NCBI GenBank assembly: GCA_024398135.1
Contig: CP073750.1
Location: forward strand, 1,488,001 to 1,552,000
DNA length: 64,000 bases
Source of the DNA: a bacterium SCSIO 12643
GTDB taxonomy: Bacteria > Bacteroidota > Bacteroidia > Flavobacteriales_G > Salibacteraceae
Direction: 5' to 3'
Part shown: in pieces, positions 1-64,000 of the stretch
How the letters are laid out: the number at the start of each line of letters is the position of its first letter
How positions within the stretch are numbered: the first letter of the stretch is position 1
Position numbers and translations under genes: made by a program
The notes under the pieces: model-generated
The model's database searches: none
Seen by the model: the letters and a program-made list of their open reading frames with translations, nothing else
Told to the model about the DNA's origin: nothing

Positions 1-6
1 ATTAAC

Positions 7-39
7 TTGTCTAAATTACTATATATTTTTCTACATTTG
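7..39 (+). promoter_or_regulatory. Candidate Bacteroidota promoter upstream of FN3 protein
   Basis: TACATTTG at 32-39 fits the Bacteroidota -7 element TAnnTTTG. A TTG at 7-9 lies 22 bp upstream, slightly longer than the usual spacing to the -33 element. The coding start is 83 bp downstream. The call rests on the motif alone. Confidence 0.3.
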
Positions 40-122
40 TAAACACATTAGTCTATGTATAAGATTAATGTTTAAACTCTATAAATAACACTTTTTATTA
101 ATTCTAAATTCAAGTAAATCTC

Positions 123-3068
123 ATGAAAAATTTATTCTTGATCTTCTTGTTTTGTGCTTCTATTTTTATGGTGAATGCACAAATAACTAAAACAATTACT
201 CCTTATCAAGTAAAAACAGGCTCTCATACTAAAAATCTAACCACAGGCAATTATAGCTGGCTGTATTCAACTACCGAATTAAAAGCGGGTTTTATCGGGA
301 ACGATCTAAATACCGAATATTCTAGAAAAGCTTTAGCATACTTCGATCTAGGCAATTTAAACGTAGGGGATTTGACCCAGGTGAAACTCAAATTTAAAAT
401 GAATAAAATCCAATACGCACCTGGTGATCAATCCAATGCAAATATTGGTATTGTGTCTTTTCCATATATATGTACAGCTTCTAATGGTCCTGACGTTCAC
501 AATTGGTTTAACAATTCACCTTTTTATTTAAAGGAAGTTAGCACCAACGTTACTTCAGCCTCCTCACCAGCGGCTTTTACAATCACCATTCCAGGAACTT
601 ACACATCTCCATCTGGAGCTACATACACCATAGACCTAACCACTCTGGGATCTGCAAATAACAATCAGTTCACCATTGGTTTCACCTGTTCTCAAACTAT
701 GGCTTGCACAAGAGTTGCCGAATTCACTGATGTAAAAATAGAAATCACACATTGTGGTGCACTTGGCAATATATCTGGTTTAACTTCATCAACAGGTACG
801 AATTCTGTACAGCTATCCTGGAATTCTGTTAATCATGCCTCTTCATATGAAATTTATGATTGCTCCGGAAATCTAATAGGAACAACTACATCAACATCAT
901 ACACACATTCAAACCTTTCTCCAGGAACCAGCTATCAATATAAGGTTAAACCTGTAAATGGATGTAATCCATCAAACCTGTCTAATTGTATTACTGCGGT
1001 TACCAAACTATCCACTCCTAGTAATCTGACCATCAACACCAATTCTAATTCAAGTGTAACTCTTAATTGGAATTCATCAAGTGGAGCCAATTACTATCAA
1101 ATATATAGTTGCTCAGGAACCCAAATTGCAAATAATGTAACGGGTACATCCAAAACAATCAACAATCTTCAATCAGGTGTTAGTCACTCATTTAAAATAA
1201 GAGCGGTAAAAAGTTCTACAAATGTATATTCTACGTATTCCTCTTGCAAAACCGTCACACTTGCACCTTCAACTCCTGTAAATATCTCAGCAAATCCAAC
1301 TTCACATAATTCTGTTCAATTAAGTTGGAGCCCAAGTATCGGAGCAAATTCATATAAGATTTACAATTGTAATGGCACGCTTATAGGTACCTCAAACACC
1401 AATAACTACACACATAACGGACTAACTCAATTAACAACATATACCTATAGAATTAAAGCTTTTAATTCTGGAGGAGGGTCTCCTAATTCTAACTGTGTAT
1501 CTACATTGACTCCGATTGCTACTCCAACAGGGCTCACATCTATTGATGTTGATGAAGACTTTGTAGAACTTGAATGGAACCCTGTATCTGGCGCTTCATA
1601 TTATGAAATTTATAATTGTAACGGGAATCTAATTCAATCTAACATCAATGCAACTTCAACTTTTGTTTCTAATCTTACTTCTGGAAACTATTATTCCTTC
1701 AAAGTAAGAGCTATTGGAAGTGGAAGCACTTCATTCTTATCTTCATGCTATGGCGTATACACCTTAACAAAATCCGCAGTAGTATCTGTAACAACCGTTT
1801 CTCAATCTGAGTTAGCGCTAAATTGGAGTCCTATCAATGGAGCAATTCTGTACAGGATCTATAACTGTAATAATAATTTCATTGCCTCTACTACATCAAC
1901 CAGCTACAACGCTACTAATCTTAATTCTTCAACTCAATATGGCTACATAGTCAAATCGGTTAATGGAGACAATGTAGAAACTTCTGCAAATTGTGTTACA
2001 GGAATAACGAGAACAGCTACACCTACAGGTTTTTACGTTGAAATAGTTAATTCATCAAAACTAAAACTACACTGGGACATGCATCAAAATGCCCAGACCA
2101 TCGAAATATTTGATTGCAATGGAAATTTTATTGACTATCAAGATGGCGATGAAGATGCTATGAATATAACAAACCTTACTTCCGGAACAAATTATAGTTT
2201 TAAAATTAGAGCAGGAGCAAGTAGTTCAGCTGGAGGAGCATCTGCTTTTACATCATGCATCACTAAAGCCCCAGTTCCTAAGACACCTACCAACTTTACC
2301 ATAACACCAATTTCGAGCAAAAAACTACACTTACAATGGAATCCTTCTTATGGCGAAACGGGAATTGTCAGTTACCATATCTACGATTGTAATGGAAACT
2401 TGATAGATTACACTATAGATGAAACAACCTATGAAATGAATGGTCTCAAAGAAGGAAAATATTACGAATATTATGTAGTGGCTCGAGTGGGCAATGGAAA
2501 CTCTGCCCCAACAAACTGCGTTGGTAATTACACTTTGCCAGACAAACCTAAACTATATGTAGATGATATAAGCTCAAACTCGGCAGAGCTTAGTGTTGAA
2601 GCAAACGGGATATATAACCTCATCGAAATATATGATTGCAACGGAAACTTTGTTAAAACCCAAATATATCAGGATGAAGTGATTCAAAATTTAAATTCAT
2701 CACAAGCATATCATTTTAAGGCCAGAGTTGCTAATGGTGGTGGTTGGTCTGAATTTTCTGACTGTGTTTCATTCTCTACAACATCCGTTGCCCCTCCAAA
2801 AAACACAAACGATATGCCTCAATATAAAAAGGCTTCAGACTCCCAAAACTCTAAAGTTGATAATAATACTTTACAGGTGTACCCTAACCCAATTAATGGT
2901 GGAGCTATCTATTTCAATAAAGTAATAAACGCTTCTATATATGATTCTCACGGGAAACTTATCAAAACAGTTACCAATGCAAGTTTTCTGAATATAGATT
3001 CATTGCAAAATGGCATCTACATTATCCGATCAGAAAATGGAGAGGTAGTCAAAATAGTAAAACAATAG
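123..3068 (+). CDS. Secreted fibronectin type III repeat protein with T9SS type A sorting domain
   Basis: The protein has 981 residues and a signal peptide ending near residue 19 (VNAQ). Residues 20-210 form an unrecognised N-terminal domain. Eight fibronectin type III-like domains follow (about 212-893), each opening with a pattern like TPxNLTxxxxSxSVxLxWxxS. Every one carries a Cys in an IY(D/N)CNGN-type motif and a second Cys close to its end (SNCV-type), so each may hold its own disulfide. A linker leads to a T9SS type A sorting domain (about 917-981), with the usual VYPNP start, a G(I/T)Y(I/F)I-type motif and a basic C-terminus. It is probably an exported surface or matrix protein; its ligand is unknown. 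It is monocistronic and ends at a strong hairpin. The domain class is clear and the biological role is not. Confidence 0.9.
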   Translation: MKNLFLIFLFCASIFMVNAQITKTITPYQVKTGSHTKNLTTGNYSWLYSTTELKAGFIGNDLNTEYSRKALAYFDLGNLNVGDLTQVKLKFKMNKIQYAPGDQSNANIGIVSFPYICTASNGPDVHNWFNNSPFYLKEVSTNVTSASSPAAFTITIPGTYTSPSGATYTIDLTTLGSANNNQFTIGFTCSQTMACTRVAEFTDVKIEITHCGALGNISGLTSSTGTNSVQLSWNSVNHASSYEIYDCSGNLIGTTTSTSYTHSNLSPGTSYQYKVKPVNGCNPSNLSNCITAVTKLSTPSNLTINTNSNSSVTLNWNSSSGANYYQIYSCSGTQIANNVTGTSKTINNLQSGVSHSFKIRAVKSSTNVYSTYSSCKTVTLAPSTPVNISANPTSHNSVQLSWSPSIGANSYKIYNCNGTLIGTSNTNNYTHNGLTQLTTYTYRIKAFNSGGGSPNSNCVSTLTPIATPTGLTSIDVDEDFVELEWNPVSGASYYEIYNCNGNLIQSNINATSTFVSNLTSGNYYSFKVRAIGSGSTSFLSSCYGVYTLTKSAVVSVTTVSQSELALNWSPINGAILYRIYNCNNNFIASTTSTSYNATNLNSSTQYGYIVKSVNGDNVETSANCVTGITRTATPTGFYVEIVNSSKLKLHWDMHQNAQTIEIFDCNGNFIDYQDGDEDAMNITNLTSGTNYSFKIRAGASSSAGGASAFTSCITKAPVPKTPTNFTITPISSKKLHLQWNPSYGETGIVSYHIYDCNGNLIDYTIDETTYEMNGLKEGKYYEYYVVARVGNGNSAPTNCVGNYTLPDKPKLYVDDISSNSAELSVEANGIYNLIEIYDCNGNFVKTQIYQDEVIQNLNSSQAYHFKARVANGGGWSEFSDCVSFSTTSVAPPKNTNDMPQYKKASDSQNSKVDNNTLQVYPNPINGGAIYFNKVINASIYDSHGKLIKTVTNASFLNIDSLQNGIYIIRSENGEVVKIVKQ

Positions 3069-3074
3069 TTTAGC

Positions 3075-3115
3075 TTCTCGGTAGCTTTTCTTTCATTTAG
3101 AAAAGCTACCGAGAA
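3075..3115. terminator. Bidirectional hairpin terminator
   Basis: A perfect 16-bp inverted repeat (3075-3090 and 3100-3115) has a 9-nt loop. It sits between the convergent FN3 and CoA-transferase genes and can serve both. Confidence 0.75.
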
Positions 3116-3138
3116 ATTATTTCATTGTTTAACCCTAC

Positions 3139-4428
3139 CTAAAAAACACTTTCTTTTAAATTATAGAGCTTTTCTGCAATTTCCCAAAGCGATTTCCTGT
3201 GATTTGGGTGAGCAATGTTGATTAATGCTTTAATCCGTTGGTAAATATTCTTCCCAAACAGATTGGCCACCCCCCATTCGGTCACCACATAATGTACATG
3301 CGCTCTGGTAGTCACTACTCCAGCACCCTCTTGTAAAGTTGGTACAATTCGGCTTATCCCCTTATGTGTTTGCGAAGGCAATGCAATGATGGGCTTTCCA
3401 CCCTCGGACAATGCCGCACCTCTGATATAGTCCATTTGTCCCCCTACACCGGAATACATTTTTGTTCCAATACTATCGGCACAAACCTGTCCGGTGATAT
3501 CTACCTCAATCGCACTATTAATGGCTACAACTTTTGGGTTTTGACGAATATTTGAAACATCATTTACCCATTCGGCATCAGCCATAAAAAACATAGGGTT
3601 ATCATCTATGAAATCATATAATTTCTTTGATCCCAAGGCAAATCCACATGTGATTTTTCCCTGATGTGTTTTTTTATTTTTTCCATTGATCACACCTCTT
3701 TGCACCAGATCCACAATTCCATCAGAAATCATCTCCGAATGGATCCCCAAATTTCGATGGTGCTTTAATTGAGATAAAGCAGCATCCGGGATTGCACCAA
3801 TTCCCATTTGCAAGGTAGAACCATCTTCTATCATTTCCGCAATGTACTTCCCAATCTGTACTTCTGCTTCGGTAGGGACAGATTTTCCGTGTGAAGGTAA
3901 TGGTGTATCCACCTCCACAAAACTATCCAGTTTAGATATGTGAATGACTCCATCTCCATGAGACCTTGGCATTTGCTTATTGATTTGCGCAATGACATAT
4001 TTCGCTGAGTCTACTGCAGCTCTGGTCGCCTCCACCGAAACACCTAAGGAACAAAACCCATGACGATCGGGAGGCGAAACTGAAATCAAGGCCACATCAA
4101 TCTTCATAATCTTTCTTCTAAACATCAACGGCACTTCACTTAAAAAGATCGGCACATAGGATGCGTTCCCTTGTGATTGCGTTGGCTTTCTCAAATTTGG
4201 GCCTACAAACAGCGAATTCACGTGAAAGCTCTCACTATATTTTTTATGGGCATAAGGTGCTTTACCTTCAATGTGAAGGTGCACGATTTCAACAGCACGC
4301 AGTTCATCCGCTCTATCGGTTAATGCGTTTATTAATTCCTGTGGAGCCGCAGCTGCGGTATGGATGTATATTCGGTCGTTAGATTTTACAATCTTTAAAG
4401 CTTCTTGAGGGGATACTGGTGTATACAT
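3139..4428 (-). CDS. Acetyl-CoA hydrolase/4-hydroxybutyrate CoA-transferase family protein
   Basis: The 429-residue cytoplasmic protein is full length for the acetyl-CoA hydrolase/transferase family, which moves CoA between acyl groups (for example acetate with butyrate, propionate or 4-hydroxybutyrate). Family features seen are ISVSPPDRHGFCSLG (about 116-129), a glycine-rich LQMGIGAIPDA (206-216), and GIHSEMISDG (228-237), whose Glu232 is placed like the Glu that forms the CoA thioester in the family. The C-terminal part has VVTEWGVANLFGK. The start is ATG at 4428. The true acyl substrate cannot be told from sequence. Nothing links the gene to the surface proteins around it. Confidence 0.88.
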   Translation of the reverse strand: MYTPVSPQEALKIVKSNDRIYIHTAAAAPQELINALTDRADELRAVEIVHLHIEGKAPYAHKKYSESFHVNSLFVGPNLRKPTQSQGNASYVPIFLSEVPLMFRRKIMKIDVALISVSPPDRHGFCSLGVSVEATRAAVDSAKYVIAQINKQMPRSHGDGVIHISKLDSFVEVDTPLPSHGKSVPTEAEVQIGKYIAEMIEDGSTLQMGIGAIPDAALSQLKHHRNLGIHSEMISDGIVDLVQRGVINGKNKKTHQGKITCGFALGSKKLYDFIDDNPMFFMADAEWVNDVSNIRQNPKVVAINSAIEVDITGQVCADSIGTKMYSGVGGQMDYIRGAALSEGGKPIIALPSQTHKGISRIVPTLQEGAGVVTTRAHVHYVVTEWGVANLFGKNIYQRIKALINIAHPNHRKSLWEIAEKLYNLKESVF

Positions 4429-4552
4429 GATTATCGATTTTACGCAGCTAAATTATAAAGAAGCTTTACCCTAAATCCTGATAAAAAATGTGTTTTAAAT
4501 ATGATCTTAGTACATTTTACAAATCGATGATTTATTCCAAACCGTCTAAATT

Positions 4553-5410
4553 TTATTCTTCAGGAAATCGTTTAAGGTCTTCATCAATAAAATTCCATTC
4601 CGGAGTATACAGATCCACCCAACCCTCTAAATGATACCATGGGCTTATTCCTGGATCCGCAGGATTTTCTAATATTTGAATCTCTTGTGCTGGCATATAG
4701 CTCTGTGCTAACATAAACATCTTTTCACCTTGATCATTCTCTACCATATCAACCACAATTACCGCATGACCTGGTGATCCTCCCTGAATAAACACATCTC
4801 CGATCTGCATGTTTTCAATTTTAACCGGAATCAATTCTTTAGATAAGGATAGCGTACCTGCATACATATAAATCTGCTCTTTATATCGTTTAAAATCATT
4901 AGGCGTATTAGACGGAGCGGCAGATTGTTTCCAATACGTTTTATTCCTCTGAACCACTATCCTCTTTCCTTTAATGTATTCAGAATAATCTACCCGAAAA
5001 CCATTGGTAAAATTGAAATGGATATCTTCATATCGTTTTTGAGCATACAAATAATCCGCTCTTAATCGCATCACGGCATCGGCACATTGATGCAAATCTT
5101 TTCTACCTATTGGTAAGTCGACCACTGCAACATACACTTCATCATTTGGCTTTACATCACCATTATAATACAGCACTTTTGATCCAATGGGCTTAAGCTG
5201 TAAATGCCTTAAATAATGAGCGAAAGAGTTTCGATCTAAATATTTTCGCTGATAACCTTCAGGAGGAGCAAACCTATCCGGAATCTTCTCAATCAATCTC
5301 TTTGAATACTCAAAATCACTCAAACCACCACTCGACCATGAGTCACTTACCAACAAAATGCCTGCAATAAAGATTACGAATACAACTATGACCTGATTTA
5401 CATTTTTCAC
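4553..5410 (-). CDS. DUF4846 family secreted or membrane-anchored protein
   Basis: The protein has 285 residues and one N-terminal hydrophobic segment (about 7-25) that acts as a signal peptide or anchor. The rest resembles the DUF4846 family found in Bacteroidota: an N-terminal PPEGYxR segment, a central DLHQCADAVMRLRADYLYAQ helix (about 104-123), and a C-terminal GGSPGHAVIVVDM segment (about 210-222). The last includes a His in a position that recalls NlpC/P60- or CHAP-like folds. That resemblance is my inference and no enzyme activity is shown. The gene is divergent from the sensor kinase at 5534. Function unknown. Confidence 0.8.
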   Translation of the reverse strand: MKNVNQVIVVFVIFIAGILLVSDSWSSGGLSDFEYSKRLIEKIPDRFAPPEGYQRKYLDRNSFAHYLRHLQLKPIGSKVLYYNGDVKPNDEVYVAVVDLPIGRKDLHQCADAVMRLRADYLYAQKRYEDIHFNFTNGFRVDYSEYIKGKRIVVQRNKTYWKQSAAPSNTPNDFKRYKEQIYMYAGTLSLSKELIPVKIENMQIGDVFIQGGSPGHAVIVVDMVENDQGEKMFMLAQSYMPAQEIQILENPADPGISPWYHLEGWVDLYTPEWNFIDEDLKRFPEE

Positions 5411-5482
5411 GATACTATTAACTCATAATCTGATATCTTATTTCACAACTGATCAGTTTTTATGGCATTCATAACTTTCTTT

Positions 5483-5513
5483 ACAACCTCTATTTTAAAA
5501 GCCATTACATTTG
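5483..5513 (+). promoter_or_regulatory. Degenerate LytTR-type direct repeat overlapping a -7 element, kinase gene 1
   Basis: ACAACC at 5483 and ATTACA at 5504 are 21 bp apart start to start. Each differs by one base from the A-N-A-A-C-A half-site seen upstream of the adhesin genes. The second half runs into TACATTTG (5506-5513), a full match to TAnnTTTG. The element lies 20 bp upstream of the ATG at 5534, which argues that translation starts there and not at 5462. Confidence 0.45.
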
Positions 5514-5533
5514 TCTTTTTTCAAACCGCACGC

Positions 5534-7660
5534 ATGAAATCTAGATTTTTCATTCTTCTTTTTTTATGGTCTCTCGTTGGCTATTCTTTTGCTAATAATA
5601 CCATTAATGTGGATTCCTTAAAAGCAGAACTCCAACAAACAACTAATGATTCGATCAAATACGATATCTGTGTTGATCTGGGTATCCATTATGAATACAT
5701 TGATTTCTCTATTGCCAAACAATACTACGATCAATCCAAAGAAATTGCGCTAGCCAATAAATGGTATAAAAAAGTAGGTGACAGCTACTTTAATAAAAGC
5801 TTTTATTACCATTATTCTCTTCAATCCGACACCGCTTTTCAAATGCTTGATGAAGCCCTTAAATGGTATATAAAAGCCGATCACCAAATAGGAGTCTTGA
5901 GTTATTATTTTACTGTGGGGACTTATCAAATGAATCTCGAAGAATTTGACAGTGCCACCGTCTATTTAGAAAAAGCAGTAGCTTACGGAGACACTGCTGC
6001 TTTAAATGACTCCATTTATCTGGATAAATCCTATAATAACCTGGGCCTTCTTTATCAATACCGAGGCTTTTTAGATTTGGCCATCGAAAATTTTATCGTT
6101 GCAGCCAAATTAAGAGAAGAAAGAAACAGCCCTGATATTTTCAGTACCTACATTAATTTAGGATTAAGCTATAGCTCTACTAATCAAAAAGAAGAATCTA
6201 TTCTCTACTATAAAAAGGCTTTAAAAATAACCCATGAACGAAAAGACCTATCTTCAGAATCCCTATGTCTTAATAATATCGGAGAAGTATATTCAACCGA
6301 TTCTAATTCAACTTATGTAGATAGTGCATTTTATTATTATGATCAGGCCTACACTATTTTCGAAACCCTTGGAGATTCTAATTCAATGGCGCGATCACAT
6401 AATTCCAAAGCAGCTATTTACCAAAGACAACATAAATACGATCGTGCCATTCAGGAATATGAAAAAGCACTTGATATGATCCCTTCAAATGGACTAAAAA
6501 GATTACAAATATCTGTAATCAACAACTACACAACCTTAAGACTTGAACTTCCTAACAACACTAAAAAGGATTATCGAGAAATAATCCAGTTGGCCGAAAA
6601 ATCTTATCGTTTATCCAAAGAAACAGGCCTGATCCAGAATAGAAGTATTGCCGCTATGATTTTGTTTCAGGCGTATTCAGAAAACAAACAATTTGAAAAA
6701 GCCTACCCTTTTGGTGCAGAGCATATTGAATTGAGTGATTCACTCAAAAACCAAGCAAGAACAGACGCTTTGGTGGAACAACAAACCAAATTTGAAACGG
6801 AGAAAAAAGAACTGGAAATTGATCTACTGAACAAAGAAAATGAATTGATTTCTAGTCAAATTAAACAAAACAACATTGTCAATTCCAAACAACAACTCAT
6901 CATCTATCTACTCGTTGGCGGAGTCATCACCATTGCCATATTCTTAAGCATTACATTGAGATTTTACCGCACACAACAAAAATCAAACGAAGAACTTGAA
7001 AAGAGTAATAAAACCATCTTAAAGCAGAAAGAAGAAAAGGATGTGCTGCTTAAAGAAATTCATCACCGGGTTAAAAACAACCTGCAAATCATTTGGAGCT
7101 TATTAGACCTACAATCCAACAGTATAAAGGATGCTTATGTTAAAGAAGCCATTAACGATGGTAAAAACAGGGTAAACTCTATGGCCACCATCCACCAAAT
7201 GTTGTATCAAAATGATGATGCCGGAAATATTTCATTTGAAGAATACATCCGTAAACTCACCCAACAAATTCTAAGCACACATAGTCACGCTAAAAATATC
7301 GATCTCGATATTCAAATTCCAAAAGATTTAAAATTTGATATTGATACATCTATTCCATTGGGACTCATTGTAACAGAACTATTTACCAACTCATTAAAAT
7401 ACGGGACAGATTCTAAAAATGGTCGTATTTCGATTACTCTTAAACATCAAAACAATGACCATTACACCCTACTCATTAAAGACAATGGTTCTGGTCTACC
7501 TGAAGGCTTTGAGATCAAAAAATCCAAAAGTTTAGGGCTTAGATTAGTGAAAAACTTATGCAAACAGATCAAGGGAGAATTCCTGATACAAAATGACCAT
7601 GGTGCAGAGTTTATGATTAATTTTAGAGGCACTTTTTTCAATCTGGGGCAACATGAATAA
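5534..7660 (+). CDS. TPR-containing HisKA_2 sensor histidine kinase (pair 1)
   Basis: From the ATG at 5534 the protein has 708 residues and a clean signal peptide (LFLWSLVGYSFAN). The longer frame from 5462 would add 24 residues and bury a likely promoter. A periplasmic region of tetratricopeptide-like repeats (about 35-400) is followed by a coiled coil, one membrane helix (about 455-478), a second coiled coil and the kinase core. The H-box reads EIHHRVKNNLQI, the N-box LFTNSLKYG, and the ATP lid DNGSGLPEG and SLGLRLVKNL. This is the HisKA_2/HATPase architecture. It autophosphorylates on His and passes phosphate to the regulator whose gene overlaps its end by 8 bp. The signal sensed is unknown. 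The protein is paralogous to the kinase at 30145. Confidence 0.9.
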   Translation: MKSRFFILLFLWSLVGYSFANNTINVDSLKAELQQTTNDSIKYDICVDLGIHYEYIDFSIAKQYYDQSKEIALANKWYKKVGDSYFNKSFYYHYSLQSDTAFQMLDEALKWYIKADHQIGVLSYYFTVGTYQMNLEEFDSATVYLEKAVAYGDTAALNDSIYLDKSYNNLGLLYQYRGFLDLAIENFIVAAKLREERNSPDIFSTYINLGLSYSSTNQKEESILYYKKALKITHERKDLSSESLCLNNIGEVYSTDSNSTYVDSAFYYYDQAYTIFETLGDSNSMARSHNSKAAIYQRQHKYDRAIQEYEKALDMIPSNGLKRLQISVINNYTTLRLELPNNTKKDYREIIQLAEKSYRLSKETGLIQNRSIAAMILFQAYSENKQFEKAYPFGAEHIELSDSLKNQARTDALVEQQTKFETEKKELEIDLLNKENELISSQIKQNNIVNSKQQLIIYLLVGGVITIAIFLSITLRFYRTQQKSNEELEKSNKTILKQKEEKDVLLKEIHHRVKNNLQIIWSLLDLQSNSIKDAYVKEAINDGKNRVNSMATIHQMLYQNDDAGNISFEEYIRKLTQQILSTHSHAKNIDLDIQIPKDLKFDIDTSIPLGLIVTELFTNSLKYGTDSKNGRISITLKHQNNDHYTLLIKDNGSGLPEGFEIKKSKSLGLRLVKNLCKQIKGEFLIQNDHGAEFMINFRGTFFNLGQHE

Positions 7661-8378
7661 AGTTAAAATTTTGATCGTTGAGGATGAGATGGTTATCGCC
7701 ATGAATCTGGTTTCTATTCTGGAAGATTTAGGATACGATGTCCTTGATCCGGCTAATTCTTATGACGAAGCAGTGGATGCTTTGAAAGAGGAACAGCCCG
7801 ACATTGCATTATTAGATATTCAACTGGATGGGGATAAAGATGGAATTGATTTTGCCAGATATATCAATCAACATCAAGAAATTCCTTTTATTTATCTGAC
7901 CTCGAATGCAGACTCAAGAACATTAAATCAGGCTAAAGAAACTTCTCCATCTTCCTATCTGGTTAAACCGTTCAATCAGGATGATTTATTCACCTCGATT
8001 GAAATTGCCCTGCATAACTTTAGAGATAAACAAAACGGGGATAAAGAAGATAAAAATGTGGTAATCAAAGATTCCATCTTTGTGAAAAACAAAAACATGT
8101 TTTACAAAGTGAAATTTGATGATATTCTATTCGTAAAAAGCGACCATGTATACCTTGAAATTTATACTGCAAAAAACAAAAAACACCTGCTTCGAGGAAG
8201 TTTAACCGCATTTGCCGAACGACTTCCTAAAAACTTCTTCAGAACTCATCGAAGTTACTTAATCAATCTGGATTATCTGGAAGCTATTAACTCCATTCAC
8301 GTCATTATCAATGATATTCAGGTACCCATTGGAAAAACATACAGAAACGACCTCATGGAAAGTATCCAACTGGAATAG
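7653..8378 (+). CDS. LytTR family response regulator (pair 1)
   Basis: The protein has 241 residues. An N-terminal receiver domain (1-120) has acidic residues IVEDE at 8-12, the phosphoacceptor Asp55 in LLDIQ and a conserved Lys in LVKPF. The C-terminal LytTR DNA-binding domain (about 135-238) shows ILFVKSDHVYLEI and NFFRTHRSYLINLDYL. Its start overlaps the kinase stop by 8 bp, so the two are translationally coupled. It is paralogous to the regulator at 32095. LytTR proteins normally bind two direct half-sites one and two helical turns apart, and such a site lies 50 bp downstream (8429), in front of the next gene. That gene is its most likely target. Confidence 0.92.
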   Translation: MNKVKILIVEDEMVIAMNLVSILEDLGYDVLDPANSYDEAVDALKEEQPDIALLDIQLDGDKDGIDFARYINQHQEIPFIYLTSNADSRTLNQAKETSPSSYLVKPFNQDDLFTSIEIALHNFRDKQNGDKEDKNVVIKDSIFVKNKNMFYKVKFDDILFVKSDHVYLEIYTAKNKKHLLRGSLTAFAERLPKNFFRTHRSYLINLDYLEAINSIHVIINDIQVPIGKTYRNDLMESIQLE

Positions 8379-8428
8379 TTTCAATTATTTATCATTTTCT
8401 TAACCTGTAAATCCTCCTTTTGCTTTTC

Positions 8429-8459
8429 AGAACATAATTCATGTCGTTCATAACATTTG
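8429..8459 (+). promoter_or_regulatory. LytTR-type direct-repeat operator before the 9.8-kb adhesin gene
   Basis: AGAACAT at 8429 and ATAACAT at 8450 form a direct repeat of exactly 21 bp. The second half continues into TTTG (8456-8459), the end of a -7-like element. The coding start is 86 bp downstream and the LytTR regulator gene ends 50 bp upstream. The same arrangement recurs at 29992, 32862 and 41335. Confidence 0.6.
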
Positions 8460-8544
8460 TTATGGTACACCTTTATGCTCACCCTTCTTTTGCTCCAATT
8501 TAAAGAGTCAATCTCACCAAATTTCAAACAAAATTCAAAGGGGC

Positions 8545-11500
8545 ATGAAGAATTTTTTTACTGTTAAATCGTATTCATTTTTAGCCTTGATCGCCATTTT
8601 GGCCATCAGTCTTTTTTCAAATTCCACGGCATATACACAAACGTTAGCCAGTCCATATGTGGTTACCACATTTCCGGCCACTATATCCAGTATCAACACC
8701 GCTGGTGGAGAAACCGCAACGGGTATGCAAGGAGCTTGTTTTACACTACCATGCTGTTCTATTAATGTATTTAAAGTGACATTACCAGCAAATGGCGTGC
8801 TTCGTGTGGAGATGAGCAATTTCAATTTTTTAGCAGGAAGTATCATTGCTTATCGCTCACTCGTTGCAAATCCAACGAGCTATTCTGACCTGCAGTACAT
8901 TTCAGGCTCACCGGGAAACTTTTGCGGATTTAGAGATACCCTACAACTGGGTCGTGCATTTACAGATAACTGGGATAATATTCCATATGGCGGCACACCA
9001 ACTCAATACAGTGGGATTACATCGGTATATGACTTTAATAACCCATCATCTTTAGCAGGATATTATCCTGCGGGAGATTATTACCTCCTGGTATTTAATG
9101 AAAACCAGCAAACCTCTCAGGGACTTGGGGGATTAACAGATTTAACGTTTGAATTTGCTGAAGCATGTGCACCATTGACCGCACCAACTGCTCTAAATTT
9201 TGATACGTTAGAATACAATTCTGAATCAGATACCGTAAGTTTTTATGTAAAAAACCAAAGAACACTTGATGTAGACATCGATACTTCTAATATTAGTATC
9301 ACAGGTACAAACGCCTCTGAGTTTATCTTTTTACCAGTTTCCGATACTTCATTAGCCGTTGGCGACTCCTTGCAATTTCAAGTTGTTTTCACCCCTACAT
9401 CGGGAGGAGCCAGAACAGCATCCATTGAAATTCCTTTTTCTGATACCAGTTGTTCCACAACATCTGAAATATTATTAAATGGATATGGCGCACAACCTGA
9501 AATTGTCTTACTGGGAAATAGTATTAACATTACTAACAACGACCTGACACCATCTACTTCGAACTTCACCAATATGGGACCGGTAGTTACCAATACCGGG
9601 TCGGTCACCAAACTTTTTCAAATCACAAATACGGGTTCAGATACACTTACTTTGACTAACAACCCTATTGTTACTTTATCCGGAAATAGCCAATTTATCA
9701 TCAGTAGTCAACCTGCTTCTTCTGTTCTACCCGGTGATACTACCAGCTTCGAAATCACTTTCACTCCTACCGTTGATGGAACCGTAACCACAGATATATC
9801 CATTGCAAATAATGATCTGGACGAATCCACATTTACATTTAGAATCGAAGCAACCGGAGCTGAACGAAATGGCTTACACTTTGACGGCTCAAATGATTAT
9901 GTCAACATTAACACTGTAGCTGATGACATGGCTGGGATCAACACCTGGACCATTGAATCATGGATCAAAGCGGATCCTTCCCAAACTGGAAACGATCATA
10001 TCATGGCTGTGAACACCACAGGAACCGGCACCATTTTTCTTTTCAGATTAGATGATGGTTTTTTAGATTTCTATGATGGATCAACTGCCTTCGAAGTAGG
10101 TCCTGATTTAAGAGATGACACATGGCACCACGTTGCTGCGACCTATGACAATGGACAATTAAGCTTATTTATTGATGGTATTCCTCAAGGATCATTTAAT
10201 ACCGGAACAATCAGTTTTGCAAGCAACAATAGATGGAGTTTAGGACAGGAATATGATGGAAGTTCCAGAAGTGAGTATTTCAAAGGAGCACTAAACGAAG
10301 TTAGGATTTGGAAAACAGTTAAAACTACACAAGAAATCGCTGATGGTCGTTATTGTGAAATTCAAAATCCGGCTTCAAACACTAACCTAACAGGTTATTA
10401 TACTTTTAACCAGGGTGTATCCGGAGGATCAAATACCAGCATCAATGCAATCACTGATGCATCTGGTTATACAAACGATGGAACTCCAAACAACTTTGCA
10501 TTAACAGGCACCACTTCAAACTTTATTGCAGCCACTAATGTAGGGGTAAACTGTAACTCTGTACGTATTGCCTTATGTGATATTGATTCTTATTCTGTTC
10601 CTGGAGGAAATACCTACACATCATCTGGTGTATATATCGACACATTAACAAATAGTATGGGTGGTGATAGCATTGTATATACGGATCTATCTATTCGATA
10701 CTTCCAAATCACTCAGGATCATATTAATGATACGACCGTATGTGACACCATAAAAGAATTTGCGCAAACATCTTACACTCCATTCGCACGATTTGAAAAT
10801 ACAGACAATGACTGGGTAGAAATAAATGGTGCGGTAGATAGTCTGGTAAATACCAATCGATCCGTATTCTTATGGATGCGTGAAGCTGATCAAATTTCCG
10901 GGAGTGCGGACGTACTTGTTGGTATTAATACGAGCGGGACTGCAACTGTATGTAACTTAGGAATTGCTACTAATGAGCAGCTTTGGATTTATGATGGTGG
11001 AAATAACCGTTACTCAGGCGTTGTAGTTACCGATGGTCAATGGCACTTTGTAGGTTATACTTATGATGAAGCTTCCAATCAAACTCAGTTTTGGGTGGAT
11101 GGAGTCGCAGCCAATTCATTTACAAATGGTCAATCCATAAGTGCCACAAGCCGAATCTCATTAGGACAGGAATTTGACGGATCATCCCCAAGTAATTTCT
11201 ATGATGGTGATATGGCTGAAGTTACTATTTGGAATGAGGTTCTGGATGCTACGGATATTGCATTGCTAATGGAATCATCTGTTCAGACTTCTCATCCAAA
11301 ATACAATAAACTAAAGGCTTACTATCCAATGATCAGCGAATGTAACAACACTGATCTTACCTTAAAAGATTTTGGCCCGCACGCTTACAATGGAACCATG
11401 ACAGCAAATGATATCATTATCACCGATACATTAGCCAATCTTACAGACCACAATGCCGCACCTTTATATAGTAAATCATGGATTAGAAATGGCTCACAAA

Positions 11501-14500
11501 TCTCCACATCTGATTCTCTATTCTTGACTAATGCTATCCAGGGCGGCACATATGGTTTAAACCTTTCACTGGATTACTTTAACGTGTCAGATTCTTGGGT
11601 CACTACAGTGAATCCGGCTTGTCAGGGACTTTTTGCATCGGTAGTTGTAGATGCTCATGTAAGCTGTAATGGTTTGTCTGATGGAGGAGCAACCATTACA
11701 GGAATCAATGGAACAGCGCCTTATACATTTGCCTGGAGCAATGGCGCAACCTCAGCAAGCATCACTAGTCTTTCAGCTGGAACATATACAGTAACCGTTA
11801 CAGATGGATTAGGAGACACGAGTTCTACTTCGATTTCAATTACAGAACCTACTGTTCTGAATGCAAATCCAATCATCACTTCAAACATTAGTACTTCGGG
11901 AGCATCAGATGGCGTGGCATCAGCAACACCTCAAGGGGGAACAGCACCTTTTACTTATTTATGGAGCAATGGTGCTACAACAGCAAGCATCTCCAGTCTT
12001 TCGGCTGGCACTTATACTGTGACCGTAACAGACGCTAATGGCTGTGTAAACAGTGGATCTGTCAACTTTATTGCTCCGGTTGCTCCTGCACCAGGGGTTA
12101 TTGTTATTACAGAGATTAACTACAATCCACCTGAGTCAGGTAGCGATTCAACGGAATATATAGAAATACACAATACCAGTTCGGCACCAGTGAATCTTCT
12201 AGGATGTAAATTTACGAGTGGCGTAGTTTATACCTTCCCTAATATTTCGATCAATGCCGGAGGATATCTGGTTATTGCTACAGATTCGGTAGCATTAAAC
12301 AATAGATTTGGAATACATGCCTACCAATGGAGTTCCGGAGGTTTAAGCAATGGGGGAGAACCTATTGCCATCAAAGATCCTTCTAATAACTTAATTGACT
12401 CCTTAAGATATGATGATGTTGCTCCATGGCCTACGAGTCCAGATGGAAACGGAACAACATTAGTGCTATGTAACCCAAGCGCTGATAATACAGATGGAAC
12501 AAATTGGAGTGCATCGACAACTATTCTTTCTGGAGTCATTGTTAATAGTAAACAAGTATATGGATCTCCTGGTATAGCTGATGATGTTTGCTCAGGAATT
12601 ATTGCTTCCGCAACAGCAAATTCCAACGTTAGTTGTAACGGTTTATCTAATGGTGCTGCTATGGCTTCCGCAACCGGAGGAACAACACCTTACACGTATT
12701 CCTGGAATACCGGAGCAACCACAGCTTCAATTACTGGAATTTCTGCAGGAACATATTCTGTTACTGTTACCGATAATATGGGCTCTACTGACTCCACTTC
12801 TATAACTATTACCGAACCATCTGCACTTATATCTTCGGCAACTATTACAAGTGCTATTGATTGTAATGGTGCTACAAATGGACAAACTACCGCATCAGCC
12901 ACAGGGGGAACAGCACCTTATACTTATACATGGAATACTGGCACTTCGACAAGCTCAGTGACCAGTTTGGGAGCAGGTACTTATTCTGTTACTGTTTCAG
13001 ATCAAAATGGATGTACCGACTCTTCATCCATATCTTTAACGCAACCATCAGGATTATCAATTTCAGCGACTAGTGGAACCGATAGTATTGATATTTCAAT
13101 AGCTGGAGGAACTACCCCATACAACTTTATCTGGAGTAATGGAGCTACAATAGAAGATTTAAACAATATACCAAGCGGTACCTATACTGTAACCATAACT
13201 GATGGAAATGGATGTACAGATACGCATACTGAAAATGTTGTAAATCCAGCAGAGTATTTTGTTACCACATGGAAAACAGATAATCCAGGTGTGTCTGATA
13301 GCACTTCCATCAATATATACACCCAAAGTGGCTTTTCTTACAACTACGATGTGGACTGGAATGGTGATGGAGTATTTGACGAATTCGGTATAACGGGAGA
13401 TGTGACTCACGATTATGGAGTAGCCGGGACTTATACCGTAAAGATCAAAGGAGATTTTCCCTCGATCTACTTCTTTAATACTTCACGAGATAATGAAAAA
13501 CTAATGTCCGTTGAACAGTGGGGAAACATTACATGGGCTAGCATGAATCGGGCACTACGTGGTTGTGTAAATGTAGTAATCAATGCCACTGATGCACCGG
13601 ATTTATCTAACGTACAAGACATGAGTTACATGTTCCTGGAAGCATCAAGCGTATCCTCCGATATGGACCATTGGGATGTAAGTAATGTAACCAACATGAC
13701 TGGAATGTTCCAAAAGGCCACAGCTTTTAACGGAAACATCACCACTTGGGCAGTAGACTCTGTGACTAACATGAATTCGATGTTCAAGAATGCTTCCGCT
13801 TTCAATGGCAACATCAGCACCTGGACAGTAGATTCTGTAACAGATATGCGTAGTATGTTCCGTGAGGCAACTGCGTTTAACCAAAACATTGGTGGATGGA
13901 ATGTGGGTTCCGTTGTTAACATGGAATTCATGTTTTACAATGCTGATGCCTTCACACAGGACATCAGCAGCTGGGATGTTTCTGCTGTGACCAATATGCG
14001 ATTCATGTTCGCTTTGACAAATAATTTCAACCAGAACATTAACAGTTGGAATGTGGGTGCAGTTAGTAATTTGAGCGCTATGTTTCGAGATGCCACTGCC
14101 TTTAATCAGCCACTTAACTCATGGGATGTTAGTTCGGCTACTAATATGCAGTCGATGTTTCAGGGCAGTGCTTTTAATCAGAATATCTCGAACTGGGATG
14201 TAGACTCCGTTGAAAACATGTCGTTCATGTTTTACAATAACACCGCGTTTAACCAACCGCTAGATACGTGGAATACAAGTTCAGTGACGAACATGAAAAG
14301 CATGTTCCATAATTCGGAATCCTTCAACCAAGATCTAAACTCGTGGGATGTTAGTTCGGTCACCAACATGGAGCAAATGTTTGATCGCTGTGATGTTTTT
14401 AATGGGAACATAAGTAATTGGGATGTTAGTTCGGTCACCAATATGAGCTCCATGTTCCGATCATGTTATGTTTTCAATAGCAACATCAGCGGATGGGACG

Positions 14501-17500
14501 TAGGTTCAGTGACCAATATGATTGCGATGTTTAATCAAGCTAATAACTTTGATCAAAACCTAGGAAGCTGGGATGTTGATTCGCTAGCTACTCCTAATCT
14601 GATGTTCCTTGGCGCAGAATTATCTATAGACAACTACGACAGTTTATTGATAGGATGGGTTTCACAGAACGTGCAATTTGGCAAACATTTCCACGGAGGT
14701 TATTCCAAATACTGCGCAGGTGATTCTGCACGACAGGAACTGATTAACACATTTGGATGGACTATCACTGACGGTGGTAAATCCTGTCCACCATCTGTAT
14801 CCATTTCTGCAACCAACACATCATGTAATAATGTTTCTGACGGTACCGCCTCTGCCTCTGCCTCAGGAGGAACCGCGCCATATAATTACTTGTGGAATAC
14901 CGGAGCAACCAACGCAACCATTAATGGATTAGCTGCCGGAATCTATTCTGTAACAATCACAGATAATAGTGGGATCACCGATTCAGCTTCTGTTACGATC
15001 ACACAGCCTACCGCTCTGGTATCAATTGTAGTGGTGGATTCTAATACTACTTGTAACGGATTATCTGATGGTGGTGCTACAGCTGCTGCCACCGGAGGAA
15101 CTGGACCATACACTTATACATGGAGTAATGGAGCCACTAATGCTTCTATCACTGGTGTAACTGCTGACACTTATTCTGTGACTCTTACAGATGCAAACGG
15201 ATGTACAGATTCAACTTCTGTTACCATATCTGAACCTGCTTTATTAGTAACTACAGCCGTAGTTGATTCCAACATTACTTGCAATGGATTATCAAATGGC
15301 GGAGCTACTGCTGCTGCAAATGGTGGAAGCAATCCATATGCATATACATGGTCTAACGGAGCTACAAATGCTTCCATTACCGGTGTCATTGCAGGAACAT
15401 ATTCTATTACTATTACAGACAATAAAGGCTGTACGGATTCAACCTCTATTTCTATTACCGAACCAGCCTTATTAGTGGCTACAACTGCAGTGGATTCGAA
15501 TATCTCATGTCATGGACTAACCGATGGTGGCACCACAGTTTCTGCAACCGGAGGAACTGGCCCATATACATATACCTGGTCAAATGGTGCGACAAATGCA
15601 TCAATTAACGGAGTACCAATGGGTACATATTCAGTAACCGTTACAGATCACAATGGCTGTACGGATTCTTCCTCTGTAAATATCACAGAACCTGCTCTTT
15701 TGGTTTCAACCTCAGTGGTTGACTCTAATATTTCTTGTAATGGATCATCAGATGGTGGTGCTACAGCTACTGCTAATGGGGGATCTTCTTCTTACACGTA
15801 TTCCTGGTCAAATGCAACTCACAACACATCAATAACCGGAGTACCAACAGGCACCTATTCTGTTACAGTTACTGATCTCAACGGTTGTATGGATTCAAGT
15901 TCTGTAATCATTACCGAACCTACACCATTGGTCACTACAACTGTTGTTGATAGTAATACCACGTGTAGTAGCAATATGGACGGTGGAGCCACGGCTTCCG
16001 CTACTGGAGGAACCAGTGCGTATTCATATAGCTGGAATAATTCTGCAATTACCGCTTCCATTACAGGAGTAGCTGCAAGTACCTATACCGTAACCATTAC
16101 AGATGCGAATGGATGTTCCGATGTAAATACTATTCACATTATTGTTGAAGACACCATTCGCCCTGTCGTGCTAACGCAAAACATTGATGCTTATTTAGAT
16201 ATGAATGGAAATTCAACCATTTCGACAGCTGATATTGACAACGGATCGAGTGATGCATGTGGTATCCAATCTATGCAACTAGATATTACTTCATTTGATT
16301 GTAGCAATCTAGGCTCAAACACCGTTGAATTATTGGTGACAGATGTCAATGGAAATAGTGATTCTACAACGGCAATTGTCACAGTAATTGATTCTTTGGC
16401 TCCAACAATAAACGGACAAAATATCAACGCATACCTCAACTCAAGCGGACAAGTATCAATTACCGCCTCAGACATCGACAACGGGTCCGTAGATAACTGT
16501 GGAATCGCTTCAACAACCATTTCAACATCTAACTTCACATGTGCAGAAATCGGCTCTAATAATGTGGACCTCATTGTTGAGGATGTAAATGGAAACATAG
16601 ATACTGCGACTTACGTAGTCACTGTTTTAGACACTGTAAGTCCAGTAGTCAACACTTCGAATACAACAGTTTATTTAGATGCCTTGGGACAAGCTTCTAT
16701 TACCGTTGCTGATATTAACAACAACTCCACCGATAACTGCGGTATTCAAACAATGACCTTAGACAGCGTCAACTTTGATTGTTCAGAAGTTGGTATTAAT
16801 ACAGTTGTTTTGACGGTATCTGATGTGAATGGGAATTCATCCACTCAATCTGCAACCGTGACTGTGGCAGATACCAATAGTCCAACTGCAATTGCACAAG
16901 ACTACACCGCGTATTTGGATGCCAATGGATCTATTACCATTAGCGTAAATGATATCGATAACGGCTCTTCTGACAACTGTGGTATTCTGTCTATGACACT
17001 AGATCAATACACATTTACATGTGCAGACACAGGTACAAACACAGTTATTCTGGAAGTAAATGATGTCAATGGAAATAGTTACACCGCTTCTGCTGTGGTT
17101 ACCGTAATCGATACTTTAAAACCAACCGTAACTTCACAAGATATCAATGTCTATCTGGATGCGAATGGTCAGGTATCCATATCCACCTCTGATATTGATA
17201 ATGGATCAACGGATAATTGCACGATTCAAAACATGACACTTGACAATTCATCATTCGATTGTAGCGCTGTTGGTGTGAATACTGTTATTTTATCTGTAAC
17301 AGATGTAAATGGAAATACGGATACAGCATCTGCAACTGTAACCGTGATTGATTCTATTTCCCCGGCTGTTTCGACACAAGACATTACTGTTTATCTCGAT
17401 GCCACCGGAATTTCTAATATTTCTACTTCAGATATTGATAACGGATCAACGGATAATTGCGCGATTCAATCTCAATCGTTAGACATCAGCACATTTAATT

Positions 17501-18324
17501 GTAGTGATCTGGGTACAAATACCGTGACTTTATCTGTTACAGACGTAAACGGAAATACTAATACACAAACTGCAGTGGTAACCGTAATGGATTCTATCAC
17601 TCCTAAAATCACATGTCCGACAGACTTTTCTAATTGTGGTCCTGAAATCACCGTAGATGATCCTGTTGTTAGTGACAATTGTAATATCACTTTACAACTT
17701 GTTTCAGGTATTCCTTCTGGTGAAACATTCCCAGTAGGAAAAACAACAAACACTTATGAAGTAATAGATGTTTCTGGAAACAAAGCAACGTGTAGTGTAG
17801 ATATAACTCGATTCCCACAACCTGTGGTAACTGTAAGAGCAGATTCTACTGTATACTACGAGCAGAGTCTAACACTTTATTCTCAATCTGAGTTTGTAGT
17901 GGAATACCAATGGAGCCCGAGTATTTATCTGAACAGTTCAACAAGTCAGCAACCAATTTGTACTCCTCAAGAAACGACCGAGTATACACTGATCGGAAAA
18001 AGTGCGGATGGCTGCTATAGTGAACCAAAATCAGTATATATCACAGTATATCCGGGAGGAGAACTTCTCATTCCAAATACCTTCTCACCAAATGGTGATG
18101 GTTACAACGATTATTTTGAAATCCCTGGAATCGCATTCTTACCGGAAATGAGAATGACCATTTTCAACAGAAATGGAGAAATTCTGTATCAGAAAAAAGG
18201 TTATCAAAATGACTGGGATGGAACATCAAACGGGAAAGTACTTCCAGTAGCTACATACTACTATGTCATCGACTTAGGTAACAATCAAGAACCTATTAAG
18301 GGGGACATCACCATTATTAAATAG
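8545..18324 (+). CDS. Giant multidomain SprB-type adhesin with type B (CHU_C) T9SS sorting domain
   Basis: The protein has 3259 residues and a signal peptide ending near residue 32 (STAYTQ). In order I see a globular N-terminal region (to about 215); two abnormal-spindle/HYDIN-like Ig domains (to about 440); two LamG/concanavalin-like domains (440-600, 745-910); SprB-type repeats with conserved SCNG...W...GC patterns; and a lamin-tail domain (about 1182-1308) with VIVITEINYNPPESG. More SprB repeats come next, then about 14 BspA/DUF285 units, six further SprB repeats, six 80-residue Ig-like repeats, one HYR-like domain, and a C-terminal CHU_C/gliding domain (IPNTFSPNGDGYNDYFEIPG). The type B signal and the PorP/SprF gene only 8 bp downstream point to export and anchoring like SprB, the gliding adhesin. 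Ligands are unknown; LamG and DUF285 suggest glycan or protein binding. Confidence 0.92.
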   Translation: MKNFFTVKSYSFLALIAILAISLFSNSTAYTQTLASPYVVTTFPATISSINTAGGETATGMQGACFTLPCCSINVFKVTLPANGVLRVEMSNFNFLAGSIIAYRSLVANPTSYSDLQYISGSPGNFCGFRDTLQLGRAFTDNWDNIPYGGTPTQYSGITSVYDFNNPSSLAGYYPAGDYYLLVFNENQQTSQGLGGLTDLTFEFAEACAPLTAPTALNFDTLEYNSESDTVSFYVKNQRTLDVDIDTSNISITGTNASEFIFLPVSDTSLAVGDSLQFQVVFTPTSGGARTASIEIPFSDTSCSTTSEILLNGYGAQPEIVLLGNSINITNNDLTPSTSNFTNMGPVVTNTGSVTKLFQITNTGSDTLTLTNNPIVTLSGNSQFIISSQPASSVLPGDTTSFEITFTPTVDGTVTTDISIANNDLDESTFTFRIEATGAERNGLHFDGSNDYVNINTVADDMAGINTWTIESWIKADPSQTGNDHIMAVNTTGTGTIFLFRLDDGFLDFYDGSTAFEVGPDLRDDTWHHVAATYDNGQLSLFIDGIPQGSFNTGTISFASNNRWSLGQEYDGSSRSEYFKGALNEVRIWKTVKTTQEIADGRYCEIQNPASNTNLTGYYTFNQGVSGGSNTSINAITDASGYTNDGTPNNFALTGTTSNFIAATNVGVNCNSVRIALCDIDSYSVPGGNTYTSSGVYIDTLTNSMGGDSIVYTDLSIRYFQITQDHINDTTVCDTIKEFAQTSYTPFARFENTDNDWVEINGAVDSLVNTNRSVFLWMREADQISGSADVLVGINTSGTATVCNLGIATNEQLWIYDGGNNRYSGVVVTDGQWHFVGYTYDEASNQTQFWVDGVAANSFTNGQSISATSRISLGQEFDGSSPSNFYDGDMAEVTIWNEVLDATDIALLMESSVQTSHPKYNKLKAYYPMISECNNTDLTLKDFGPHAYNGTMTANDIIITDTLANLTDHNAAPLYSKSWIRNGSQISTSDSLFLTNAIQGGTYGLNLSLDYFNVSDSWVTTVNPACQGLFASVVVDAHVSCNGLSDGGATITGINGTAPYTFAWSNGATSASITSLSAGTYTVTVTDGLGDTSSTSISITEPTVLNANPIITSNISTSGASDGVASATPQGGTAPFTYLWSNGATTASISSLSAGTYTVTVTDANGCVNSGSVNFIAPVAPAPGVIVITEINYNPPESGSDSTEYIEIHNTSSAPVNLLGCKFTSGVVYTFPNISINAGGYLVIATDSVALNNRFGIHAYQWSSGGLSNGGEPIAIKDPSNNLIDSLRYDDVAPWPTSPDGNGTTLVLCNPSADNTDGTNWSASTTILSGVIVNSKQVYGSPGIADDVCSGIIASATANSNVSCNGLSNGAAMASATGGTTPYTYSWNTGATTASITGISAGTYSVTVTDNMGSTDSTSITITEPSALISSATITSAIDCNGATNGQTTASATGGTAPYTYTWNTGTSTSSVTSLGAGTYSVTVSDQNGCTDSSSISLTQPSGLSISATSGTDSIDISIAGGTTPYNFIWSNGATIEDLNNIPSGTYTVTITDGNGCTDTHTENVVNPAEYFVTTWKTDNPGVSDSTSINIYTQSGFSYNYDVDWNGDGVFDEFGITGDVTHDYGVAGTYTVKIKGDFPSIYFFNTSRDNEKLMSVEQWGNITWASMNRALRGCVNVVINATDAPDLSNVQDMSYMFLEASSVSSDMDHWDVSNVTNMTGMFQKATAFNGNITTWAVDSVTNMNSMFKNASAFNGNISTWTVDSVTDMRSMFREATAFNQNIGGWNVGSVVNMEFMFYNADAFTQDISSWDVSAVTNMRFMFALTNNFNQNINSWNVGAVSNLSAMFRDATAFNQPLNSWDVSSATNMQSMFQGSAFNQNISNWDVDSVENMSFMFYNNTAFNQPLDTWNTSSVTNMKSMFHNSESFNQDLNSWDVSSVTNMEQMFDRCDVFNGNISNWDVSSVTNMSSMFRSCYVFNSNISGWDVGSVTNMIAMFNQANNFDQNLGSWDVDSLATPNLMFLGAELSIDNYDSLLIGWVSQNVQFGKHFHGGYSKYCAGDSARQELINTFGWTITDGGKSCPPSVSISATNTSCNNVSDGTASASASGGTAPYNYLWNTGATNATINGLAAGIYSVTITDNSGITDSASVTITQPTALVSIVVVDSNTTCNGLSDGGATAAATGGTGPYTYTWSNGATNASITGVTADTYSVTLTDANGCTDSTSVTISEPALLVTTAVVDSNITCNGLSNGGATAAANGGSNPYAYTWSNGATNASITGVIAGTYSITITDNKGCTDSTSISITEPALLVATTAVDSNISCHGLTDGGTTVSATGGTGPYTYTWSNGATNASINGVPMGTYSVTVTDHNGCTDSSSVNITEPALLVSTSVVDSNISCNGSSDGGATATANGGSSSYTYSWSNATHNTSITGVPTGTYSVTVTDLNGCMDSSSVIITEPTPLVTTTVVDSNTTCSSNMDGGATASATGGTSAYSYSWNNSAITASITGVAASTYTVTITDANGCSDVNTIHIIVEDTIRPVVLTQNIDAYLDMNGNSTISTADIDNGSSDACGIQSMQLDITSFDCSNLGSNTVELLVTDVNGNSDSTTAIVTVIDSLAPTINGQNINAYLNSSGQVSITASDIDNGSVDNCGIASTTISTSNFTCAEIGSNNVDLIVEDVNGNIDTATYVVTVLDTVSPVVNTSNTTVYLDALGQASITVADINNNSTDNCGIQTMTLDSVNFDCSEVGINTVVLTVSDVNGNSSTQSATVTVADTNSPTAIAQDYTAYLDANGSITISVNDIDNGSSDNCGILSMTLDQYTFTCADTGTNTVILEVNDVNGNSYTASAVVTVIDTLKPTVTSQDINVYLDANGQVSISTSDIDNGSTDNCTIQNMTLDNSSFDCSAVGVNTVILSVTDVNGNTDTASATVTVIDSISPAVSTQDITVYLDATGISNISTSDIDNGSTDNCAIQSQSLDISTFNCSDLGTNTVTLSVTDVNGNTNTQTAVVTVMDSITPKITCPTDFSNCGPEITVDDPVVSDNCNITLQLVSGIPSGETFPVGKTTNTYEVIDVSGNKATCSVDITRFPQPVVTVRADSTVYYEQSLTLYSQSEFVVEYQWSPSIYLNSSTSQQPICTPQETTEYTLIGKSADGCYSEPKSVYITVYPGGELLIPNTFSPNGDGYNDYFEIPGIAFLPEMRMTIFNRNGEILYQKKGYQNDWDGTSNGKVLPVATYYYVIDLGNNQEPIKGDITIIK
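13612..14610 (+). repeat. BspA-type DUF285 repeat block inside the adhesin
   Basis: About 14 units of roughly 25 residues follow the pattern SWDVSSVTNMxxMFxxAxAFN. This is the DUF285 (bacterial surface protein 26-residue repeat) family known from Mycoplasma and gut bacteria. Unit lengths vary slightly; one unit near 14165 is shortened. Confidence 0.85.
16150..17589 (+). repeat. Six 240-bp Ig-like repeats in the adhesin
   Basis: Six in-frame units of exactly 240 bp (80 residues) each contain the pattern DIDNGSxDNCGIxxMxLD and end in VTDVNGN...ATVTVIDS. They have one Cys in the DNCGI motif and one in F(D/T)CS. Units differ at many DNA positions, so the array is older than the HYR array at 23272. 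Confidence 0.85.
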
Positions 18325-18332
18325 TGTAGAAC

Positions 18333-19304
18333 ATGAAAACATTAAACGATATGAAAATCCAGGTTTTATTTTTAAGTCTTGTTCTGGCAACGCTAACAGG
18401 CTTTGGACAACAAAGATCTAATTCCAACTTATACTTGGAAAATCGGGTTCTGATCAACCAAGCATATAGTGGTGTTGATCCGGATAAAGAGCTTTCTCTA
18501 AGCTACCGAAATCAATGGACAGGAATCAGCAATGCTCCTGTAACTACCCAGCTCAATTTTAGAGGTTCAATAAACCGACCAAATTTTGAAGCTGGCAGAA
18601 ATATTCCGACCACATCAAAAACCATTTCTCAACCTATTGTGACACCTAAGAGTTTTTGGGCTTACAACGGAATGATGGTTTATGATAATGCCGGGTTATT
18701 AAATAGGTTGCAATTTTCTGCTGCAGGAGCATATCACCTTCCTGTAACCAGAAAATTGATGGTGGCATTTGCGCCTACATTAACTTACACCAATTTAAAG
18801 GTTGATGTAGATCAAATGAAACTGATTCGACCAAATGACCCGGCATATAATCAATATTTAGCTACTGGAGGTTCGAGTAACTTTCTGGGTATTGATGCCG
18901 CTTTTGTTCTTTACTCCAGAAGATTTTCTCTTGGTGTGACGGCAGAACAATTGGCATGGCTCACACTTTCCAATAATGATTTAGAGGAAGATATTGTCAA
19001 TCATTTTTTTGCGACAGCTGATTACAACTTTAGAGTTTCAGACGACTGGGAAGTGCGTCCAACAATCAACGCAAAAATTGGCAAAGGTTTCCCAACCACA
19101 TACGACTTTTATGCACGTGCAGATTATCGAGATACATTTTGGTTTGGAGCAGGTTATCGCACTTCTAAAATGTGGATTGCTATGCTAGGTGTTCACTTAA
19201 AAGACTCCATTCGATTTGGGTATTCTTATGACACCGGAGTCATTGATGTAAACAACATCACTAAAGGAAGCCATGAAATCTATTTATCATACACTTTTAA
19301 ATAA
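18333..19304 (+). CDS. PorP/SprF family type IX secretion outer-membrane protein
   Basis: The protein has 323 residues and a signal peptide ending at TLTGFGQ. Family hallmarks are an N-terminal LYLENRVLINQAYSG followed by LSLSYRNQWTGISNAP, and repeated amphipathic beta-strands ending in LSYTFK. PorP/SprF proteins are outer-membrane beta-barrels that help export or anchor cargo with type B sorting domains; SprF is needed for SprB in Flavobacterium johnsoniae. The gene starts 8 bp after the giant adhesin, so the two are surely co-transcribed and this is its dedicated partner. A second in-frame ATG at 18351 gives an equally good signal peptide. Confidence 0.92.
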   Translation: MKTLNDMKIQVLFLSLVLATLTGFGQQRSNSNLYLENRVLINQAYSGVDPDKELSLSYRNQWTGISNAPVTTQLNFRGSINRPNFEAGRNIPTTSKTISQPIVTPKSFWAYNGMMVYDNAGLLNRLQFSAAGAYHLPVTRKLMVAFAPTLTYTNLKVDVDQMKLIRPNDPAYNQYLATGGSSNFLGIDAAFVLYSRRFSLGVTAEQLAWLTLSNNDLEEDIVNHFFATADYNFRVSDDWEVRPTINAKIGKGFPTTYDFYARADYRDTFWFGAGYRTSKMWIAMLGVHLKDSIRFGYSYDTGVIDVNNITKGSHEIYLSYTFK

Positions 19305-19311
19305 GCCAGGC

Positions 19312-20673
19312 ATGATCAAGTATATTACATTATTTTCAGCCGTATTATCCAGTCAGGTAGGATTCTCAAGCGGAGACAGCACATTAACTCCATTCGATAC
19401 GATCTCAGAACAAAACGTGGTACAACTCCTTCAATCTAAAACTGATTCGGGAGACTATATCATGCCAGTTTCCGTAAGCCCCAAAACAGCTTACTTTACT
19501 AAAATTCAAACTTCAAAAAGTGACCGGGATGCCGATGTTACAATGGAACCATACTCCATGGAAATTTCCGAATCACTTTCTCAAGCCATCAATGAGAATA
19601 AACCACCTTATTGGAGTTCAAAAAACACCAAAACAATTATTGGAGCTTCACAAAACAATGACACCATTTATGTAATGGGCTCCAATGATGAACGCCTAAA
19701 CTTCCAACAAGGACTTCTAAGAATTCATAAAGAATCAGTAGGATGGTCAAAACCTGAAAAGTTAAAAATCAAATGGTTCAAACCCACCTCATGGAATTAT
19801 GGGATGTCTATGCATTCATCGGGTGATATTCTGTTGATATATCAAAAATCAGTGATCTCAGATGACTTTGAAATTTTTGTTTCGTTTAGAGAAGCTCCTA
19901 AAGTATATGGGAAACCAATTAAGTTAGAATGCATCTGTACCACAAATGATGAAATTACGCCCTATCTAAGTGAAGACAAAAAAAGATTGTATTTCGCTTC
20001 GAATGGACATGCTGCAGATTCAACTTCGAATAACTATGACCTTTTCGTTTCTCAGGTTTTAAATGATGACTTTTCATTACTTTCTAAACCGGAAAGATTA
20101 CCGGAACATATCAATCTAGAAAAGTCTTTTGAAGCATACATTTCTGAAATCGATTCAAATCATATCATCTTTTCATCCGATCGTGATGGCAAAGGAATGC
20201 GCTTGTACACCACAAGAATCACACGCGGATATGTAAAACCGGCTCCAATAATTGAAGAAGTCATTCCTGAGCCGGAACCAGTTGTTGTGGAAGAAATCAT
20301 TCCAGAACCCATTCCGGAAGAACCTAAAAAAATCGTTTTAAGTAGTGAAGAACTCAATTTTGGTTCTAATCAAGCCAATGTTTCGCAAGAGGCTATAAAA
20401 CAATTAAACGCTAATTTCCCTTTTACTCCTGAAACAGATGCCAGCACAGAATCCATTACGATTACCGGATATACAGATTCTATGGGTTCAGAAAATTACA
20501 ACCTTTCCTTATCCAAAAAAAGAGCTGAAGCCATGAAAAAAGCTCTGGTAGAACTGGGTTGGAGTCCGGATAAAATCATCACTATCGGAAAAGGGGAAGC
20601 TGATCCAATTGCCGATAATGGTACGCCAGAAGGACGCGCCCAAAACAGACGAGTCGAGTTTTTAGTAAAATAA
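19312..20673 (+). CDS. OmpA-family peptidoglycan-binding protein with PD40-like repeats
   Basis: From the ATG at 19312 the protein has 453 residues and a signal peptide (LFSAVLSSQVGFSSG). The in-frame ATG at 19273 would overlap the previous gene by 32 bp and spoil that signal. The middle holds PD40/WD40-like beta-propeller blades (for example LSEDKKRLYFASNG). A Pro/Glu-rich linker (near 20260-20330) leads to a C-terminal OmpA domain with the peptidoglycan-binding pattern GYTDSMGSENYNLSLSKKRA and NRRVEF. It resembles PorE-like proteins that tie T9SS outer-membrane parts to the cell wall. It is the third gene of an adhesin-PorP/SprF-OmpA operon, a common Bacteroidota arrangement. Confidence 0.9.
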   Translation: MIKYITLFSAVLSSQVGFSSGDSTLTPFDTISEQNVVQLLQSKTDSGDYIMPVSVSPKTAYFTKIQTSKSDRDADVTMEPYSMEISESLSQAINENKPPYWSSKNTKTIIGASQNNDTIYVMGSNDERLNFQQGLLRIHKESVGWSKPEKLKIKWFKPTSWNYGMSMHSSGDILLIYQKSVISDDFEIFVSFREAPKVYGKPIKLECICTTNDEITPYLSEDKKRLYFASNGHAADSTSNNYDLFVSQVLNDDFSLLSKPERLPEHINLEKSFEAYISEIDSNHIIFSSDRDGKGMRLYTTRITRGYVKPAPIIEEVIPEPEPVVVEEIIPEPIPEEPKKIVLSSEELNFGSNQANVSQEAIKQLNANFPFTPETDASTESITITGYTDSMGSENYNLSLSKKRAEAMKKALVELGWSPDKIITIGKGEADPIADNGTPEGRAQNRRVEFLVK

Positions 20674-20717
20674 ATTCATTCAACATACCCACACATAAAT
20701 TGGAGATTCCACATCTC

Positions 20718-20745
20718 AAAAGCACCATAAATTTATGGTGCTTTT
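20718..20745 (+). terminator. Rho-independent terminator after the adhesin operon
   Basis: A perfect 14-bp palindrome (20718-20731 and 20732-20745) ends in a T run extending to 20748. It closes the operon that ends at 20673. Confidence 0.8.
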
Positions 20746-20944
20746 TTTATGCTTAACCCAATACGTAAAATTACCCAATTCATGATTCAGGTAATTTCAC
20801 TCTAAGATTCATAGTATCAATCTTCCATATTTGTAAGGATGATTATCTCACTTTCGTCAAATTGCCACACACAGGAATATCCTACTACGAGCCTGAATAT
20901 CATCACAACATGTAATTAATTATAAACCTTATAAATTTTATTCT

Positions 20945-21520
20945 ATGGAAGGAACCATTGGAGAAATCAGAGCGTTTGGTGGCAACTTTGCTCCAAGAAA
21001 TTGGGCCTTTTGCGAAGGCCAACTTCTATCCATTGCACAAAACACTGCCTTGTTTTCAATTGTAGGAACTACCTACGGAGGTGATGGAAGAACCACATTT
21101 GCTTTACCCGATTTACGGGGAAGGACCGCTATTGGACCTGGTAGAGGGCCAGGCTTATCAACCCGAAAGCTAGGGCAACGTTCGGGTCTGGAAGAATCAA
21201 GTATGAACATCTTACAGATGCCATCGCACAGTCACTTCACTAGCCCCAACTTGTCTGGGGTTGTTAAACCTAATGCTAATTCTGACACAGGAAATGATGG
21301 TATTCCTGGGCCTACATCTTATTGGGCTGAACCCAACCCGGCTACCAATATCTACAATAATGGAACGCCAGATACAACTTTAGGACCATCATCGGTAACC
21401 ATTGGAGGGTCGGTCACTCTAGCAAATACTGGATCAGGGCAATCCTGGAATAATATGGAACCGTTTTTAGGTCTTTATTTTATCATCTGCATGCAGGGGG
21501 TTTTCCCATCACGTAGCTAA
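20945..21520 (+). CDS. Phage tail collar domain protein, Mdp-like (copy 1)
   Basis: The protein has 191 residues and no signal peptide. The N-terminal tail collar domain shows MEGTIGEIRAFGGNFAPRNW, CEGQLLSIAQN and LPDLRGR. A Gly/Thr-rich middle is followed by a conserved end, EPFLGLYFIICMQGVFPSRS. This is the microcystin-dependent-protein (Mdp) family, common in free-living bacteria outside prophages and often as two or three adjacent copies. Its biochemical role is not established; a fibre or particle component is possible. No other phage gene is near. It is followed 80 bp later by a close paralogue. Confidence 0.88.
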   Translation: MEGTIGEIRAFGGNFAPRNWAFCEGQLLSIAQNTALFSIVGTTYGGDGRTTFALPDLRGRTAIGPGRGPGLSTRKLGQRSGLEESSMNILQMPSHSHFTSPNLSGVVKPNANSDTGNDGIPGPTSYWAEPNPATNIYNNGTPDTTLGPSSVTIGGSVTLANTGSGQSWNNMEPFLGLYFIICMQGVFPSRS

Positions 21521-21600
21521 ATCACAGTCTATTTTATTTACATTGAGGAGTTTATCCTCACAATTTCAATTAACATTAACAATTTTAAATTATATCAATC

Positions 21601-22176
21601 ATGGAAGGAACTATTGGAGAAGTAAGAATGTTCGGAGGGAACTTTGCCCCAAGAGCATGGGCGTTTTGCGAAGGCCAACTATTATCTATTGCTCAAAATC
21701 AAGCTTTGTTTTCAATTTTGGGAACCACGTATGGTGGAGACGGACGAACCACATTTGCTTTACCGGACTTAAGAGGTAGATCACCGATTGGTCCAGGTAC
21801 TGGACCAGGTCTAACCACCAGAAAACTCGGACAAAGATCTGGAACGGAAACCAATCAGTTGACACAAAACCAACTGCCTGCTCATTCACATGGAACTACT
21901 GTGAATCTTACTGGTGTTGTGGCACCGTTAGCTAATTCTGATACAGGAAATGATGGTATTCCAGGGCCTACATCTTATCCAGCTGAACCCAACCCAGGTA
22001 CCAATATCTACAATACCGGAACGCCAGATACAACTTTAGGACAGTCACCTGTATCAATAACAGGAACTGTAGTAGTAGGAAATACGGGTGCGAATCAACC
22101 GATAAATAATATGCAACCGTTTCTGGGATTATATTACATTATTTGTTTACAAGGAGTTTTCCCGTCACGCAGCTAA
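21601..22176 (+). CDS. Phage tail collar domain protein, Mdp-like (copy 2)
   Basis: The protein has 191 residues, the same length as copy 1, and aligns without visible gaps. The N-terminal collar domain and the C-terminal GVFPSRS are nearly invariant. The middle differs more: this copy has NQLTQNQLPAHSHG, with the SHxH-type metal-binding pattern typical of collar proteins, where copy 1 has MNILQMPSHSHF. The pair probably arose by tandem duplication and may form a hetero-oligomer. A hairpin terminator lies 31 bp downstream. Role as for copy 1: family known, function open. Confidence 0.88.
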   Translation: MEGTIGEVRMFGGNFAPRAWAFCEGQLLSIAQNQALFSILGTTYGGDGRTTFALPDLRGRSPIGPGTGPGLTTRKLGQRSGTETNQLTQNQLPAHSHGTTVNLTGVVAPLANSDTGNDGIPGPTSYPAEPNPGTNIYNTGTPDTTLGQSPVSITGTVVVGNTGANQPINNMQPFLGLYYIICLQGVFPSRS

Positions 22177-22206
22177 TTATATACATCATAAAAACAATTC
22201 ATACCA

Positions 22207-22234
22207 CCTGAAGCCATCATAGTATGGCTTCGGG
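22207..22234 (+). terminator. Rho-independent terminator after tail collar genes
   Basis: An 11-bp stem (22207-22217 with 22224-22234, including one G-U pair) has a 6-nt loop and is followed by a T-rich tract. Confidence 0.7.
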
Positions 22235-22327
22235 TTCTTTATTTTATAACATATTGATAGTTCATCAGCTTTACAAAAGACCTGAAAAGAGCAAAAAAAG
22301 GGTTTAACAATAGGTAAAATCTACTGA

Positions 22328-22357
22328 TTCAAATTGTTACACAATAGCGTCACATTG
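22328..22357 (+). promoter_or_regulatory. Possible diverged 21-bp direct repeat before the 2494-residue adhesin
   Basis: TTCAAATTG at 22328 and GTCACATTG at 22349 match at 7 of 9 bases with a 21-bp period. They fit the A-N-A-A-C-A half-site poorly, so LytTR binding here is doubtful. Confidence 0.2.
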
Positions 22358-22386
22358 ATTTTATTAGGCACATTTTTTATACTTTG
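22355..22386 (+). promoter_or_regulatory. Candidate promoter of the 2494-residue adhesin gene
   Basis: A TTG at 22355-22357 lies 20-22 bp upstream of TATACTTTG (22378-22386), one base off the spacing of TAnnTTTG. The start codon is 60 bp downstream. Confidence 0.35.
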
Positions 22387-22446
22387 CGCACGAAACCACA
22401 TTCTAAAACTCAATGATGAATCATATCCTAAAACTCAATAATAGTT

Positions 22447-25400
22447 ATGCAAACTACTAGTCAGAACAGTACAAAACAGCTAATCAATTATTTTATTGTT
22501 AGCTTGATTATCTTATTCAGCTCATTGGTCAGTTATGGGCAGACCACTTTTAACTTTGAAGGAGCCGGAGAAACGAAAACTTCGTATTCCGTGGGAACCG
22601 TTAATATAAGCGGAATCTCCTGGGAGCTGGAACATGCATTGATCGGGACCACTTCAGGCTTTGATCGATTTAATGGCGCCAGATCATTACGGATCAGACA
22701 CAGAACCACACCTCCAGCAGGTAGAGCCGAAATGCAATCTGATATTGCCGGTGGTATTGGAACCATTTCTTTGGTTTATGCACAATATACTGCGGATCCA
22801 AATCCTCCGGTTATTCAAGTGCAATACAGTACTAATGGAGGTACTTCCTGGACGCAAGCAGGAACAAACATCGTAACAAGTGGAGTAAATACACTTACTG
22901 CATGGAGTGCAGCGATTAATACAACCACAGCAACACGTGTTCGGTTCATAACAATTTCAGGAGATAACAGTCGAAGAGCTAATATTGATGACATCACATT
23001 TTCGGTTCCAGTTGTTGCTACACCTCCATCCGTTTCCATCACAGCAAATAACAGCGTAAGTTGTCCGGGAGGATCAGACGGATCATTAACTGCGACAATA
23101 ACAGGTGGAACTGCTAATTTTGATTATGTATGGAGTAACGCTAGTTCGACCACTAACACTTCATCTACAACAAATACAATCTCAAGCCTTGCTGCTACTA
23201 CTTACACGGTCACAATAACAGATAACAACGGTTCAACTGCTACAGCAAGCGCCACAGTTTCAACGGCTGCGGATAATACGGCACCAACTATTACGGTATG
23301 TGCGTCTACTCCGGCTAATATTTCAGCAAACGGGTCTTGTCAAGGTACTGCTCCGAATTTAACAGGTTCGGTAACTGCTACTGATAATTGTACAGCTTCG
23401 CCTACTATTACACAGTCGCCTGCTTCTGGGGCTACGCTTGGTTTAGGTACTACTACAATTACTTTAACAGCTACAGATGGATCAGGTAATACGGCAACCT
23501 GTACCGTAAACCAAACCGTTGTTGACAATACAGCACCTACGATTACTGTTTGTGCTTCTACTCCTTCTAATATTTCAGCTAACGGATCTTGTCAAGGTAC
23601 TGCACCAAACTTAACCGGTTCGGTAACTGCGACTGATAATTGTACAGCTTCGCCTACCATTACGCAATCTCCAGCTTCTGGGGCTACGCTTGGTTTAGGT
23701 ACTACTACAATTACTTTAACAGCTACAGATGGATCAGGTAATACTGCAACCTGTACTGTAAACCAAACTGTAGTTGACAATACGGCACCTACAATCACTG
23801 TTTGTGCGTCTACTCCTTCAAATATTTCAGCTAACGGATCTTGTCAAGGTACTGCACCAAACTTAACCGGGTCTGTAACTGCGACCGATAATTGTACAGC
23901 TTCACCTACCATTACGCAATCTCCTGCTTCTGGGGCTACGCTTGGTTTAGGTACGACTACAATTACTTTAACAGCTACAGACGGGTCAGGTAATACTGCA
24001 ACCTGTACTGTAAACCAAACTGTAGTTGACAATACAGCTCCTACCATTACGGTTTGTGCTTCTACTCCTTCGAACATTTCGGCTAACGGATCTTGTCAGG
24101 GTACTGCTCCGGATTTAACTGGCTCAGTAACTGCTACTGATAATTGTTCTGCTTCACCTACCATTACACAATCTCCAGCCTCTGGAGCAACACTTGGTTT
24201 AGGTACGACTACAATTACTCTGACTGCTACAGATGGATCAGGTAATACAGCAACCTGTACAGTGAACCAAACCGTTGTTGACAATACAGCTCCTACAATC
24301 ACTGTTTGTGCTTCTACACCTTCTAACATTTCGGCTAACGGATCTTGTCAGGGTACTGCTCCGGATTTAACTGGCTCAGTGACTGCGACCGATAATTGTA
24401 CAGCTTCGCCTACCATTACACAATCTCCAGCCTCTGGAGCAACACTTGGTTTAGGTACGACTACAATTACTCTGACAGCTACGGATGGGTCAGGTAACAC
24501 TGCAACCTGTACAGTAAACCAAACCGTAGTTGACAATACAGCTCCTACGATTACTGTATGTGCATCTACACCTTCTAACATTTCGGCTAACGGGTCTTGT
24601 CAGGGTACTGCTCCGGATTTAACTGGCTCAGTAACTGCTACTGATAATTGTACAGCTTCGCCTACCATTACACAATCTCCAGCCTCTGGAGCAACACTTG
24701 GTTTAGGTACTACTACAATTACTCTGACAGCTACGGATGGGTCAGGTAACACTGCAACCTGTACAGTAAACCAAACCGTAGTTGACAATACAGCTCCTAC
24801 AATCACTGTTTGTGCATCTACACCTTCTAACATTTCGGCTAACGGGTCTTGTCAGGGTACTGCTCCAGATTTAACTGGCTCAGTGACTGCGACCGATAAT
24901 TGTACAGCTTCGCCTACCATTACACAATCTCCAGCTTCTGGGGCAACACTTGGTTTAGGTACGACTACAATTACTCTGACTGCTACAGATGGATCAGGTA
25001 ACACTGCAACCTGTACAGTAAACCAAACCGTAGTTGACAATACAGCTCCTACGATTACGGTGTGTGCTTCTACTCCTTCAAACATTTCGGCTAACGGATC
25101 TTGTCAGGGTTCTGCTCCGGATTTAACTGGCTCAGTGACTGCGACCGATAATTGTACAGCTTCACCTACCATTACGCAATCTCCAGCTTCTGGGGCAACA
25201 CTTGGTTTAGGTACGACTACAATTACTCTGACTGCTACAGATGGATCAGGTAATACAGCAACTTGTACAGTAAACCAAACCGTTGTTGACAATACAGCAC
25301 CTACCATTACGGTTTGTGCTTCTACTCCTTCTAACATTTCAGCTAACGGATCTTGTCAGGGTACTGCACCGGATTTAACTGGCTCAGTGACTGCGACCGA

Positions 25401-28400
25401 TAATTGTACCGGGTCACCTACCATTACACAATCTCCAACTTCTGGAGCAACTCTTGGTTTAGGTACTACTACGATTACTTTAACGGCTACAGATGGATCG
25501 GGTAATACGGCAACTTGTACGGTTAACCAAACCGTTGTTGACAATACGGCACCTACGATTACTATTTGTGCTTCTACACCAAGTAACCTAATTGGAAATA
25601 GTTCAGATCAAGCACCTGCTCCGGATTTAACCGGTTCAGTAACCGCTACTGATAATTGTACTGGTTCACCTACCATTACACAATCTCCAACTTCTGGAGC
25701 TACGCTTGGCTTAGGTACAACGACAATTACTTTAACAGCTACAGATGGATCGGGTAATACAGCAACCTGTACCGTAAACCAAACTGTAGTGAGTGGATAT
25801 AGTGCAACAATTTCTGCACAAACAAACGTTTCTTGTAATGGTTTAGCTGATGGTTCTGCAACGGCTGCTCCGTCTGGAGGAACAACGCCATATACATATG
25901 CATGGAGTAATGGTGCCAATACAGCCACTACAACGGGACTTGCAGCTGGAACTTATACCGTAACAATTACTGAAGGAGGTACCAATACTGCAACGACCAC
26001 TGTGACCATAACACAGCCTAATGCTTTAGTTGCAACAATAAGCATCGATTCAAATGTATCTTGTAATGGATTTAGCAATGGTGGAGCTACAGCTTCTGCT
26101 ACGGGTGGAACTCCAACATATTCTTATGCATGGAACAACGCTGCAACTAATGCTTCTATTACCGGAGTGGTTGCAGATGCATATACCGTAACAATTACGG
26201 ATGCGAACGGATGTACTGCTACAAATAGCAATACTATTACCGAACCTGCAGTTTTAGTGGCTTCAGTAGTCATCGACTCAAATGCTTCTTGTAACGGATA
26301 TTCTGATGGTGGGGCTACGGCTTCTGCTACGGGTGGTACCTCTGCATATAGCTATGCCTGGTCTAATGCCGCTACTAATGCTTCAATTACCGGAGTAGTT
26401 GCTGGCACTTATACCGTAACTATTACGGATGCAAATGGATGTACCGCAACGAATAGTAATGCTGTTACTGAACCTGCAGCTTTAGTAGCTGCTACGGTTG
26501 TAGATTCCAACGCTTCTTGTAATGGATATTCAAATGGTGGAGCTACAGCTTCCGCAACAGGTGGTACCACAGCCTATAACTATTTATGGTCTAATGCTGC
26601 AACAAATGCTTCAATTACTGGAGTAGTTGCTGGTACTTATACTGTTACCATTACGGATGCAAACGGTTGTACATCAACAAGCTCATCAACCGTTACTGAA
26701 CCTGCTGCTCTTGTGGCTGCCGTAGTTATTGATTCAAATGTAACCTGTAATGGTTTCTCTAATGGAGGCGCAACGTCTTCTGCTACTGGTGGTACAATGC
26801 CTTACAGCTACTTCTGGAACAACACATCTACAAATGCTTCAATCACTGGAGTTACCGCAGCGACATATACGATCACAATCACTGATGCCAAAGGGTGTAC
26901 GGCTTCCAGTAATGGTACCATTACTGAACCAACTATCCTTATTGCTGCTACAGTTGTAGATTCTAATATTTCATGTAACGGCTATTCTGATGGAGGGGCG
27001 ACTGCATCCGCTACGGGTGGCACAGGAGCTTACTCTTATGCATGGAACAATGGAGCGACCAACGCTTCTATTACTGGTGTGGTTGCGGGTACTTATACAG
27101 TAACTATCACCGATGCAAACGGTTGTACATCAACAAGCGCTGTTAGTATTACTGAACCTGCTGCTCTTGTGGCTGCAACAATTGTGGATTCTAACATTTC
27201 TTGTAATGGTCTTGCAGACGGTGGGGCTTCAGCATCTGCAACTGGTGGAACAATGCCTTATTCTTATGCATGGTCAAATGGTGCTAATGTGGCTTCAATT
27301 TCATCTCTTGCTGCTGGTACGTATACTATAACTGTAACCGATGCGAATGGATGTACTGCTACAAGTGCATCTACAGTTACCGAGCCTGCTGCTCTGGTAG
27401 CAGCATCAGTTGTTGATTCTAATGTATCATGTAACGGATTCGCTGATGGTGGAGCTACGGCTTCAGCTGCTGGCGGAACAATGCCTTATTCTTATGCGTG
27501 GTCAAATGGTGCTACCACAGCTTCAATTACTGGAGTTGTAGCTGGTACTTATACGGTAACTATTACGGATGCAAATGGATGTATGGACATCACTTTATCC
27601 ACTGTAACTGAGCCAACTTTGTTGGTTGCCGGAACAGTAGTTGATTCTAATGTGACTTGTCACTCCGGAACAAATGGTGGTGTAACTGCCTCTGCTACGG
27701 GTGGAACCGGTGCATATTCTTACGCTTGGAGCAATGGCGCAACTACCGCTTCAATTACTGGTGTTGCTGCCGGAAACTATACCGTAACTGTAACGGATGC
27801 GAATGGATGTACTTCTTCTGCATCTACTCCGGTGACTCAACCTACAGCACTTATCGCTGCAACTGTAGTGGATTCAAATATTACTTGTAACGGTCTTTCA
27901 GACGGTGGCGCAACAGCTTCTGCTACAGGAGGTACTGGTGCATATTCTTATATGTGGAATAACGCTGCTACTACAGCATCCATTACTGGTGTGATCGCAG
28001 GAACTTATTCTGTAACTGTTACAGATGCAAATGGGTGTACCGATTCTACTTCTGTCATCATCACTGAACCTGCTGCTCTTGTCGCTAGTACAGTTGTCGA
28101 TAATAATGTTTCTTGTAATGGTCTTGCAGACGGTGCGGCTACAGCTTCTGCTACTGGTGGTACTGGGGCTTATACATATACCTGGTCAACCGGTGCTACT
28201 ACAGCAACTGTAACTGGTCTCGCTGCTGGTACTTATTCTGTCACTATCGTTGATGCTAACGGTTGTTCTGCAAATACTTCAATTACCATTACAGAGCCTG
28301 CAGCTCTTGTCGTTACTACAACCGTAGTTTCTAATGTATCTTGTAATGGCGTTTGTGATGGAGAAATCTCTGCCAATATCACCGGTGGATCTGCTCCATA

Positions 28401-29931
28401 TTCATATATCTGGTCAAATGGTTCTACGGTTAATCCAATCACTAATTTATGTGCAGGTACTTATACCGTAACTGTAACAGATGCCAACGGTTGTACTGCA
28501 ACAAGCACTGCTATCGTTACGGAGCCACCTGTATTAACAGTTACTACTACTTTAGATGCAAACGTTTCTTGTAATGGTCTTGCAGACGGTGCAGCTACGG
28601 CTATCGCTACCGGTGGTACTCCTTCTCATACTTTCTTATGGAATACCGGAGCGGCTACTGCTTCTGTGACTGGCCTTGCTGCTGGTACTTATACCGTAAC
28701 TGTAACTGACAATAATGGTTGTACGGCTACTGCTGCACTTGTCATCACTGAACCTGCGCTTTTAGTCGCTTCTACCGTGGTAGATTCTAATGTTACTTGT
28801 TTCGGTGGAGCTGATGGTGGTTTAACTGCTTCTGCTACGGGTGGTACTACTGCTTATGTTTACGCATGGAACACTGGTGCTGCTTCTGCATCTATTACCG
28901 GACTCATGGCTGGGACGTATACCGTGACTATAACTGATGCAAATGGGTGTACAGATACCAGCTCTGCTATGGTCACTGAACCACCTCTTCTATCTGTTGA
29001 TTTAGGTAACGATACTTCTGTTTGTTTTGGTGGATCATTAACTCTTGATCCTGGAGCTGGGTTTGCTTCTTACTTATGGCAAGACAACTCTACGAATCAA
29101 ACTTATAATGTGGATACCTCTACTCCTGGTGTGGCAGATTACTCTGTTACTGTTACAAATAATAACGGTTGTATTGGATTCGATACCATTAATGTAACCG
29201 TATTCCAGGCTACTGGGGTCGCTATATCTGGTGCAAATGATCTTTGTGCTTATGAAATCGATACTCTAATCGCTTCTTCCGGATTTGTATCTTACATCTG
29301 GAATACCAGTGCAACGACTTCGCAAATCATCGTAGATGCGAATAGTTTGTCTCCTGGTTCACAGAATTATTCTGTAACTGCTACGGATAGCAATGGTTGT
29401 GTATCTGATGATGCTGTTTCATTCAATGTTCATAATCCTGTGGTAGTGGACTTAGGTCCGGATACTTCTATCGTTTGGGTTGATGGTGGAAATAACACTT
29501 ATACATTAGATGCTGGTGCGGGTTTCAACTCTTACTTATGGAGTGATTTAACCACAAACCAAACGCTTGATGTGACATTAGCTAACATGGGAACTATTTC
29601 TGTTGTAGTCACTGATGGAAACGGATGTTACGGAGCGGATACTGTTTTTGTAGATTTCATCTTAGATGTTCCTACACTTGACAAAGCCTCTGTAAACATT
29701 TATCCGAATCCAGCTGCTGATTATTTAAACATTGACATGAAAGGTTTCAATGGTCAGGAAGTTCAGGTAATCATCACCGATATGGGTGGAAAACATGTGA
29801 TCAACAACATCTTAAAAGTAAATGGAAATCAAACTTCTACTTTAGATGTTTCAAATCTTCCTACGGGTACTTATTTCATCCAAATCCAGGCTGAAAACCA
29901 AAAAGTGGTAAAACACATCGTAATCAGATAG
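22447..29931 (+). CDS. Giant HYR- and SprB-repeat adhesin with T9SS type A sorting domain
   Basis: The protein has 2494 residues and a signal peptide ending at LVSYGQ (about 32). Residues 33-195 are a beta-sandwich-like domain of the kind found at the front of T9SS cargo. One SprB-like repeat follows (about 197-272), then ten HYR-like repeats of exactly 84 residues (276-1115), then 14 SprB-type repeats (about 1116-2178) with SCNGxxDGGATASATGGT, WSN and DANGCT motifs. Three Ig-like domains and a type A sorting domain starting at VNIYPNPAADYL (about 2415-2494) end the protein. It should form a long disulfide-braced rod exported by the T9SS. The last 2 kb are almost identical to the end of the gene at 41459. 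Its ligand is unknown. Confidence 0.92.
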   Translation: MQTTSQNSTKQLINYFIVSLIILFSSLVSYGQTTFNFEGAGETKTSYSVGTVNISGISWELEHALIGTTSGFDRFNGARSLRIRHRTTPPAGRAEMQSDIAGGIGTISLVYAQYTADPNPPVIQVQYSTNGGTSWTQAGTNIVTSGVNTLTAWSAAINTTTATRVRFITISGDNSRRANIDDITFSVPVVATPPSVSITANNSVSCPGGSDGSLTATITGGTANFDYVWSNASSTTNTSSTTNTISSLAATTYTVTITDNNGSTATASATVSTAADNTAPTITVCASTPANISANGSCQGTAPNLTGSVTATDNCTASPTITQSPASGATLGLGTTTITLTATDGSGNTATCTVNQTVVDNTAPTITVCASTPSNISANGSCQGTAPNLTGSVTATDNCTASPTITQSPASGATLGLGTTTITLTATDGSGNTATCTVNQTVVDNTAPTITVCASTPSNISANGSCQGTAPNLTGSVTATDNCTASPTITQSPASGATLGLGTTTITLTATDGSGNTATCTVNQTVVDNTAPTITVCASTPSNISANGSCQGTAPDLTGSVTATDNCSASPTITQSPASGATLGLGTTTITLTATDGSGNTATCTVNQTVVDNTAPTITVCASTPSNISANGSCQGTAPDLTGSVTATDNCTASPTITQSPASGATLGLGTTTITLTATDGSGNTATCTVNQTVVDNTAPTITVCASTPSNISANGSCQGTAPDLTGSVTATDNCTASPTITQSPASGATLGLGTTTITLTATDGSGNTATCTVNQTVVDNTAPTITVCASTPSNISANGSCQGTAPDLTGSVTATDNCTASPTITQSPASGATLGLGTTTITLTATDGSGNTATCTVNQTVVDNTAPTITVCASTPSNISANGSCQGSAPDLTGSVTATDNCTASPTITQSPASGATLGLGTTTITLTATDGSGNTATCTVNQTVVDNTAPTITVCASTPSNISANGSCQGTAPDLTGSVTATDNCTGSPTITQSPTSGATLGLGTTTITLTATDGSGNTATCTVNQTVVDNTAPTITICASTPSNLIGNSSDQAPAPDLTGSVTATDNCTGSPTITQSPTSGATLGLGTTTITLTATDGSGNTATCTVNQTVVSGYSATISAQTNVSCNGLADGSATAAPSGGTTPYTYAWSNGANTATTTGLAAGTYTVTITEGGTNTATTTVTITQPNALVATISIDSNVSCNGFSNGGATASATGGTPTYSYAWNNAATNASITGVVADAYTVTITDANGCTATNSNTITEPAVLVASVVIDSNASCNGYSDGGATASATGGTSAYSYAWSNAATNASITGVVAGTYTVTITDANGCTATNSNAVTEPAALVAATVVDSNASCNGYSNGGATASATGGTTAYNYLWSNAATNASITGVVAGTYTVTITDANGCTSTSSSTVTEPAALVAAVVIDSNVTCNGFSNGGATSSATGGTMPYSYFWNNTSTNASITGVTAATYTITITDAKGCTASSNGTITEPTILIAATVVDSNISCNGYSDGGATASATGGTGAYSYAWNNGATNASITGVVAGTYTVTITDANGCTSTSAVSITEPAALVAATIVDSNISCNGLADGGASASATGGTMPYSYAWSNGANVASISSLAAGTYTITVTDANGCTATSASTVTEPAALVAASVVDSNVSCNGFADGGATASAAGGTMPYSYAWSNGATTASITGVVAGTYTVTITDANGCMDITLSTVTEPTLLVAGTVVDSNVTCHSGTNGGVTASATGGTGAYSYAWSNGATTASITGVAAGNYTVTVTDANGCTSSASTPVTQPTALIAATVVDSNITCNGLSDGGATASATGGTGAYSYMWNNAATTASITGVIAGTYSVTVTDANGCTDSTSVIITEPAALVASTVVDNNVSCNGLADGAATASATGGTGAYTYTWSTGATTATVTGLAAGTYSVTIVDANGCSANTSITITEPAALVVTTTVVSNVSCNGVCDGEISANITGGSAPYSYIWSNGSTVNPITNLCAGTYTVTVTDANGCTATSTAIVTEPPVLTVTTTLDANVSCNGLADGAATAIATGGTPSHTFLWNTGAATASVTGLAAGTYTVTVTDNNGCTATAALVITEPALLVASTVVDSNVTCFGGADGGLTASATGGTTAYVYAWNTGAASASITGLMAGTYTVTITDANGCTDTSSAMVTEPPLLSVDLGNDTSVCFGGSLTLDPGAGFASYLWQDNSTNQTYNVDTSTPGVADYSVTVTNNNGCIGFDTINVTVFQATGVAISGANDLCAYEIDTLIASSGFVSYIWNTSATTSQIIVDANSLSPGSQNYSVTATDSNGCVSDDAVSFNVHNPVVVDLGPDTSIVWVDGGNNTYTLDAGAGFNSYLWSDLTTNQTLDVTLANMGTISVVVTDGNGCYGADTVFVDFILDVPTLDKASVNIYPNPAADYLNIDMKGFNGQEVQVIITDMGGKHVINNILKVNGNQTSTLDVSNLPTGTYFIQIQAENQKVVKHIVIR
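23272..25791 (+). repeat. Ten tandem 252-bp HYR-like repeats
   Basis: Ten in-frame copies of exactly 252 bp (84 residues) have no insertions or deletions. Each starts DNTAPTITVCASTP and ends CTVNQTVV. Copies 2 and 3 encode the same 84 residues but differ by about 13 synonymous bases counted by eye. The tenth copy is divergent: it reads NSSDQAPAP where the others read NGSCQGTAP, losing one Cys. Confidence 0.95.
27916..29931 (+). repeat. C-terminal paralogous block, copy 1
   Basis: These 2016 bp align without gaps to 43853-45868. The last 1190 bp (from 28742) also align without gaps to 36694-37883. The block encodes the last SprB repeats, the Ig-like domains and the type A sorting domain. Confidence 0.9.
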
Positions 29932-29954
29932 ATTTAAATTTTAAATATCTTCAT

Positions 29955-29982
29955 AAAAAGGCGGCCTTTGGGTCGCCTTTTT
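29955..29982 (+). terminator. Rho-independent terminator
   Basis: AAAAAGGCG (29955-29963) pairs with CGCCTTTTT (29974-29982). Inner G-U and G-C pairs extend the stem, and a T run follows. It lies 24 bp after the adhesin stop codon. Confidence 0.8.
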
Positions 29983-29991
29983 TATTTCCCA

Positions 29992-30018
29992 ACAACAACT
30001 TGCAAAACACTAATAACA
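29992..30018 (+). promoter_or_regulatory. LytTR-type direct-repeat operator before kinase gene 2
   Basis: ACAACA at 29992 and ATAACA at 30013 are exactly 21 bp apart, both matching A-N-A-A-C-A. The kinase start is about 130 bp downstream. This suggests the second kinase/regulator pair controls its own expression. Confidence 0.5.
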
Positions 30019-30144
30019 AACTATTTAAAAATCAAAATGATTTTATTTATGTACTTCTCCACATTAAATAGTAATAAATCGTTTTAATTTGTAGTCGCTA
30101 TACAACATACGTAATTACGAAATCTCCACACAATCACGTAGTTT

Positions 30145-32082
30145 ATGAATACTAGAAATCTTATTGTATTTGTTTTTACCTTTTTCTTTATTACAAATAC
30201 ATATTCCCAGGAAACCACATTCAGCTTATCAGACATAGAAGATTCCATCCTACTGGAAAAATTTGATGTCGCTCAAAAAATGATTCAGGGTAATGACACC
30301 TCTGAATACATGCAGGTGCTAAATAGAATCAGTAAACAAAACGCATCTAATTTAGACTACGTTAAGTATATCGCCAAGATGCAAAACAAGGTCAACAGCA
30401 ACTTTGACGGAATTGTCGCTTTTATTGATCGTAATGTTACGGTTCCACAAAATGATTCTGTGGACTATAATTATGTGAAGTTAATTTGGGTAAAGCTCAC
30501 TACGTTGACAAACACCAACAAGTTAGAACAAGCAAATACAGAACACCAAAAACTAGAACAATACATTGCACAATTTGATCCGAATCAAAGAAATACAAAA
30601 CGTGCGCAAATTCTAGCAAGTACTTACCCGATTACTCTGTATATCATTCAAGAAAACATCGAAGAGGGCAAAAAACTGTGCCTGGAAAATCAAAAAACAG
30701 CAACCGAGATTAAGGATACCAACCTAATCATCAACTCCCTGTATTATCTGAGCGAATTTTTGATCTTCGAAAGAAATCTGGATGAATATATCCGAGTAAG
30801 CGAATATGCCTACGAACTAGATCAATTGCAATATGAAAAAAGTGCTTTTTATATTGGTAACATGATGCATTTGGCGGATGCCTATATCTTTAAAGGAGTT
30901 TCGGGGTCTAAAATATTACCACTACTAAATGAACTTTATCAGATACCAAATAGCCGTTTAGGAACTTATTCCTATTTCATTAAATATCTGGGAACAATAG
31001 AAATTCCTTCACCAGAAAGTGATTCTATCTTTAATGCTTTCCAAAGTGAAAACCTCATTCAATTTTGTGAGCATGCGGCTCAACAATCAGAAGGTAAACT
31101 GGACAATGTAGAGTTTTATCATTTATTGAATGAAATCTCTAACACACTCGCTAGATTTGGCCATTATCAAGCTGCATTGGATTTCAAAGACCAGTGTATT
31201 TACATCACCAAACAGAATTACTCTCAGGATTTATCGAAGTCATTGGCACAATATGAGACCAATCTCTTAAAACAAAAACAGGAACTGGAATTAGAAAACG
31301 AAAAACAAAAAACAGAAATGTATTTTGTGATCACACTTCTGGTTGGAGTTTTATTTGCTATCGCCATCATTGCTATTGTTATGATGCGCAAAAAGGAACG
31401 TCTGCTCAAAACTAAAAACGAAGAAATCACCAGACAAAGAGACGATATTCAAAAGAAAGAAGAAGAAAAAGCCACTCTTCTTAAAGAAATTCACCATCGG
31501 GTTAAAAATAACTTCCAGGTCATTTCTAGTCTATTGGAACTTCAATCCTCAGGAATCGAGGACAAAAAAGCCTTAGAATTGGCACAGGAAGGAAAAAACA
31601 GAATTAACTCTATGGCGTTGATTCACAAAAAACTATATGAAAACGATGATCTCATCATGTTCTTTGATGAGTATCTGGTGAAACTCGTGAATGATCTAAC
31701 TGAGATGTATGGCAAAAAAGATCAACTCAAAATTCAAACCGATATCCCGCATATTGCTTTCGACATTGATACCGCTATCCCTCTTGGACTTATTGTAAAT
31801 GAGCTGGTCACTAATGCATTAAAATACGGAACCGGAAATAACACACCCGAATTATCCGTATCCATTGAAAAAGATCAAAACGAAACATATACTTTACATG
31901 TTCAGGATAATGGTGCTGGAATTCCGGATCATTTAAACATCAAACAATTAAGAAGTTTAGGTTTGCAATTGGTTCAGGGTCTATCCAAACAACTTCAGGG
32001 AAGTTTTGAGTTTATCAATCAAAATGGCGCACACTTTATTGTAACGTTTAAAGATACATATACCAGATCTCTAACCGATTAA
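30145..32082 (+). CDS. HisKA_2 sensor histidine kinase (pair 2)
   Basis: The protein has 645 residues and a signal peptide (FFFITNTYSQ, about residue 22). A helical, TPR-like periplasmic region (about 25-375) is followed by a coiled coil, one membrane helix (about 393-415), a second coiled coil, and the kinase core with EIHHRVKNNFQVISSLLELQ, N-box LVTNALKYG, and DNGAGIPDH plus SLGLQLVQGL. The architecture matches the kinase at 5534, but the sensor region is clearly diverged, so the two may sense different cues. The gene is followed 12 bp later by its LytTR partner. A LytTR-type site upstream suggests autoregulation. Confidence 0.9.
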   Translation: MNTRNLIVFVFTFFFITNTYSQETTFSLSDIEDSILLEKFDVAQKMIQGNDTSEYMQVLNRISKQNASNLDYVKYIAKMQNKVNSNFDGIVAFIDRNVTVPQNDSVDYNYVKLIWVKLTTLTNTNKLEQANTEHQKLEQYIAQFDPNQRNTKRAQILASTYPITLYIIQENIEEGKKLCLENQKTATEIKDTNLIINSLYYLSEFLIFERNLDEYIRVSEYAYELDQLQYEKSAFYIGNMMHLADAYIFKGVSGSKILPLLNELYQIPNSRLGTYSYFIKYLGTIEIPSPESDSIFNAFQSENLIQFCEHAAQQSEGKLDNVEFYHLLNEISNTLARFGHYQAALDFKDQCIYITKQNYSQDLSKSLAQYETNLLKQKQELELENEKQKTEMYFVITLLVGVLFAIAIIAIVMMRKKERLLKTKNEEITRQRDDIQKKEEEKATLLKEIHHRVKNNFQVISSLLELQSSGIEDKKALELAQEGKNRINSMALIHKKLYENDDLIMFFDEYLVKLVNDLTEMYGKKDQLKIQTDIPHIAFDIDTAIPLGLIVNELVTNALKYGTGNNTPELSVSIEKDQNETYTLHVQDNGAGIPDHLNIKQLRSLGLQLVQGLSKQLQGSFEFINQNGAHFIVTFKDTYTRSLTD

Positions 32083-32094
32083 AAGCTTATAGTT

Positions 32095-32820
32095 ATGGGG
32101 AAAATAAAAGTTTTGATTGTTGAAGATGAAATGATTATTTCAAACAATATTAAATTTTCTTTAATGGATAATGGTTACGAAATCTCAGAACAGGCCATTA
32201 ACTATACCGAAGCCATCGCGGCTATTGAAAATGAAGTTCCGGATATCGCACTTTTAGACATCCAACTATCTGGAAAAAAGAGTGGCATCGAACTCGGAGC
32301 TGAAATCAATAAACGCTTTAAATTCCCTTTTATCTTTTTGACATCAAATGCAGATAGCCAAACAGTAAATAAAGCCAAAAGCGTAGAGCCTGCCGCTTAT
32401 CTGATCAAGCCTTTTAGTAGTGTAGAATTGTCTACCTCTATTGAAATTGCGTTATACAATTTCTCTAAGCGGAATGAAAAAGCACTGAATCAGGAAAATC
32501 TGGTCATTAAAGATTCTCTGTTTATCAAAAAGAACAAAAACTTTATTCGAATTGACTTTAAAGATATCCTCTTTATCAAAAGTGATCATATTTATATCGA
32601 GATTGAAATGGTTGATGGAACGCAACACGTCATTCGTGGAAGCCTGAACGAATATATCAACAAACTATCCGGGAACTTCTTTAGATGTCATCGAAGTTAT
32701 ATTGTAAACCTGGATTACATGCAAACTGTAACTCATAATGAACTCATTATTTTAGAAAAAACGATTCCATTAGGAAAACGTCATAGAGAAGAACTCTTAA
32801 CGGTAATTAATAAATCCTAA
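32095..32820 (+). CDS. LytTR family response regulator (pair 2)
   Basis: The protein has 241 residues, the same length as the regulator at 7653, with aligned features: IVEDE, phosphoacceptor Asp55 in LLDIQ, Lys in LIKPF, then a LytTR domain with ILFIKSDHIYIEI and NFFRCHRSYIVNLDYM. The DNA-contacting half of the LytTR domain is well conserved between the two paralogues, so both may recognise the same or similar half-sites. The gene lies 42 bp upstream of a 21-bp direct repeat (32862) and 134 bp upstream of a giant adhesin gene. Confidence 0.92.
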   Translation: MGKIKVLIVEDEMIISNNIKFSLMDNGYEISEQAINYTEAIAAIENEVPDIALLDIQLSGKKSGIELGAEINKRFKFPFIFLTSNADSQTVNKAKSVEPAAYLIKPFSSVELSTSIEIALYNFSKRNEKALNQENLVIKDSLFIKKNKNFIRIDFKDILFIKSDHIYIEIEMVDGTQHVIRGSLNEYINKLSGNFFRCHRSYIVNLDYMQTVTHNELIILEKTIPLGKRHREELLTVINKS

Positions 32821-32861
32821 CTGTTTCTTTCGATTTTCTCACATCACTTTTTTACAGCCCT

Positions 32862-32897
32862 ACAACACGAATCCGCAACCTGAGAACATTTATTTTG
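32862..32897 (+). promoter_or_regulatory. LytTR-type direct-repeat operator before FG-GAP/SprB adhesin
   Basis: ACAACA at 32862 and AGAACA at 32883 are 21 bp apart. The second half continues TTTATTTTG to 32897. The stretch TGAGAACATTT is shared with the site at 41335, as is the 13-bp distance from ACAACA to TGAGAACA. The start codon is 57 bp downstream. Confidence 0.6.
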
Positions 32898-32954
32898 CCC
32901 ACTTTGGAGGTGTCATTTCTTTGCATTTAAAACCATACTAATACTGTATAAGAA

Positions 32955-35900
32955 ATGAAACTTTTTAGATTTCGAACCGCATTTTTAATAGGGGCCTTGA
33001 TTGCGTTATCTGGCAATCTGGCGTTTTCACAAATAACCGTAACATCCCAATACTGGACTGCCGGTTGGGGGCCTGCTGGAATTGGAGGACCTGAACCAGC
33101 TGGTTTAGACACCGCTAAACTGCCTTTAGTTCCAGAACGTTTCGGTAGTGTCGCCATCGGAGATTTGGATGGAGATGGTGATATGGACTTTGTATCCGGG
33201 AGTAACAGAGGTCGGTTCTTCTATTTTCAAAATCAGGGTACTGTTAGTAACCCTGTATTTATAAGAACATCCGGTGCTATTCCTTCGTTAGATACCATAA
33301 AAATTGGGGTAGTTCAAAACACCAATGAAGTTAGACCCCATTTGGTTGATATTGATTCCGATGGAGATTTAGATCTTATGGTAGGATCCAGATGGAATCA
33401 AGCAGGTTTACTCAAATTAGATGATATCCATTTCTATAGAAATACCGGAACAGCTACCAGTCCTTTCTTTGCAAAAGACACGATCCCAGGACTTCAAGGA
33501 CAACAAATTGGTGAATTTTCATCATTTGGATTTGGTGATTTAGACAATGATGGAGATTTAGATTTTACGGCTGGAGGTTCAGACTCTTGCACCTATTTTG
33601 AAAATGTCGGAACACCAACATCACCAAGTTTTGTAAGAGAGTTTGGTAGTTCTTCTCTTTTCCCTCCAACCCTATGGGTAGAAACAAGTTTCTTAGCTCC
33701 TACTCCTGACATGGAAGATTTTGACGGTGATGGTGATCTGGATATGTACTTTATGAACGAAGCCGGTTTTATCCGTTACATTCCTAATAATGGTACTGCT
33801 ACTTCTCCAGACTTCGCTCCATACATTAGTTATCCTGCGCATTCATTTGATACTGTTGATTTTGGCGCATTTGGCGCCATGTGTTTTGAAGATATAACCG
33901 GTGATGGAATCAAGGATGTCATTGCCACGCATTGGAACCCTACCCGTTGGTATTGGTACAAGGGTGTTTCAAATGGTCCCAATCCAACGGTCACCATTGA
34001 TTCTGCTATTTCTTGTAACGGACTTACAGATGCCGGGGTAACCATCACAAGCACGACCGGAGGAACTCCTCCATATACTTATTTATGGTCAACAGGCTCA
34101 ACAGACACCACACTTACCGGATTAGCTCCTGGAACTTATACCGTAACAGTGACCGATAGTCTCTCAGCCACTGCTACAAAATCTATTGTCATCACTGAGC
34201 CTGCCTCATTAATTGCAGCAACGGTTATAGACTCCAATGTGACTTGTAACGGTTTCTCAAATGGTGGTGCAACAGCATCAGCCGTTGGGGGAACTACTCC
34301 TTACAACTTTGCCTGGTCAAATTCGGCAACTACAGTTTCTATTACTGGGGTTCTAGCAGGAACTTATTCGGTGACCATAACCGATGCAAATGGATGTACT
34401 GCTACAAATAGCAATACTATTACCGAACCTGCTGTTTTAATTGCATCAACCACGGTAGATTCAAATTCTACCGGAGGTTTAGCCAACGGTGGAACAACAG
34501 CTTCTGTAACCGGAGGAACCACACCTTACAATTATGCCTGGTCAAATGCAGCAACAACCGCAAGTATTACAGGTTTAGCCATGGGAACTTATACGGTAAC
34601 CGTGACAGACAACAATAGTTGTACGGCTACAAGTTCTGCAACCATTAGTAGTATGTCTGCAAATACCGTTGTGGACTCCAATGTGACTTGTAACGGTTTT
34701 TCTGATGGAGGCGCCACAGCTTCTCCGTCCGGAGGAACAGCACCTTATAACTACGCCTGGTCTAACGGAGCAACAACCGCAAGCATTACAGGTGTTACAG
34801 CAAATACATATATGGTAACCATTACCGATAACAACGGCATAACTGCAACGAGCTCTGTAAACATTACAGAACCCTCTGGACTGTTGGTACAAGCAATTGT
34901 TGATTCAAATGTGACTTGTAACGGTTTCTCAAATGGTGGTGCATCTGCGGGTGCTTTATTAGGTACATTTCCTCACACTTATACATGGTCAAATGGCGCA
35001 ACAACTCCTTCTATTACAGGAGTAACTGCAAATACGTATACGGTAACAGCAACAGACAACAATGGATGTACTGCAACAAATTCAGTCACCATTACGGAAC
35101 CTGCTGGATTGATCTTACAGGCAATTGTTGATTCAAATGTAACATGTAATGGTTTTTCAGATGGTGGTGCATCTGCGGGGGCTTTATTAGGTACATTTCC
35201 TCACACCTACGCATGGTCAAATGGTGCGACAACCCCTTCTATTACAGGAGTAACTGCAAATACATATTCAGTAACCACAACAGACAATAACGGATGTACT
35301 GCTACAAATTCAGTCACCATTACGGAACCTGCAGGATTGATCTTACAGGCAATTGTTGATTCAAATGTAACGTGTAATGGTTTTTCAGATGGTGGTGCAT
35401 CTGCAGGGGCTTTATTAGGTACATTTCCTCACACCTACACATGGTCAAATGGTGCGACAACCCCTTCTATTACAGGAGTAACCGCAAATACATATTCAGT
35501 AACCACAACAGACAACAATGGATGTACCGCTACAAATTCAGTCACCATTACAGAACCCACAGCTTTAATGGCTGCCACAGTTGTGGATAGCAATACAAGC
35601 TGTAATGGATTCTCTGATGGCGGAGCCTCTGCATCTGCTTCTGGTGGAACCACAACTTATAACTACCTATGGTCGAATGCGGCAACTAATGCGAGTATTA
35701 CAGGTGTGATTGCTGGAACTTATACCATAACCGTTACTGATGCCAATGGTTGTACTTCAACCAGCTCTGCAACTATTACTGAACCTGCTGTACTTGTAGC
35801 CACTTCTATTGTAGACTCCAATGCTACATGTAATGGATTCGCAAATGGTGGTGCTACAGCTTCTGCTACTGGGGGAACTGCGCCATATAGCTATGAATGG

Positions 35901-37883
35901 AATAATACGGCAACTACAGCAAGTATTACAGGTATTTCTGCAGGCACCTATACCGTAACCATTACAGATGCGAATGGATGCACTTCTACAAGTTCAGCGA
36001 CCGTTACCGAGCCATTAGATTTAGCATTCAACCTGACTATTAATTCACCGATCAGTTGTAATGGGGCAAATGATGCGATTGTTTCTTATGTAATTACCGG
36101 AGGAACTGCGCCATATTACAATATTTTCTCAGGAACAGATACCATGGCTACCATGGATACTGATACTGTTGGTCCTATAAATTTACCACAATATGTGATT
36201 TATGATGCCAATGGATGTTATGATACCACATCTGTACTTATTACAGAACCTACAGCTTTAGTCGCTGCAACTGTAGTTGATTCAAATGTAACTTGTAATG
36301 GATTCGCAAATGGCGGAATTACCGCTTCTGCTACTGGTGGAACCGGAGCATATACTTATGCCTGGTCGAATGCTGCGACTACTGTTTCTATCACTGGTGT
36401 GATCGCCAACACATATACCGTAACAGTCTCTGATGCAAATGGCTGCACCGATACCAGTTCTGCAACTATTACAGAACCTACAGTTTTAATGGCGACTTCT
36501 ATAGTGGATTCTAACATAACTTGTAACGGATTATCTAACGGTGGTGCAAGTGCCTCAGCTACGGGTGGAACAACACCATATTCTTATGCATGGTCAAATA
36601 CGGCCACCACTCCATCAATTACCGGAGTAAGTGCAGGTACTTACACAGTAACGGTAACCGATGCAAATGGGTGTACCGATTCTACTTCTGTCATCATCAC
36701 TGAACCTGCGCTATTAGTCGCTTCTACCGTGGCAGATTCTAATGTCACTTGTTTCGGTGGCGCTGATGGTGGTGTAACTGCTTCTGCTTCTGGAGGTACT
36801 ACAACTTATTCTTACTTGTGGAACACCGGTGCTGCTGCTGCATCTATTACCGGACTCATGGCAGGGACGTATACCGTGACTGTAACTGATGCAAATGGGT
36901 GTACAGATACCAGTTCTGCTATGGTCACTGAACCACCTCTTCTATCTGTTGATTTAGGTAACGATACTTCTGTTTGTTTTGGTGGATCATTAACTCTTGA
37001 TCCTGGAGCTGGATTTGCTTCTTACTTATGGCAAGACAACTCTACTAATCAAACTTATAATGTGGATACCTCTACTCCTGGTGTGGCAGATTACTCTGTT
37101 ACTGTTACAAATAATAACGGTTGTATTGGTATCGATACCATTAATGTAACCGTATTCCAGGCTACTGGGGTCGCTATATCTGGTGCAAATGATCTTTGTG
37201 CTTATGAAATCGATACTCTAATCGCTTCTTCCGGATTTGTATCTTACATCTGGAATACCAGTGCAACGACTTCGCAAATCATTGTGGATGCAAATAGTTT
37301 GTCTCCTGGTTCACAGAATTATTCTGTAACTGCTACGGATAGCAATGGTTGTGTATCTGATGATGCTGTTTCGTTCAATGTTCATAATCCTGTGGTGGTG
37401 GACTTAGGTCCGGATACTTCTATCGTTTGGGTTGATGGTGGAAATAACACTTATACTCTGGATGCTGGTGCGGGTTTCAACTCTTACTTATGGAGTGATT
37501 TAACCACAAACCAAACGCTTGATGTGACATTGACTAACATGGGAACTATTTCTGTTGTAGTCACTGATGGAAACGGATGTTACGGAGCGGATACTGTTTT
37601 TGTAGATTTCATCTTAGATGTTCCTACACTTGACAAAGCCTCTGTAAACATTTATCCGAATCCAGCTGCTGATTATTTAAACATTGACATGAAAGGTTTC
37701 AATGGTCAGGAAGTTCAGGTAATCATCACCGATATGGGTGGAAAACATGTGATCAACAACATCTTAAAAGTAAATGGAAATCAAACTTCTACTTTAGATG
37801 TTTCAAATCTCCCTACGGGTACTTATTTCATCCAAATCCAGGCTGAAAACCAAAAAGTAGTGAAACATATCGTGATTAGATAG
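32955..37883 (+). CDS. Large FG-GAP plus SprB-repeat adhesin with T9SS type A sorting domain
   Basis: The protein has 1642 residues and a signal peptide ending at GNLAFSQ (about 25). Residues 50-340 are FG-GAP/VCBS-like propeller blades with Ca2+-binding loops such as GDLDGDGDMDF, DIDSDGDLDL, GDLDNDGDLDF and DFDGDGDLDM. Thirteen SprB-type repeats follow (about 345-1324); the third has lost its first Cys, and repeats 5-7 form a recent tandem array. Ig-like domains and a type A sorting domain (about 1565-1642) end the protein. The last 1190 bp are nearly identical to those of the adhesins at 22447 and 41459. It follows the kinase/LytTR pair and a LytTR-type site. It is a T9SS-exported surface protein with unknown ligand. 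Confidence 0.92.
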   Translation: MKLFRFRTAFLIGALIALSGNLAFSQITVTSQYWTAGWGPAGIGGPEPAGLDTAKLPLVPERFGSVAIGDLDGDGDMDFVSGSNRGRFFYFQNQGTVSNPVFIRTSGAIPSLDTIKIGVVQNTNEVRPHLVDIDSDGDLDLMVGSRWNQAGLLKLDDIHFYRNTGTATSPFFAKDTIPGLQGQQIGEFSSFGFGDLDNDGDLDFTAGGSDSCTYFENVGTPTSPSFVREFGSSSLFPPTLWVETSFLAPTPDMEDFDGDGDLDMYFMNEAGFIRYIPNNGTATSPDFAPYISYPAHSFDTVDFGAFGAMCFEDITGDGIKDVIATHWNPTRWYWYKGVSNGPNPTVTIDSAISCNGLTDAGVTITSTTGGTPPYTYLWSTGSTDTTLTGLAPGTYTVTVTDSLSATATKSIVITEPASLIAATVIDSNVTCNGFSNGGATASAVGGTTPYNFAWSNSATTVSITGVLAGTYSVTITDANGCTATNSNTITEPAVLIASTTVDSNSTGGLANGGTTASVTGGTTPYNYAWSNAATTASITGLAMGTYTVTVTDNNSCTATSSATISSMSANTVVDSNVTCNGFSDGGATASPSGGTAPYNYAWSNGATTASITGVTANTYMVTITDNNGITATSSVNITEPSGLLVQAIVDSNVTCNGFSNGGASAGALLGTFPHTYTWSNGATTPSITGVTANTYTVTATDNNGCTATNSVTITEPAGLILQAIVDSNVTCNGFSDGGASAGALLGTFPHTYAWSNGATTPSITGVTANTYSVTTTDNNGCTATNSVTITEPAGLILQAIVDSNVTCNGFSDGGASAGALLGTFPHTYTWSNGATTPSITGVTANTYSVTTTDNNGCTATNSVTITEPTALMAATVVDSNTSCNGFSDGGASASASGGTTTYNYLWSNAATNASITGVIAGTYTITVTDANGCTSTSSATITEPAVLVATSIVDSNATCNGFANGGATASATGGTAPYSYEWNNTATTASITGISAGTYTVTITDANGCTSTSSATVTEPLDLAFNLTINSPISCNGANDAIVSYVITGGTAPYYNIFSGTDTMATMDTDTVGPINLPQYVIYDANGCYDTTSVLITEPTALVAATVVDSNVTCNGFANGGITASATGGTGAYTYAWSNAATTVSITGVIANTYTVTVSDANGCTDTSSATITEPTVLMATSIVDSNITCNGLSNGGASASATGGTTPYSYAWSNTATTPSITGVSAGTYTVTVTDANGCTDSTSVIITEPALLVASTVADSNVTCFGGADGGVTASASGGTTTYSYLWNTGAAAASITGLMAGTYTVTVTDANGCTDTSSAMVTEPPLLSVDLGNDTSVCFGGSLTLDPGAGFASYLWQDNSTNQTYNVDTSTPGVADYSVTVTNNNGCIGIDTINVTVFQATGVAISGANDLCAYEIDTLIASSGFVSYIWNTSATTSQIIVDANSLSPGSQNYSVTATDSNGCVSDDAVSFNVHNPVVVDLGPDTSIVWVDGGNNTYTLDAGAGFNSYLWSDLTTNQTLDVTLTNMGTISVVVTDGNGCYGADTVFVDFILDVPTLDKASVNIYPNPAADYLNIDMKGFNGQEVQVIITDMGGKHVINNILKVNGNQTSTLDVSNLPTGTYFIQIQAENQKVVKHIVIR
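34894..35577 (+). repeat. Three tandem 228-bp SprB repeats
   Basis: Three in-frame copies of 228 bp start at 34894, 35122 and 35350 and carry the unusual motif GGASAGALLGTFPHTY. They are nearly identical in DNA, which marks a recent duplication inside the SprB region. Confidence 0.85.
36694..37883 (+). repeat. C-terminal paralogous block, copy 2
   Basis: These 1190 bp align without gaps to 28742-29931 and 44679-45868, with few substitutions. Upstream of 36694 the three genes no longer align in register, which marks a recombination or duplication edge. Confidence 0.9.
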
Positions 37884-37909
37884 GCATCGCATTATTTATA
37901 ATCAAACAA

Positions 37910-37939
37910 GAAAAAGGTATCTATATAGATACCTTTTTC
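37910..37939 (+). terminator. Rho-independent terminator
   Basis: A perfect 30-bp palindrome (15-bp arms, 37910-37924 and 37925-37939) has a T-rich 3' arm. It follows the adhesin stop codon by 26 bp. Confidence 0.8.
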
Positions 37940-37983
37940 TGTTTCTAGATAATTTGAATCATTCACTTACATTTGAAATTCCT

Positions 37984-40900
37984 ATGCACACATTCATTAC
38001 ATATTTCTCCGCAGTTATTTTGCTATTCTCTTTCGTAGGATGCAATGAAAGCACTCAAAAAAAACAAATTCAAGCACCTTCTACGCCTCAGATAAAACCG
38101 AAATTTCAGGCTTTATCTTCTGAAAAAACAAACATCCATTTCACCAATACCATTGTGAAAGAAACGGAGGAAATGAATTGCTTCAACTTCTTCAATATGT
38201 ATAATGGCGGAGGGGTTGCAATTGGGGATATCAATAATGATGGGATGGCTGATATCTATTTTACCGGGAATCAGGTCGACAATAAACTTTATCTGAATAT
38301 GGGTAATCTGACGTTCAAAGACATCACCTCAAAAGCACAGGTATCAGGTAAAAAAGAATGGACCACAGGAGTTACTATGGCCGATGTCAATGGTGATGGA
38401 TGGTTGGATATTTATGTATGTCAATCCGGAGGGCAAAACTCTTCGGATATGAAAAACTTACTTTTCATCAATAATCAGGATCTTACATTTACGGAATCTG
38501 CTGAAAAATATGGTTTAGCAGATGCGGCAAGATCCAACCATGCCGCTTTTTTTGATTATGACCATGATGGAGATCTGGATATCTACATTTTAAATCACCC
38601 TATAGGGTTTGGAGATTACATTTCTACACGACTTCAAAAAGCAAAAAATCCATCTGATCTGGAAACCGATAAATTATTCAGAAATGACGGTAACCATTTT
38701 ACAGAAGTGACCAATCAGGCAGGAATTCGAAACTACGGATTTGGCTTAAGTATTAGCCCTGCGGATTACAATAATGATGGGTGGATAGATTTGTTTATTG
38801 CCAACGATTATTCCGAACCTGATCATCTGTATATCAATAATGGAAACGGAACTTTTACGGATAGCATTCACCAGCAAATGAAACATATTTCCCAGTTTTC
38901 TATGGGAAGCAGTGCCAATGACATCAACAATGATGGCTTAACCGATCTTCTGGTTCTGGACATGATGGCCGAAGACAATAAACGGAAAAAGACCAATATG
39001 CAGGGGATGGATATTCAGGCCTTTTATACCAACTATGCTTTGGGCAGACACCTCCAATACATGCAAAATGTTTTACAACTCAACAGAGGAAATGGTCAAT
39101 TTAGTGATATCGGGGAACTTGCTGGAGTTTCAAATACGGATTGGTCCTGGTCTCCATTAATTTGCGATTTGGATAATGACGGTTGGAAAGACATTTACAT
39201 TACCAACGGAATCAAACGCGATTTAAGAAACAATGATTTCCAAAAATCAATCTCAAAGTATTCTTCCAAAGATATCATCCAACAATTTAAAGAACTTCAA
39301 TCCCAAATGCCATCCGTACCTATTGACAACTATGTATATCAAAATAATCAGGACCTAACTTTTACGAAAAAAGAATCAAATTGGGGACTGAACTATAAAG
39401 GGTTTTCGAACGGTGCTGCCTACGCAGACTTCGATAACGATGGCGATTTGGATTTAGTAGTTAACAACATGGATACCGAAGCTTTGATTTTCGAAAACAC
39501 TACAAAATCAACCAATTTCTTAAGAGTAAAACTTGAGGGGGCAGATTTAAATAAATGGGGTATCGGAGCAAAAATCACATTGATCACCGGTGACCACATG
39601 CAACATAATATATTGACCACCAATCACGGTTTTCTATCTTCTTCTGAACCTATTGCACACTTCGGACTGGGAAAAATTTCCAAAGTGGATTCTTTAATCA
39701 TTGATTGGCCCAATTCAAAACAAAGCGTTTATGTAAATCCTAAAATCAATGGACTGCTCACCATTAAATATGAAGACATTCAAAATCCCAAAACACATTC
39801 GAATTCTGAGTTAAATTTTAGTTTCCAGGACATCATCTCAAAAAGTCAAATTGATTTTGTACATCAAGAAGAGTTTTACGAAGATTATGATCGTGAAATT
39901 CTTTTACCACATAGGTATTCTCAAAATGGTCCATTCATAACCGTGGGTGATGTGAACGGTGATGGACTAGAAGATTTCTTTGTGGGAGGAGCTTCCAAAC
40001 AATCAGGTAAGCTCTTTATTCAAAAAGTCAATGGCTCATTTGTACAGGCTTCAAGTCAACCTTGGCAGCAACACAAAGATCAGGAAGATATGGGCGTCTC
40101 ATTTATAGACATTGACAACGATCAGGATTTAGACCTATATGTAGCGAGCGGCAGTAATGAATGGCCTGAAAATAGTCCGATGTATCAAGATCGGATTTAT
40201 GTGAATGACGGTCAGGGGAATTACCAACACGATCCAACCCTCCTTCCGGAAAACTTCACAAGTACTTCAGCCATTGCGGTCGCTGACTTTGATCAGGATG
40301 GAGATCAGGATATTTTTATAGGAGGTCGAATCACTCCCGGAAAGTATCCGTATACACCTAAAAGTTATTTACTCATTAATCAGAATGGAAAATTTACGGA
40401 CCAAACGCAATCACTAGCACCCGAATTAAGTAATCTGGGAATGGTCACCGAAGCCATTTGGGCCGATTACGATCAGGATCAGGACTTAGACCTTGTGTTA
40501 TCTGGTGAATGGATGCCGATTACTATCATGAAAAATGAATCCGGTAAACTTTCTAACATAACTCCAACAACTTCATTAAACAACTATACAGGTTGGTGGT
40601 ACTCTATTGCAGTAGGTGATTTTGATAACGATGGCGACATGGACTTTATTGGAGGTAATTTAGGATTAAATTCCAAATATCAAACTCAGGATGGGCCGCT
40701 AGAAGTTTACGCTGGTGATTTGGACCACAACAACTCTCATGACATCATTTTAGGATATTACTCGGAAAATCAATGTTATCCTTTAAGAGGACGAACTTGT
40801 TCGTCACAACAAATGCCATCTATCTCCAAACGAATCCCTACATATGATGCATTTGGGAACTCCAGTTTATCAGATGTTTATGGAAAAGAATTAGATAATG

Positions 40901-41298
40901 CTTTCCATAAAAAAGTCAATTGGCTCGCGACTTCATATTTTGAAAATATGGGAAATGATTCGTTTGCAATTCATCAATTACCATCATTAGTGCAACTATC
41001 TGTCACTAACAAAATCATTCCATATGATTTAAATCGCGATGGAAATTTAGATCTCATCATAGGTGGAAATATGTATAGTGCAGAGATTGAAACTGCCAGA
41101 CATGATGCTTCATATGGTTTGGTTCTTATAGGATCTGGTAATGGACAATTTATTCCAATTGAAAACTATGATTCTCATTTGAACTTAGATGGTGATATCA
41201 AAGACATTGATTTTATCCACGATCAAAACCAAAATATTCAAATAATCGCCACCAGAAATAACGCACCACTGCTACTGCAAAAAATATTGACAGAATAA
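37984..41298 (+). CDS. FG-GAP/ASPIC-UnbV (CRTAC1-like) lipoprotein
   Basis: From the ATG at 37984 the protein has 1104 residues and a lipoprotein signal (SFVGC, Cys20). An in-frame TTG at 37954 is a poorer start. Many FG-GAP blades with Ca2+-binding loops (GDINNDGMADIYF, DVNGDGWLDIYV, DYDHDGDLDIYI, DFDNDGDLDLVV) form two propeller regions around an ASPIC/UnbV domain (about residues 505-590). This is the CRTAC1-like family common in Bacteroidota, often with polysaccharide-use genes, though none is seen here. It sits between two adhesins and behind a terminator, with its own transcription likely. Surface binding is inferred; no enzyme activity is shown. Confidence 0.9.
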   Translation: MHTFITYFSAVILLFSFVGCNESTQKKQIQAPSTPQIKPKFQALSSEKTNIHFTNTIVKETEEMNCFNFFNMYNGGGVAIGDINNDGMADIYFTGNQVDNKLYLNMGNLTFKDITSKAQVSGKKEWTTGVTMADVNGDGWLDIYVCQSGGQNSSDMKNLLFINNQDLTFTESAEKYGLADAARSNHAAFFDYDHDGDLDIYILNHPIGFGDYISTRLQKAKNPSDLETDKLFRNDGNHFTEVTNQAGIRNYGFGLSISPADYNNDGWIDLFIANDYSEPDHLYINNGNGTFTDSIHQQMKHISQFSMGSSANDINNDGLTDLLVLDMMAEDNKRKKTNMQGMDIQAFYTNYALGRHLQYMQNVLQLNRGNGQFSDIGELAGVSNTDWSWSPLICDLDNDGWKDIYITNGIKRDLRNNDFQKSISKYSSKDIIQQFKELQSQMPSVPIDNYVYQNNQDLTFTKKESNWGLNYKGFSNGAAYADFDNDGDLDLVVNNMDTEALIFENTTKSTNFLRVKLEGADLNKWGIGAKITLITGDHMQHNILTTNHGFLSSSEPIAHFGLGKISKVDSLIIDWPNSKQSVYVNPKINGLLTIKYEDIQNPKTHSNSELNFSFQDIISKSQIDFVHQEEFYEDYDREILLPHRYSQNGPFITVGDVNGDGLEDFFVGGASKQSGKLFIQKVNGSFVQASSQPWQQHKDQEDMGVSFIDIDNDQDLDLYVASGSNEWPENSPMYQDRIYVNDGQGNYQHDPTLLPENFTSTSAIAVADFDQDGDQDIFIGGRITPGKYPYTPKSYLLINQNGKFTDQTQSLAPELSNLGMVTEAIWADYDQDQDLDLVLSGEWMPITIMKNESGKLSNITPTTSLNNYTGWWYSIAVGDFDNDGDMDFIGGNLGLNSKYQTQDGPLEVYAGDLDHNNSHDIILGYYSENQCYPLRGRTCSSQQMPSISKRIPTYDAFGNSSLSDVYGKELDNAFHKKVNWLATSYFENMGNDSFAIHQLPSLVQLSVTNKIIPYDLNRDGNLDLIIGGNMYSAEIETARHDASYGLVLIGSGNGQFIPIENYDSHLNLDGDIKDIDFIHDQNQNIQIIATRNNAPLLLQKILTE

Positions 41299-41334
41299 AA
41301 GTTTAAAACACTCACATCTATTTAAAAGGGTTTT

Positions 41335-41370
41335 ACAACAGTATTTCGATCAGTGAGAACATTTTTTTTG
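41335..41370 (+). promoter_or_regulatory. LytTR-type direct-repeat operator before the third type A adhesin
   Basis: ACAACA at 41335 and AGAACA at 41356 are 21 bp apart; the second half continues in a T tract ending TTTG at 41370. It shares TGAGAACATTT with the site at 32883. No kinase or regulator gene adjoins this adhesin, so the site would act in trans. Confidence 0.6.
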
Positions 41371-41458
41371 CTTCCAACAGGGTTCTGTTTAATCTTGTTT
41401 TAAAGTGTCAAAAAATCTCCTATCGGAATCATTTATATTTGATTTTAAATCTATGCTA

Positions 41459-44400
41459 ATGAAAACAAATCTACTCCGATTATTTCTATTCATTTCTTTT
41501 ATTGTTTTTGGAGCGCAACTGCACGCACAATGTCCTGTTCCCAACAATAACTTTCAAAAATTTGGTGAATTTGATTTAACGCCTTCTGGTGTTGGAGATA
41601 CAATGACCAGTACTACTACATGGGGAGGAGACTTCCATCGTGTTCAGGTTGATTCAGGAAAAACATATTGGATTTCTATGTGCGAAACACAATATTTTGC
41701 TGATAGTGCATACTATATTGGTGCTCCTGGGATTTACTATGATCCGATCATCACTCTTTACCATGATACGCAATCAGTTGCCGGAGCGTTCAATCAACTT
41801 TCTGGTCCTATTGTAGGATTTAATGATGATTATTGTGGCGTGCTACCACAAATCATTTATACTGCAACGTTTACGGGAAATTTAGCCGTTGCTGTTGATC
41901 CTGCAGTTGACTGTGACAGTTTTGCTATAGATAGCGCCATTGTTCAGGTAACTGAGATTTTAATTGGGATTTCAGGAAACATATCTGTAAATAATCATGT
42001 TTCTTGTAATGGACTTTCTGATGGCTCAGCTACCGTGGGTGTGACCGGAAATATTGGCCCGATATCCTATTTATGGTCTACTGGAGGCACAACAAATTCT
42101 ATTACCGGACTTACTGCTGGAACATATTCTGTTATCGTTTCTGATTCGGCCGGAAATGCGGATACCGTTTATACTGCTATAACAGAGCCCCCCACACTGG
42201 TCTCATCAGGCGTAGTTGACAATAATGTCTCCTGTAGCGGACTTTCGGATGGTGGTGCCACAGCATCCGCAACGGGCGGTACAGCAGCCTATACATACTT
42301 ATGGTCAAATGGTGCAACCACGGCCTCTACGACCGGGGCGGTCGCTGGAACTTACAGCGTAACCGTAACTGATGCTAATGGATGTACAGACTCTTCATCT
42401 GTCATTGTTACCGAACCCGCTAATTTAGTCTCCTCCGCTACGGTTAGCTCCAACGCAAGTTGTAATTCATGTTCAGATGGAGGAGCTACCGCTTCCGCGA
42501 CTGGTGGAACTACGACATATAATTATCAGTGGAATACGGGTGGAACTACAGCTTCAATCACAAATCTCCCTGTTGGAACGTATAGTGTTACGATCACCGA
42601 TGCCAATGGATGTACCGATTCTGCATCAACAGTGATCAATTCGGGTCCACAGTTATCAACTGTGGTAAACAACAATGTTTCATGTAATGGATTAACCGAT
42701 GGTGAAGCTATGGCTTCAGCTACAGGAGGCACCTCTCCATACACCTATGCATGGAGCAACGGAGCCACAAGTGCAACCATGTCAAGTGTTGCTGCTGGAA
42801 ATTATTCTGTTACTGTTACGGATAATGGAGGTTTAACTTCAACTTCATCTGTGACAATTACAGAACCTGCTGTATTAGTCGCTGCTACTGTAGTCGATTC
42901 TAATATTTCTTGTAATGGATTTAGTGACGGAGGAGCTACTGCTGCCGCAACAGGTGGTACAAGTGCTTATACTTATGCCTGGAATAATGGCGCGACTAAT
43001 GCTTCGATTACTGGTGTAGTTGCTACAACTTATTCTGTGACCATCACAGATGCCAATGGATGTACAGATTCTGCTTCTGTCACAATTACAGAGCCTGCAA
43101 CCATGGTTCCTGTAACACTTGTGAACAATCATGTTTCTTGTAATGGACTTTCGGATGGTGATGTGACCGCTTCCGGAACTTATGGAACCTCACCATATAC
43201 ATATGCCTGGTCAAATGGTACAACTGCAAACATTGCACATGATGTTCCTGCGGGAACCTACACCGTGACCATTACAGATGCCAATGGATGTTCGGACACA
43301 GCCTCGGCCGTGGTTACTGAACCAGCTGTTTTCATCTCTACTGCTGTTGTAGACTCGAATATTTCTTGTAATGGACTTACAGACGGTGGGGCGACAGCTT
43401 CTGCAACTGGTGGTACAACAGCTTACACTTATACATGGTCTAATGGAGCAACTATAGCTTCAATCACCGGTATCGCGGTTGGGACCTATTCTGTAACAGT
43501 AACCGATGCCAACGGGTGTACCGACTCCAGTTCTATAAATATTACTCAACCTACAACTTTAACTGCAGCATCCGTTGTAGATTCCAACGTAACTTGTAAC
43601 GGGTTCTCCAATGGTGGGTCTACAGTTTCAGCTACCGGAGGTACCACTCCTTATTCTTACAATTGGTCTAATACAGCTTCCACAGCTTCAATTACAGGAG
43701 TAGTGGCTAATACATATTCTGTAACAGTTACTGATGCCAATGGATGTACTTCGACAAGCTCAGCGACAATTACAGAACCTGCAGCTTTAGTAGCAGCTAG
43801 CGTGGCAGATTCAAATGCAACATGTAATGGCCTTTCTAATGGTGGCGCTACGGCTTCTGCTACAGGAGGTACTGGTGCATATTCTTATATGTGGAATAAC
43901 GCTGCTACTACAGCATCCATTACTGGTGTGATCGCAGGAACTTATTCTGTAACTGTTACAGATGCAAATGGGTGTACCGATTCTACTTCTGTTATCATCA
44001 CTGAACCTGCTGCTCTTGTCGCTAGTACAGTTGTCGATAATAATGTTTCTTGTAATGGTCTTGCAGACGGTGCGGCTACAGCTTCTGCAACTGGTGGTAC
44101 TGGGACTTATACGTATACCTGGTCAACCGGTGCTACTACAGCAACTGTAACTGGTCTCGCTGCTGGTACTTATTCTGTCACTATCGTTGATGCTAACGGT
44201 TGTTCTGCAAATACTTCAATTACCATTACAGAGCCTGCAGCTCTTGTCGTTACTACAACCGTAGTTTCTAATGTATCTTGTAATGGCGTTTGTGATGGAG
44301 AAATCTCTGCCAATATCACCGGTGGATCTGCTCCATATTCGTATATCTGGTCAAATGGTTCTGCGGTTAATCCAATCACTAATTTATGTGCAGGTACTTA

Positions 44401-45868
44401 TACCGTAACTGTAACAGATGCTAATGGTTGTACTGCAACAAGCACTGCTATCGTTACCGAACCAACTGTTTTAGTTGTGTCAACAACTTTAGATGCTAAC
44501 GTTTCTTGTAACGGTCTTGCAGACGGTGCGGCTACAGCTATCGCTACCGGTGGGACTCCTTCTCATACTTTCTTATGGAATACCGGAGCGGCTACTGCTT
44601 CTGTGACTGGCCTTGCTGCTGGTACTTATACCGTAACTGTAACTGACAATAATGGTTGTACGGCTACTGCTGCACTTGTCATCACTGAACCTGCGCTTTT
44701 AGTCGCTTCTACCGTGGTAGATTCTAACGTTACTTGTTTCGGTGGAGCTGATGGTGGTGTAACTGCTTCTGCTACGGGTGGTACTACTGCTTATGTTTAC
44801 GCATGGAACACTGGTGCGGCTACAGCTTCTATTACAGGACTCATGGCAGGGACGTATACCGTGACTATAACTGATGCAAATGGGTGTACAGATACCAGTT
44901 CTGCTATGGTCACTGAACCGCCTCTTCTATCTGTTGATTTAGGTAACGATACTTCTGTTTGTTTTGGTGGATCATTAACTCTTGATCCTGGAGCTGGATT
45001 TGCTTCTTACTTGTGGCAAGACAACTCTACGAATCAAACTTATAATGTGGATACCTCTACTCCTGGTGTGGCAGATTACTCTGTTACTGTTACAAATAGT
45101 AACGGTTGTATTGGATTCGATACCATTAATGTAACCGTATTCCAGGCTACTGGGGTCGCTATATCTGGTGCAAATGATCTTTGCGCTTATGAAATCGATA
45201 CTCTAATCGCTTCTTCCGGATTTGTATCTTACATCTGGAATACCAATGCAACGACTTCGCAAATCATTGTCGATGCAAATAGTTTGTCTCCTGGTTCACA
45301 GAATTATTCTGTAACTGCTACGGATAGCAATGGTTGTGTATCTGATGATGCTGTTTCATTCAATGTATTCAATCCTGTGGTGGTGGACTTAGGTCCGGAT
45401 ACTTCTATCGTTTGGGTTGATGGTGGAAATAACACTTATACATTGGATGCTGGTGCGGGTTTCAACTCTTACTTATGGAGTGATTTAACCACAAACCAAA
45501 CGCTTGATGTGACATTGACTAACATGGGAACTATTTCTGTTGTAGTCACTGATGGAAACGGATGTTACGGAGCGGATACTGTTTTTGTAGATTTCATATT
45601 AGATATTCCTACACTTGACAAAGCTTCAGTAAATATCTATCCGAATCCAGCTGCTGATTATTTAAACATTGACATGAAAGGTTTCAATGGTCAGGAAGTT
45701 CAGGTAATCATCACTGATATGGGTGGAAAACATGTGATCAACAACATCTTAAAAGTAAATGGAAATCAAACTTCTACTCTAGATGTTTCAAATCTTCCTA
45801 CGGGTACTTACTTCATCCAAATCCAGGCTGAAAACCAAAAAGTAGTAAAACATATTGTAATTAGATAG
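41459..45868 (+). CDS. Large SprB-repeat adhesin with T9SS type A sorting domain
   Basis: From the ATG at 41459 the protein has 1469 residues and a signal peptide ending at GAQLHAQ (about 24). Longer frames from GTG 41405 or ATG 41453 only add residues before the signal. Residues 25-175 are a beta-sandwich-like domain rich in Cys and Asp, similar in outline to bacterial pre-peptidase or lectin-like domains. Thirteen SprB-type repeats follow, then Ig-like domains and a type A sorting domain (VNIYPNPAADYL to the end). The final 2016 bp match the end of the adhesin at 22447 without gaps. The three type A adhesins thus differ mainly at the N-terminus, which probably sets their binding target. Confidence 0.92.
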   Translation: MKTNLLRLFLFISFIVFGAQLHAQCPVPNNNFQKFGEFDLTPSGVGDTMTSTTTWGGDFHRVQVDSGKTYWISMCETQYFADSAYYIGAPGIYYDPIITLYHDTQSVAGAFNQLSGPIVGFNDDYCGVLPQIIYTATFTGNLAVAVDPAVDCDSFAIDSAIVQVTEILIGISGNISVNNHVSCNGLSDGSATVGVTGNIGPISYLWSTGGTTNSITGLTAGTYSVIVSDSAGNADTVYTAITEPPTLVSSGVVDNNVSCSGLSDGGATASATGGTAAYTYLWSNGATTASTTGAVAGTYSVTVTDANGCTDSSSVIVTEPANLVSSATVSSNASCNSCSDGGATASATGGTTTYNYQWNTGGTTASITNLPVGTYSVTITDANGCTDSASTVINSGPQLSTVVNNNVSCNGLTDGEAMASATGGTSPYTYAWSNGATSATMSSVAAGNYSVTVTDNGGLTSTSSVTITEPAVLVAATVVDSNISCNGFSDGGATAAATGGTSAYTYAWNNGATNASITGVVATTYSVTITDANGCTDSASVTITEPATMVPVTLVNNHVSCNGLSDGDVTASGTYGTSPYTYAWSNGTTANIAHDVPAGTYTVTITDANGCSDTASAVVTEPAVFISTAVVDSNISCNGLTDGGATASATGGTTAYTYTWSNGATIASITGIAVGTYSVTVTDANGCTDSSSINITQPTTLTAASVVDSNVTCNGFSNGGSTVSATGGTTPYSYNWSNTASTASITGVVANTYSVTVTDANGCTSTSSATITEPAALVAASVADSNATCNGLSNGGATASATGGTGAYSYMWNNAATTASITGVIAGTYSVTVTDANGCTDSTSVIITEPAALVASTVVDNNVSCNGLADGAATASATGGTGTYTYTWSTGATTATVTGLAAGTYSVTIVDANGCSANTSITITEPAALVVTTTVVSNVSCNGVCDGEISANITGGSAPYSYIWSNGSAVNPITNLCAGTYTVTVTDANGCTATSTAIVTEPTVLVVSTTLDANVSCNGLADGAATAIATGGTPSHTFLWNTGAATASVTGLAAGTYTVTVTDNNGCTATAALVITEPALLVASTVVDSNVTCFGGADGGVTASATGGTTAYVYAWNTGAATASITGLMAGTYTVTITDANGCTDTSSAMVTEPPLLSVDLGNDTSVCFGGSLTLDPGAGFASYLWQDNSTNQTYNVDTSTPGVADYSVTVTNSNGCIGFDTINVTVFQATGVAISGANDLCAYEIDTLIASSGFVSYIWNTNATTSQIIVDANSLSPGSQNYSVTATDSNGCVSDDAVSFNVFNPVVVDLGPDTSIVWVDGGNNTYTLDAGAGFNSYLWSDLTTNQTLDVTLTNMGTISVVVTDGNGCYGADTVFVDFILDIPTLDKASVNIYPNPAADYLNIDMKGFNGQEVQVIITDMGGKHVINNILKVNGNQTSTLDVSNLPTGTYFIQIQAENQKVVKHIVIR
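43853..45868 (+). repeat. C-terminal paralogous block, copy 3
   Basis: The block aligns without gaps to 27916-29931 over 2016 bp, with scattered substitutions that are mostly silent. Its final 1190 bp are also shared with 36694-37883. Confidence 0.9.
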
Positions 45869-45893
45869 TATATTGAGATACCACACAAATTAG

Positions 45894-45919
45894 AAAAGCC
45901 GTCCTAACAGACGGCTTTT
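45894..45919. terminator. Hairpin terminator between convergent genes
   Basis: AAAAGCCGTC (45894-45903) and GACGGCTTTT (45910-45919) form a 10-bp stem with a 6-nt loop. A T run follows on the + strand. It lies between the adhesin and the convergent TPR membrane protein. Confidence 0.8.
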
Positions 45920-45922
45920 TTA

Positions 45923-47878
45923 TTATCTAATATTAGATCGCAACTGATTTAGATAAGAGTCCGCCACCTGAGCTCCTTCTTTTTGCGCACTTAAAGCACT
46001 TTCTAAAGCGCCCCTATAATCTCCCAAACTATTTTTTACCACCGACAAATTCAACCACACACTTCCAGCATGTTCATTGATTTGTAAAGCCTGGGTAAAG
46101 GCCCATGATGCTCGTTCTAAATCATTCTTTTGATAATACAGGCTCCCTAAATTGTTGTAGGCATCAAAGTAACCTGGATTAATCGTCACTGCTTGTTCTA
46201 AATCTCTTTGAGCACTCTTCAAATCTGAATTTAGTAATGCAGTCCCTCTATTGTACCACGCATTGGCGTAATCAGGATTTATTTCGATCGATTTATTAAA
46301 ATCTGCTACAGCCTCAGCTATATTTCCTACCATCAAATACAAATTCCCACGATTATTATAAGCCAAATAAGAATTTGGATTCAGCGCAATCGCCTGATTA
46401 AAATCTGCCAATGCGCTGGCCCCATCTTGCAATGCAATATAAAACTGTCCCCTATTGATATATGCCTGTTCGTAATCAGGTCGCTGTTCAATAGCTAAGG
46501 AATAGGTTGCAACTGCCTTTTTCACCTGAAGCATTTTGTATTGTAAGTCTCCCAAATTAAAATAATTATCAATCTGATCCGGAGCCACCTGTATCGCTTT
46601 TTCAAAATCAGCTAATGCTTTGGCTTCTTTACCTATTTCCTGATAATAATTCCCTCTTCCAATATATCCGTACCAATCCTGTGGGTTTTCTTGAATCGCT
46701 TTGCTCCAAAGCGTTTCACTATTCTCCCAAACTCTGACTTGTTTGATCGATATAAAGAAAAAAAGTCCTCCTACAATTATTCCCAATACATAAAATGAAG
46801 ATTTATTCTCTTTGATTTTAGTGATCGAACTCAACAAAACTCCAAAAACCAAAAACAATCCCAGATACGATAAATAAGTATAGCGCTCTGCGACTATAGC
46901 TCTACCAATACTCACCAACTGTAACATCAACACAAGATTGAGGAGATAAAACAAAATGCCAAAACGCAGTTTTCGATCTTTTTTAAATCCCCAAGCAGCT
47001 AATAGTAACATAATTATTCCACCTAACATAGGAGCAATAAAACTTATGCTGGTCATTTCATCACCGGCCGGATATGGATGCATTGCAACAAGACCAGATG
47101 GCCATATACTCTGAATGGTATAATAGTATATCCCATATAAAGCGAAACCCATTCGCTCTACTACGGAATATGTTTCTAAATCGTTGATTGCATCATTACT
47201 CTGCAACTGTATTGTCAATAGCCCAATAATGATACTTCCCAAAAACAAAGGAGCTAATTCCAGAAGTTTCTTTGCCTGAATCGTTCCGGATTCCCAATAG
47301 TACAGTAATGCCAAAGCCACGGGAAGAGTGATTGCAGCCGGTTTAGACAATAACGATAATACACCTAAAACCAGAGTATAAACTAAAAACTGCTTTTGTT
47401 GCTTCATCAAGTATTGATTATAAACAATCAGCGCACTGAGATAAAAAAAAGTATACACTAAATCTTTACGACTGGAAATCCAGGCGACCGACTCAATATG
47501 CATGGGATGAATGGCAAATAATAACGCTACAAAAAATGGAACTCCTCTATGATTTGAAAGAATTCTCTGAACCAGAAAGAAAACCAATACCGTATTCAAT
47601 AAATGCCAAAGTACATTGCTGACATGATACATTTGCGCACTTCCATTGCCCAAAGTATGATCCAACCACAAACTAATCATGGTTAACGGATGAAAATTGC
47701 CCGTGCCGGAACCATCCAATAAAGAATTCATCGTTGGCGATTGCACAAACGCATTCTCCAGGACATAGACCTGATCATCATAATTGACGAAATCAAATTG
47801 TGTAGATGGCCAATACAAAATCAGGGTGATCAGAACGATTCCCAACAATTCATATATGGATCTTCGATCTAAATTCAT
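45923..47878 (-). CDS. TMTC-like multi-spanning membrane protein with C-terminal TPR repeats (copy 2)
   Basis: The protein has 651 residues. An N-terminal region of about 10-11 hydrophobic helices (1-385) begins with FDFVNYDDQVYV, the acidic DD loop typical of GT-C-fold glycosyltransferases, and contains AIHPMHIESVAWISSRKDL. About seven TPR units (about 395-645) follow. This layout matches the TMTC/O-mannosyltransferase-like proteins, which use lipid-linked sugar at the membrane. The bacterial members are poorly studied, so a protein glycosyltransferase role is inferred. The gene starts 3 bp after a paralogue of the same design and both are likely in one operon. Confidence 0.85.
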   Translation of the reverse strand: MNLDRRSIYELLGIVLITLILYWPSTQFDFVNYDDQVYVLENAFVQSPTMNSLLDGSGTGNFHPLTMISLWLDHTLGNGSAQMYHVSNVLWHLLNTVLVFFLVQRILSNHRGVPFFVALLFAIHPMHIESVAWISSRKDLVYTFFYLSALIVYNQYLMKQQKQFLVYTLVLGVLSLLSKPAAITLPVALALLYYWESGTIQAKKLLELAPLFLGSIIIGLLTIQLQSNDAINDLETYSVVERMGFALYGIYYYTIQSIWPSGLVAMHPYPAGDEMTSISFIAPMLGGIIMLLLAAWGFKKDRKLRFGILFYLLNLVLMLQLVSIGRAIVAERYTYLSYLGLFLVFGVLLSSITKIKENKSSFYVLGIIVGGLFFFISIKQVRVWENSETLWSKAIQENPQDWYGYIGRGNYYQEIGKEAKALADFEKAIQVAPDQIDNYFNLGDLQYKMLQVKKAVATYSLAIEQRPDYEQAYINRGQFYIALQDGASALADFNQAIALNPNSYLAYNNRGNLYLMVGNIAEAVADFNKSIEINPDYANAWYNRGTALLNSDLKSAQRDLEQAVTINPGYFDAYNNLGSLYYQKNDLERASWAFTQALQINEHAGSVWLNLSVVKNSLGDYRGALESALSAQKEGAQVADSYLNQLRSNIR

Positions 47879-47881
47879 TTG

Positions 47882-49726
47882 TTAATTGATTGGCTGGTAA
47901 TAACCAGGATCTACTTGTACTCCCAAAGTTGTCGCGTAGTCAAAGTCCGCATTTGCTGAAGTTTGATCTCCAAGTAATCGATAAGAAATTCCTCTATTGA
48001 AATAATAGATTCCTTCATTTGGTTCCAGTTGAATTGCAGTATTTAACACCGCAACCGAAGAATCAAAAGCACCTAAATACTGGTATTCTACGGCAATCGC
48101 ATTCCAAATCCCATGATTATCCGGCTCCAATTCCACGCATTTTCGATAGTCGTTTTTAGCTTGTTCTCGTTGATTCAGCACACTATAAATGATCCCTCGA
48201 TTCATATACGCATTTACAAAATCCGGATCTAAATCAATTGCTCTGGATAAATCCATAACCGCTTCATCATACTGCCCTCTTCGACCGAAAATGGCTCCTC
48301 TATTGGCAAAAGCATTTTCATCGGTTGAATCCAATCGAATACAATTGTTATAATCAAACAAAGCATTGTCATCTTGCCCTAAATCAAAGAATATATTCCC
48401 ACGGTTACTATAAAACATAGCTTCATTCGGATTAAGAGCCACCGCCTGATTTAAATCTTTGAGTGCCTTGGTATATTTTTTCTCCATACGGTAATACACG
48501 CCTCTTCCGCCCCATGAGCCCGCAACTTCAGGGAATTTTTCAATCGCATCAGTCCAAAGTGTCTCGCCACTCTTCCAAACTTTCACTCTATTAAAAGACA
48601 CTAAAGAAAATCCGATCAATACAACCATAAAAGCAATGCTTAAATTCTTTTCAGCTTTTAGTTTATTAAAGGCCACATCCTCCAGAATAAAGTAAATAGC
48701 CAAACTCAATCCTACATACGCCAAATAGGTATAACGTTCGGAAATAATTGTGCTTCCCACCGTGACTAACTGTACCAACAAAGCCAATGAAGACAGGAAA
48801 AATAAAACACCAAAGACCACATTTCTATTTTGACGCCATTTCCATAATACACCTCCCAAACCTGCCGCAAATATTATTGGGGCAATACTTACCAGCATTT
48901 CAAATGGTCTTGATGGATAAGGATAGAAAGAAGATAAATGCATTGGCGCAATAAATTTTGCGATATACATATTTAACGCATAACTCGCCAGTTGCAATCT
49001 TTCAATAACTGAATACGCATCTACATTCACCGCTCCGGCATCTGTTTGTACCAACACTGTCGCCAATCCGATCATCACGGAAACCAGGAAAAACGGCACT
49101 TTTTCTACGATTAGTTTTATGGATAATTCACGTGATTGTAAGTAATCTATTAAGAGTAAGTGTATCGGAAATATAACTGCCGTAGGTTTTGATAATGCGG
49201 AAAAAATGAAAAACAATAATGTTCCTATTAAATACTTCCGGGCACCCGATTTATGAAACTCCTGATAACTTAAAAGTCCTAAAAAATAGAAACAAAAGAA
49301 CAAGACATCCTTTCTTGAAGAAATCCAGGCTACAGATTCCACATGCATAGGATGCAAGGCAAAAACTCCAGCAATGAACAAAGGCAAGTACTCCCGAGTC
49401 GGCCAAATTCTTTGGACCCAGACATAAAGCAAAACGGTATTAAAAACATGAAAAATCAAATTGAACAAATGATATCCAAAGGCATTCTCTCCTCCCAAAG
49501 CATAATTAAACGCTAAACTCAACATCGTTATAGGATGATAATTGGCTGTATTACCTTGAGTAAAAAATGAAAGCAGGTTCTCCATGGTCGGATTAGTGAC
49601 TTCCAAATTGTTAATGACATAATAATCATCATCCCAATTCACAAAGTCAAAAGAAAGTGATTGTAAATACACGAATAGTGTCCCAATCAAAATACCGGCT
49701 AATAGCTTTTTATGTTTTTGGTTCAA
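47882..49726 (-). CDS. TMTC-like multi-spanning membrane protein with C-terminal TPR repeats (copy 1)
   Basis: The protein has 614 residues and the same design as its downstream neighbour: FDFVNWDDDYYV acidic loop at about 27-38, ALHPMHVESVAWISSRKDV in the first third, about ten membrane helices, then about six TPR units. Translation appears to begin at TTG (49726); no ATG is near, and the distance to the DD loop agrees with the paralogue (27 against 29 residues). It is the promoter-proximal gene of the two. Two adjacent copies may act on different acceptors or as a pair. Glycosyltransferase function is inferred from the fold pattern. Confidence 0.83.
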   Translation of the reverse strand: MNQKHKKLLAGILIGTLFVYLQSLSFDFVNWDDDYYVINNLEVTNPTMENLLSFFTQGNTANYHPITMLSLAFNYALGGENAFGYHLFNLIFHVFNTVLLYVWVQRIWPTREYLPLFIAGVFALHPMHVESVAWISSRKDVLFFCFYFLGLLSYQEFHKSGARKYLIGTLLFFIFSALSKPTAVIFPIHLLLIDYLQSRELSIKLIVEKVPFFLVSVMIGLATVLVQTDAGAVNVDAYSVIERLQLASYALNMYIAKFIAPMHLSSFYPYPSRPFEMLVSIAPIIFAAGLGGVLWKWRQNRNVVFGVLFFLSSLALLVQLVTVGSTIISERYTYLAYVGLSLAIYFILEDVAFNKLKAEKNLSIAFMVVLIGFSLVSFNRVKVWKSGETLWTDAIEKFPEVAGSWGGRGVYYRMEKKYTKALKDLNQAVALNPNEAMFYSNRGNIFFDLGQDDNALFDYNNCIRLDSTDENAFANRGAIFGRRGQYDEAVMDLSRAIDLDPDFVNAYMNRGIIYSVLNQREQAKNDYRKCVELEPDNHGIWNAIAVEYQYLGAFDSSVAVLNTAIQLEPNEGIYYFNRGISYRLLGDQTSANADFDYATTLGVQVDPGYYQPIN

Positions 49727-49829
49727 GTTGTTTTTTTAAGTGTATACAAATCTATTATTCTCACATATTTACTTCGTGAAAAACCTGTTTTAATTTCAAC
49801 AATCATTTTTGAAACTTGCATAAACAAAA

Positions 49830-49855
49830 AGCGCCTGTAGAAATCTACAGGCGCT
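49830..49855 (-). terminator. Rho-independent terminator for the minus-strand lipoprotein operon
   Basis: A 12-bp inverted repeat (49830-49841 and 49844-49855) is followed on the minus strand by TTTTTGTTTA. It lies 21 bp after the stop of the gene at 49877. Confidence 0.8.
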
Positions 49856-49876
49856 AAGAATCCATCTTGTTTTTGT

Positions 49877-50530
49877 CTATTTGATTTTCACAAACTTCTG
49901 ACCACTCTCATAAAAATCCGTATTTAGCAGTTCATCAAACTCTTTTCTGGAGGGTTGAATTTGGTAGGCAATGACTTTTCCTTCCTCATCGGTTTTTTCA
50001 GAAACTTCAGTGGTGTTACGAATTTCCTCCAGATCACTTACTCCCAGACTCAGGTCATTTAATGTTAAATACCCCTGATCATCAAATTTCAGAATCCGAA
50101 CTTCCCAGGTTCCATCACTATTCTCATAATTCAAATAGCAAATTCGATCTTCATATTTCAAGATTCGATTATTACCTAGCCTAAAAACTTCCTTGGTAAA
50201 GTCTACAATATAGGAAGACGAATCATCATTTGGAGTAATTACCAAATCAGCCTCATCTGCATCCACGTTGATATTTCGTACCGCAGTTTCAATGTTCTCA
50301 TTAGAATCCACTGTAACTTCAAAATTCCAATTTCGTAGAATCTCACGTTTTGAAACAATTAGGATAGAGCTATCTTCAATACATAAATACTTACCGGTGA
50401 ATTTACGTTTGAATTTCTCTGCATTTTCCACATCGGTAGGTTGCGGTTCTGTAAACCCAACTTCAGGCTCACAAGAAACAATCGATAATCCTAATAAGGC
50501 TAAAAAAAATAATCTCTTCCCAATTTTCAT
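49877..50530 (-). CDS. Hypothetical lipoprotein
   Basis: The protein has 217 residues and a lipoprotein signal (LSIVSC, Cys20). The mature part is acidic, mainly beta-strand in pattern, and includes a FTGKYLCIEDSSILIVSKRE segment. I do not recognise a family. The gene lies 10 bp downstream of a DUF2147 gene and shares a terminator with it, so the two secreted proteins are probably made together. The role is unknown. Confidence 0.7.
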   Translation of the reverse strand: MKIGKRLFFLALLGLSIVSCEPEVGFTEPQPTDVENAEKFKRKFTGKYLCIEDSSILIVSKREILRNWNFEVTVDSNENIETAVRNINVDADEADLVITPNDDSSSYIVDFTKEVFRLGNNRILKYEDRICYLNYENSDGTWEVRILKFDDQGYLTLNDLSLGVSDLEEIRNTTEVSEKTDEEGKVIAYQIQPSRKEFDELLNTDFYESGQKFVKIK

Positions 50531-50540
50531 TTTATAATAA

Positions 50541-50972
50541 CTATTTAACCCGGGTCCACACAGTAGTACGCCCCATTAAACTGAATCCAATATAACCTCT
50601 TACGTTAATGGTATTCATATCTTCATATGTAATCTCACAACTATAGGTCTTGCCGCTCTCCGGATCATAAATCGTGCCTTCTTCATATTCTCCATCATCC
50701 CATTCAAATCCTTCCAATAAGTTTAAACCTAAAATTGGTCTTGTACGTAAATCTTCATCTGAATTATGCTTATCAACTTTTGGTTTTCCCTGTTCATTAT
50801 TGGGATCTCTTAACCACACAATTGAACCATAATATTTACCATCTTTTTTCGTGATTTCAATCTTGGATTTTCCTCCTTCGGTTAACCAAACTCCGATTAA
50901 GTCATCCGCTTTTTGGGCATACATCACTGAAGACAAAGCGAACAATACACATAAACTCAATAATTTTTTCAT
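50541..50972 (-). CDS. DUF2147 family secreted protein
   Basis: The protein has 143 residues and a signal peptide ending at SSVMYAQ (about 20). The mature part is a compact beta-rich DUF2147 domain: DLIGVWLTEGGKSKIEI at the start, YYGSIVWLRDP, GTIYDPESGKTYSCEI, and GYIGFSLMGRTTVWTRV at the end. The size is normal for the family. The fold is lipocalin-like in related proteins and may bind a small ligand in the periplasm, but the function is unproven. The gene is first in a two-gene minus-strand operon. Confidence 0.88.
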   Translation of the reverse strand: MKKLLSLCVLFALSSVMYAQKADDLIGVWLTEGGKSKIEITKKDGKYYGSIVWLRDPNNEQGKPKVDKHNSDEDLRTRPILGLNLLEGFEWDDGEYEEGTIYDPESGKTYSCEITYEDMNTINVRGYIGFSLMGRTTVWTRVK

Positions 50973-51121
50973 ACTTGTTGTTATTTATTTTATCCCTCAA
51001 ATTTAAGCATTGATTTCTTCCATCATGCGTTAAAAAAAATGAAATTGTAAATCCTGCGACAATTAATCTTGATCCTGACTTATACATTCGTAGCATAAAA
51101 AAACCATTAAATCATTTAGTT

Positions 51122-51484
51122 ATGAAAGAATCAAAGAACATTTTTAAGGCAGGTGCAGTTATATTAGGCGCTATTGTATTAAGCGCATTTGCTGTATTCA
51201 CCACCACTGAAATCCAGGCCGATGAGATTTCCGCACAAGCAAACCAATCAACTGAACTTCTAGCATTAAATACCGTTGATTTTGATGGTAAATGTGGCGA
51301 GGGAAAATGTGGAGAAGGTAAAAAATCTGAGAAAAAAGAAGAGAAAGCTAAAAAGTCTGAAAAGAAAGAAGGCAAATGTGGCGAGGGAAAATGCGGAGAA
51401 GGTAAGTGTGGCGAAGGAAAATCTGAGAAAAAAGAAGAAAAGAAAGAGCATAAATGTGGCGAAGGAAAATGTGGCGGCCAATAG
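51122..51484 (+). CDS. Cys-rich KCGEG-repeat exported peptide, HvfA-like candidate RiPP precursor
   Basis: The protein has 120 residues. An N-terminal signal or membrane segment (about 9-33) is followed by a short spacer with no Cys and then a low-complexity tail rich in Lys, Glu and Gly. All seven Cys (58, 63, 86, 91, 96, 112, 117) lie in KCG units, five of them in EGKCG. Repeated EGKCG after a leader is the hallmark of HvfA-type precursors, whose Cys are changed by a DUF692 (MNIO) enzyme with a partner protein to bind copper. No DUF692 or DUF2063 gene lies in this window, so modification would need enzymes elsewhere; otherwise the peptide may simply bind metal. It sits alone, with its own terminator, before a GMC dehydrogenase pair. 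Confidence 0.75.
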   Translation: MKESKNIFKAGAVILGAIVLSAFAVFTTTEIQADEISAQANQSTELLALNTVDFDGKCGEGKCGEGKKSEKKEEKAKKSEKKEGKCGEGKCGEGKCGEGKSEKKEEKKEHKCGEGKCGGQ

Positions 51485-51512
51485 TATAGTTTATAATCAC
51501 ACAGATAAAATG

Positions 51513-51534
51513 TACCCGAGCGAATGCTTGGGTA
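51513..51534 (+). terminator. Rho-independent terminator after the KCGEG peptide gene
   Basis: TACCCGAGC (51513-51521) pairs with GCTTGGGTA (51526-51534) with one G-U pair and a 4-nt loop. A run of T follows. Confidence 0.8.
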
Positions 51535-51593
51535 TTTTTTTGTCCGCATTTTCGAATAGATTAGAATACTTTTGATACTCTGAAGCAATCCAT

Positions 51594-52208
51594 ATGGGAA
51601 ACAAAAATGTAGCATCCGATTCGATCAAGATGTTTTCGGAAAAACCGCATCGTACCAAATTAAACAGACGTCACTTCCTTTTGGGAATGGCTGCTATTTC
51701 TGCTACCGCTATGATTCCCTCTGTAATTGCCTGCTCAGCTACTCCCATTCACGACATTCACAATCAACTTTCGGATAAGGATTTTAATACGCTGATTGCG
51801 GTACAAAATCATTTATTTCCAACCAGTAAAGACAGTCCGGGAGCACAAGAAATTCATGCTGCACAATATTATACCTGGGTCCTGACCGATCCATATCGCG
51901 ATCCCGATAGCATTAAACAAATGCGCAACGGAATTAGATGGACACAGGAAACCGCTACCGAAACCTATAATGAAAATTTCGTTTCGTTAAACTTTGAGGA
52001 AAAAGAAAATGTACTTCAAATTATGGCTCAGGAAGGTTGGGGAGAAAACTGGTTAAGTGTAGTTCTGACACTCATTTTTGAAGCTTTATTGAGTGATCCC
52101 ATTTATGGTTCAAATAATAATGAAGCCGGATGGAAGTGGTTAGAACATACCCCAGGAGTTCCCAGAGCAACCGTAGAAAACATGTATCACAAATTGATTA
52201 TATCGTAA
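51594..52208 (+). CDS. Gluconate 2-dehydrogenase subunit 3 family protein
   Basis: The protein has 204 residues. The N-terminus has a twin-arginine-like motif (NRRHFLLGMAA, Arg25-Arg26) and a hydrophobic stretch ending in VIAC (Cys47), so it is exported by Tat and possibly lipidated. The mature part is helical and shows LSDKDFNTLIAVQNHLFPTS, the typical start of the gluconate 2-dehydrogenase subunit 3 family. Such small subunits escort and stabilise a GMC flavoprotein. Here that partner follows directly: its ATG overlaps this stop by one base (TAATG). Confidence 0.88.
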   Translation: MGNKNVASDSIKMFSEKPHRTKLNRRHFLLGMAAISATAMIPSVIACSATPIHDIHNQLSDKDFNTLIAVQNHLFPTSKDSPGAQEIHAAQYYTWVLTDPYRDPDSIKQMRNGIRWTQETATETYNENFVSLNFEEKENVLQIMAQEGWGENWLSVVLTLIFEALLSDPIYGSNNNEAGWKWLEHTPGVPRATVENMYHKLIIS

Positions 52209-53887
52209 TGACAGTAGAAACAGAAGTTTGTATTGTAGGAAGTGGTGCCGGTGCTGGACCAATCGCATATACTTTATCTCGTGCGGGAAAAAAAGTGTTG
52301 GTATTAGAAAAAGGACCATGGTTTACTGAAAAAGATTTTAGTAAAGATGAAATTTCAGTGTGTAGAAGGAGTGTCTATACACCTAATTTGAAGGATGAAC
52401 GTCATGTTTTAGAAACCAAACATAAAGATCATTGGGATGCAAAATCCACGTATGACAGCGGTAGAGATTTTTGGAATGGTAGTCTGGTGGGAGGCTCCAG
52501 TAATTTAATGAGCGGATATTTTCATCGCTTAAAACCGAATGATTTCAACTTATTATCTACTTACGGCCCCATTGAAGGGGCTAATGTTGCAGACTGGCCT
52601 ATTGAATATGAAGATTTAGAGCCGTTTTATGCAATGACCGAAGAAGTCGTTGGGGTATCCGGGAAAGTGGTTCCTCATCAATTTCAAGAACCAAGATCTA
52701 CTCCTGATTTCCCTTATCCTAAACTGACCGAAAATTATATTGCGGAACTGATTGATCAGGCGTGTGATGAAATGGGGTATACATCTATTCCTACACCAAG
52801 AGCAATTGTCTCTAAACCAAAGGATGAGCGTAATCCTTGTTATTACAGCAATTATTGTGGAAGCTATCCATGTTCTTCAGGAGCTAAAGGTAGTGCGCGT
52901 GCAGCATTACTAGATCCTGCATTGAAAACTGGAAATTTGACGGTTACTCCATATGCTAAGGTTTTTAAACTCACCACCGATGAAAATGGCAAAGTGGTTT
53001 CTGCGCATTATTACGATGAGAACAAAAAAGAGGTGATTGTTAAGGCCGAAACTTTTGTAGTCGCGTGTCAGGCTATTGAAACCTCTAGATTGTTATTGAT
53101 GTCTCCCGGAGAGAAGCACCCAAATGGAATTGGTAACAACAACGGTCAACTGGGAAAAAACATCATTTTTTCTGCCGGTGGAGTCGGACACGGAGAGTTC
53201 CCCTATGATAAATTCTCTGATGAAGAAGTAACTAAATTGAAGTCTCGCGGCACCTTTGTCAATAGGTCGCTACAAGAATGGTATGAAATTGACGATGACG
53301 AATTTGGCGGTAAGGTCAAAGGTGGAACAGTAGATTTCCTATGGAAACATGCCAATCCAATTGCGCGTTCCATTCGATTAAAATGGGGCAGAGATGGTTT
53401 GATTTGGGGAGAAGCTCTAAAACAAAGAATGCATCACTACTTCACGCAAGAACGTCATTTGACATTTGAGATTTTTAACGACTGGTTACCTACGGATGAT
53501 TGCTTTGTGACATTAGATGATGAAGTCGTAGATAAATGGGGGGATCCCGTGGCTAAAGTCAGATTGGGATATCACGAGCACGACTTAAAAATTGGGGAAT
53601 ATATTGCTGAAAAAACAGAAAAAGTTTTAGAACAAATGGGCGCAGAACGTATTCGTTCCAGCGTAAGTGGTTCCGCTCCAGCCAATCTCGTGGCTGGAGG
53701 TTGTCGTTTTGGAGACGACCCTCAGACATCGGTACTGGATAAAAACTGCAAAGTTCACGATTGCGAAAATCTATATGTCACAGATGCGAGTTTTATGCCT
53801 ACAGGAGGAAGTGTTCCATATACCTTTACGATATATGCCAACTCATTTCGGGTAGCAGAGCATTTAAAACAAAAGTTGTCAAACTAG
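52208..53887 (+). CDS. GMC family FAD-dependent oxidoreductase
   Basis: From the ATG at 52208 the protein has 559 residues; an ATG at 52130 is in frame but lies inside the previous gene. The FAD-binding Rossmann motif GSGAGAGPIAYTLSRAGKKV starts near residue 11, with VLEKGPW after it. GGSSNLMSGYFHR and the C-terminal GMC motif (VLDKNC..HDCENLYVTDAS) follow. It should oxidise an alcohol or sugar in the periplasm, carried by the Tat signal of its small subunit since it has none itself. Where many relatives read HQAGTCRFG, this one reads LVAGGCRFG, so one active-site-region His is absent. The substrate is unknown. Confidence 0.9.
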   Translation: MTVETEVCIVGSGAGAGPIAYTLSRAGKKVLVLEKGPWFTEKDFSKDEISVCRRSVYTPNLKDERHVLETKHKDHWDAKSTYDSGRDFWNGSLVGGSSNLMSGYFHRLKPNDFNLLSTYGPIEGANVADWPIEYEDLEPFYAMTEEVVGVSGKVVPHQFQEPRSTPDFPYPKLTENYIAELIDQACDEMGYTSIPTPRAIVSKPKDERNPCYYSNYCGSYPCSSGAKGSARAALLDPALKTGNLTVTPYAKVFKLTTDENGKVVSAHYYDENKKEVIVKAETFVVACQAIETSRLLLMSPGEKHPNGIGNNNGQLGKNIIFSAGGVGHGEFPYDKFSDEEVTKLKSRGTFVNRSLQEWYEIDDDEFGGKVKGGTVDFLWKHANPIARSIRLKWGRDGLIWGEALKQRMHHYFTQERHLTFEIFNDWLPTDDCFVTLDDEVVDKWGDPVAKVRLGYHEHDLKIGEYIAEKTEKVLEQMGAERIRSSVSGSAPANLVAGGCRFGDDPQTSVLDKNCKVHDCENLYVTDASFMPTGGSVPYTFTIYANSFRVAEHLKQKLSN

Positions 53888-53898
53888 ATTTTGACTCC

Positions 53899-55179
53899 TT
53901 ACACTCTATGCTTCTTTTTATACAAATACTCCACCACAAAACAGAAAACGATAATTCCAACCGCTATAAAAATCCCCTTCGTATTAGACGCATATTGCTG
54001 AATAACTAAAACTACTAAAGCAATGGTGCATAACAAACTTCCTATCATAGGAATAACCTTATTTCCGTTAACTTCTTTGTAGCGTTTATATCCCACATAA
54101 TTCACCATCGCGAAAATCATCAGAAACCCTATGCTACCCGCAATAGAGATACTTTCCAGGTTTAAAGTATTGGTCATTATCAGAGTCACTACTGCGGTGA
54201 TTAATAATCCTTCCGGTTGTCCCCAAAGCTTTCCGGTTAATTGGTGTGGAAGTTCTTCATCTTCGGCAATTTCATAACTCACCTGACTTCCGCCATACAA
54301 AGAAGCATTGATAGCTGAGAAGGTAGAAATCAAAGCGGCTACAGTAATTATCGTAAAACCTACCTGACCGAGCATCGGTTTTGCAGCTTCAGCCAATACA
54401 TAATCCTGAGCAGTAGCAATATCACTAAATGGTAACGAACCCACAGTAATAAAAGCAATCACGATATATAACACAATTACAAAAATGACAGAGTAATAAT
54501 ATGCTTTAGGGATATTTTTCATTGGGTTTTCAATATCCGGAGCGGCATTCGCAATCAACTCAAAACCTTCATAGGCTACAAAAATGACCATCCCTCCGGT
54601 CAATAATTGAATCGGTGTTTCCCAATTCTCAATAGACAGTTGCGCCAAACTTGGATTCCCAATTAATCCATATGCCCCAATCCCTACAAATGAAATCAGT
54701 ATAAGGAGTTTAATCACCACCGCCCATTTTTCGATTTTGCCTACTACCGCGATGCTATAATAGTTGATCAAAGTTGCCAAGATGATGATCGCACTGGAAT
54801 ATAAGTGTACATCCATACTTTTATCTCCAGTAATTTCGAACAAATTAGGAGCGTAGGAACCAAAAGCGGATGCATATAACGACAACATGATGATATAACT
54901 TACCCACAACAGGTTATTAATGGCACCACTAAACACGCCATTTCCAAATCCCTGATTGATGAAATTTACGGTTCCTCCTCGATCCGGATAGGTAATAGAG
55001 AGTTTCACGTAGCTATATGATGTAATCAATGCAATCAAACCCGCGATTAAAAATGAAACAGGTGTTCCTCCTTGTGCCAGTGAAACTGCCAATCCTAATA
55101 CAGCAAAGATTCCACCGCCAACCATACCACCTATTCCAATAGAAATCGCTTCTTTTAATCCTATTTTGCTTGAACTCAT
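53899..55179 (-). CDS. APC superfamily amino acid permease
   Basis: The protein has 426 residues with about 12 hydrophobic helices. The first reads ISIGIGGMVGGGIFAVLGLA, the helix-1 motif of amino acid-polyamine-organocation transporters, whose glycine-rich break binds the substrate backbone. A further motif, FVAYEGFELIANAAPDIENP (about 205-224), is typical for helix 6. It is an inner-membrane cation-coupled importer or exchanger of amino acids. The exact substrate is not predictable. The gene is convergent with the GMC gene (11 bp apart) and lies downstream of a sulfur amino-acid enzyme gene, but a terminator separates them. Confidence 0.88.
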   Translation of the reverse strand: MSSSKIGLKEAISIGIGGMVGGGIFAVLGLAVSLAQGGTPVSFLIAGLIALITSYSYVKLSITYPDRGGTVNFINQGFGNGVFSGAINNLLWVSYIIMLSLYASAFGSYAPNLFEITGDKSMDVHLYSSAIIILATLINYYSIAVVGKIEKWAVVIKLLILISFVGIGAYGLIGNPSLAQLSIENWETPIQLLTGGMVIFVAYEGFELIANAAPDIENPMKNIPKAYYYSVIFVIVLYIVIAFITVGSLPFSDIATAQDYVLAEAAKPMLGQVGFTIITVAALISTFSAINASLYGGSQVSYEIAEDEELPHQLTGKLWGQPEGLLITAVVTLIMTNTLNLESISIAGSIGFLMIFAMVNYVGYKRYKEVNGNKVIPMIGSLLCTIALVVLVIQQYASNTKGIFIAVGIIVFCFVVEYLYKKKHRV

Positions 55180-55204
55180 CCCGAATTTATGATTTGGTTA
55201 AAAT

Positions 55205-55240
55205 GAAAAAAGGAATAAAAATAGCTTTTTATTCCTTTTC
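55205..55240 (-). terminator. Terminator after the PLP enzyme gene
   Basis: An A-rich arm (55205-55221) pairs with TTTTTATTCCTTTTC (55226-55240). On the minus strand this gives a stem ending in T-rich sequence, 23 bp after the stop at 55263. Confidence 0.6.
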
Positions 55241-55262
55241 TATACTTCGAGTAATTCGTTAA

Positions 55263-56417
55263 CTAAGCCAACGCCTGTTCTAAATCTGCTATTAAATCAT
55301 CCGCATCTTCTACACCCACACTTAAACGGATTAAAGAATCCACCACTCCGGATTTTTCTCTTTCTTCTTTTGGAATTGAAGCATGCGTCATCGTAGCCGG
55401 ATGGCCAATTAAAGACTCTACTCCTCCTAAGGACTCTGCTAACGAAAATAACTTCACATTTTTAACGATCTCATGCGCATCTTCCATTTTATTCCCTTTA
55501 AGGGTAAATGAAATCATACCACCAAAATCATCCATTTGACGCTTGGCCACATCGTGATTTGGATGAGATTCGAACCCCGGCCAGTATACCTGATCCACCT
55601 TTGGTTGTTCTTTTAACCAGTGCGCGATCTTTGATCCGTTTTCACAATGTCTTTGTACACGTAAGTGTAGGGTTTTAATCCCTCTCAACACCAAGAATGA
55701 ATCCATTGGTCCGGTTACTCCGCCACTACTATTTTGGATTCTATAAATTTCATTGGCCAAATCCTCATCTTTCACCACCAAAGCACCCATCACCACATCA
55801 GAGTGTCCGCCTAAATATTTTGTTGCAGAATGCATCACGATATCCGCTCCTAAATCCAAAGGGCGTTGCAAATATGGAGTTGCGAACGTATTATCCACAG
55901 CCAATAGAATATGATGTTTTTTCGAGATTACTGCCAATGCTTCAATATCGATAATATTCATCATTGGGTTTGTTGGTGTTTCCGCCCAAATCAATTTCGT
56001 ATTCTCATTCACCAACGCTTCCACATCCTCAGGATTTCCCATTGGGGTAAAATGAAATACGATTCCATACTTCTCAAAAATGGTTTTAAAAATTCGATAT
56101 GAACCACCGTATAAATCATTCGTTGAGATCACCTCATCACCAGGATTCAACATCTTAATCACCGCGTCAATAGCAGCTAAACCACTACCAAAACAAGCTC
56201 CAAAATTTCCATTTTCGATGGCTGCCAGGTTCTTTTCCAAAGCATCACGCGTTGGATTTAGTGTTCTTGAATATTCATATCCTTTATGATTTCCTACTCC
56301 GTCCTGGATGTAAGTTGATGTCTGATAGATTGGAGTCATAATCGCTCCAGTGGCTGGATCCGGTTCTAAACCTCCGTGAATTGCCTTGGTCGCAAATTTA
56401 CTTTTTGATGTATCCAT
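55263..56417 (-). CDS. Cys/Met metabolism PLP-dependent enzyme (cystathionine gamma-synthase/lyase type)
   Basis: The protein has 384 residues, full length for the trans-sulfuration family. The pyridoxal phosphate Lys is Lys200 in SATKYLGGHSD; the phosphate-binding region FGSGLAAI (about 76-83), EYSRTLNPTRDALE (48-61) and AETPTNPMM (145-153) are also seen. Members make or split cystathionine in methionine and cysteine synthesis. Gamma-synthase, gamma-lyase and beta-lyase cannot be told apart by eye; the C-terminal SLGGVESLIGHPATMTHASIP is shared by the gamma enzymes, so I favour those. No S-box or other riboswitch was recognised in the 103-bp leader. Confidence 0.9.
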   Translation of the reverse strand: MDTSKSKFATKAIHGGLEPDPATGAIMTPIYQTSTYIQDGVGNHKGYEYSRTLNPTRDALEKNLAAIENGNFGACFGSGLAAIDAVIKMLNPGDEVISTNDLYGGSYRIFKTIFEKYGIVFHFTPMGNPEDVEALVNENTKLIWAETPTNPMMNIIDIEALAVISKKHHILLAVDNTFATPYLQRPLDLGADIVMHSATKYLGGHSDVVMGALVVKDEDLANEIYRIQNSSGGVTGPMDSFLVLRGIKTLHLRVQRHCENGSKIAHWLKEQPKVDQVYWPGFESHPNHDVAKRQMDDFGGMISFTLKGNKMEDAHEIVKNVKLFSLAESLGGVESLIGHPATMTHASIPKEEREKSGVVDSLIRLSVGVEDADDLIADLEQALA

Positions 56418-56520
56418 ATTGATGATCTTTTAAAGCAACGAAATTATTCAATATCGTCAGATACAATCGTATGAATGAAGAATAAAATCAGATTCAAAAA
56501 CAAATTTTACGTTAATTAAA

Positions 56521-57861
56521 TCAAGGCAAACTGATCACATATCTAAAGCCAATGTTCACATTCGCACTTTCCTCCCCGATAAACCGATCTTTACCATCAA
56601 TTTGAATCTCATCCAGTCCGCTGGTCCAGCTTCCACCTCTGGCTCCGGGCTTACTTTTATCTGTTCCATAATACACCATTTCCGCTACATTTCCACTCAT
56701 ACAAAACAAACCATATCTATTTGGAGCATATGACCACACCGGAGCTGTAATCTCTATCCCATCCACATCCATAGTTTCTCCATCAGGCCTAAAATTAGCC
56801 AAATAACATCCTCTATCATTTTTTGCATACGGTCCTCCCCACGGATAAGCTGAACTTTCAATCCCCCCTTTAGCCGCATACACCCATTCCGCATTGGTTG
56901 GAATTCTCACATCATTAATCGGGTTTTTACCCTTCTTTTTCAATACACTGTTTACTTCTTCCGTTAGCCATTTACAATACAGTTCTGCACCTTCCCTACT
57001 AATATTGTTTACAGGATATCCACCATATGCTGGATGCGAAAAGTAATACTCCGCCATGGCAGCATATAGATGATCATTTACCTCTCTCCATTGGGATTGG
57101 TCTGGTTTCGCAATCAGAAAATCATCTTTTCTATTTAAAATCAAAAGGTCAAATAGAAAAGTGATGTAATCTAAATTGCTCACTTCGGTTTTTAGCATTG
57201 CAAATGAATTTACTGAAACCGAAGACCCATTGATTTTCATGGTTCCCTCAGGAATCTCTGAAAACCGTTTTTTATCCATTTTGATCACTTGTTTAATCAG
57301 TTTGGCTTTCCTTTTTTGATTCTCTTTAACTTCCTCCTCAGTCAGTGTTGGAAATCTATACGGTTCAACTGTAATTACTTCTTCCTTTTGCGGAATCTCA
57401 TCTATTTGAACAAAACGTTGCATCATTTCTTCTTCTTTTAACTCCACCTCAAAAGGCATTTCAAAGTTTTCCTCAGTAACTTCTTCAGGAATTAAAACCA
57501 GTTGATTTTCAGATCGAAGCTCTAACCTTTGTTCTTCTCTATTTGTAGAATCTCCAGATAGTATCCATTCTGAAGTATTTTCTTTTACCTCTACATTTTT
57601 ATGAATTGGTTTTTCGATGACAGAGGGATTAAAGAAATTCGAATAAATGAGAACTCCTATACCTATAGCACTAAATATTGTTGTCATGATAACGATAACT
57701 TTTGTCGAAAAAAGAGATGATTTGTTTCCCGAATGAAAATCAGGGGCATTTACAGCATCCATAAATGCGGATCGCGTTTCTTCAAAGTGCACCAGGGGCG
57801 CATCATTTTTAGCTTGATGAAATAAGCGTCTTAATTCATATTCTTCCTTATGACATTTCAT
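56521..57861 (-). CDS. Putative anti-sigma factor with C-terminal FGE/SUMF1-like domain
   Basis: The protein has 446 residues. A short charged cytoplasmic part (1-50) precedes one membrane helix (about 53-75) and a Glu/Lys-rich linker (to about 200), so the C-terminal half should be periplasmic. That half (about 205-446) is a formylglycine-generating-enzyme/SUMF1-like domain with SREGAELYCKWLTEE, RIPTNAEWVYAAKGG and GARGGSWTSG. The Cys pair that true enzymes carry after RGGS is missing, as in the T9SS gliding protein GldK, so it is probably a binding domain. The start overlaps the ECF sigma gene by 14 bp. The pair layout suggests that it restrains the sigma factor and senses an envelope signal; the role is inferred. 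Confidence 0.75.
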   Translation of the reverse strand: MKCHKEEYELRRLFHQAKNDAPLVHFEETRSAFMDAVNAPDFHSGNKSSLFSTKVIVIMTTIFSAIGIGVLIYSNFFNPSVIEKPIHKNVEVKENTSEWILSGDSTNREEQRLELRSENQLVLIPEEVTEENFEMPFEVELKEEEMMQRFVQIDEIPQKEEVITVEPYRFPTLTEEEVKENQKRKAKLIKQVIKMDKKRFSEIPEGTMKINGSSVSVNSFAMLKTEVSNLDYITFLFDLLILNRKDDFLIAKPDQSQWREVNDHLYAAMAEYYFSHPAYGGYPVNNISREGAELYCKWLTEEVNSVLKKKGKNPINDVRIPTNAEWVYAAKGGIESSAYPWGGPYAKNDRGCYLANFRPDGETMDVDGIEITAPVWSYAPNRYGLFCMSGNVAEMVYYGTDKSKPGARGGSWTSGLDEIQIDGKDRFIGEESANVNIGFRYVISLP

Positions 57862-58381
57862 ATTTCACCCCCTTTATTTTATTCGAGTTAGAATCGGACA
57901 AGACTTCCTTCAACCTTGTGCGTCCGCGTTTTAAACGTTGTTTCACAGCAGATTCAGAGACTTGTTGTATTTGCACAATCTCCTTTATCGAAAACCCTGA
58001 AATTTCAAACAAAATGAGACACTCTCGCTGTTCATCAGGAAGTCTACTCAAAGCTTGATACAATATGGCTACTTCTGTTTTCCTCGAAGTATCTGCATCT
58101 TGATCCTCCACATCAAAATGCGGATGTTGCGGCCATGACTCCTCTCTTTTTTTCTTATGATTATTAGATAAAATGCGAATACTTACCCCAATTAAATATG
58201 ACAAAAAAGAATCTTTGGATTTAAGCGATTTCAATTTCTGAAACGCTACCAATAACGTCTCATTCATCAAATCCTGATGATCCATATTTCCATAAACTCT
58301 CGCCCTGCAGAAGCGTTCGAACCTATCATGAATCGGTTCATATAGTTTCAAGAAATATTCTTGTTTCTTTTTGTGCGTCAT
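57848..58381 (-). CDS. ECF-type RNA polymerase sigma factor
   Basis: The protein has 177 residues. Region 2 includes YGNMDHQDLMNETLLVAFQK and LSYLIGVSIRILSNNHKKKR, and region 4 includes LSRLPDEQRECLILFEISGF with the helix-turn-helix SIKEIVQIQQVSESAVKQRL. There is no region 1.1 or 3, as usual for sigma-70 family group 4. The gene is first in an operon with the membrane protein that overlaps its 3' end. It probably directs a small envelope-related regulon and its own promoter; the target promoters were not identified here. Confidence 0.93.
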   Translation of the reverse strand: MTHKKKQEYFLKLYEPIHDRFERFCRARVYGNMDHQDLMNETLLVAFQKLKSLKSKDSFLSYLIGVSIRILSNNHKKKREESWPQHPHFDVEDQDADTSRKTEVAILYQALSRLPDEQRECLILFEISGFSIKEIVQIQQVSESAVKQRLKRGRTRLKEVLSDSNSNKIKGVKYEMS

Positions 58382-58554
58382 CTATTATTTAAGTACTCGT
58401 ATGATATAAGTGTCGTTACTCTCTTAAAAGTTACATCGAAAGGATATTTTTTACGAAACTACTCTTTAACCCCTTTATTTTAGAGCGCTTCATAGAATAA
58501 AAACAAATCATTAAATTCACCGATTCTATCACACCGTGTCGTAAATCAAATCAT

Positions 58555-60240
58555 TTGAATTCTATCTATACATATATCAGCATCATACTTCTTTTATTGA
58601 TCAACTTCACAGGGCTGGGTCAGTTTCAGGAACGTTTGAAATCTGATGTTAGACTATCACAAATTGATCTTCAGCTAAAATCCAATATTGATTCCGCATA
58701 TTATTTAGCTGAAGATTTATTGCTGCAACAAGATATTGATGAGGAAGAAACAAAATGGGCATATTCTGTTTTAGCCCTGGTGGAACAACTTAAAGGAAAT
58801 GGATATGATGCAGTTATTCATCTGGAAGAATCAAAGAACTACGAGGTGGATGATCCATATCTCAATGCGTATTCCTTATATGTAGATGCGCTAATCAGTA
58901 TCGAAATCGCCAATGAATCACAGGCTTTAGAGACTATTCTGGAAGCTATTGACATTTTCGAAAACCTGAATTCCGATGAAAATTTAGCTGGATGTTATAC
59001 CATTTTGAGTAAAATCTACTCCAATTTGGACAAACCCACTCTAGCGAGTGAAAACCTCCAAAAAGCGCTCTCGATACATACTAAAAACAATAACTTTAAT
59101 AGAATTGCCGGAGATTATCACAATCTGGCCATCTTAGCCTTAGGTACACATCCTGATTCAAGTTTGACGCTACTGAATAAGGCCATTCAAATCAACTTAC
59201 AAAATGATAATATCAGATGGTTAGCAAATAACTATTACATGAAATCCAATGTATTTGTAGCACTCCAAAAGATGGATAGTGCATTTCATTACATCCGTAA
59301 AGCTGAAAGCCTATACATTGAACTTAAAGATAAATCCTCTGAACTGGGAACCAAATCTACTTTAGGTCATTTATATTTTAAAGCGAACTCATTAGACTCT
59401 GCTAAATCTGCATATAAAACGGTTATTTGGGAATCAAAGAATCAACCCAATCAAATTGACATCTCTGATGTTTACAAAAACATGGCGGACATTTATTTTC
59501 TGGAAGCTCAATTTGACTCTTCCAGAAGCTACACCCAACTCTTTATGAATGCTAAAGACAGCATCAACAAAAAGAAGAATCAACATATTCTTTCCATCGT
59601 TACACTTCGCAATGAATTCGAACTTCAAAAAGAGGAACTCTTACTTGAAAACGACCGAATTAAACTTTCTGTTCAAAGAAAAAATACACTTATCACTGCT
59701 TTGATCATTCTTATTGTGATGATTTCTTTCTTTATCTATAACATCTACAGATGGAAAAAACTGGATAAGAAAAAGAATGAAGTGGATGCGCAATTGATGC
59801 AAAAAGAAATTGAGTTAAAAAACAAAGAACTCACCTTAGCCGTTATGGGGCAATTGAAACAAACCAAATCTCTGGATAAGTTGGAAGAACAATTGGCTGT
59901 AATAGAAGATAAGGCTCCAAAAAAGTTAAAGCCTGAACTTCAAAAATTGATTTCTGAAGTATCCCGAGACAATGGTCCTTTACTTTGGAAAGAATTTGAA
60001 TTGCGATTTAGTAACGTCCATAATGAGTTTTATGAACGTTTAAAAGAACGTGCTCCGGATTTAACTCCTGCCGAAATTAAAGTGTGTTCTTTTTTAAAAC
60101 TAGGACTCAATTCGAAGGAGATCTCAGCACTACTTTTTAAAACTCCGGCATCTATTGAAGTAGATCGTGCAAGAATTCGCAAGAAATTAGGCCTCACCAA
60201 CTCAAAAACAAATTTAAGTCAGTATATATTTGATATTTAA
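58555..60240 (+). CDS. TPR membrane protein with LuxR-like DNA-binding C-terminus
   Basis: The protein has 561 residues, beginning at a TTG with a signal peptide directly after it (ILLLLINFTGLGQ); the next ATG lies far inside. TPR-like helical repeats (about 30-335), a coiled coil, a membrane helix (about 373-395) and a second coiled coil precede a LuxR-like helix-turn-helix (about 495-561): LTPAEIKVCSFLKLGLNSKE then RIRKKLGL. Such one-piece sensors are typical of Bacteroidota; the periplasmic TPR part would sense and the cytoplasmic end bind DNA. The gene diverges from the ECF sigma operon and precedes an Omp28-like T9SS cargo gene, a possible target. Confidence 0.87.
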   Translation: MNSIYTYISIILLLLINFTGLGQFQERLKSDVRLSQIDLQLKSNIDSAYYLAEDLLLQQDIDEEETKWAYSVLALVEQLKGNGYDAVIHLEESKNYEVDDPYLNAYSLYVDALISIEIANESQALETILEAIDIFENLNSDENLAGCYTILSKIYSNLDKPTLASENLQKALSIHTKNNNFNRIAGDYHNLAILALGTHPDSSLTLLNKAIQINLQNDNIRWLANNYYMKSNVFVALQKMDSAFHYIRKAESLYIELKDKSSELGTKSTLGHLYFKANSLDSAKSAYKTVIWESKNQPNQIDISDVYKNMADIYFLEAQFDSSRSYTQLFMNAKDSINKKKNQHILSIVTLRNEFELQKEELLLENDRIKLSVQRKNTLITALIILIVMISFFIYNIYRWKKLDKKKNEVDAQLMQKEIELKNKELTLAVMGQLKQTKSLDKLEEQLAVIEDKAPKKLKPELQKLISEVSRDNGPLLWKEFELRFSNVHNEFYERLKERAPDLTPAEIKVCSFLKLGLNSKEISALLFKTPASIEVDRARIRKKLGLTNSKTNLSQYIFDI

Positions 60241-60364
60241 ATATTTAACTTTTAAAAACATCCCTTTGCTAAGGTCTTTCTAAGGTTAAAAATTGGATTG
60301 AAATTTATTTTCTACAGCTTCACCCCATAGTTTTACAATCGAAATTTTAAAATTCCGTAAGAAT

Positions 60365-62698
60365 ATGAAAAAACTTTATGCTTTAGTTTTCACGTTAGCT
60401 GTTCTTTCCTTTTCAGTTAATAGTCAGACCAAATATGTGGTGGTCGAAGAACACACCGGAAGTTGGTGTCAATGGTGCCCGGGAGGAACCTATTATATGG
60501 ATTCTTTGTTACACACATATTCCAATGTTATTGGAATTGCTGCACATAGTAGTGATCCAATGGAATACCCGGCTTATTTATCTAATCTAGGTTTATCCAG
60601 TGCACCATCTGCACATACTGATCGTGGTGGTCAGGCGTCTAATATTGGAAGCTGGTTTAGTGATGTTAATACCGCAATGAGTCAAACTCCAGTGGCGGAT
60701 GTTGAAGTATTTCAAACATTCAACTCTACTTCCAGAGTCTTAACAGTTCGTGTAAAAGCTACATTTTATAGCGCTATTTCAGGGACGTATAAGTTAGGAG
60801 GAATGATTACAGAAGATGCGGTTCACGGAACAGGTCCTGATTATGCACAATCTAATGCTTATGGAGGAAATGGAAATGGTCCAATGGGAGGCTTCCAAAC
60901 ACTTCCTAAAAGTATTCCCGGAAGTATGTTATGTTACAATCACGTTGCACGCCACATGCTAGGTGGATTTGATGGACAAGCCAATTCTGTTCCAGCAAAC
61001 ATCCAACCTGGTGATACAGCAAGTTATACTTTCACGCATACATTACCTGCAGACTGGGATGAAAACTACATTCGTTCAGTAGGTTTCTTATTCGATGGTA
61101 GTAATGCAATCGATAACGCTGGTAAATCAGATTATTTAGATGGAACCGACAATGCTGCTCCGGTATTCCTTTCAAATCCGGTAACAAATGGATTTGTGAA
61201 TTCATTCTATTCTTTGAACGTATTTGCAAGTGATCCTGATGATAAAAACATTACGATTACAGCTACTACTGCACCTGCATGGCTAAGTATTACCAGCATA
61301 TCAACTCTGGGATATATACATACCAAAGCCGTACTTGAAGGCACTCCAACAGCAACGGGAACTTTCCCTGTTGAATTAGAGGTTTCAGATGGATCTAAGT
61401 CCACCACAATGAATTTTGATATTGTTGTGGCTCCGGAATTACCAGGGAGCTGGACTTTGGTAGGAAATCAGGGGTTTGTAAACTCTAGCTTTATCATAGA
61501 CATGGCTGCCAATAAAAACGGAACATTATTCGCGCTTATTGACAATGGATCTTCTACCCAGGTGTATGAAAAAAATGGGAATTCAGCGTGGGCTCAAATG
61601 GGCAATTTATCTTCATCAGACATTCATGGTAAAATCAGAGTTGGCTCAGATGGATTAACTCCATACGTAGCTATCGGGGGAACCAGTGGGATCGCTGTGA
61701 AGAAGTTTGAATCAGGAGGCTGGACACAAATGGGAGGCTTACTTCCGGGAGGTGTCCAGGTAGGATTTGACCTAGATGCCAGTGACAATCCTTTCGTAGC
61801 TTTCCAGGATGGAAGTTCAGGCTATGCAGGAAGTTGTTACAGTCTCGATAACAATGCCTGGATCAAAGTAGGTAATACTACATACTCCAATGGAAATCCT
61901 GCTGTATGGAACGATCTTAAAGTAGATCAATCGTCAGGTGAGGTATATGTTCTTTGGGTAAACTTTAATAACGGTCGAGTTCCTGTTGTATCTAAATGGG
62001 ATGGCTCCGCATGGAGCAACCTTGGAGGAACACAAGTTGTCAATGCGCAGGTCGCTTTCGAGCAATGTATTGATATTAATCCGGTAACCGGTGAAATCAA
62101 TGTGGTATTTGCAGAAGGGAGCGGCTCAGAAGGGAGCTTAAGTGCATACCAATACAATGGTACCAGCTGGAGTCAAATTGGTTCTGATGTGGCTAATGGA
62201 ATGATCTCCGATTTAGATATGACCATTAACGAAAAAGGAGTTATGCTGCTTTCTTTCCAGGATAAGGCATTTTCTGATGCGGTAAGTGCAATGAGCTACT
62301 CTTACGGAAACTGGACATTTATTGGTCCTCGTGCATTCTCAGGAGGTACGGCTTCTCAAACAGCTATTGCGGCTTATGATAACATGCCATATGTCTTATA
62401 TAAAGACAATGCTGCATCGGATAAAGCAACCGTAAAATATTATGATTCCCCAGTAGTTTCAGTATCTGAAATTAGCGAAGTTTCTCAACATAATGTTTAT
62501 CCAAATCCAGCGAACAACTTTATCCAAATTGATGGATTGGAAAAAAGCACAGAAGGAAGAATTTATAATATTCAAGGTGCGTTAATCTGGTCAGGATATA
62601 TTCAGCCAAATGGAAATATCTCTACTCAAAGTTTAGATAACGGAATTTATATTTTACACATCGATCAGTCACAATATAAAGTGGTTGTTCAACACTAA
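60365..62698 (+). CDS. Omp28-like thioredoxin-fold T9SS cargo protein
   Basis: The protein has 777 residues and a signal peptide ending at SFSVNSQ (about 21). Residues 22-250 resemble Omp28-type outer-membrane proteins, with a thioredoxin-like CQWC (Cys35, Cys38) in EEHTGSWCQWCPGG. A putative Ig/cadherin-like domain follows (about 258-355, FVNSFYSLNVFASDPDDKN), then a beta-propeller-like region (about 360-695) with repeated GxxWxxxG patterns, and a T9SS type A sorting domain (from NVYPNPANNFIQIDG). It is exported to the surface; redox activity is possible but unproven. A hairpin ends the transcript. Confidence 0.88.
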   Translation: MKKLYALVFTLAVLSFSVNSQTKYVVVEEHTGSWCQWCPGGTYYMDSLLHTYSNVIGIAAHSSDPMEYPAYLSNLGLSSAPSAHTDRGGQASNIGSWFSDVNTAMSQTPVADVEVFQTFNSTSRVLTVRVKATFYSAISGTYKLGGMITEDAVHGTGPDYAQSNAYGGNGNGPMGGFQTLPKSIPGSMLCYNHVARHMLGGFDGQANSVPANIQPGDTASYTFTHTLPADWDENYIRSVGFLFDGSNAIDNAGKSDYLDGTDNAAPVFLSNPVTNGFVNSFYSLNVFASDPDDKNITITATTAPAWLSITSISTLGYIHTKAVLEGTPTATGTFPVELEVSDGSKSTTMNFDIVVAPELPGSWTLVGNQGFVNSSFIIDMAANKNGTLFALIDNGSSTQVYEKNGNSAWAQMGNLSSSDIHGKIRVGSDGLTPYVAIGGTSGIAVKKFESGGWTQMGGLLPGGVQVGFDLDASDNPFVAFQDGSSGYAGSCYSLDNNAWIKVGNTTYSNGNPAVWNDLKVDQSSGEVYVLWVNFNNGRVPVVSKWDGSAWSNLGGTQVVNAQVAFEQCIDINPVTGEINVVFAEGSGSEGSLSAYQYNGTSWSQIGSDVANGMISDLDMTINEKGVMLLSFQDKAFSDAVSAMSYSYGNWTFIGPRAFSGGTASQTAIAAYDNMPYVLYKDNAASDKATVKYYDSPVVSVSEISEVSQHNVYPNPANNFIQIDGLEKSTEGRIYNIQGALIWSGYIQPNGNISTQSLDNGIYILHIDQSQYKVVVQH

Positions 62699-62730
62699 GC
62701 AAGGTTTAATATTTAGAACTCTCATGCGTT

Positions 62731-62778
62731 AAAATTTGGGCTGTCGGAAATCAACACTGTTTTCGTCAGCCCAATTTT
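62731..62778 (+). terminator. Imperfect hairpin terminator
   Basis: AAAATTTGGGCTG pairs with CAGCCCAATTTT; the stem has one bulge and extends partly inward. A T-rich tract follows. It lies 33 bp after the Omp28-like gene. Confidence 0.6.
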
Positions 62779-62861
62779 ATTTTATACTCACCTCATCCTA
62801 AACCCCTTAATGGCATTTTAGAAATAAATTTCGTAACTTTAAAAGTCTAAAATTCAATGCC

Positions 62862-63284
62862 ATGTCAAGATTAATTACCAAACTCAACAAGTATGGAAAC
62901 TCGTTTAGAGTTTTCGAGCCTAACATCGCCAGAGTTCTTCTAGGCGTTTTTGTTCTCTACAAGGGACTCACATTCTTACAACATACCAACATTTTAATGG
63001 AGATTTTAAATCCGTCCGATGCGGGCCTTACTGAGATTTTTATTGTGCATTATGTTCAAATGGGACATATTGTTGGAGGACTTTTCTTAATTTTTGGATT
63101 ACTGACCAGACTTGCAGCAATCACACAAATTCCGATCTTAATCGGAGCTGTTGTGGTAAATGCTCAAATCGGAGATTTAAACCAACTGGTTATTTCTTCA
63201 GTAGTCCTGTTATTTTTGGTTTTCTTCACCATTATTGGTTCAGGGAAAGTCTCTATGGATTACAGCCTAAAAATGGAAATGTAA
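62862..63284 (+). CDS. DoxX-like four-helix membrane protein
   Basis: The protein has 140 residues and four hydrophobic helices (about 22-42, 64-85, 90-107, 110-130). The first reads IARVLLGVFVLYKGLTFLQH and the second region GHIVGGLFLIFGLLTRLAAI, typical of the DoxX/DoxX-like family. Members sit in the inner membrane; some work with redox or copper-peptide systems, but a general function is not set. The gene is alone, convergent with a cytochrome c gene 7 bp away. The family call is good and the role open. Confidence 0.8.
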   Translation: MSRLITKLNKYGNSFRVFEPNIARVLLGVFVLYKGLTFLQHTNILMEILNPSDAGLTEIFIVHYVQMGHIVGGLFLIFGLLTRLAAITQIPILIGAVVVNAQIGDLNQLVISSVVLLFLVFFTIIGSGKVSMDYSLKMEM

Positions 63285-63291
63285 TTCAGAT

Positions 63292-63720
63292 TTACAACGC
63301 ATTAAACTCGTGCAACCAAATTTGATACTGACGTAAATATTCTAAAATTGCAAATGCCTCTTTCTTAGAATCGATCCGAGCGCCACAATCTATTTCATAT
63401 TTCTTTCGAGTTATTATGGTTAAGGAATCTCTTTGTAACATTTCATCTGTATTCAATAAAAAGTTGGCCACCCATTCTTCATGACGGTAAGCCAAAATAT
63501 CACTAATATCCGGCCCGGTGTTTTTATATTCCATGGTATGACATGTACTACACTTATTTTCGAATAACTGCTTCCCAGAATTCATTAATGAATCATTAAT
63601 CGGTGGTAAATCCAAATTCTTTATCGGCCCCACTCCTTTTAAATCTCTGGATAATTCAGGCCTGGATTCGCATGACACCAGACCCCAAATCAAAACGCAA
63701 AAAACGAATCCTATTCTCAT
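63292..63720 (-). CDS. Cytochrome c family lipoprotein
   Basis: The protein has 142 residues and a lipoprotein signal (WGLVSC, Cys17). One c-type heme site, CSTCH (Cys57, Cys60, His61), follows SGKQLFENK, the usual start of a class I cytochrome c. A Met in NTDEMLQRD may be the second heme ligand. It should carry electrons in the periplasm. Its start lies 4 bp after a cytochrome oxidase subunit IV-like gene, so it is probably the last gene of a terminal oxidase operon running leftwards from outside the window. Confidence 0.88.
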   Translation of the reverse strand: MRIGFVFCVLIWGLVSCESRPELSRDLKGVGPIKNLDLPPINDSLMNSGKQLFENKCSTCHTMEYKNTGPDISDILAYRHEEWVANFLLNTDEMLQRDSLTIITRKKYEIDCGARIDSKKEAFAILEYLRQYQIWLHEFNAL

Positions 63721-63724
63721 GATT

Positions 63725-63961
63725 TCAATACAATATAATTATCCCAACAATAAAAATAAGCGCCAAAATGCTACTCGTAACTTTCCAGAAAACATGGGCA
63801 TTTTTAGTTTCTACAAACTGCATTAAAACTCCTAAAAACTTAATGGTTGAGATCAACACGATGAGATAAACTCCACCTGACATTCCATTCAACAAAACAC
63901 CTATCAGTGTAAGTCCAATTAGAAGTATCCAAACCCATCTGTTATTTTTAAGCTCTTTCAT
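63725..63961 (-). CDS. Cytochrome c oxidase subunit IV-like small membrane protein
   Basis: The protein has 78 residues and three hydrophobic segments, with LISTIKFLGVLMQFVETKNA in the middle. This fits the prokaryotic cytochrome c oxidase subunit IV family (caa3-type oxidases), including its conserved helix-2 IK.....F pattern. Its ATG overlaps the stop of an upstream gene in ATGA, and a cytochrome c gene follows 4 bp later. It probably stabilises the oxidase complex in the inner membrane. Small size and low complexity limit certainty. Confidence 0.75.
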   Translation of the reverse strand: MKELKNNRWVWILLIGLTLIGVLLNGMSGGVYLIVLISTIKFLGVLMQFVETKNAHVFWKVTSSILALIFIVGIIILY

Positions 63962-64000
63962 ATCAGATATAAAATTGGAAAAATCAGTATCCAGATCAAA
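63958..64000 (-). CDS. 3' end of an upstream membrane protein gene, probably oxidase subunit III (partial)
   Basis: On the minus strand the last 43 bases of the window read LIWILIFPILYLI followed by TGA. The stop overlaps the ATG of the subunit IV-like gene (ATGA). The hydrophobic tail and operon position fit cytochrome c oxidase subunit III, but too little is present to be sure. The gene continues beyond the window. Confidence 0.5.
   Translation of the reverse strand, partial: LIWILIFPILYLI

Follow-up and report, generated by a model that had tools for sequence, protein, structure and literature searches.

In Bacteroidota, giant adhesins of the SprB type function in gliding and attachment. 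In the genome of bacterium SCSIO 12643, three adhesin genes lie near two genes for LytTR response regulators, and an initial annotation noticed that half-sites of the form ANAACA recur 21 bp apart in front of adhesin and kinase genes. Are these repeats the operators through which the LytTR regulators control the adhesin genes, and if so, how far does that control reach? We addressed this in a 64,000-nt stretch of the forward strand (GCA_024398135.1, CP073750.1 positions 1,488,001-1,552,000), hereafter the window, by whose positions all features are numbered, and compared it with the rest of the genome and with other genomes. Our best reading is that each HisKA_2-LytTR pair probably has its own operator and would activate the adhesin genes behind it.

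Organization of the locus

As the initial annotation had supposed, two LytTR genes are present in the window (Table 1). Each is followed by a candidate operator, beginning 47 nt behind the RR1 stop codon for O1 and 17 nt behind the RR2 stop codon for O2. Two gene starts were reassigned: the HK1 ORF is listed from 5462 and the adhesin 3 ORF from GTG 41405, and a downstream ATG was judged the likelier start of each. The PorP/SprF-like and OmpA-family genes presumably belong to the adhesin 1 operon, judging from their spacing.

Table 1. Genes, candidate operators and predicted promoter elements of the two modules (window coordinates).
Feature	Position	Strand	Evidence
HK1, HisKA_2 histidine kinase with TPR repeats	5533-7660	+	Pfam HisKA_2 2.2e-28, TPR
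RR1, receiver + LytTR response regulator	7653-8378	+	Pfam Response_reg 2.2e-22, LytTR (PF04397) 2.7e-19
Candidate operator O1	8426-8455	+	TTCAGAACA 8426-8434, TTCATAACA 8447-8455, pitch 21
Predicted -7 box TTCTTTTG	8485-8492	+	offset 36 from right half, 5/6 matches to TAnnTTTG; predicted transcription start ~8497
Adhesin 1, 3259 aa	8545-18324	+	Pfam: laminin-G, LTD, SprB, DUF285 repeats, CHU_C T9SS signal
PorP/SprF-like gene	18333-19304	+	Pfam
OmpA-family gene	19273-20673	+	Pfam
HK2, HisKA_2 histidine kinase	30145-32082	+	Pfam HisKA_2 1.4e-23
RR2, receiver + LytTR response regulator	32095-32820	+	Pfam Response_reg 5.6e-18, LytTR (PF04397) 7.7e-17
Candidate operator O2	32838-32888	+	CTCACATCA 32838-32846 (weak third half), CCTACAACA 32859-32867, CTGAGAACA 32880-32888, pitch 21
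Predicted -7 box TTTCTTTG	32916-32923	+	offset 34, 5/6 matches; predicted adhesin 2 start ~32928
Adhesin 2, 1642 aa	32955-37883	+	Pfam: FG-GAP, SprB repeats, Por_Secre_tail
FG-GAP / UnbV_ASPIC protein, between two RR2-type promoters	37954-41298	+	Pfam
Candidate operator O3	41311-41361	+	CTCACATCT 41311-41319 (weak third half), TTTACAACA 41332-41340, GTGAGAACA 41353-41361, pitch 21
Predicted -7 box TAATCTTG	41390-41397	+	offset 35, 5/6 matches; predicted adhesin 3 start ~41402
Adhesin 3	41459-45868	+	Pfam: SprB repeats, Por_Secre_tail

Occurrence and ranking of the repeat

A search of the window confirmed perfect ANAACA-N15-ANAACA pairs at 8429/8450, 29992/30013, 32862/32883 and 41335/41356, together with ACAACC/ATTACA at 5483/5504, one mismatch in each half, all as initially described. 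A fifth perfect pair, at 53136 within an ORF, had been overlooked. Shuffles led us to expect 0.55 matches of the bare pattern in the window, and at least five were reached in 0 of 100 shuffles. The genome scan proposed with the initial annotation gave a divided answer. The bare pattern was unremarkable: the 4.118-Mb genome contains 74 matches, and the reversed pattern used as control gave 52. Such commonness would suit chance occurrence in intergenic DNA rich in A. At the three adhesin promoters we find chance scarcely credible, since the extended form ANAACA-N15-ANAACATTT, in which the right half runs into ATTT, is nearly confined to the locus (4 matches in 4.1 Mb, 0 for the control; three of the four are 8429, 32862 and 41335, each before an adhesin gene) and the arrays are conserved in other genomes while their spacers are random, as described below. 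At 8429 and 41335 in particular, the conservation tests already tell against chance.

When the window was scored with a matrix to which only other genomes had contributed, 8429 ranked 1st and 41335 2nd, while 5483, 29992 and 53136 ranked 54th, 270th and 1150th. The score of 32862 was 6.0, which 20 of 300 shuffles reached, and by this measure it is the weakest of the three putative adhesin-promoter sites. We retained it because of the extended pattern, the third half-site CTCACATC that it has in common with 41335, the -7 box at a fixed distance and its place behind RR2. Thus 8429, 32862 and 41335 are best read as real promoter elements, on sequence grounds, and 5483, 29992 and 53136 as chance occurrences.

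Promoter geometry

Of 16 listed sites, L062 9965- and L072 8968+ were left out; in 12 of the other 14, a Bacteroidota -7 box (TAnnTTTG) began at an offset of 34-36 bases from the right half. The boxes here are imperfect, with 5/6 matches at best, and boxes of that quality also occurred at offsets 7-9 (7 cells, T-runs), the peak at 34-36 being sharp and isolated. Counted from the predicted starts, the arrays would lie at about -46 and -67, and, where the regulator is of the RR2 type, a third copy would lie near -88. The TTTG behind the right half at 8429, 32862 and 41335 had initially been placed close to the expected -7 element; since -7-like boxes lie about 20 bp further downstream at a fixed offset, it is probably the -33 position instead.

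The same geometry bears on the sign of control. The regulators could repress from these operators, the bound protein blocking the promoter until the signal relieves it, as is reported for CoxC, which represses through three LytTR repeats overlapping -35 (PMC11347149, available excerpts); the right half here does end near the -33 position. The arrays, however, are placed upstream of -33, a position from which most LytTR regulators act as activators in the account of that paper (PMC11347149), the repeats of AgrA centre near -60 in the excerpted text of PMC4227749, and imperfect -7 boxes are what one expects of activator-dependent promoters. Repression therefore appears unlikely to us, and activation is the reading carried forward.

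Conservation in other genomes

A search for the same sites in related genomes, suggested with the initial annotation, bore the repeat out: of 14 related LytTR-regulator loci, drawn from eight other genomes, 11 held the 21-bp array within the module (L024, L030 and L059 are one contig, counted once). Half-sites were 71-76% identical and spacers 27-29%, against 27% expected, so that the spacers are effectively random. With the unchanged ANAACA half-site and at most one mismatch, the 14 loci held 19 pairs at spacing 21, compared to 0-8 at any other spacing from 10 to 44; for perfect pairs the figures were 6 and 0-1. A leave-one-genome-out matrix ranked the array 1st in 10 of 11 loci. The first matrix had been partly built from other-genome sites that it later found, and the clean tests are thus the spacing count and the leave-one-genome-out ranking. 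In the remaining three of the 14 loci (L063, L064 and L067) a regulator of the same group occurs with no array, and L073 and L025, which are more distantly related, lack it too.

Copy number, half-site letters and -7 offset vary with the regulator clade. By eye, a third copy was seen in all 6 RR2-clade arrays (degenerate in the window), in 2 of 3 of clade C and in none of 5 in the RR1 group. This bears on the initial proposal of one joint regulon, in which RR1 and RR2 would share all three sites and cross-regulate, including control in trans. The two regulators are 48% identical, and all three sites contain the ANAACA core, but some features common to O2 and O3 are missing from O1 (the CTCACATC third half, an ACAACA left half and a GAGAACA right half), and the by-eye count of third copies separates the two groups in other genomes as well. 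We consider joint control rather improbable and prefer a separate operator set for each regulator. Two arrays fit the proposal less well: one in L062 points back toward the regulator gene, and that of L070 has just a 48-aa ORF in front of it.

Outside the family, matches at E <= 0.003 came from 11 genomes, and 10 loci were inspected, L135 being left out. The four best of these 10 had telling neighbours after Pfam scans, and for the other six, judged from ORF lists only, nothing telling was seen. Blind matches included one in G104 behind a HisKA_2-LytTR pair and one in G238 before a LytTR operon. Several weak matches of the model R1 scan described below were also set aside. The perfect pair at G018:C3:441026 (E 0.002) stands directly before an ATG, too close for a -7 box to fit at offset 35, and is probably due to chance; G006, G025, G001:C83 and G000:2036098 fell within or at the edge of ORFs or had poor repeats. 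At the extra operator G001:C78 (L120), a search for a small RNA gave no Rfam match at gathering thresholds.

Kinase genes and extent of the regulon

The initial annotation further held that the regulators control their own operons, through the pairs before HK1 (5483-5509, + strand) and HK2 (29992-30018, + strand). Neither pair has a -7 box at offsets 33-37, and both score like chance. With a leave-own-genome-out matrix, 12 kinase upstream regions (2 in the window, 10 in other genomes) yielded no convincing array; for each region, between 17 and 276 of 300 shuffles scored as high as its best candidate. Autoregulation is therefore unsupported, and of the five sites first put forward, the three before adhesin genes hold while these two fail on ranking and -7 geometry. 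One exception was seen: L072 has a pair between kinase and regulator, at 8968.

A wider regulon fared no better. Across the whole genome, model R1 reached significance at three places. All three lie in the window, and the next match had E 0.028. Because the window sites served to train R1, the E-values it gives them are circular, but no such circularity touches the lack of further sites. Thus no genome-wide or trans regulon was apparent in the R1 scan of this genome.

Repeats beside other LytTR genes

The genome has 19 LytTR genes, and a relative has up to 76. When the 17 others in this genome were examined by a motif-free spacing test, 9 repeats were found at 21, compared to a mean of 0.5 at other spacings, and their half-site letters differ from the ANAACA type. 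Five of the 17 genes carry the repeat 0-28 bp behind the stop codon; RR1 and RR2 are likewise followed by theirs. Forty further loci from seven genomes were chosen among the matches listed, before their sequence was viewed. Two motif-free sets limit a general 21-bp rule: 29 LytTR loci, one per genome, gave no clear excess at 21 (1 match), and neither did 21 loci of distant relatives (3 at 21, 3 at 20).

These repeats also speak to the idea that some other factor, a transcription factor or an alternative sigma, binds the repeat and that the LytTR neighbourhood is incidental. We hold this to be highly unlikely, because a sigma-A-type -7 box lies at a fixed distance downstream, site details follow the regulator clade, 21-bp repeats with different letters adjoin other LytTR genes, and 26 family genomes without the RR1/RR2 regulator clade gave no match better than E 0.0046.

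A broader generalization is tentative, and we would not quite give it even odds: in this Bacteroidota family, many LytTR regulators may be cassettes composed of the regulator, a private pitch-21 repeat just behind its stop codon and a controlled gene whose product is often a surface or secreted protein, with repeat letters specific to the paralogue. If so, genomes with many LytTR genes would keep their regulators insulated by paralogue-specific half-sites, and operators could be read from sequence without a known motif. The motif-free result offers a simple route to candidate operators where it is not known what a LytTR regulator controls.

Proposed mechanism

We propose, with a probability of roughly 80%, that the LytTR regulators encoded just upstream use the arrays beginning at 8426, 32838 and 41311 as operators and activate the adjoining adhesin genes. 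The initial suggestion of adhesin control in cis is sustained, for candidate operators, by the 21-bp pitch, the place within LytTR modules, the conservation, the constant spacing from the -7 box and the repeats beside other LytTR genes. From these features and the tie to the LytTR clade we infer a sequence of signal, phosphorylation, binding and activation rather than repression. A signal sensed by HK1 (or HK2) would lead to phosphorylation of RR1 (or RR2). RR1 would bind two and RR2 three direct half-sites, 21 bp apart on one helix face, and the bound regulator, next to a weak -33 region, may recruit sigma-A RNA polymerase to the TAnnTTTG-type -7 box. RR1 would thus switch on adhesin 1 with the PorP/SprF and OmpA genes, and RR2 would switch on adhesins 2 and 3. 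Exact candidate operators, predicted starts and predicted regulators are now available for direct testing.

Comparison with known LytTR and T9SS control systems

Known systems are compared here as the available excerpts of their publications describe them. Like PorXY-SigP, the modules would place T9SS-related genes of Bacteroidota under two-component control. PorXY-SigP works with an ECF sigma factor and targets genes for T9SS components, whereas here the targets would be cargo adhesins, under LytTR regulators and a sigma-A-type box. To our knowledge, PorX is not a LytTR protein.

LytTR direct repeats are already known: published sites are pairs or triplets of 9-bp direct repeats separated by 10-13 bp (PMC11347149, excerpts). 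This agrees with the initial remark that LytTR regulators bind repeats of about this period, and the candidate operators, with 9-bp halves 12 bp apart at a pitch of 21, fit it. A full-text search of the open-licence literature, as far as its texts were accessible, named no LytTR operator for SprB-type giant adhesins, and we found no report there of such repeats in use before giant adhesin genes.

Streptococcal-type LRS have direct repeats 11-13 bp apart shortly upstream of -35, similar to those described here, and, in the excerpted text, they regulate their own operons and pair the LytTR regulator with a membrane inhibitor (PMC6193735). Here the partner is a HisKA_2 kinase and the operator lies before the next gene, with none found before the kinase. 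RcoM1 and CoxC use three direct repeats at a pitch of about two helix turns, as O2, O3 and the RR2 clade do and O1 does not, and the RcoM1 half-site TTCNNGCA resembles TTCAG(A/C)ACA, a likeness judged by eye (PMC11347149, excerpts). Those two are described as one-component CO sensors, CoxC being a repressor, whereas each of RR1 and RR2 carries a receiver domain, has a partner kinase and lies beside adhesin genes. The AgrA type likewise combines a receiver + LytTR regulator with 9-bp halves about 12 bp apart upstream of -35/-33. FFR[TC]HRS, carried by both RR1 and RR2, is close to FFRCHNS, the motif named for AgrA, and the long -35 to -10 spacer of AgrA promoters (18-20) resembles the ~19-20 bp found here (PMC4227749, excerpts). 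The modules differ from the AgrA type in their TTCAGAACA-type half-site letters, Bacteroidota -7 box, predicted T9SS adhesin targets and HisKA_2 partner kinase.

Repeat arrays upstream of adhesin genes

The four perfect ANAACA-N15-ANAACA pairs of the initial annotation, at 8429, 29992, 32862 and 41335, were recovered by our scan, all on the + strand and all intergenic. Intergenic DNA makes up 4.9% of the window by the chosen gene set. A fifth perfect pair, at 53136, lies inside an ORF. In its bare form the pattern is common in the 4.118-Mb genome (74 matches versus 52 for a reversed-pattern control), but the form extended by TTT has 4 matches versus 0, three of them being 8429, 32862 and 41335. 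Since the pattern had been picked after the window was viewed, counts in this genome are insufficient alone, and the question is settled by other genomes. From the comparison below, the arrays of direct repeats at these three positions (O1 to O3) are very probably real, conserved LytTR operators (probability about 0.8).

Coordinates of features in the window and in related loci
Feature	Position	Description
HK1/RR1	5533-8378	HisKA_2 kinase and LytTR response regulator genes, directly before giant adhesin gene
HK2/RR2	30145-32820	HisKA_2 kinase and LytTR response regulator genes, directly before giant adhesin gene
O1	8426	starts 47 nt past RR1 stop, ahead of adhesin 1
O2	32838	between RR2 and adhesin 2
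O3	41311	before adhesin 3
Adhesin 1		laminin-G, LTD, SprB and DUF285 domains, CHU_C signal
Adhesins 2 and 3		SprB repeats, Por_Secre_tail signals
Phage tail collar (PF07484) genes	20945-22176	two adjacent genes before SprB adhesin 22447
ORFs of related locus L063 (G008)	7026-8210	two, with N-termini like those of the PF07484 genes; also precede giant gene
228-bp-period repeats	27839-28138, 43776-44075	in two different adhesin genes, 92% identical
252-bp units of adhesin 22447	23272-25839	ten, 74-90% identity to first unit
Second array of related locus L062	9965-10010 (-)	three copies, between regulator stop and next gene, oriented back toward regulator gene
Array of related locus L070	4900-4985 (-)	behind regulator; faces 48-aa ORF with hydrophobic stretch, no adhesin gene
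Extra operator in G001 (same genus)	G001:C78:14798-14853 (L120 ~9854, -)	perfect operator; no ORF of at least 100 aa in its direction

The likeness of repeats within and between adhesin genes of the window suggests repeat exchange and expansion.

Conservation of arrays in related genomes

At a cut-off of E <= 1e-50, the regulator group comprised 16 regulators, including RR1 and RR2 (48% identical, FFR[TC]HRS kept in both), in 9 of 35 family genomes, and the 14 loci outside the window, from eight genomes, provided 12.8 kb of intergenic DNA. Here the unchanged half-site gave 19 pairs with at most one mismatch at a spacing of 21 (between half-site starts), versus 0-8 at each other spacing from 10 to 44; for perfect intergenic pairs, the counts were 6 versus 0 or 1. 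Arrays were present in 11 of the 14 loci and were not found in L063, L064 and L067 or in the more distant L073 and L025. In 6 of the 11 (L059, L060, L066, L069, L071 and L072) the array lies directly between regulator stop and adhesin gene. That of L068 is 3.8 kb from the regulator, yet before an adhesin gene, as is one array of L062; that of L065 follows the kinase gene, and that of L061 faces an ORF for which Pfam gave no match at 1e-6. When scored with a leave-one-genome-out matrix, no position on either strand outranked the array in 10 of 11 loci; in L062 it came third, outranked by other copies of the same locus. In the 14 aligned sites (3 window, 11 elsewhere), mean identity was 76% and 71% in the half-sites and 29% and 27% in the two spacers, for which composition predicts 27%; thus the letters between half-sites are random while the pitch is kept.

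A regulator tree resolved three clades, A (RR1, G001, G012:C129, G019; support 99/98), B (RR2, G018:C27, G015:C56, G012:C165, G013; 100/99) and C (G018:C19, G015:C270, G004 and the array-less G008:C9 and G015:C206; 88/97), and G018:C12, branching near clade A, was grouped with it. Judged by eye from matrix-scan sites, group A arrays have two copies of the TTC-AG-AACA or TTC-GT-AACA type, and clade B arrays three (6/6), the first being degenerate in O2 and O3; those of clade C have AGCACA or GGCACA halves, with a third copy in 2 of 3. By the same inspection, and counting from the right half-site's first base, the predicted -7 box begins at offset 36 in 4 of 5 group A arrays, at 35 in five clade B arrays and 34 in one, and at 35 in two of clade C. 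Where scanned, adhesins are of the laminin-G type in group A and C modules and FG-GAP/SprB in B modules. Because site and regulator are neighbours, shared inheritance partly explains why site features track clade.

Promoter geometry

The -7 box of sigma-A promoters in Flavobacterium psychrophilum, TAnnTTTG, covers -12 to -5 (PMC9723704). A box with 5 of 6 matches begins at offset 34-36 in 12 of 14 sites, the misses being L068 and L069. Over the remaining 77 offsets between 10 and 89, such a box occupies just 4 of 1078 cells; because the sites are related, the nominal P (2e-15) overstates the significance. This fixed offset would place the right half-site start near -46 and the left near -67, with predicted leaders of 27-57 nt. 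The TTTTG that had been taken for the -7 element (TTATG at O1) would instead fall at the -33 position.

Autoregulation through sites before the kinase genes, also proposed initially, was not supported, a convincing array being found in 0 of 12 kinase upstream regions. The pairs at 5483 (HK1) and 29992 (HK2) were rejected as operators, their scores being reached by 34 and 143 of 300 shuffles, respectively, with no -7 box at the fixed distance.

Genome searches with a sequence-only model

A model built from the 14 sites (R1), whose E-values are rough, found no site in this genome beyond the three in the window (next match, E 0.028). Neither a wide regulon nor control in trans was supported. Matches below 4e-5 occurred in 8 of 9 genomes with the regulator group, 14 of these sites being the training set, and none better than E 0.0046 in the 26 family genomes without it. 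One untrained match (E 1.6e-4), in G001, lies past the end of a gene encoding a T9SS tail, and its -7 box, TACATTCG at offset 35, is outside the model-matched columns. The transcript predicted from this operator would contain a pair of hairpins as well as a 30-nt perfect palindrome, and may perhaps be a small RNA; an Rfam scan of the region gave no match at gathering thresholds.

In a search of 295 genomes from the class, the top four matches that fell outside the family had E-values of 8e-5 to 5e-4: about 6 nt past a HisKA_2-LytTR pair, upstream of a PI-PLC-like gene and a SprB/lectin T9SS gene (G104); before a His_kinase - redoxin-like - LytTR operon (G238); upstream of a receiver-like gene with its domain below the Pfam cut-off (G113); and before an FG-GAP T9SS cargo gene (G086). 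At offset 35 the box matches at 5 of 6 positions in three of them and at 4 of 6 in G086, but for these four matches the R1 columns include the box.

Spacing of 21 bp at other LytTR genes

If the pitch marks LytTR binding, it should recur, in different letters, beside the remaining LytTR genes. We therefore searched intergenic DNA around LytTR genes for repeated 9-mers agreeing at 8 or more positions. The 17 others of this genome gave 9 repeats at spacing 21, whereas 26 other spacings averaged 0.5 (maximum 3), and 40 further loci from seven genomes gave 10 versus 1.8 (maximum 5). No excess was seen in 29 one-per-genome loci (1 versus 0.9). In more distant relatives, 21 loci gave 3 at spacing 21 and 3 at 20; these two sets speak against a general 21-bp LytTR rule. 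An OmpR-type control of 30 loci (L171-L200) gave 2 at spacing 21 and 5 at 22 (mean 1.4), a mild peak that would fit the tandem 11-bp half-sites of OmpR/PhoB-type regulators. Within 160 bp past the regulator stop, a 21-bp repeat was found in 5 of 17 loci of this genome (other spacings average 0.31), 4 of 40 further loci (0.65) and 0 of 27 in the one-per-genome set. Five other LytTR response regulators of this genome (L006, L016, L017, L019 and L022) have their own 21-bp direct repeats 0-28 bp past the stop, placed like O1 and O2, with letters such as TTCATGAA, GTCAGTT and TACAGRTTC.

Comparison with known LytTR operators

Published LytTR operators are paired 9-bp direct repeats with a gap of 10-13 bp, RcoM1 (half-site TTCNNGCA) and CoxC have triplet repeats, and CoxC represses, bound over -35 (PMC11347149); repeats of LytTR regulatory systems (LRS) are mostly ~10 bp upstream of -35 (PMC6193735). 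From the site positions, activation of the adhesin promoters would be more likely than repression. Full-text searches of open-licence papers found none that describes LytTR operators at adhesin genes of Bacteroidota. Since published operators share the layout of paired or triplet direct repeats, the architecture of O1 to O3 belongs to a known type. What is new is its association with T9SS adhesin modules, along with the half-site itself, the constant distance to a Bacteroidota -7 box, and the private repeats found next to some of the other LytTR genes.

Follow-up and report, generated by a model that had tools for sequence, protein, structure and literature searches.

A probable hvfA descendant lacking its modifying enzymes adjoins a GMC oxidoreductase module in bacterium SCSIO 12643

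The genome of bacterium SCSIO 12643 encodes a small KCG-repeat protein, whose gene is probably a descendant of hvfA that has outlived its enzymes. On balance, with a somewhat better than even chance of being correct, we regard this protein as an unmodified, thiol-based metal peptide, probably for Cu(I), which was recruited to a neighbouring GMC dehydrogenase module. The reading is built on features computed here, namely the sequence itself, the absence of MNIO and DUF2063 proteins, the loss of a motif, positional orthology, purifying selection and a recurrent association with a pair of genes encoding a Gluconate_2-dh3 protein (Glu3) and a GMC oxidoreductase.

Results

Features of the KCG-repeat protein

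The analysed window comprises 64,000 nucleotides of contig CP073750.1 (GCA_024398135.1, positions 1,488,001-1,552,000; genome G000), and two congeners, G001 and G002, were used for comparison. On its forward strand, an open reading frame with an ATG start (51122..51484) encodes a protein of 120 amino acids with orthologues in both congeners. The protein combines a Sec-type signal without a lipobox cysteine, which predicts its export by the Sec pathway, with an eroded leader region and a KCGEG tail containing seven cysteines. This Lys/Glu/Gly/Cys tail (51290..51481, forward strand; residues 57-120) is organized in groups of two, three and two KCG(EG) units with K/E-rich linkers in between, and five of the seven units read EGKCG. 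In AlphaFold2 predictions based on three sequences, the pLDDT of the KCG protein is 47, which points to disorder, and it stays below 50 over residues 55-120. The model NF050137 (KCGExKCG_twice) matches the protein with 36.9 bits at a cut-off of 19.5 (E 2e-9), which argues against a chance repeat. Reading frame and model match thus confirm a sequence-only reading of the same DNA, which had described a signal-like N-terminus and, in a Lys/Glu/Gly-rich tail, seven KCG units that read EGKCG in five cases, and the protein shares with HvfA and other oxazolin precursors the N-terminal Sec signal and the repeated EGKCG core. The HvfA equivalog model NF050188 yields 42.2 bits, far below its cut-off of 95, and about 24 bits for the KCG proteins of the congeners.

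Downstream of the gene, a terminator scan and a comparison of gap sequences locate an intrinsic terminator (51512..51545, forward strand), and a similar hairpin with T-run is found at the equivalent place in G001 and G002. The presence of a terminator between the KCG and Glu3 genes in all three congeners argues against a single operon. Promoters of Bacteroidota carry a -7 element with the consensus TAnnTTTG. A possible element of this type close to the consensus, TACATTCG, precedes the KCG gene (51083..51090, forward strand) as judged from the upstream regions of the three congeners, and the three gap sequences contain a second candidate, TACTTTTG (51567..51574, forward strand), from which Glu3-GMC could possibly be transcribed separately from the KCG gene.

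Absence of modifying enzymes and loss of the post-signal motif

The sequence-only reading had found no DUF692 or DUF2063 gene in the window and had proposed a genome-wide search for MNIO and partner genes. The first statement is correct and can be extended to the entire genome, which is assembled in a single contig of 4.118 Mb with an estimated completeness of 97.9%: PF05114 (MNIO) has no match in G000 at E<=0.001, relaxing the threshold to E<=10 yields none in G000 and its two congeners, and PF09836 (the DUF2063/PME1 partner) finds nothing over its cut-off in the same three genomes. As positive controls, the PF05114 search identified MNIOs in 29 of 149 relatives, and PF09836 scored over its cut-off in all eight MNIO-containing relatives searched. 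MNIOs are encoded in 20 genomes of the wider family, and those of its MNIO loci that were read have the genes for precursor, MNIO and partner side by side. Since the hvf-type MNIOs of relatives score above 300 bits, it is unlikely that such an enzyme was overlooked.

A feature of MNIO-linked precursors has also disappeared. In 28 of 31 such proteins from Bacteroidota, an LGSGAELR-like motif is detected by pattern between signal and core, a number that rises to 30 if two plain variants (LGNGAQLR and MGTAGEVR) are counted, whereas all 12 KCG proteins of genomes without MNIO, including the window protein, lack it (Fisher p 3e-8, for a motif chosen post hoc and with relatedness ignored). The motif is thus eroded in the lineage of the KCG protein. 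Of the two options that had been offered for the peptide, its modification by a distant enzyme is contradicted by these results, as MNIO and DUF2063 are missing from a one-contig genome and two congeners and the motif is gone, and we have rejected an MNIO encoded elsewhere in the genome. The same evidence favours the other option, that the KCG peptide is probably used unmodified.

The DoxX-like gene noted about 11 kb away does exist (62862-63284), but its proposed link to hvf loci finds no support, since the HvfX model NF050144 scores 13.8 bits at a cut-off of 80 and the protein matches the generic DoxX family PF07681; we thus rejected it as HvfX.

As an observation on annotation, NF050137 assigns the name 'oxazolone/thioamide-modified RiPP metallophore' to KCG proteins of MNIO-less genomes, where it is unsupported, and at E<=0.001 the model missed the precursors in 7 of the 20 MNIO-bearing genomes of the family.

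Positional orthology with hvfA

Two sets of neighbours that had escaped the sequence-only reading are informative about the locus, a DUF2147 gene upstream and the Glu3 and GMC genes downstream. The DUF2147 protein (PF09917; 50541..50972, reverse strand) is encoded divergently from the KCG gene and shares 59-62% of its residues with DUF2147 proteins encoded beside hvfA in the loci (L010/L070 and L044) of genomes G014 (genus g13) and G019 (genus g11). In these two genomes, DUF2147 is divergent from a complete hvfA-hvfB-hvfC set encoding precursor, MNIO and DUF2063 protein, and in G000, G001 and G002 it is divergent from KCG, Glu3 and GMC, with hvfBC gone. In its simplest reading, this shared synteny implies positional orthology of the KCG gene with hvfA and the loss of hvfBC.

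A second line of evidence was obtained with a hidden Markov model of signal and leader built from 19 MNIO-linked precursors. The KCG proteins of the three congeners score 15.8-19.3 bits, compared to 7.7 or less for 113 secreted control proteins and about 0 for KCG proteins of the lipoprotein type. When the residues that follow the signal were shuffled in the window protein, its score was still reached in 82 of 300 cases, and the likeness thus resides mainly in the signal peptide. Common ancestry of KCG and MNIO-linked hvfA genes is suggested by synteny and this score, the protein being too short for a tree. In light of this probable ancestry, which is also backed by the core motif, the earlier assignment as HvfA-type precursor is in part upheld; it fails with respect to a distant modifying enzyme, for which no gene was found in the genome.

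An alternative ancestral hvf site has the order LOG-fam5-fam4-fam3. G000 and G001 contain LOG-fam5-fam4 followed by a different gene and no hvf genes, which is consistent with their absence without being decisive. In a scan with the KCG protein as single query, all matches were loci of Pseudomonadota, with an MNIO adjoining the precursor in five of seven, and sampling across the phylum added family f67 alone, which bears an MNIO. In MNIO-bearing relatives (L063, L069, L075, L140 and L147), hvfA often follows a gene for an ECF-type sigma factor and one for a small protein with Cys, about 77-117 amino acids long, neither of which is found at the KCG locus of the window.

Selection on the KCG gene

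The orthologues in G001 and G002 reside in conserved synteny. Between the three congeners, the proteins are 56-71% identical with a dN of 0.20-0.36 at saturated dS; their C-terminal HKCGEGKCGG is identical, and the number of repeats and the linkers differ. The dN values despite saturated dS show that the tail is under purifying selection and that the gene is not decaying. Elsewhere, the MNIO-less genome G640 contains a second, hvfA-like KCG gene (L163, 7413-7763, minus strand), which is broken by frameshifts, possibly through sequencing error, and whose remaining frames show KCG repeats.

The neighbouring Glu3-GMC pair

The gene following the terminator (51594..52208, forward strand) encodes a Gluconate_2-dh3 'hitchhiker' subunit (PF13618, E 3e-16) with a TAT_signal match and a lipobox-like cysteine. 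Its stop overlaps with the start of the gene of an FAD-dependent GMC oxidoreductase (PF00732/PF05199; 52208..53887, forward strand), and judged from these sequences the pair would be exported by the Tat pathway. A profile of 6a2u matches the GMC protein with an E-value of 8e-62, and the best Foldseek matches of its model are fructose and glucose dehydrogenases (8jej to 8grj). With a pLDDT of 73, this model is weak around a cluster of cysteines, whose geometry was therefore left unused. In sequence, Cys208, Cys214 and Cys219 (numbered from base 52217), which are invariant in 11 homologues, align with Cys212, Cys218 and Cys222 of an FAD glucose dehydrogenase, where they ligate a 3Fe-4S cluster at the surface (PMC6719666), and an equivalent surface cluster is thus predicted for the window protein. 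The catalytic histidine of fructose dehydrogenase (FDH) is not conserved, as the position of its His1147, fixed through the H1147A entry 8k6j, is occupied by Leu491 in all 11 aligned homologues. The subfamily instead contains an invariant Cys496 and His514. No gene for a multiheme cytochrome c is contained in the Glu3-GMC neighbourhoods listed; at the locus of a distant GMC homologue (L174, G145), a neighbour contains seven CxxCH motifs.

Recurrent association of Cx4C-repeat proteins with Glu3-GMC

In families f111, f35 and f21, small lipoproteins with a Cx4C-repeat tail directly adjoin a Glu3-GMC pair. Their genes are convergent with GMC in f111 (G574 and G677), divergent from Glu3 in f35 (G640) and in f21 (G590) arranged as in the window, with a tail (ACEEGACEAGACEGG) that retains the Cx4C spacing without being KCG. 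The adjacency is thus found in four families and three orientations. In a sample of 395 genomes of the class, no more than 10 encode a close GMC homologue (at least 45% identity); these comprise all five sampled MNIO-less genomes with a KCG protein (G000, G057, G574, G640 and G677) and none of the 15 genomes of this sample that contain both KCG protein and MNIO. Similarly, neither Glu3 nor GMC was found near MNIO-linked precursors in the loci read. These data support an association of the KCG peptide with Glu3-GMC, which was recognized post hoc and encompasses about five lineages. It may be convergent, since the window protein is no lipoprotein, unlike its GMC-linked counterparts in the other families. 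We found no paper in which Gluconate_2-dh3, GMC oxidoreductase and Bacteroidetes are brought together.

Other proteins in genus and window

The genus encodes a second KCG protein (L060 near 8800-9200 in G000, L061 3763-4095 in G001 and L062 3336-3653 in G002), a lipoprotein (LTSCGGG) with an acidic linker and a KCGEG tail, which in all three species adjoins an FAD-linked oxidase/4Fe-4S protein of about 970 amino acids. At L059, G000 contains two neighbouring genes for Cys/Lys-rich secreted proteins, one (8220-8756) with 21 cysteines (in L002) ending in KCGEGKCG repeats and the other (8955-9257) matching no NCBIfam model. Within the window, an ECF sigma factor gene overlaps at its end with a second gene (56521-58381 for the two), whose product has a membrane segment at the N-terminus and an FGE-sulfatase domain (PF03781) at the C-terminus, and a secreted protein of 1487 amino acids (41405-45868) contains a Por secretion tail in addition to 13 SprB repeats.

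Discussion

From the features described above, we infer the export, unmodified state, metal binding and functional role of the KCG peptide. In the proposed course of events, the genus would have lost the MNIO (hvfB) and the DUF2063 partner (hvfC) of an oxazolin/captophorin precursor and retained the hvfA-type gene. The peptide would be exported by Sec with cysteines that stay free at C-x4-C spacing, and Tat would export the GMC flavo-dehydrogenase with its predicted surface 3Fe-4S cluster, riding on the Gluconate_2-dh3 hitchhiker. Selection would maintain the KCG gene because its product now works beside Glu3-GMC, where the unmodified thiolates of the tail would most probably coordinate Cu(I) or some other soft metal in the periplasm. 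Since the cluster of the GMC protein is predicted at its surface and the module contains no cytochrome partner, the peptide might shield the exposed Fe-S cluster and the flavin against copper or, alternatively, serve as metal or redox partner where related dehydrogenases use a cytochrome subunit. A stricter version, in which the unmodified Cx4C peptide would complete an FAD/3Fe-4S dehydrogenase without cytochrome as its third component, with a metal-thiolate tail, either secreted or anchored by a lipid, that would accept electrons from the surface cluster or protect it, is speculative and in our opinion unlikely. If true, a former RiPP precursor would now serve an oxidoreductase as an ordinary protein partner.

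Several observations count against a partnership with GMC. The KCG gene has its own terminator and possibly its own promoter, KCG and Glu3-GMC genes are located on different contigs in G057, and family f53 contains GMC without Glu3 or KCG. The first two of these, together with two further KCG proteins encoded elsewhere in the genome and away from GMC, would be expected of an hvfA-derived peptide that stays unmodified and buffers metal in the periplasm on its own, next to which GMC would lie by coincidence. We consider this a tenable, if somewhat improbable, alternative, as coincidence accounts poorly for an adjacency in several families and orientations and for the distribution of GMC among sampled KCG genomes with and without MNIO.

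The remaining explanations concern the fate of the precursor itself. Modification in trans, by an MNIO too divergent for detection, by one encoded on an element that the assembly lacks or by another class of enzyme, appears very unlikely, as neither an MNIO match at the most permissive threshold nor the DUF2063 partner was found in any of the three congeners, of which G000 is a single contig, as related MNIOs score high, and as the post-signal motif is lost; it would nevertheless fit the retained core motif and signal-peptide resemblance, the slightly incomplete genome (by estimate) and the finding that in HvfA and bufferins the leader function lies in the Sec signal (PMC13419390). We give the least credence to a functionless hvfA relic that decays after the loss of hvfBC. 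Such decay might be expected from the lack of a detectable KCG gene in 12 of the family's 15 MNIO-less genomes, from the frameshifted hvfA-like gene of G640 and from the variable repeat numbers and linkers among congeners, yet the gene is intact in three diverged species, with an identical C-terminus and 56-71% protein identity in the face of saturated dS, and its terminator and synteny are conserved.

An unmodified peptide in association with Glu3-GMC, as we favour it, would have implications beyond this genus. EGKCG proteins are automatically named as modified RiPP metallophores, and the NF050137 name is applied here to a protein whose modifying enzymes are absent. The lineage separates a metal-binding sequence from its chemistry and thereby makes it testable whether an EGKCG tail is useful without thiooxazole, with the exported FAD/3Fe-4S GMC enzyme as concrete candidate partner.

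Precursors with EGKCG motifs, their 5-thiooxazole chemistry and copper binding have been described previously (PMC13097082, PMC13419390, PMC12538549). A 5-thiooxazole lowers the mass by 4 Da for each Cys, and our searches identified no enzyme that would introduce it into the window protein. The window protein resembles the oxazolin/captophorin precursors (HvfA, FonA, MmrA and NedA; Buf_EGKCG) in its Sec signal, the EGKCG repeats recognized by NF050137, the HvfA-like signal peptide and a DUF2147 neighbour shared with two complete hvfABC loci. It differs in belonging to a genus without MNIO and DUF2063, in the missing LGSGAELR-like motif, in a score far under the HvfA cut-off and in its Glu3-GMC neighbours. 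Lipidated oxazolins are known from NedA of Neisseria dentiae, whose modification is carried out by the cognate NedBC (PMC12636315); the GMC-linked KCG lipoproteins of f111 and f35 similarly carry EGKCG repeats, but their genomes encode no MNIO. Genomes with precursor and without MNIO, as found here, are counted in Table 3 of PMC12452194 (67 of 2583 EGKCG-bearing genomes), which allows that some of the precursors may be unmodified; the text consulted gives no neighbourhoods, motif loss or GMC association, and these unexplained genomes may include the same situation. What appears to be new is an entire genus that keeps the peptide after enzyme loss, together with the lost motif, a tail under selection and the repeated association with Glu3-GMC. 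The module itself shares with the FAD dehydrogenases capable of direct electron transfer (DET), such as the Burkholderia FAD-GDH and the Gluconobacter fructose dehydrogenase, a GMC protein with three cysteines at the 3Fe-4S positions and a hitchhiker gene, and it is distinguished from them by the lack of a cytochrome c gene, by a leucine at the position of FDH His1147 and by the adjoining secreted Cx4C-repeat protein.
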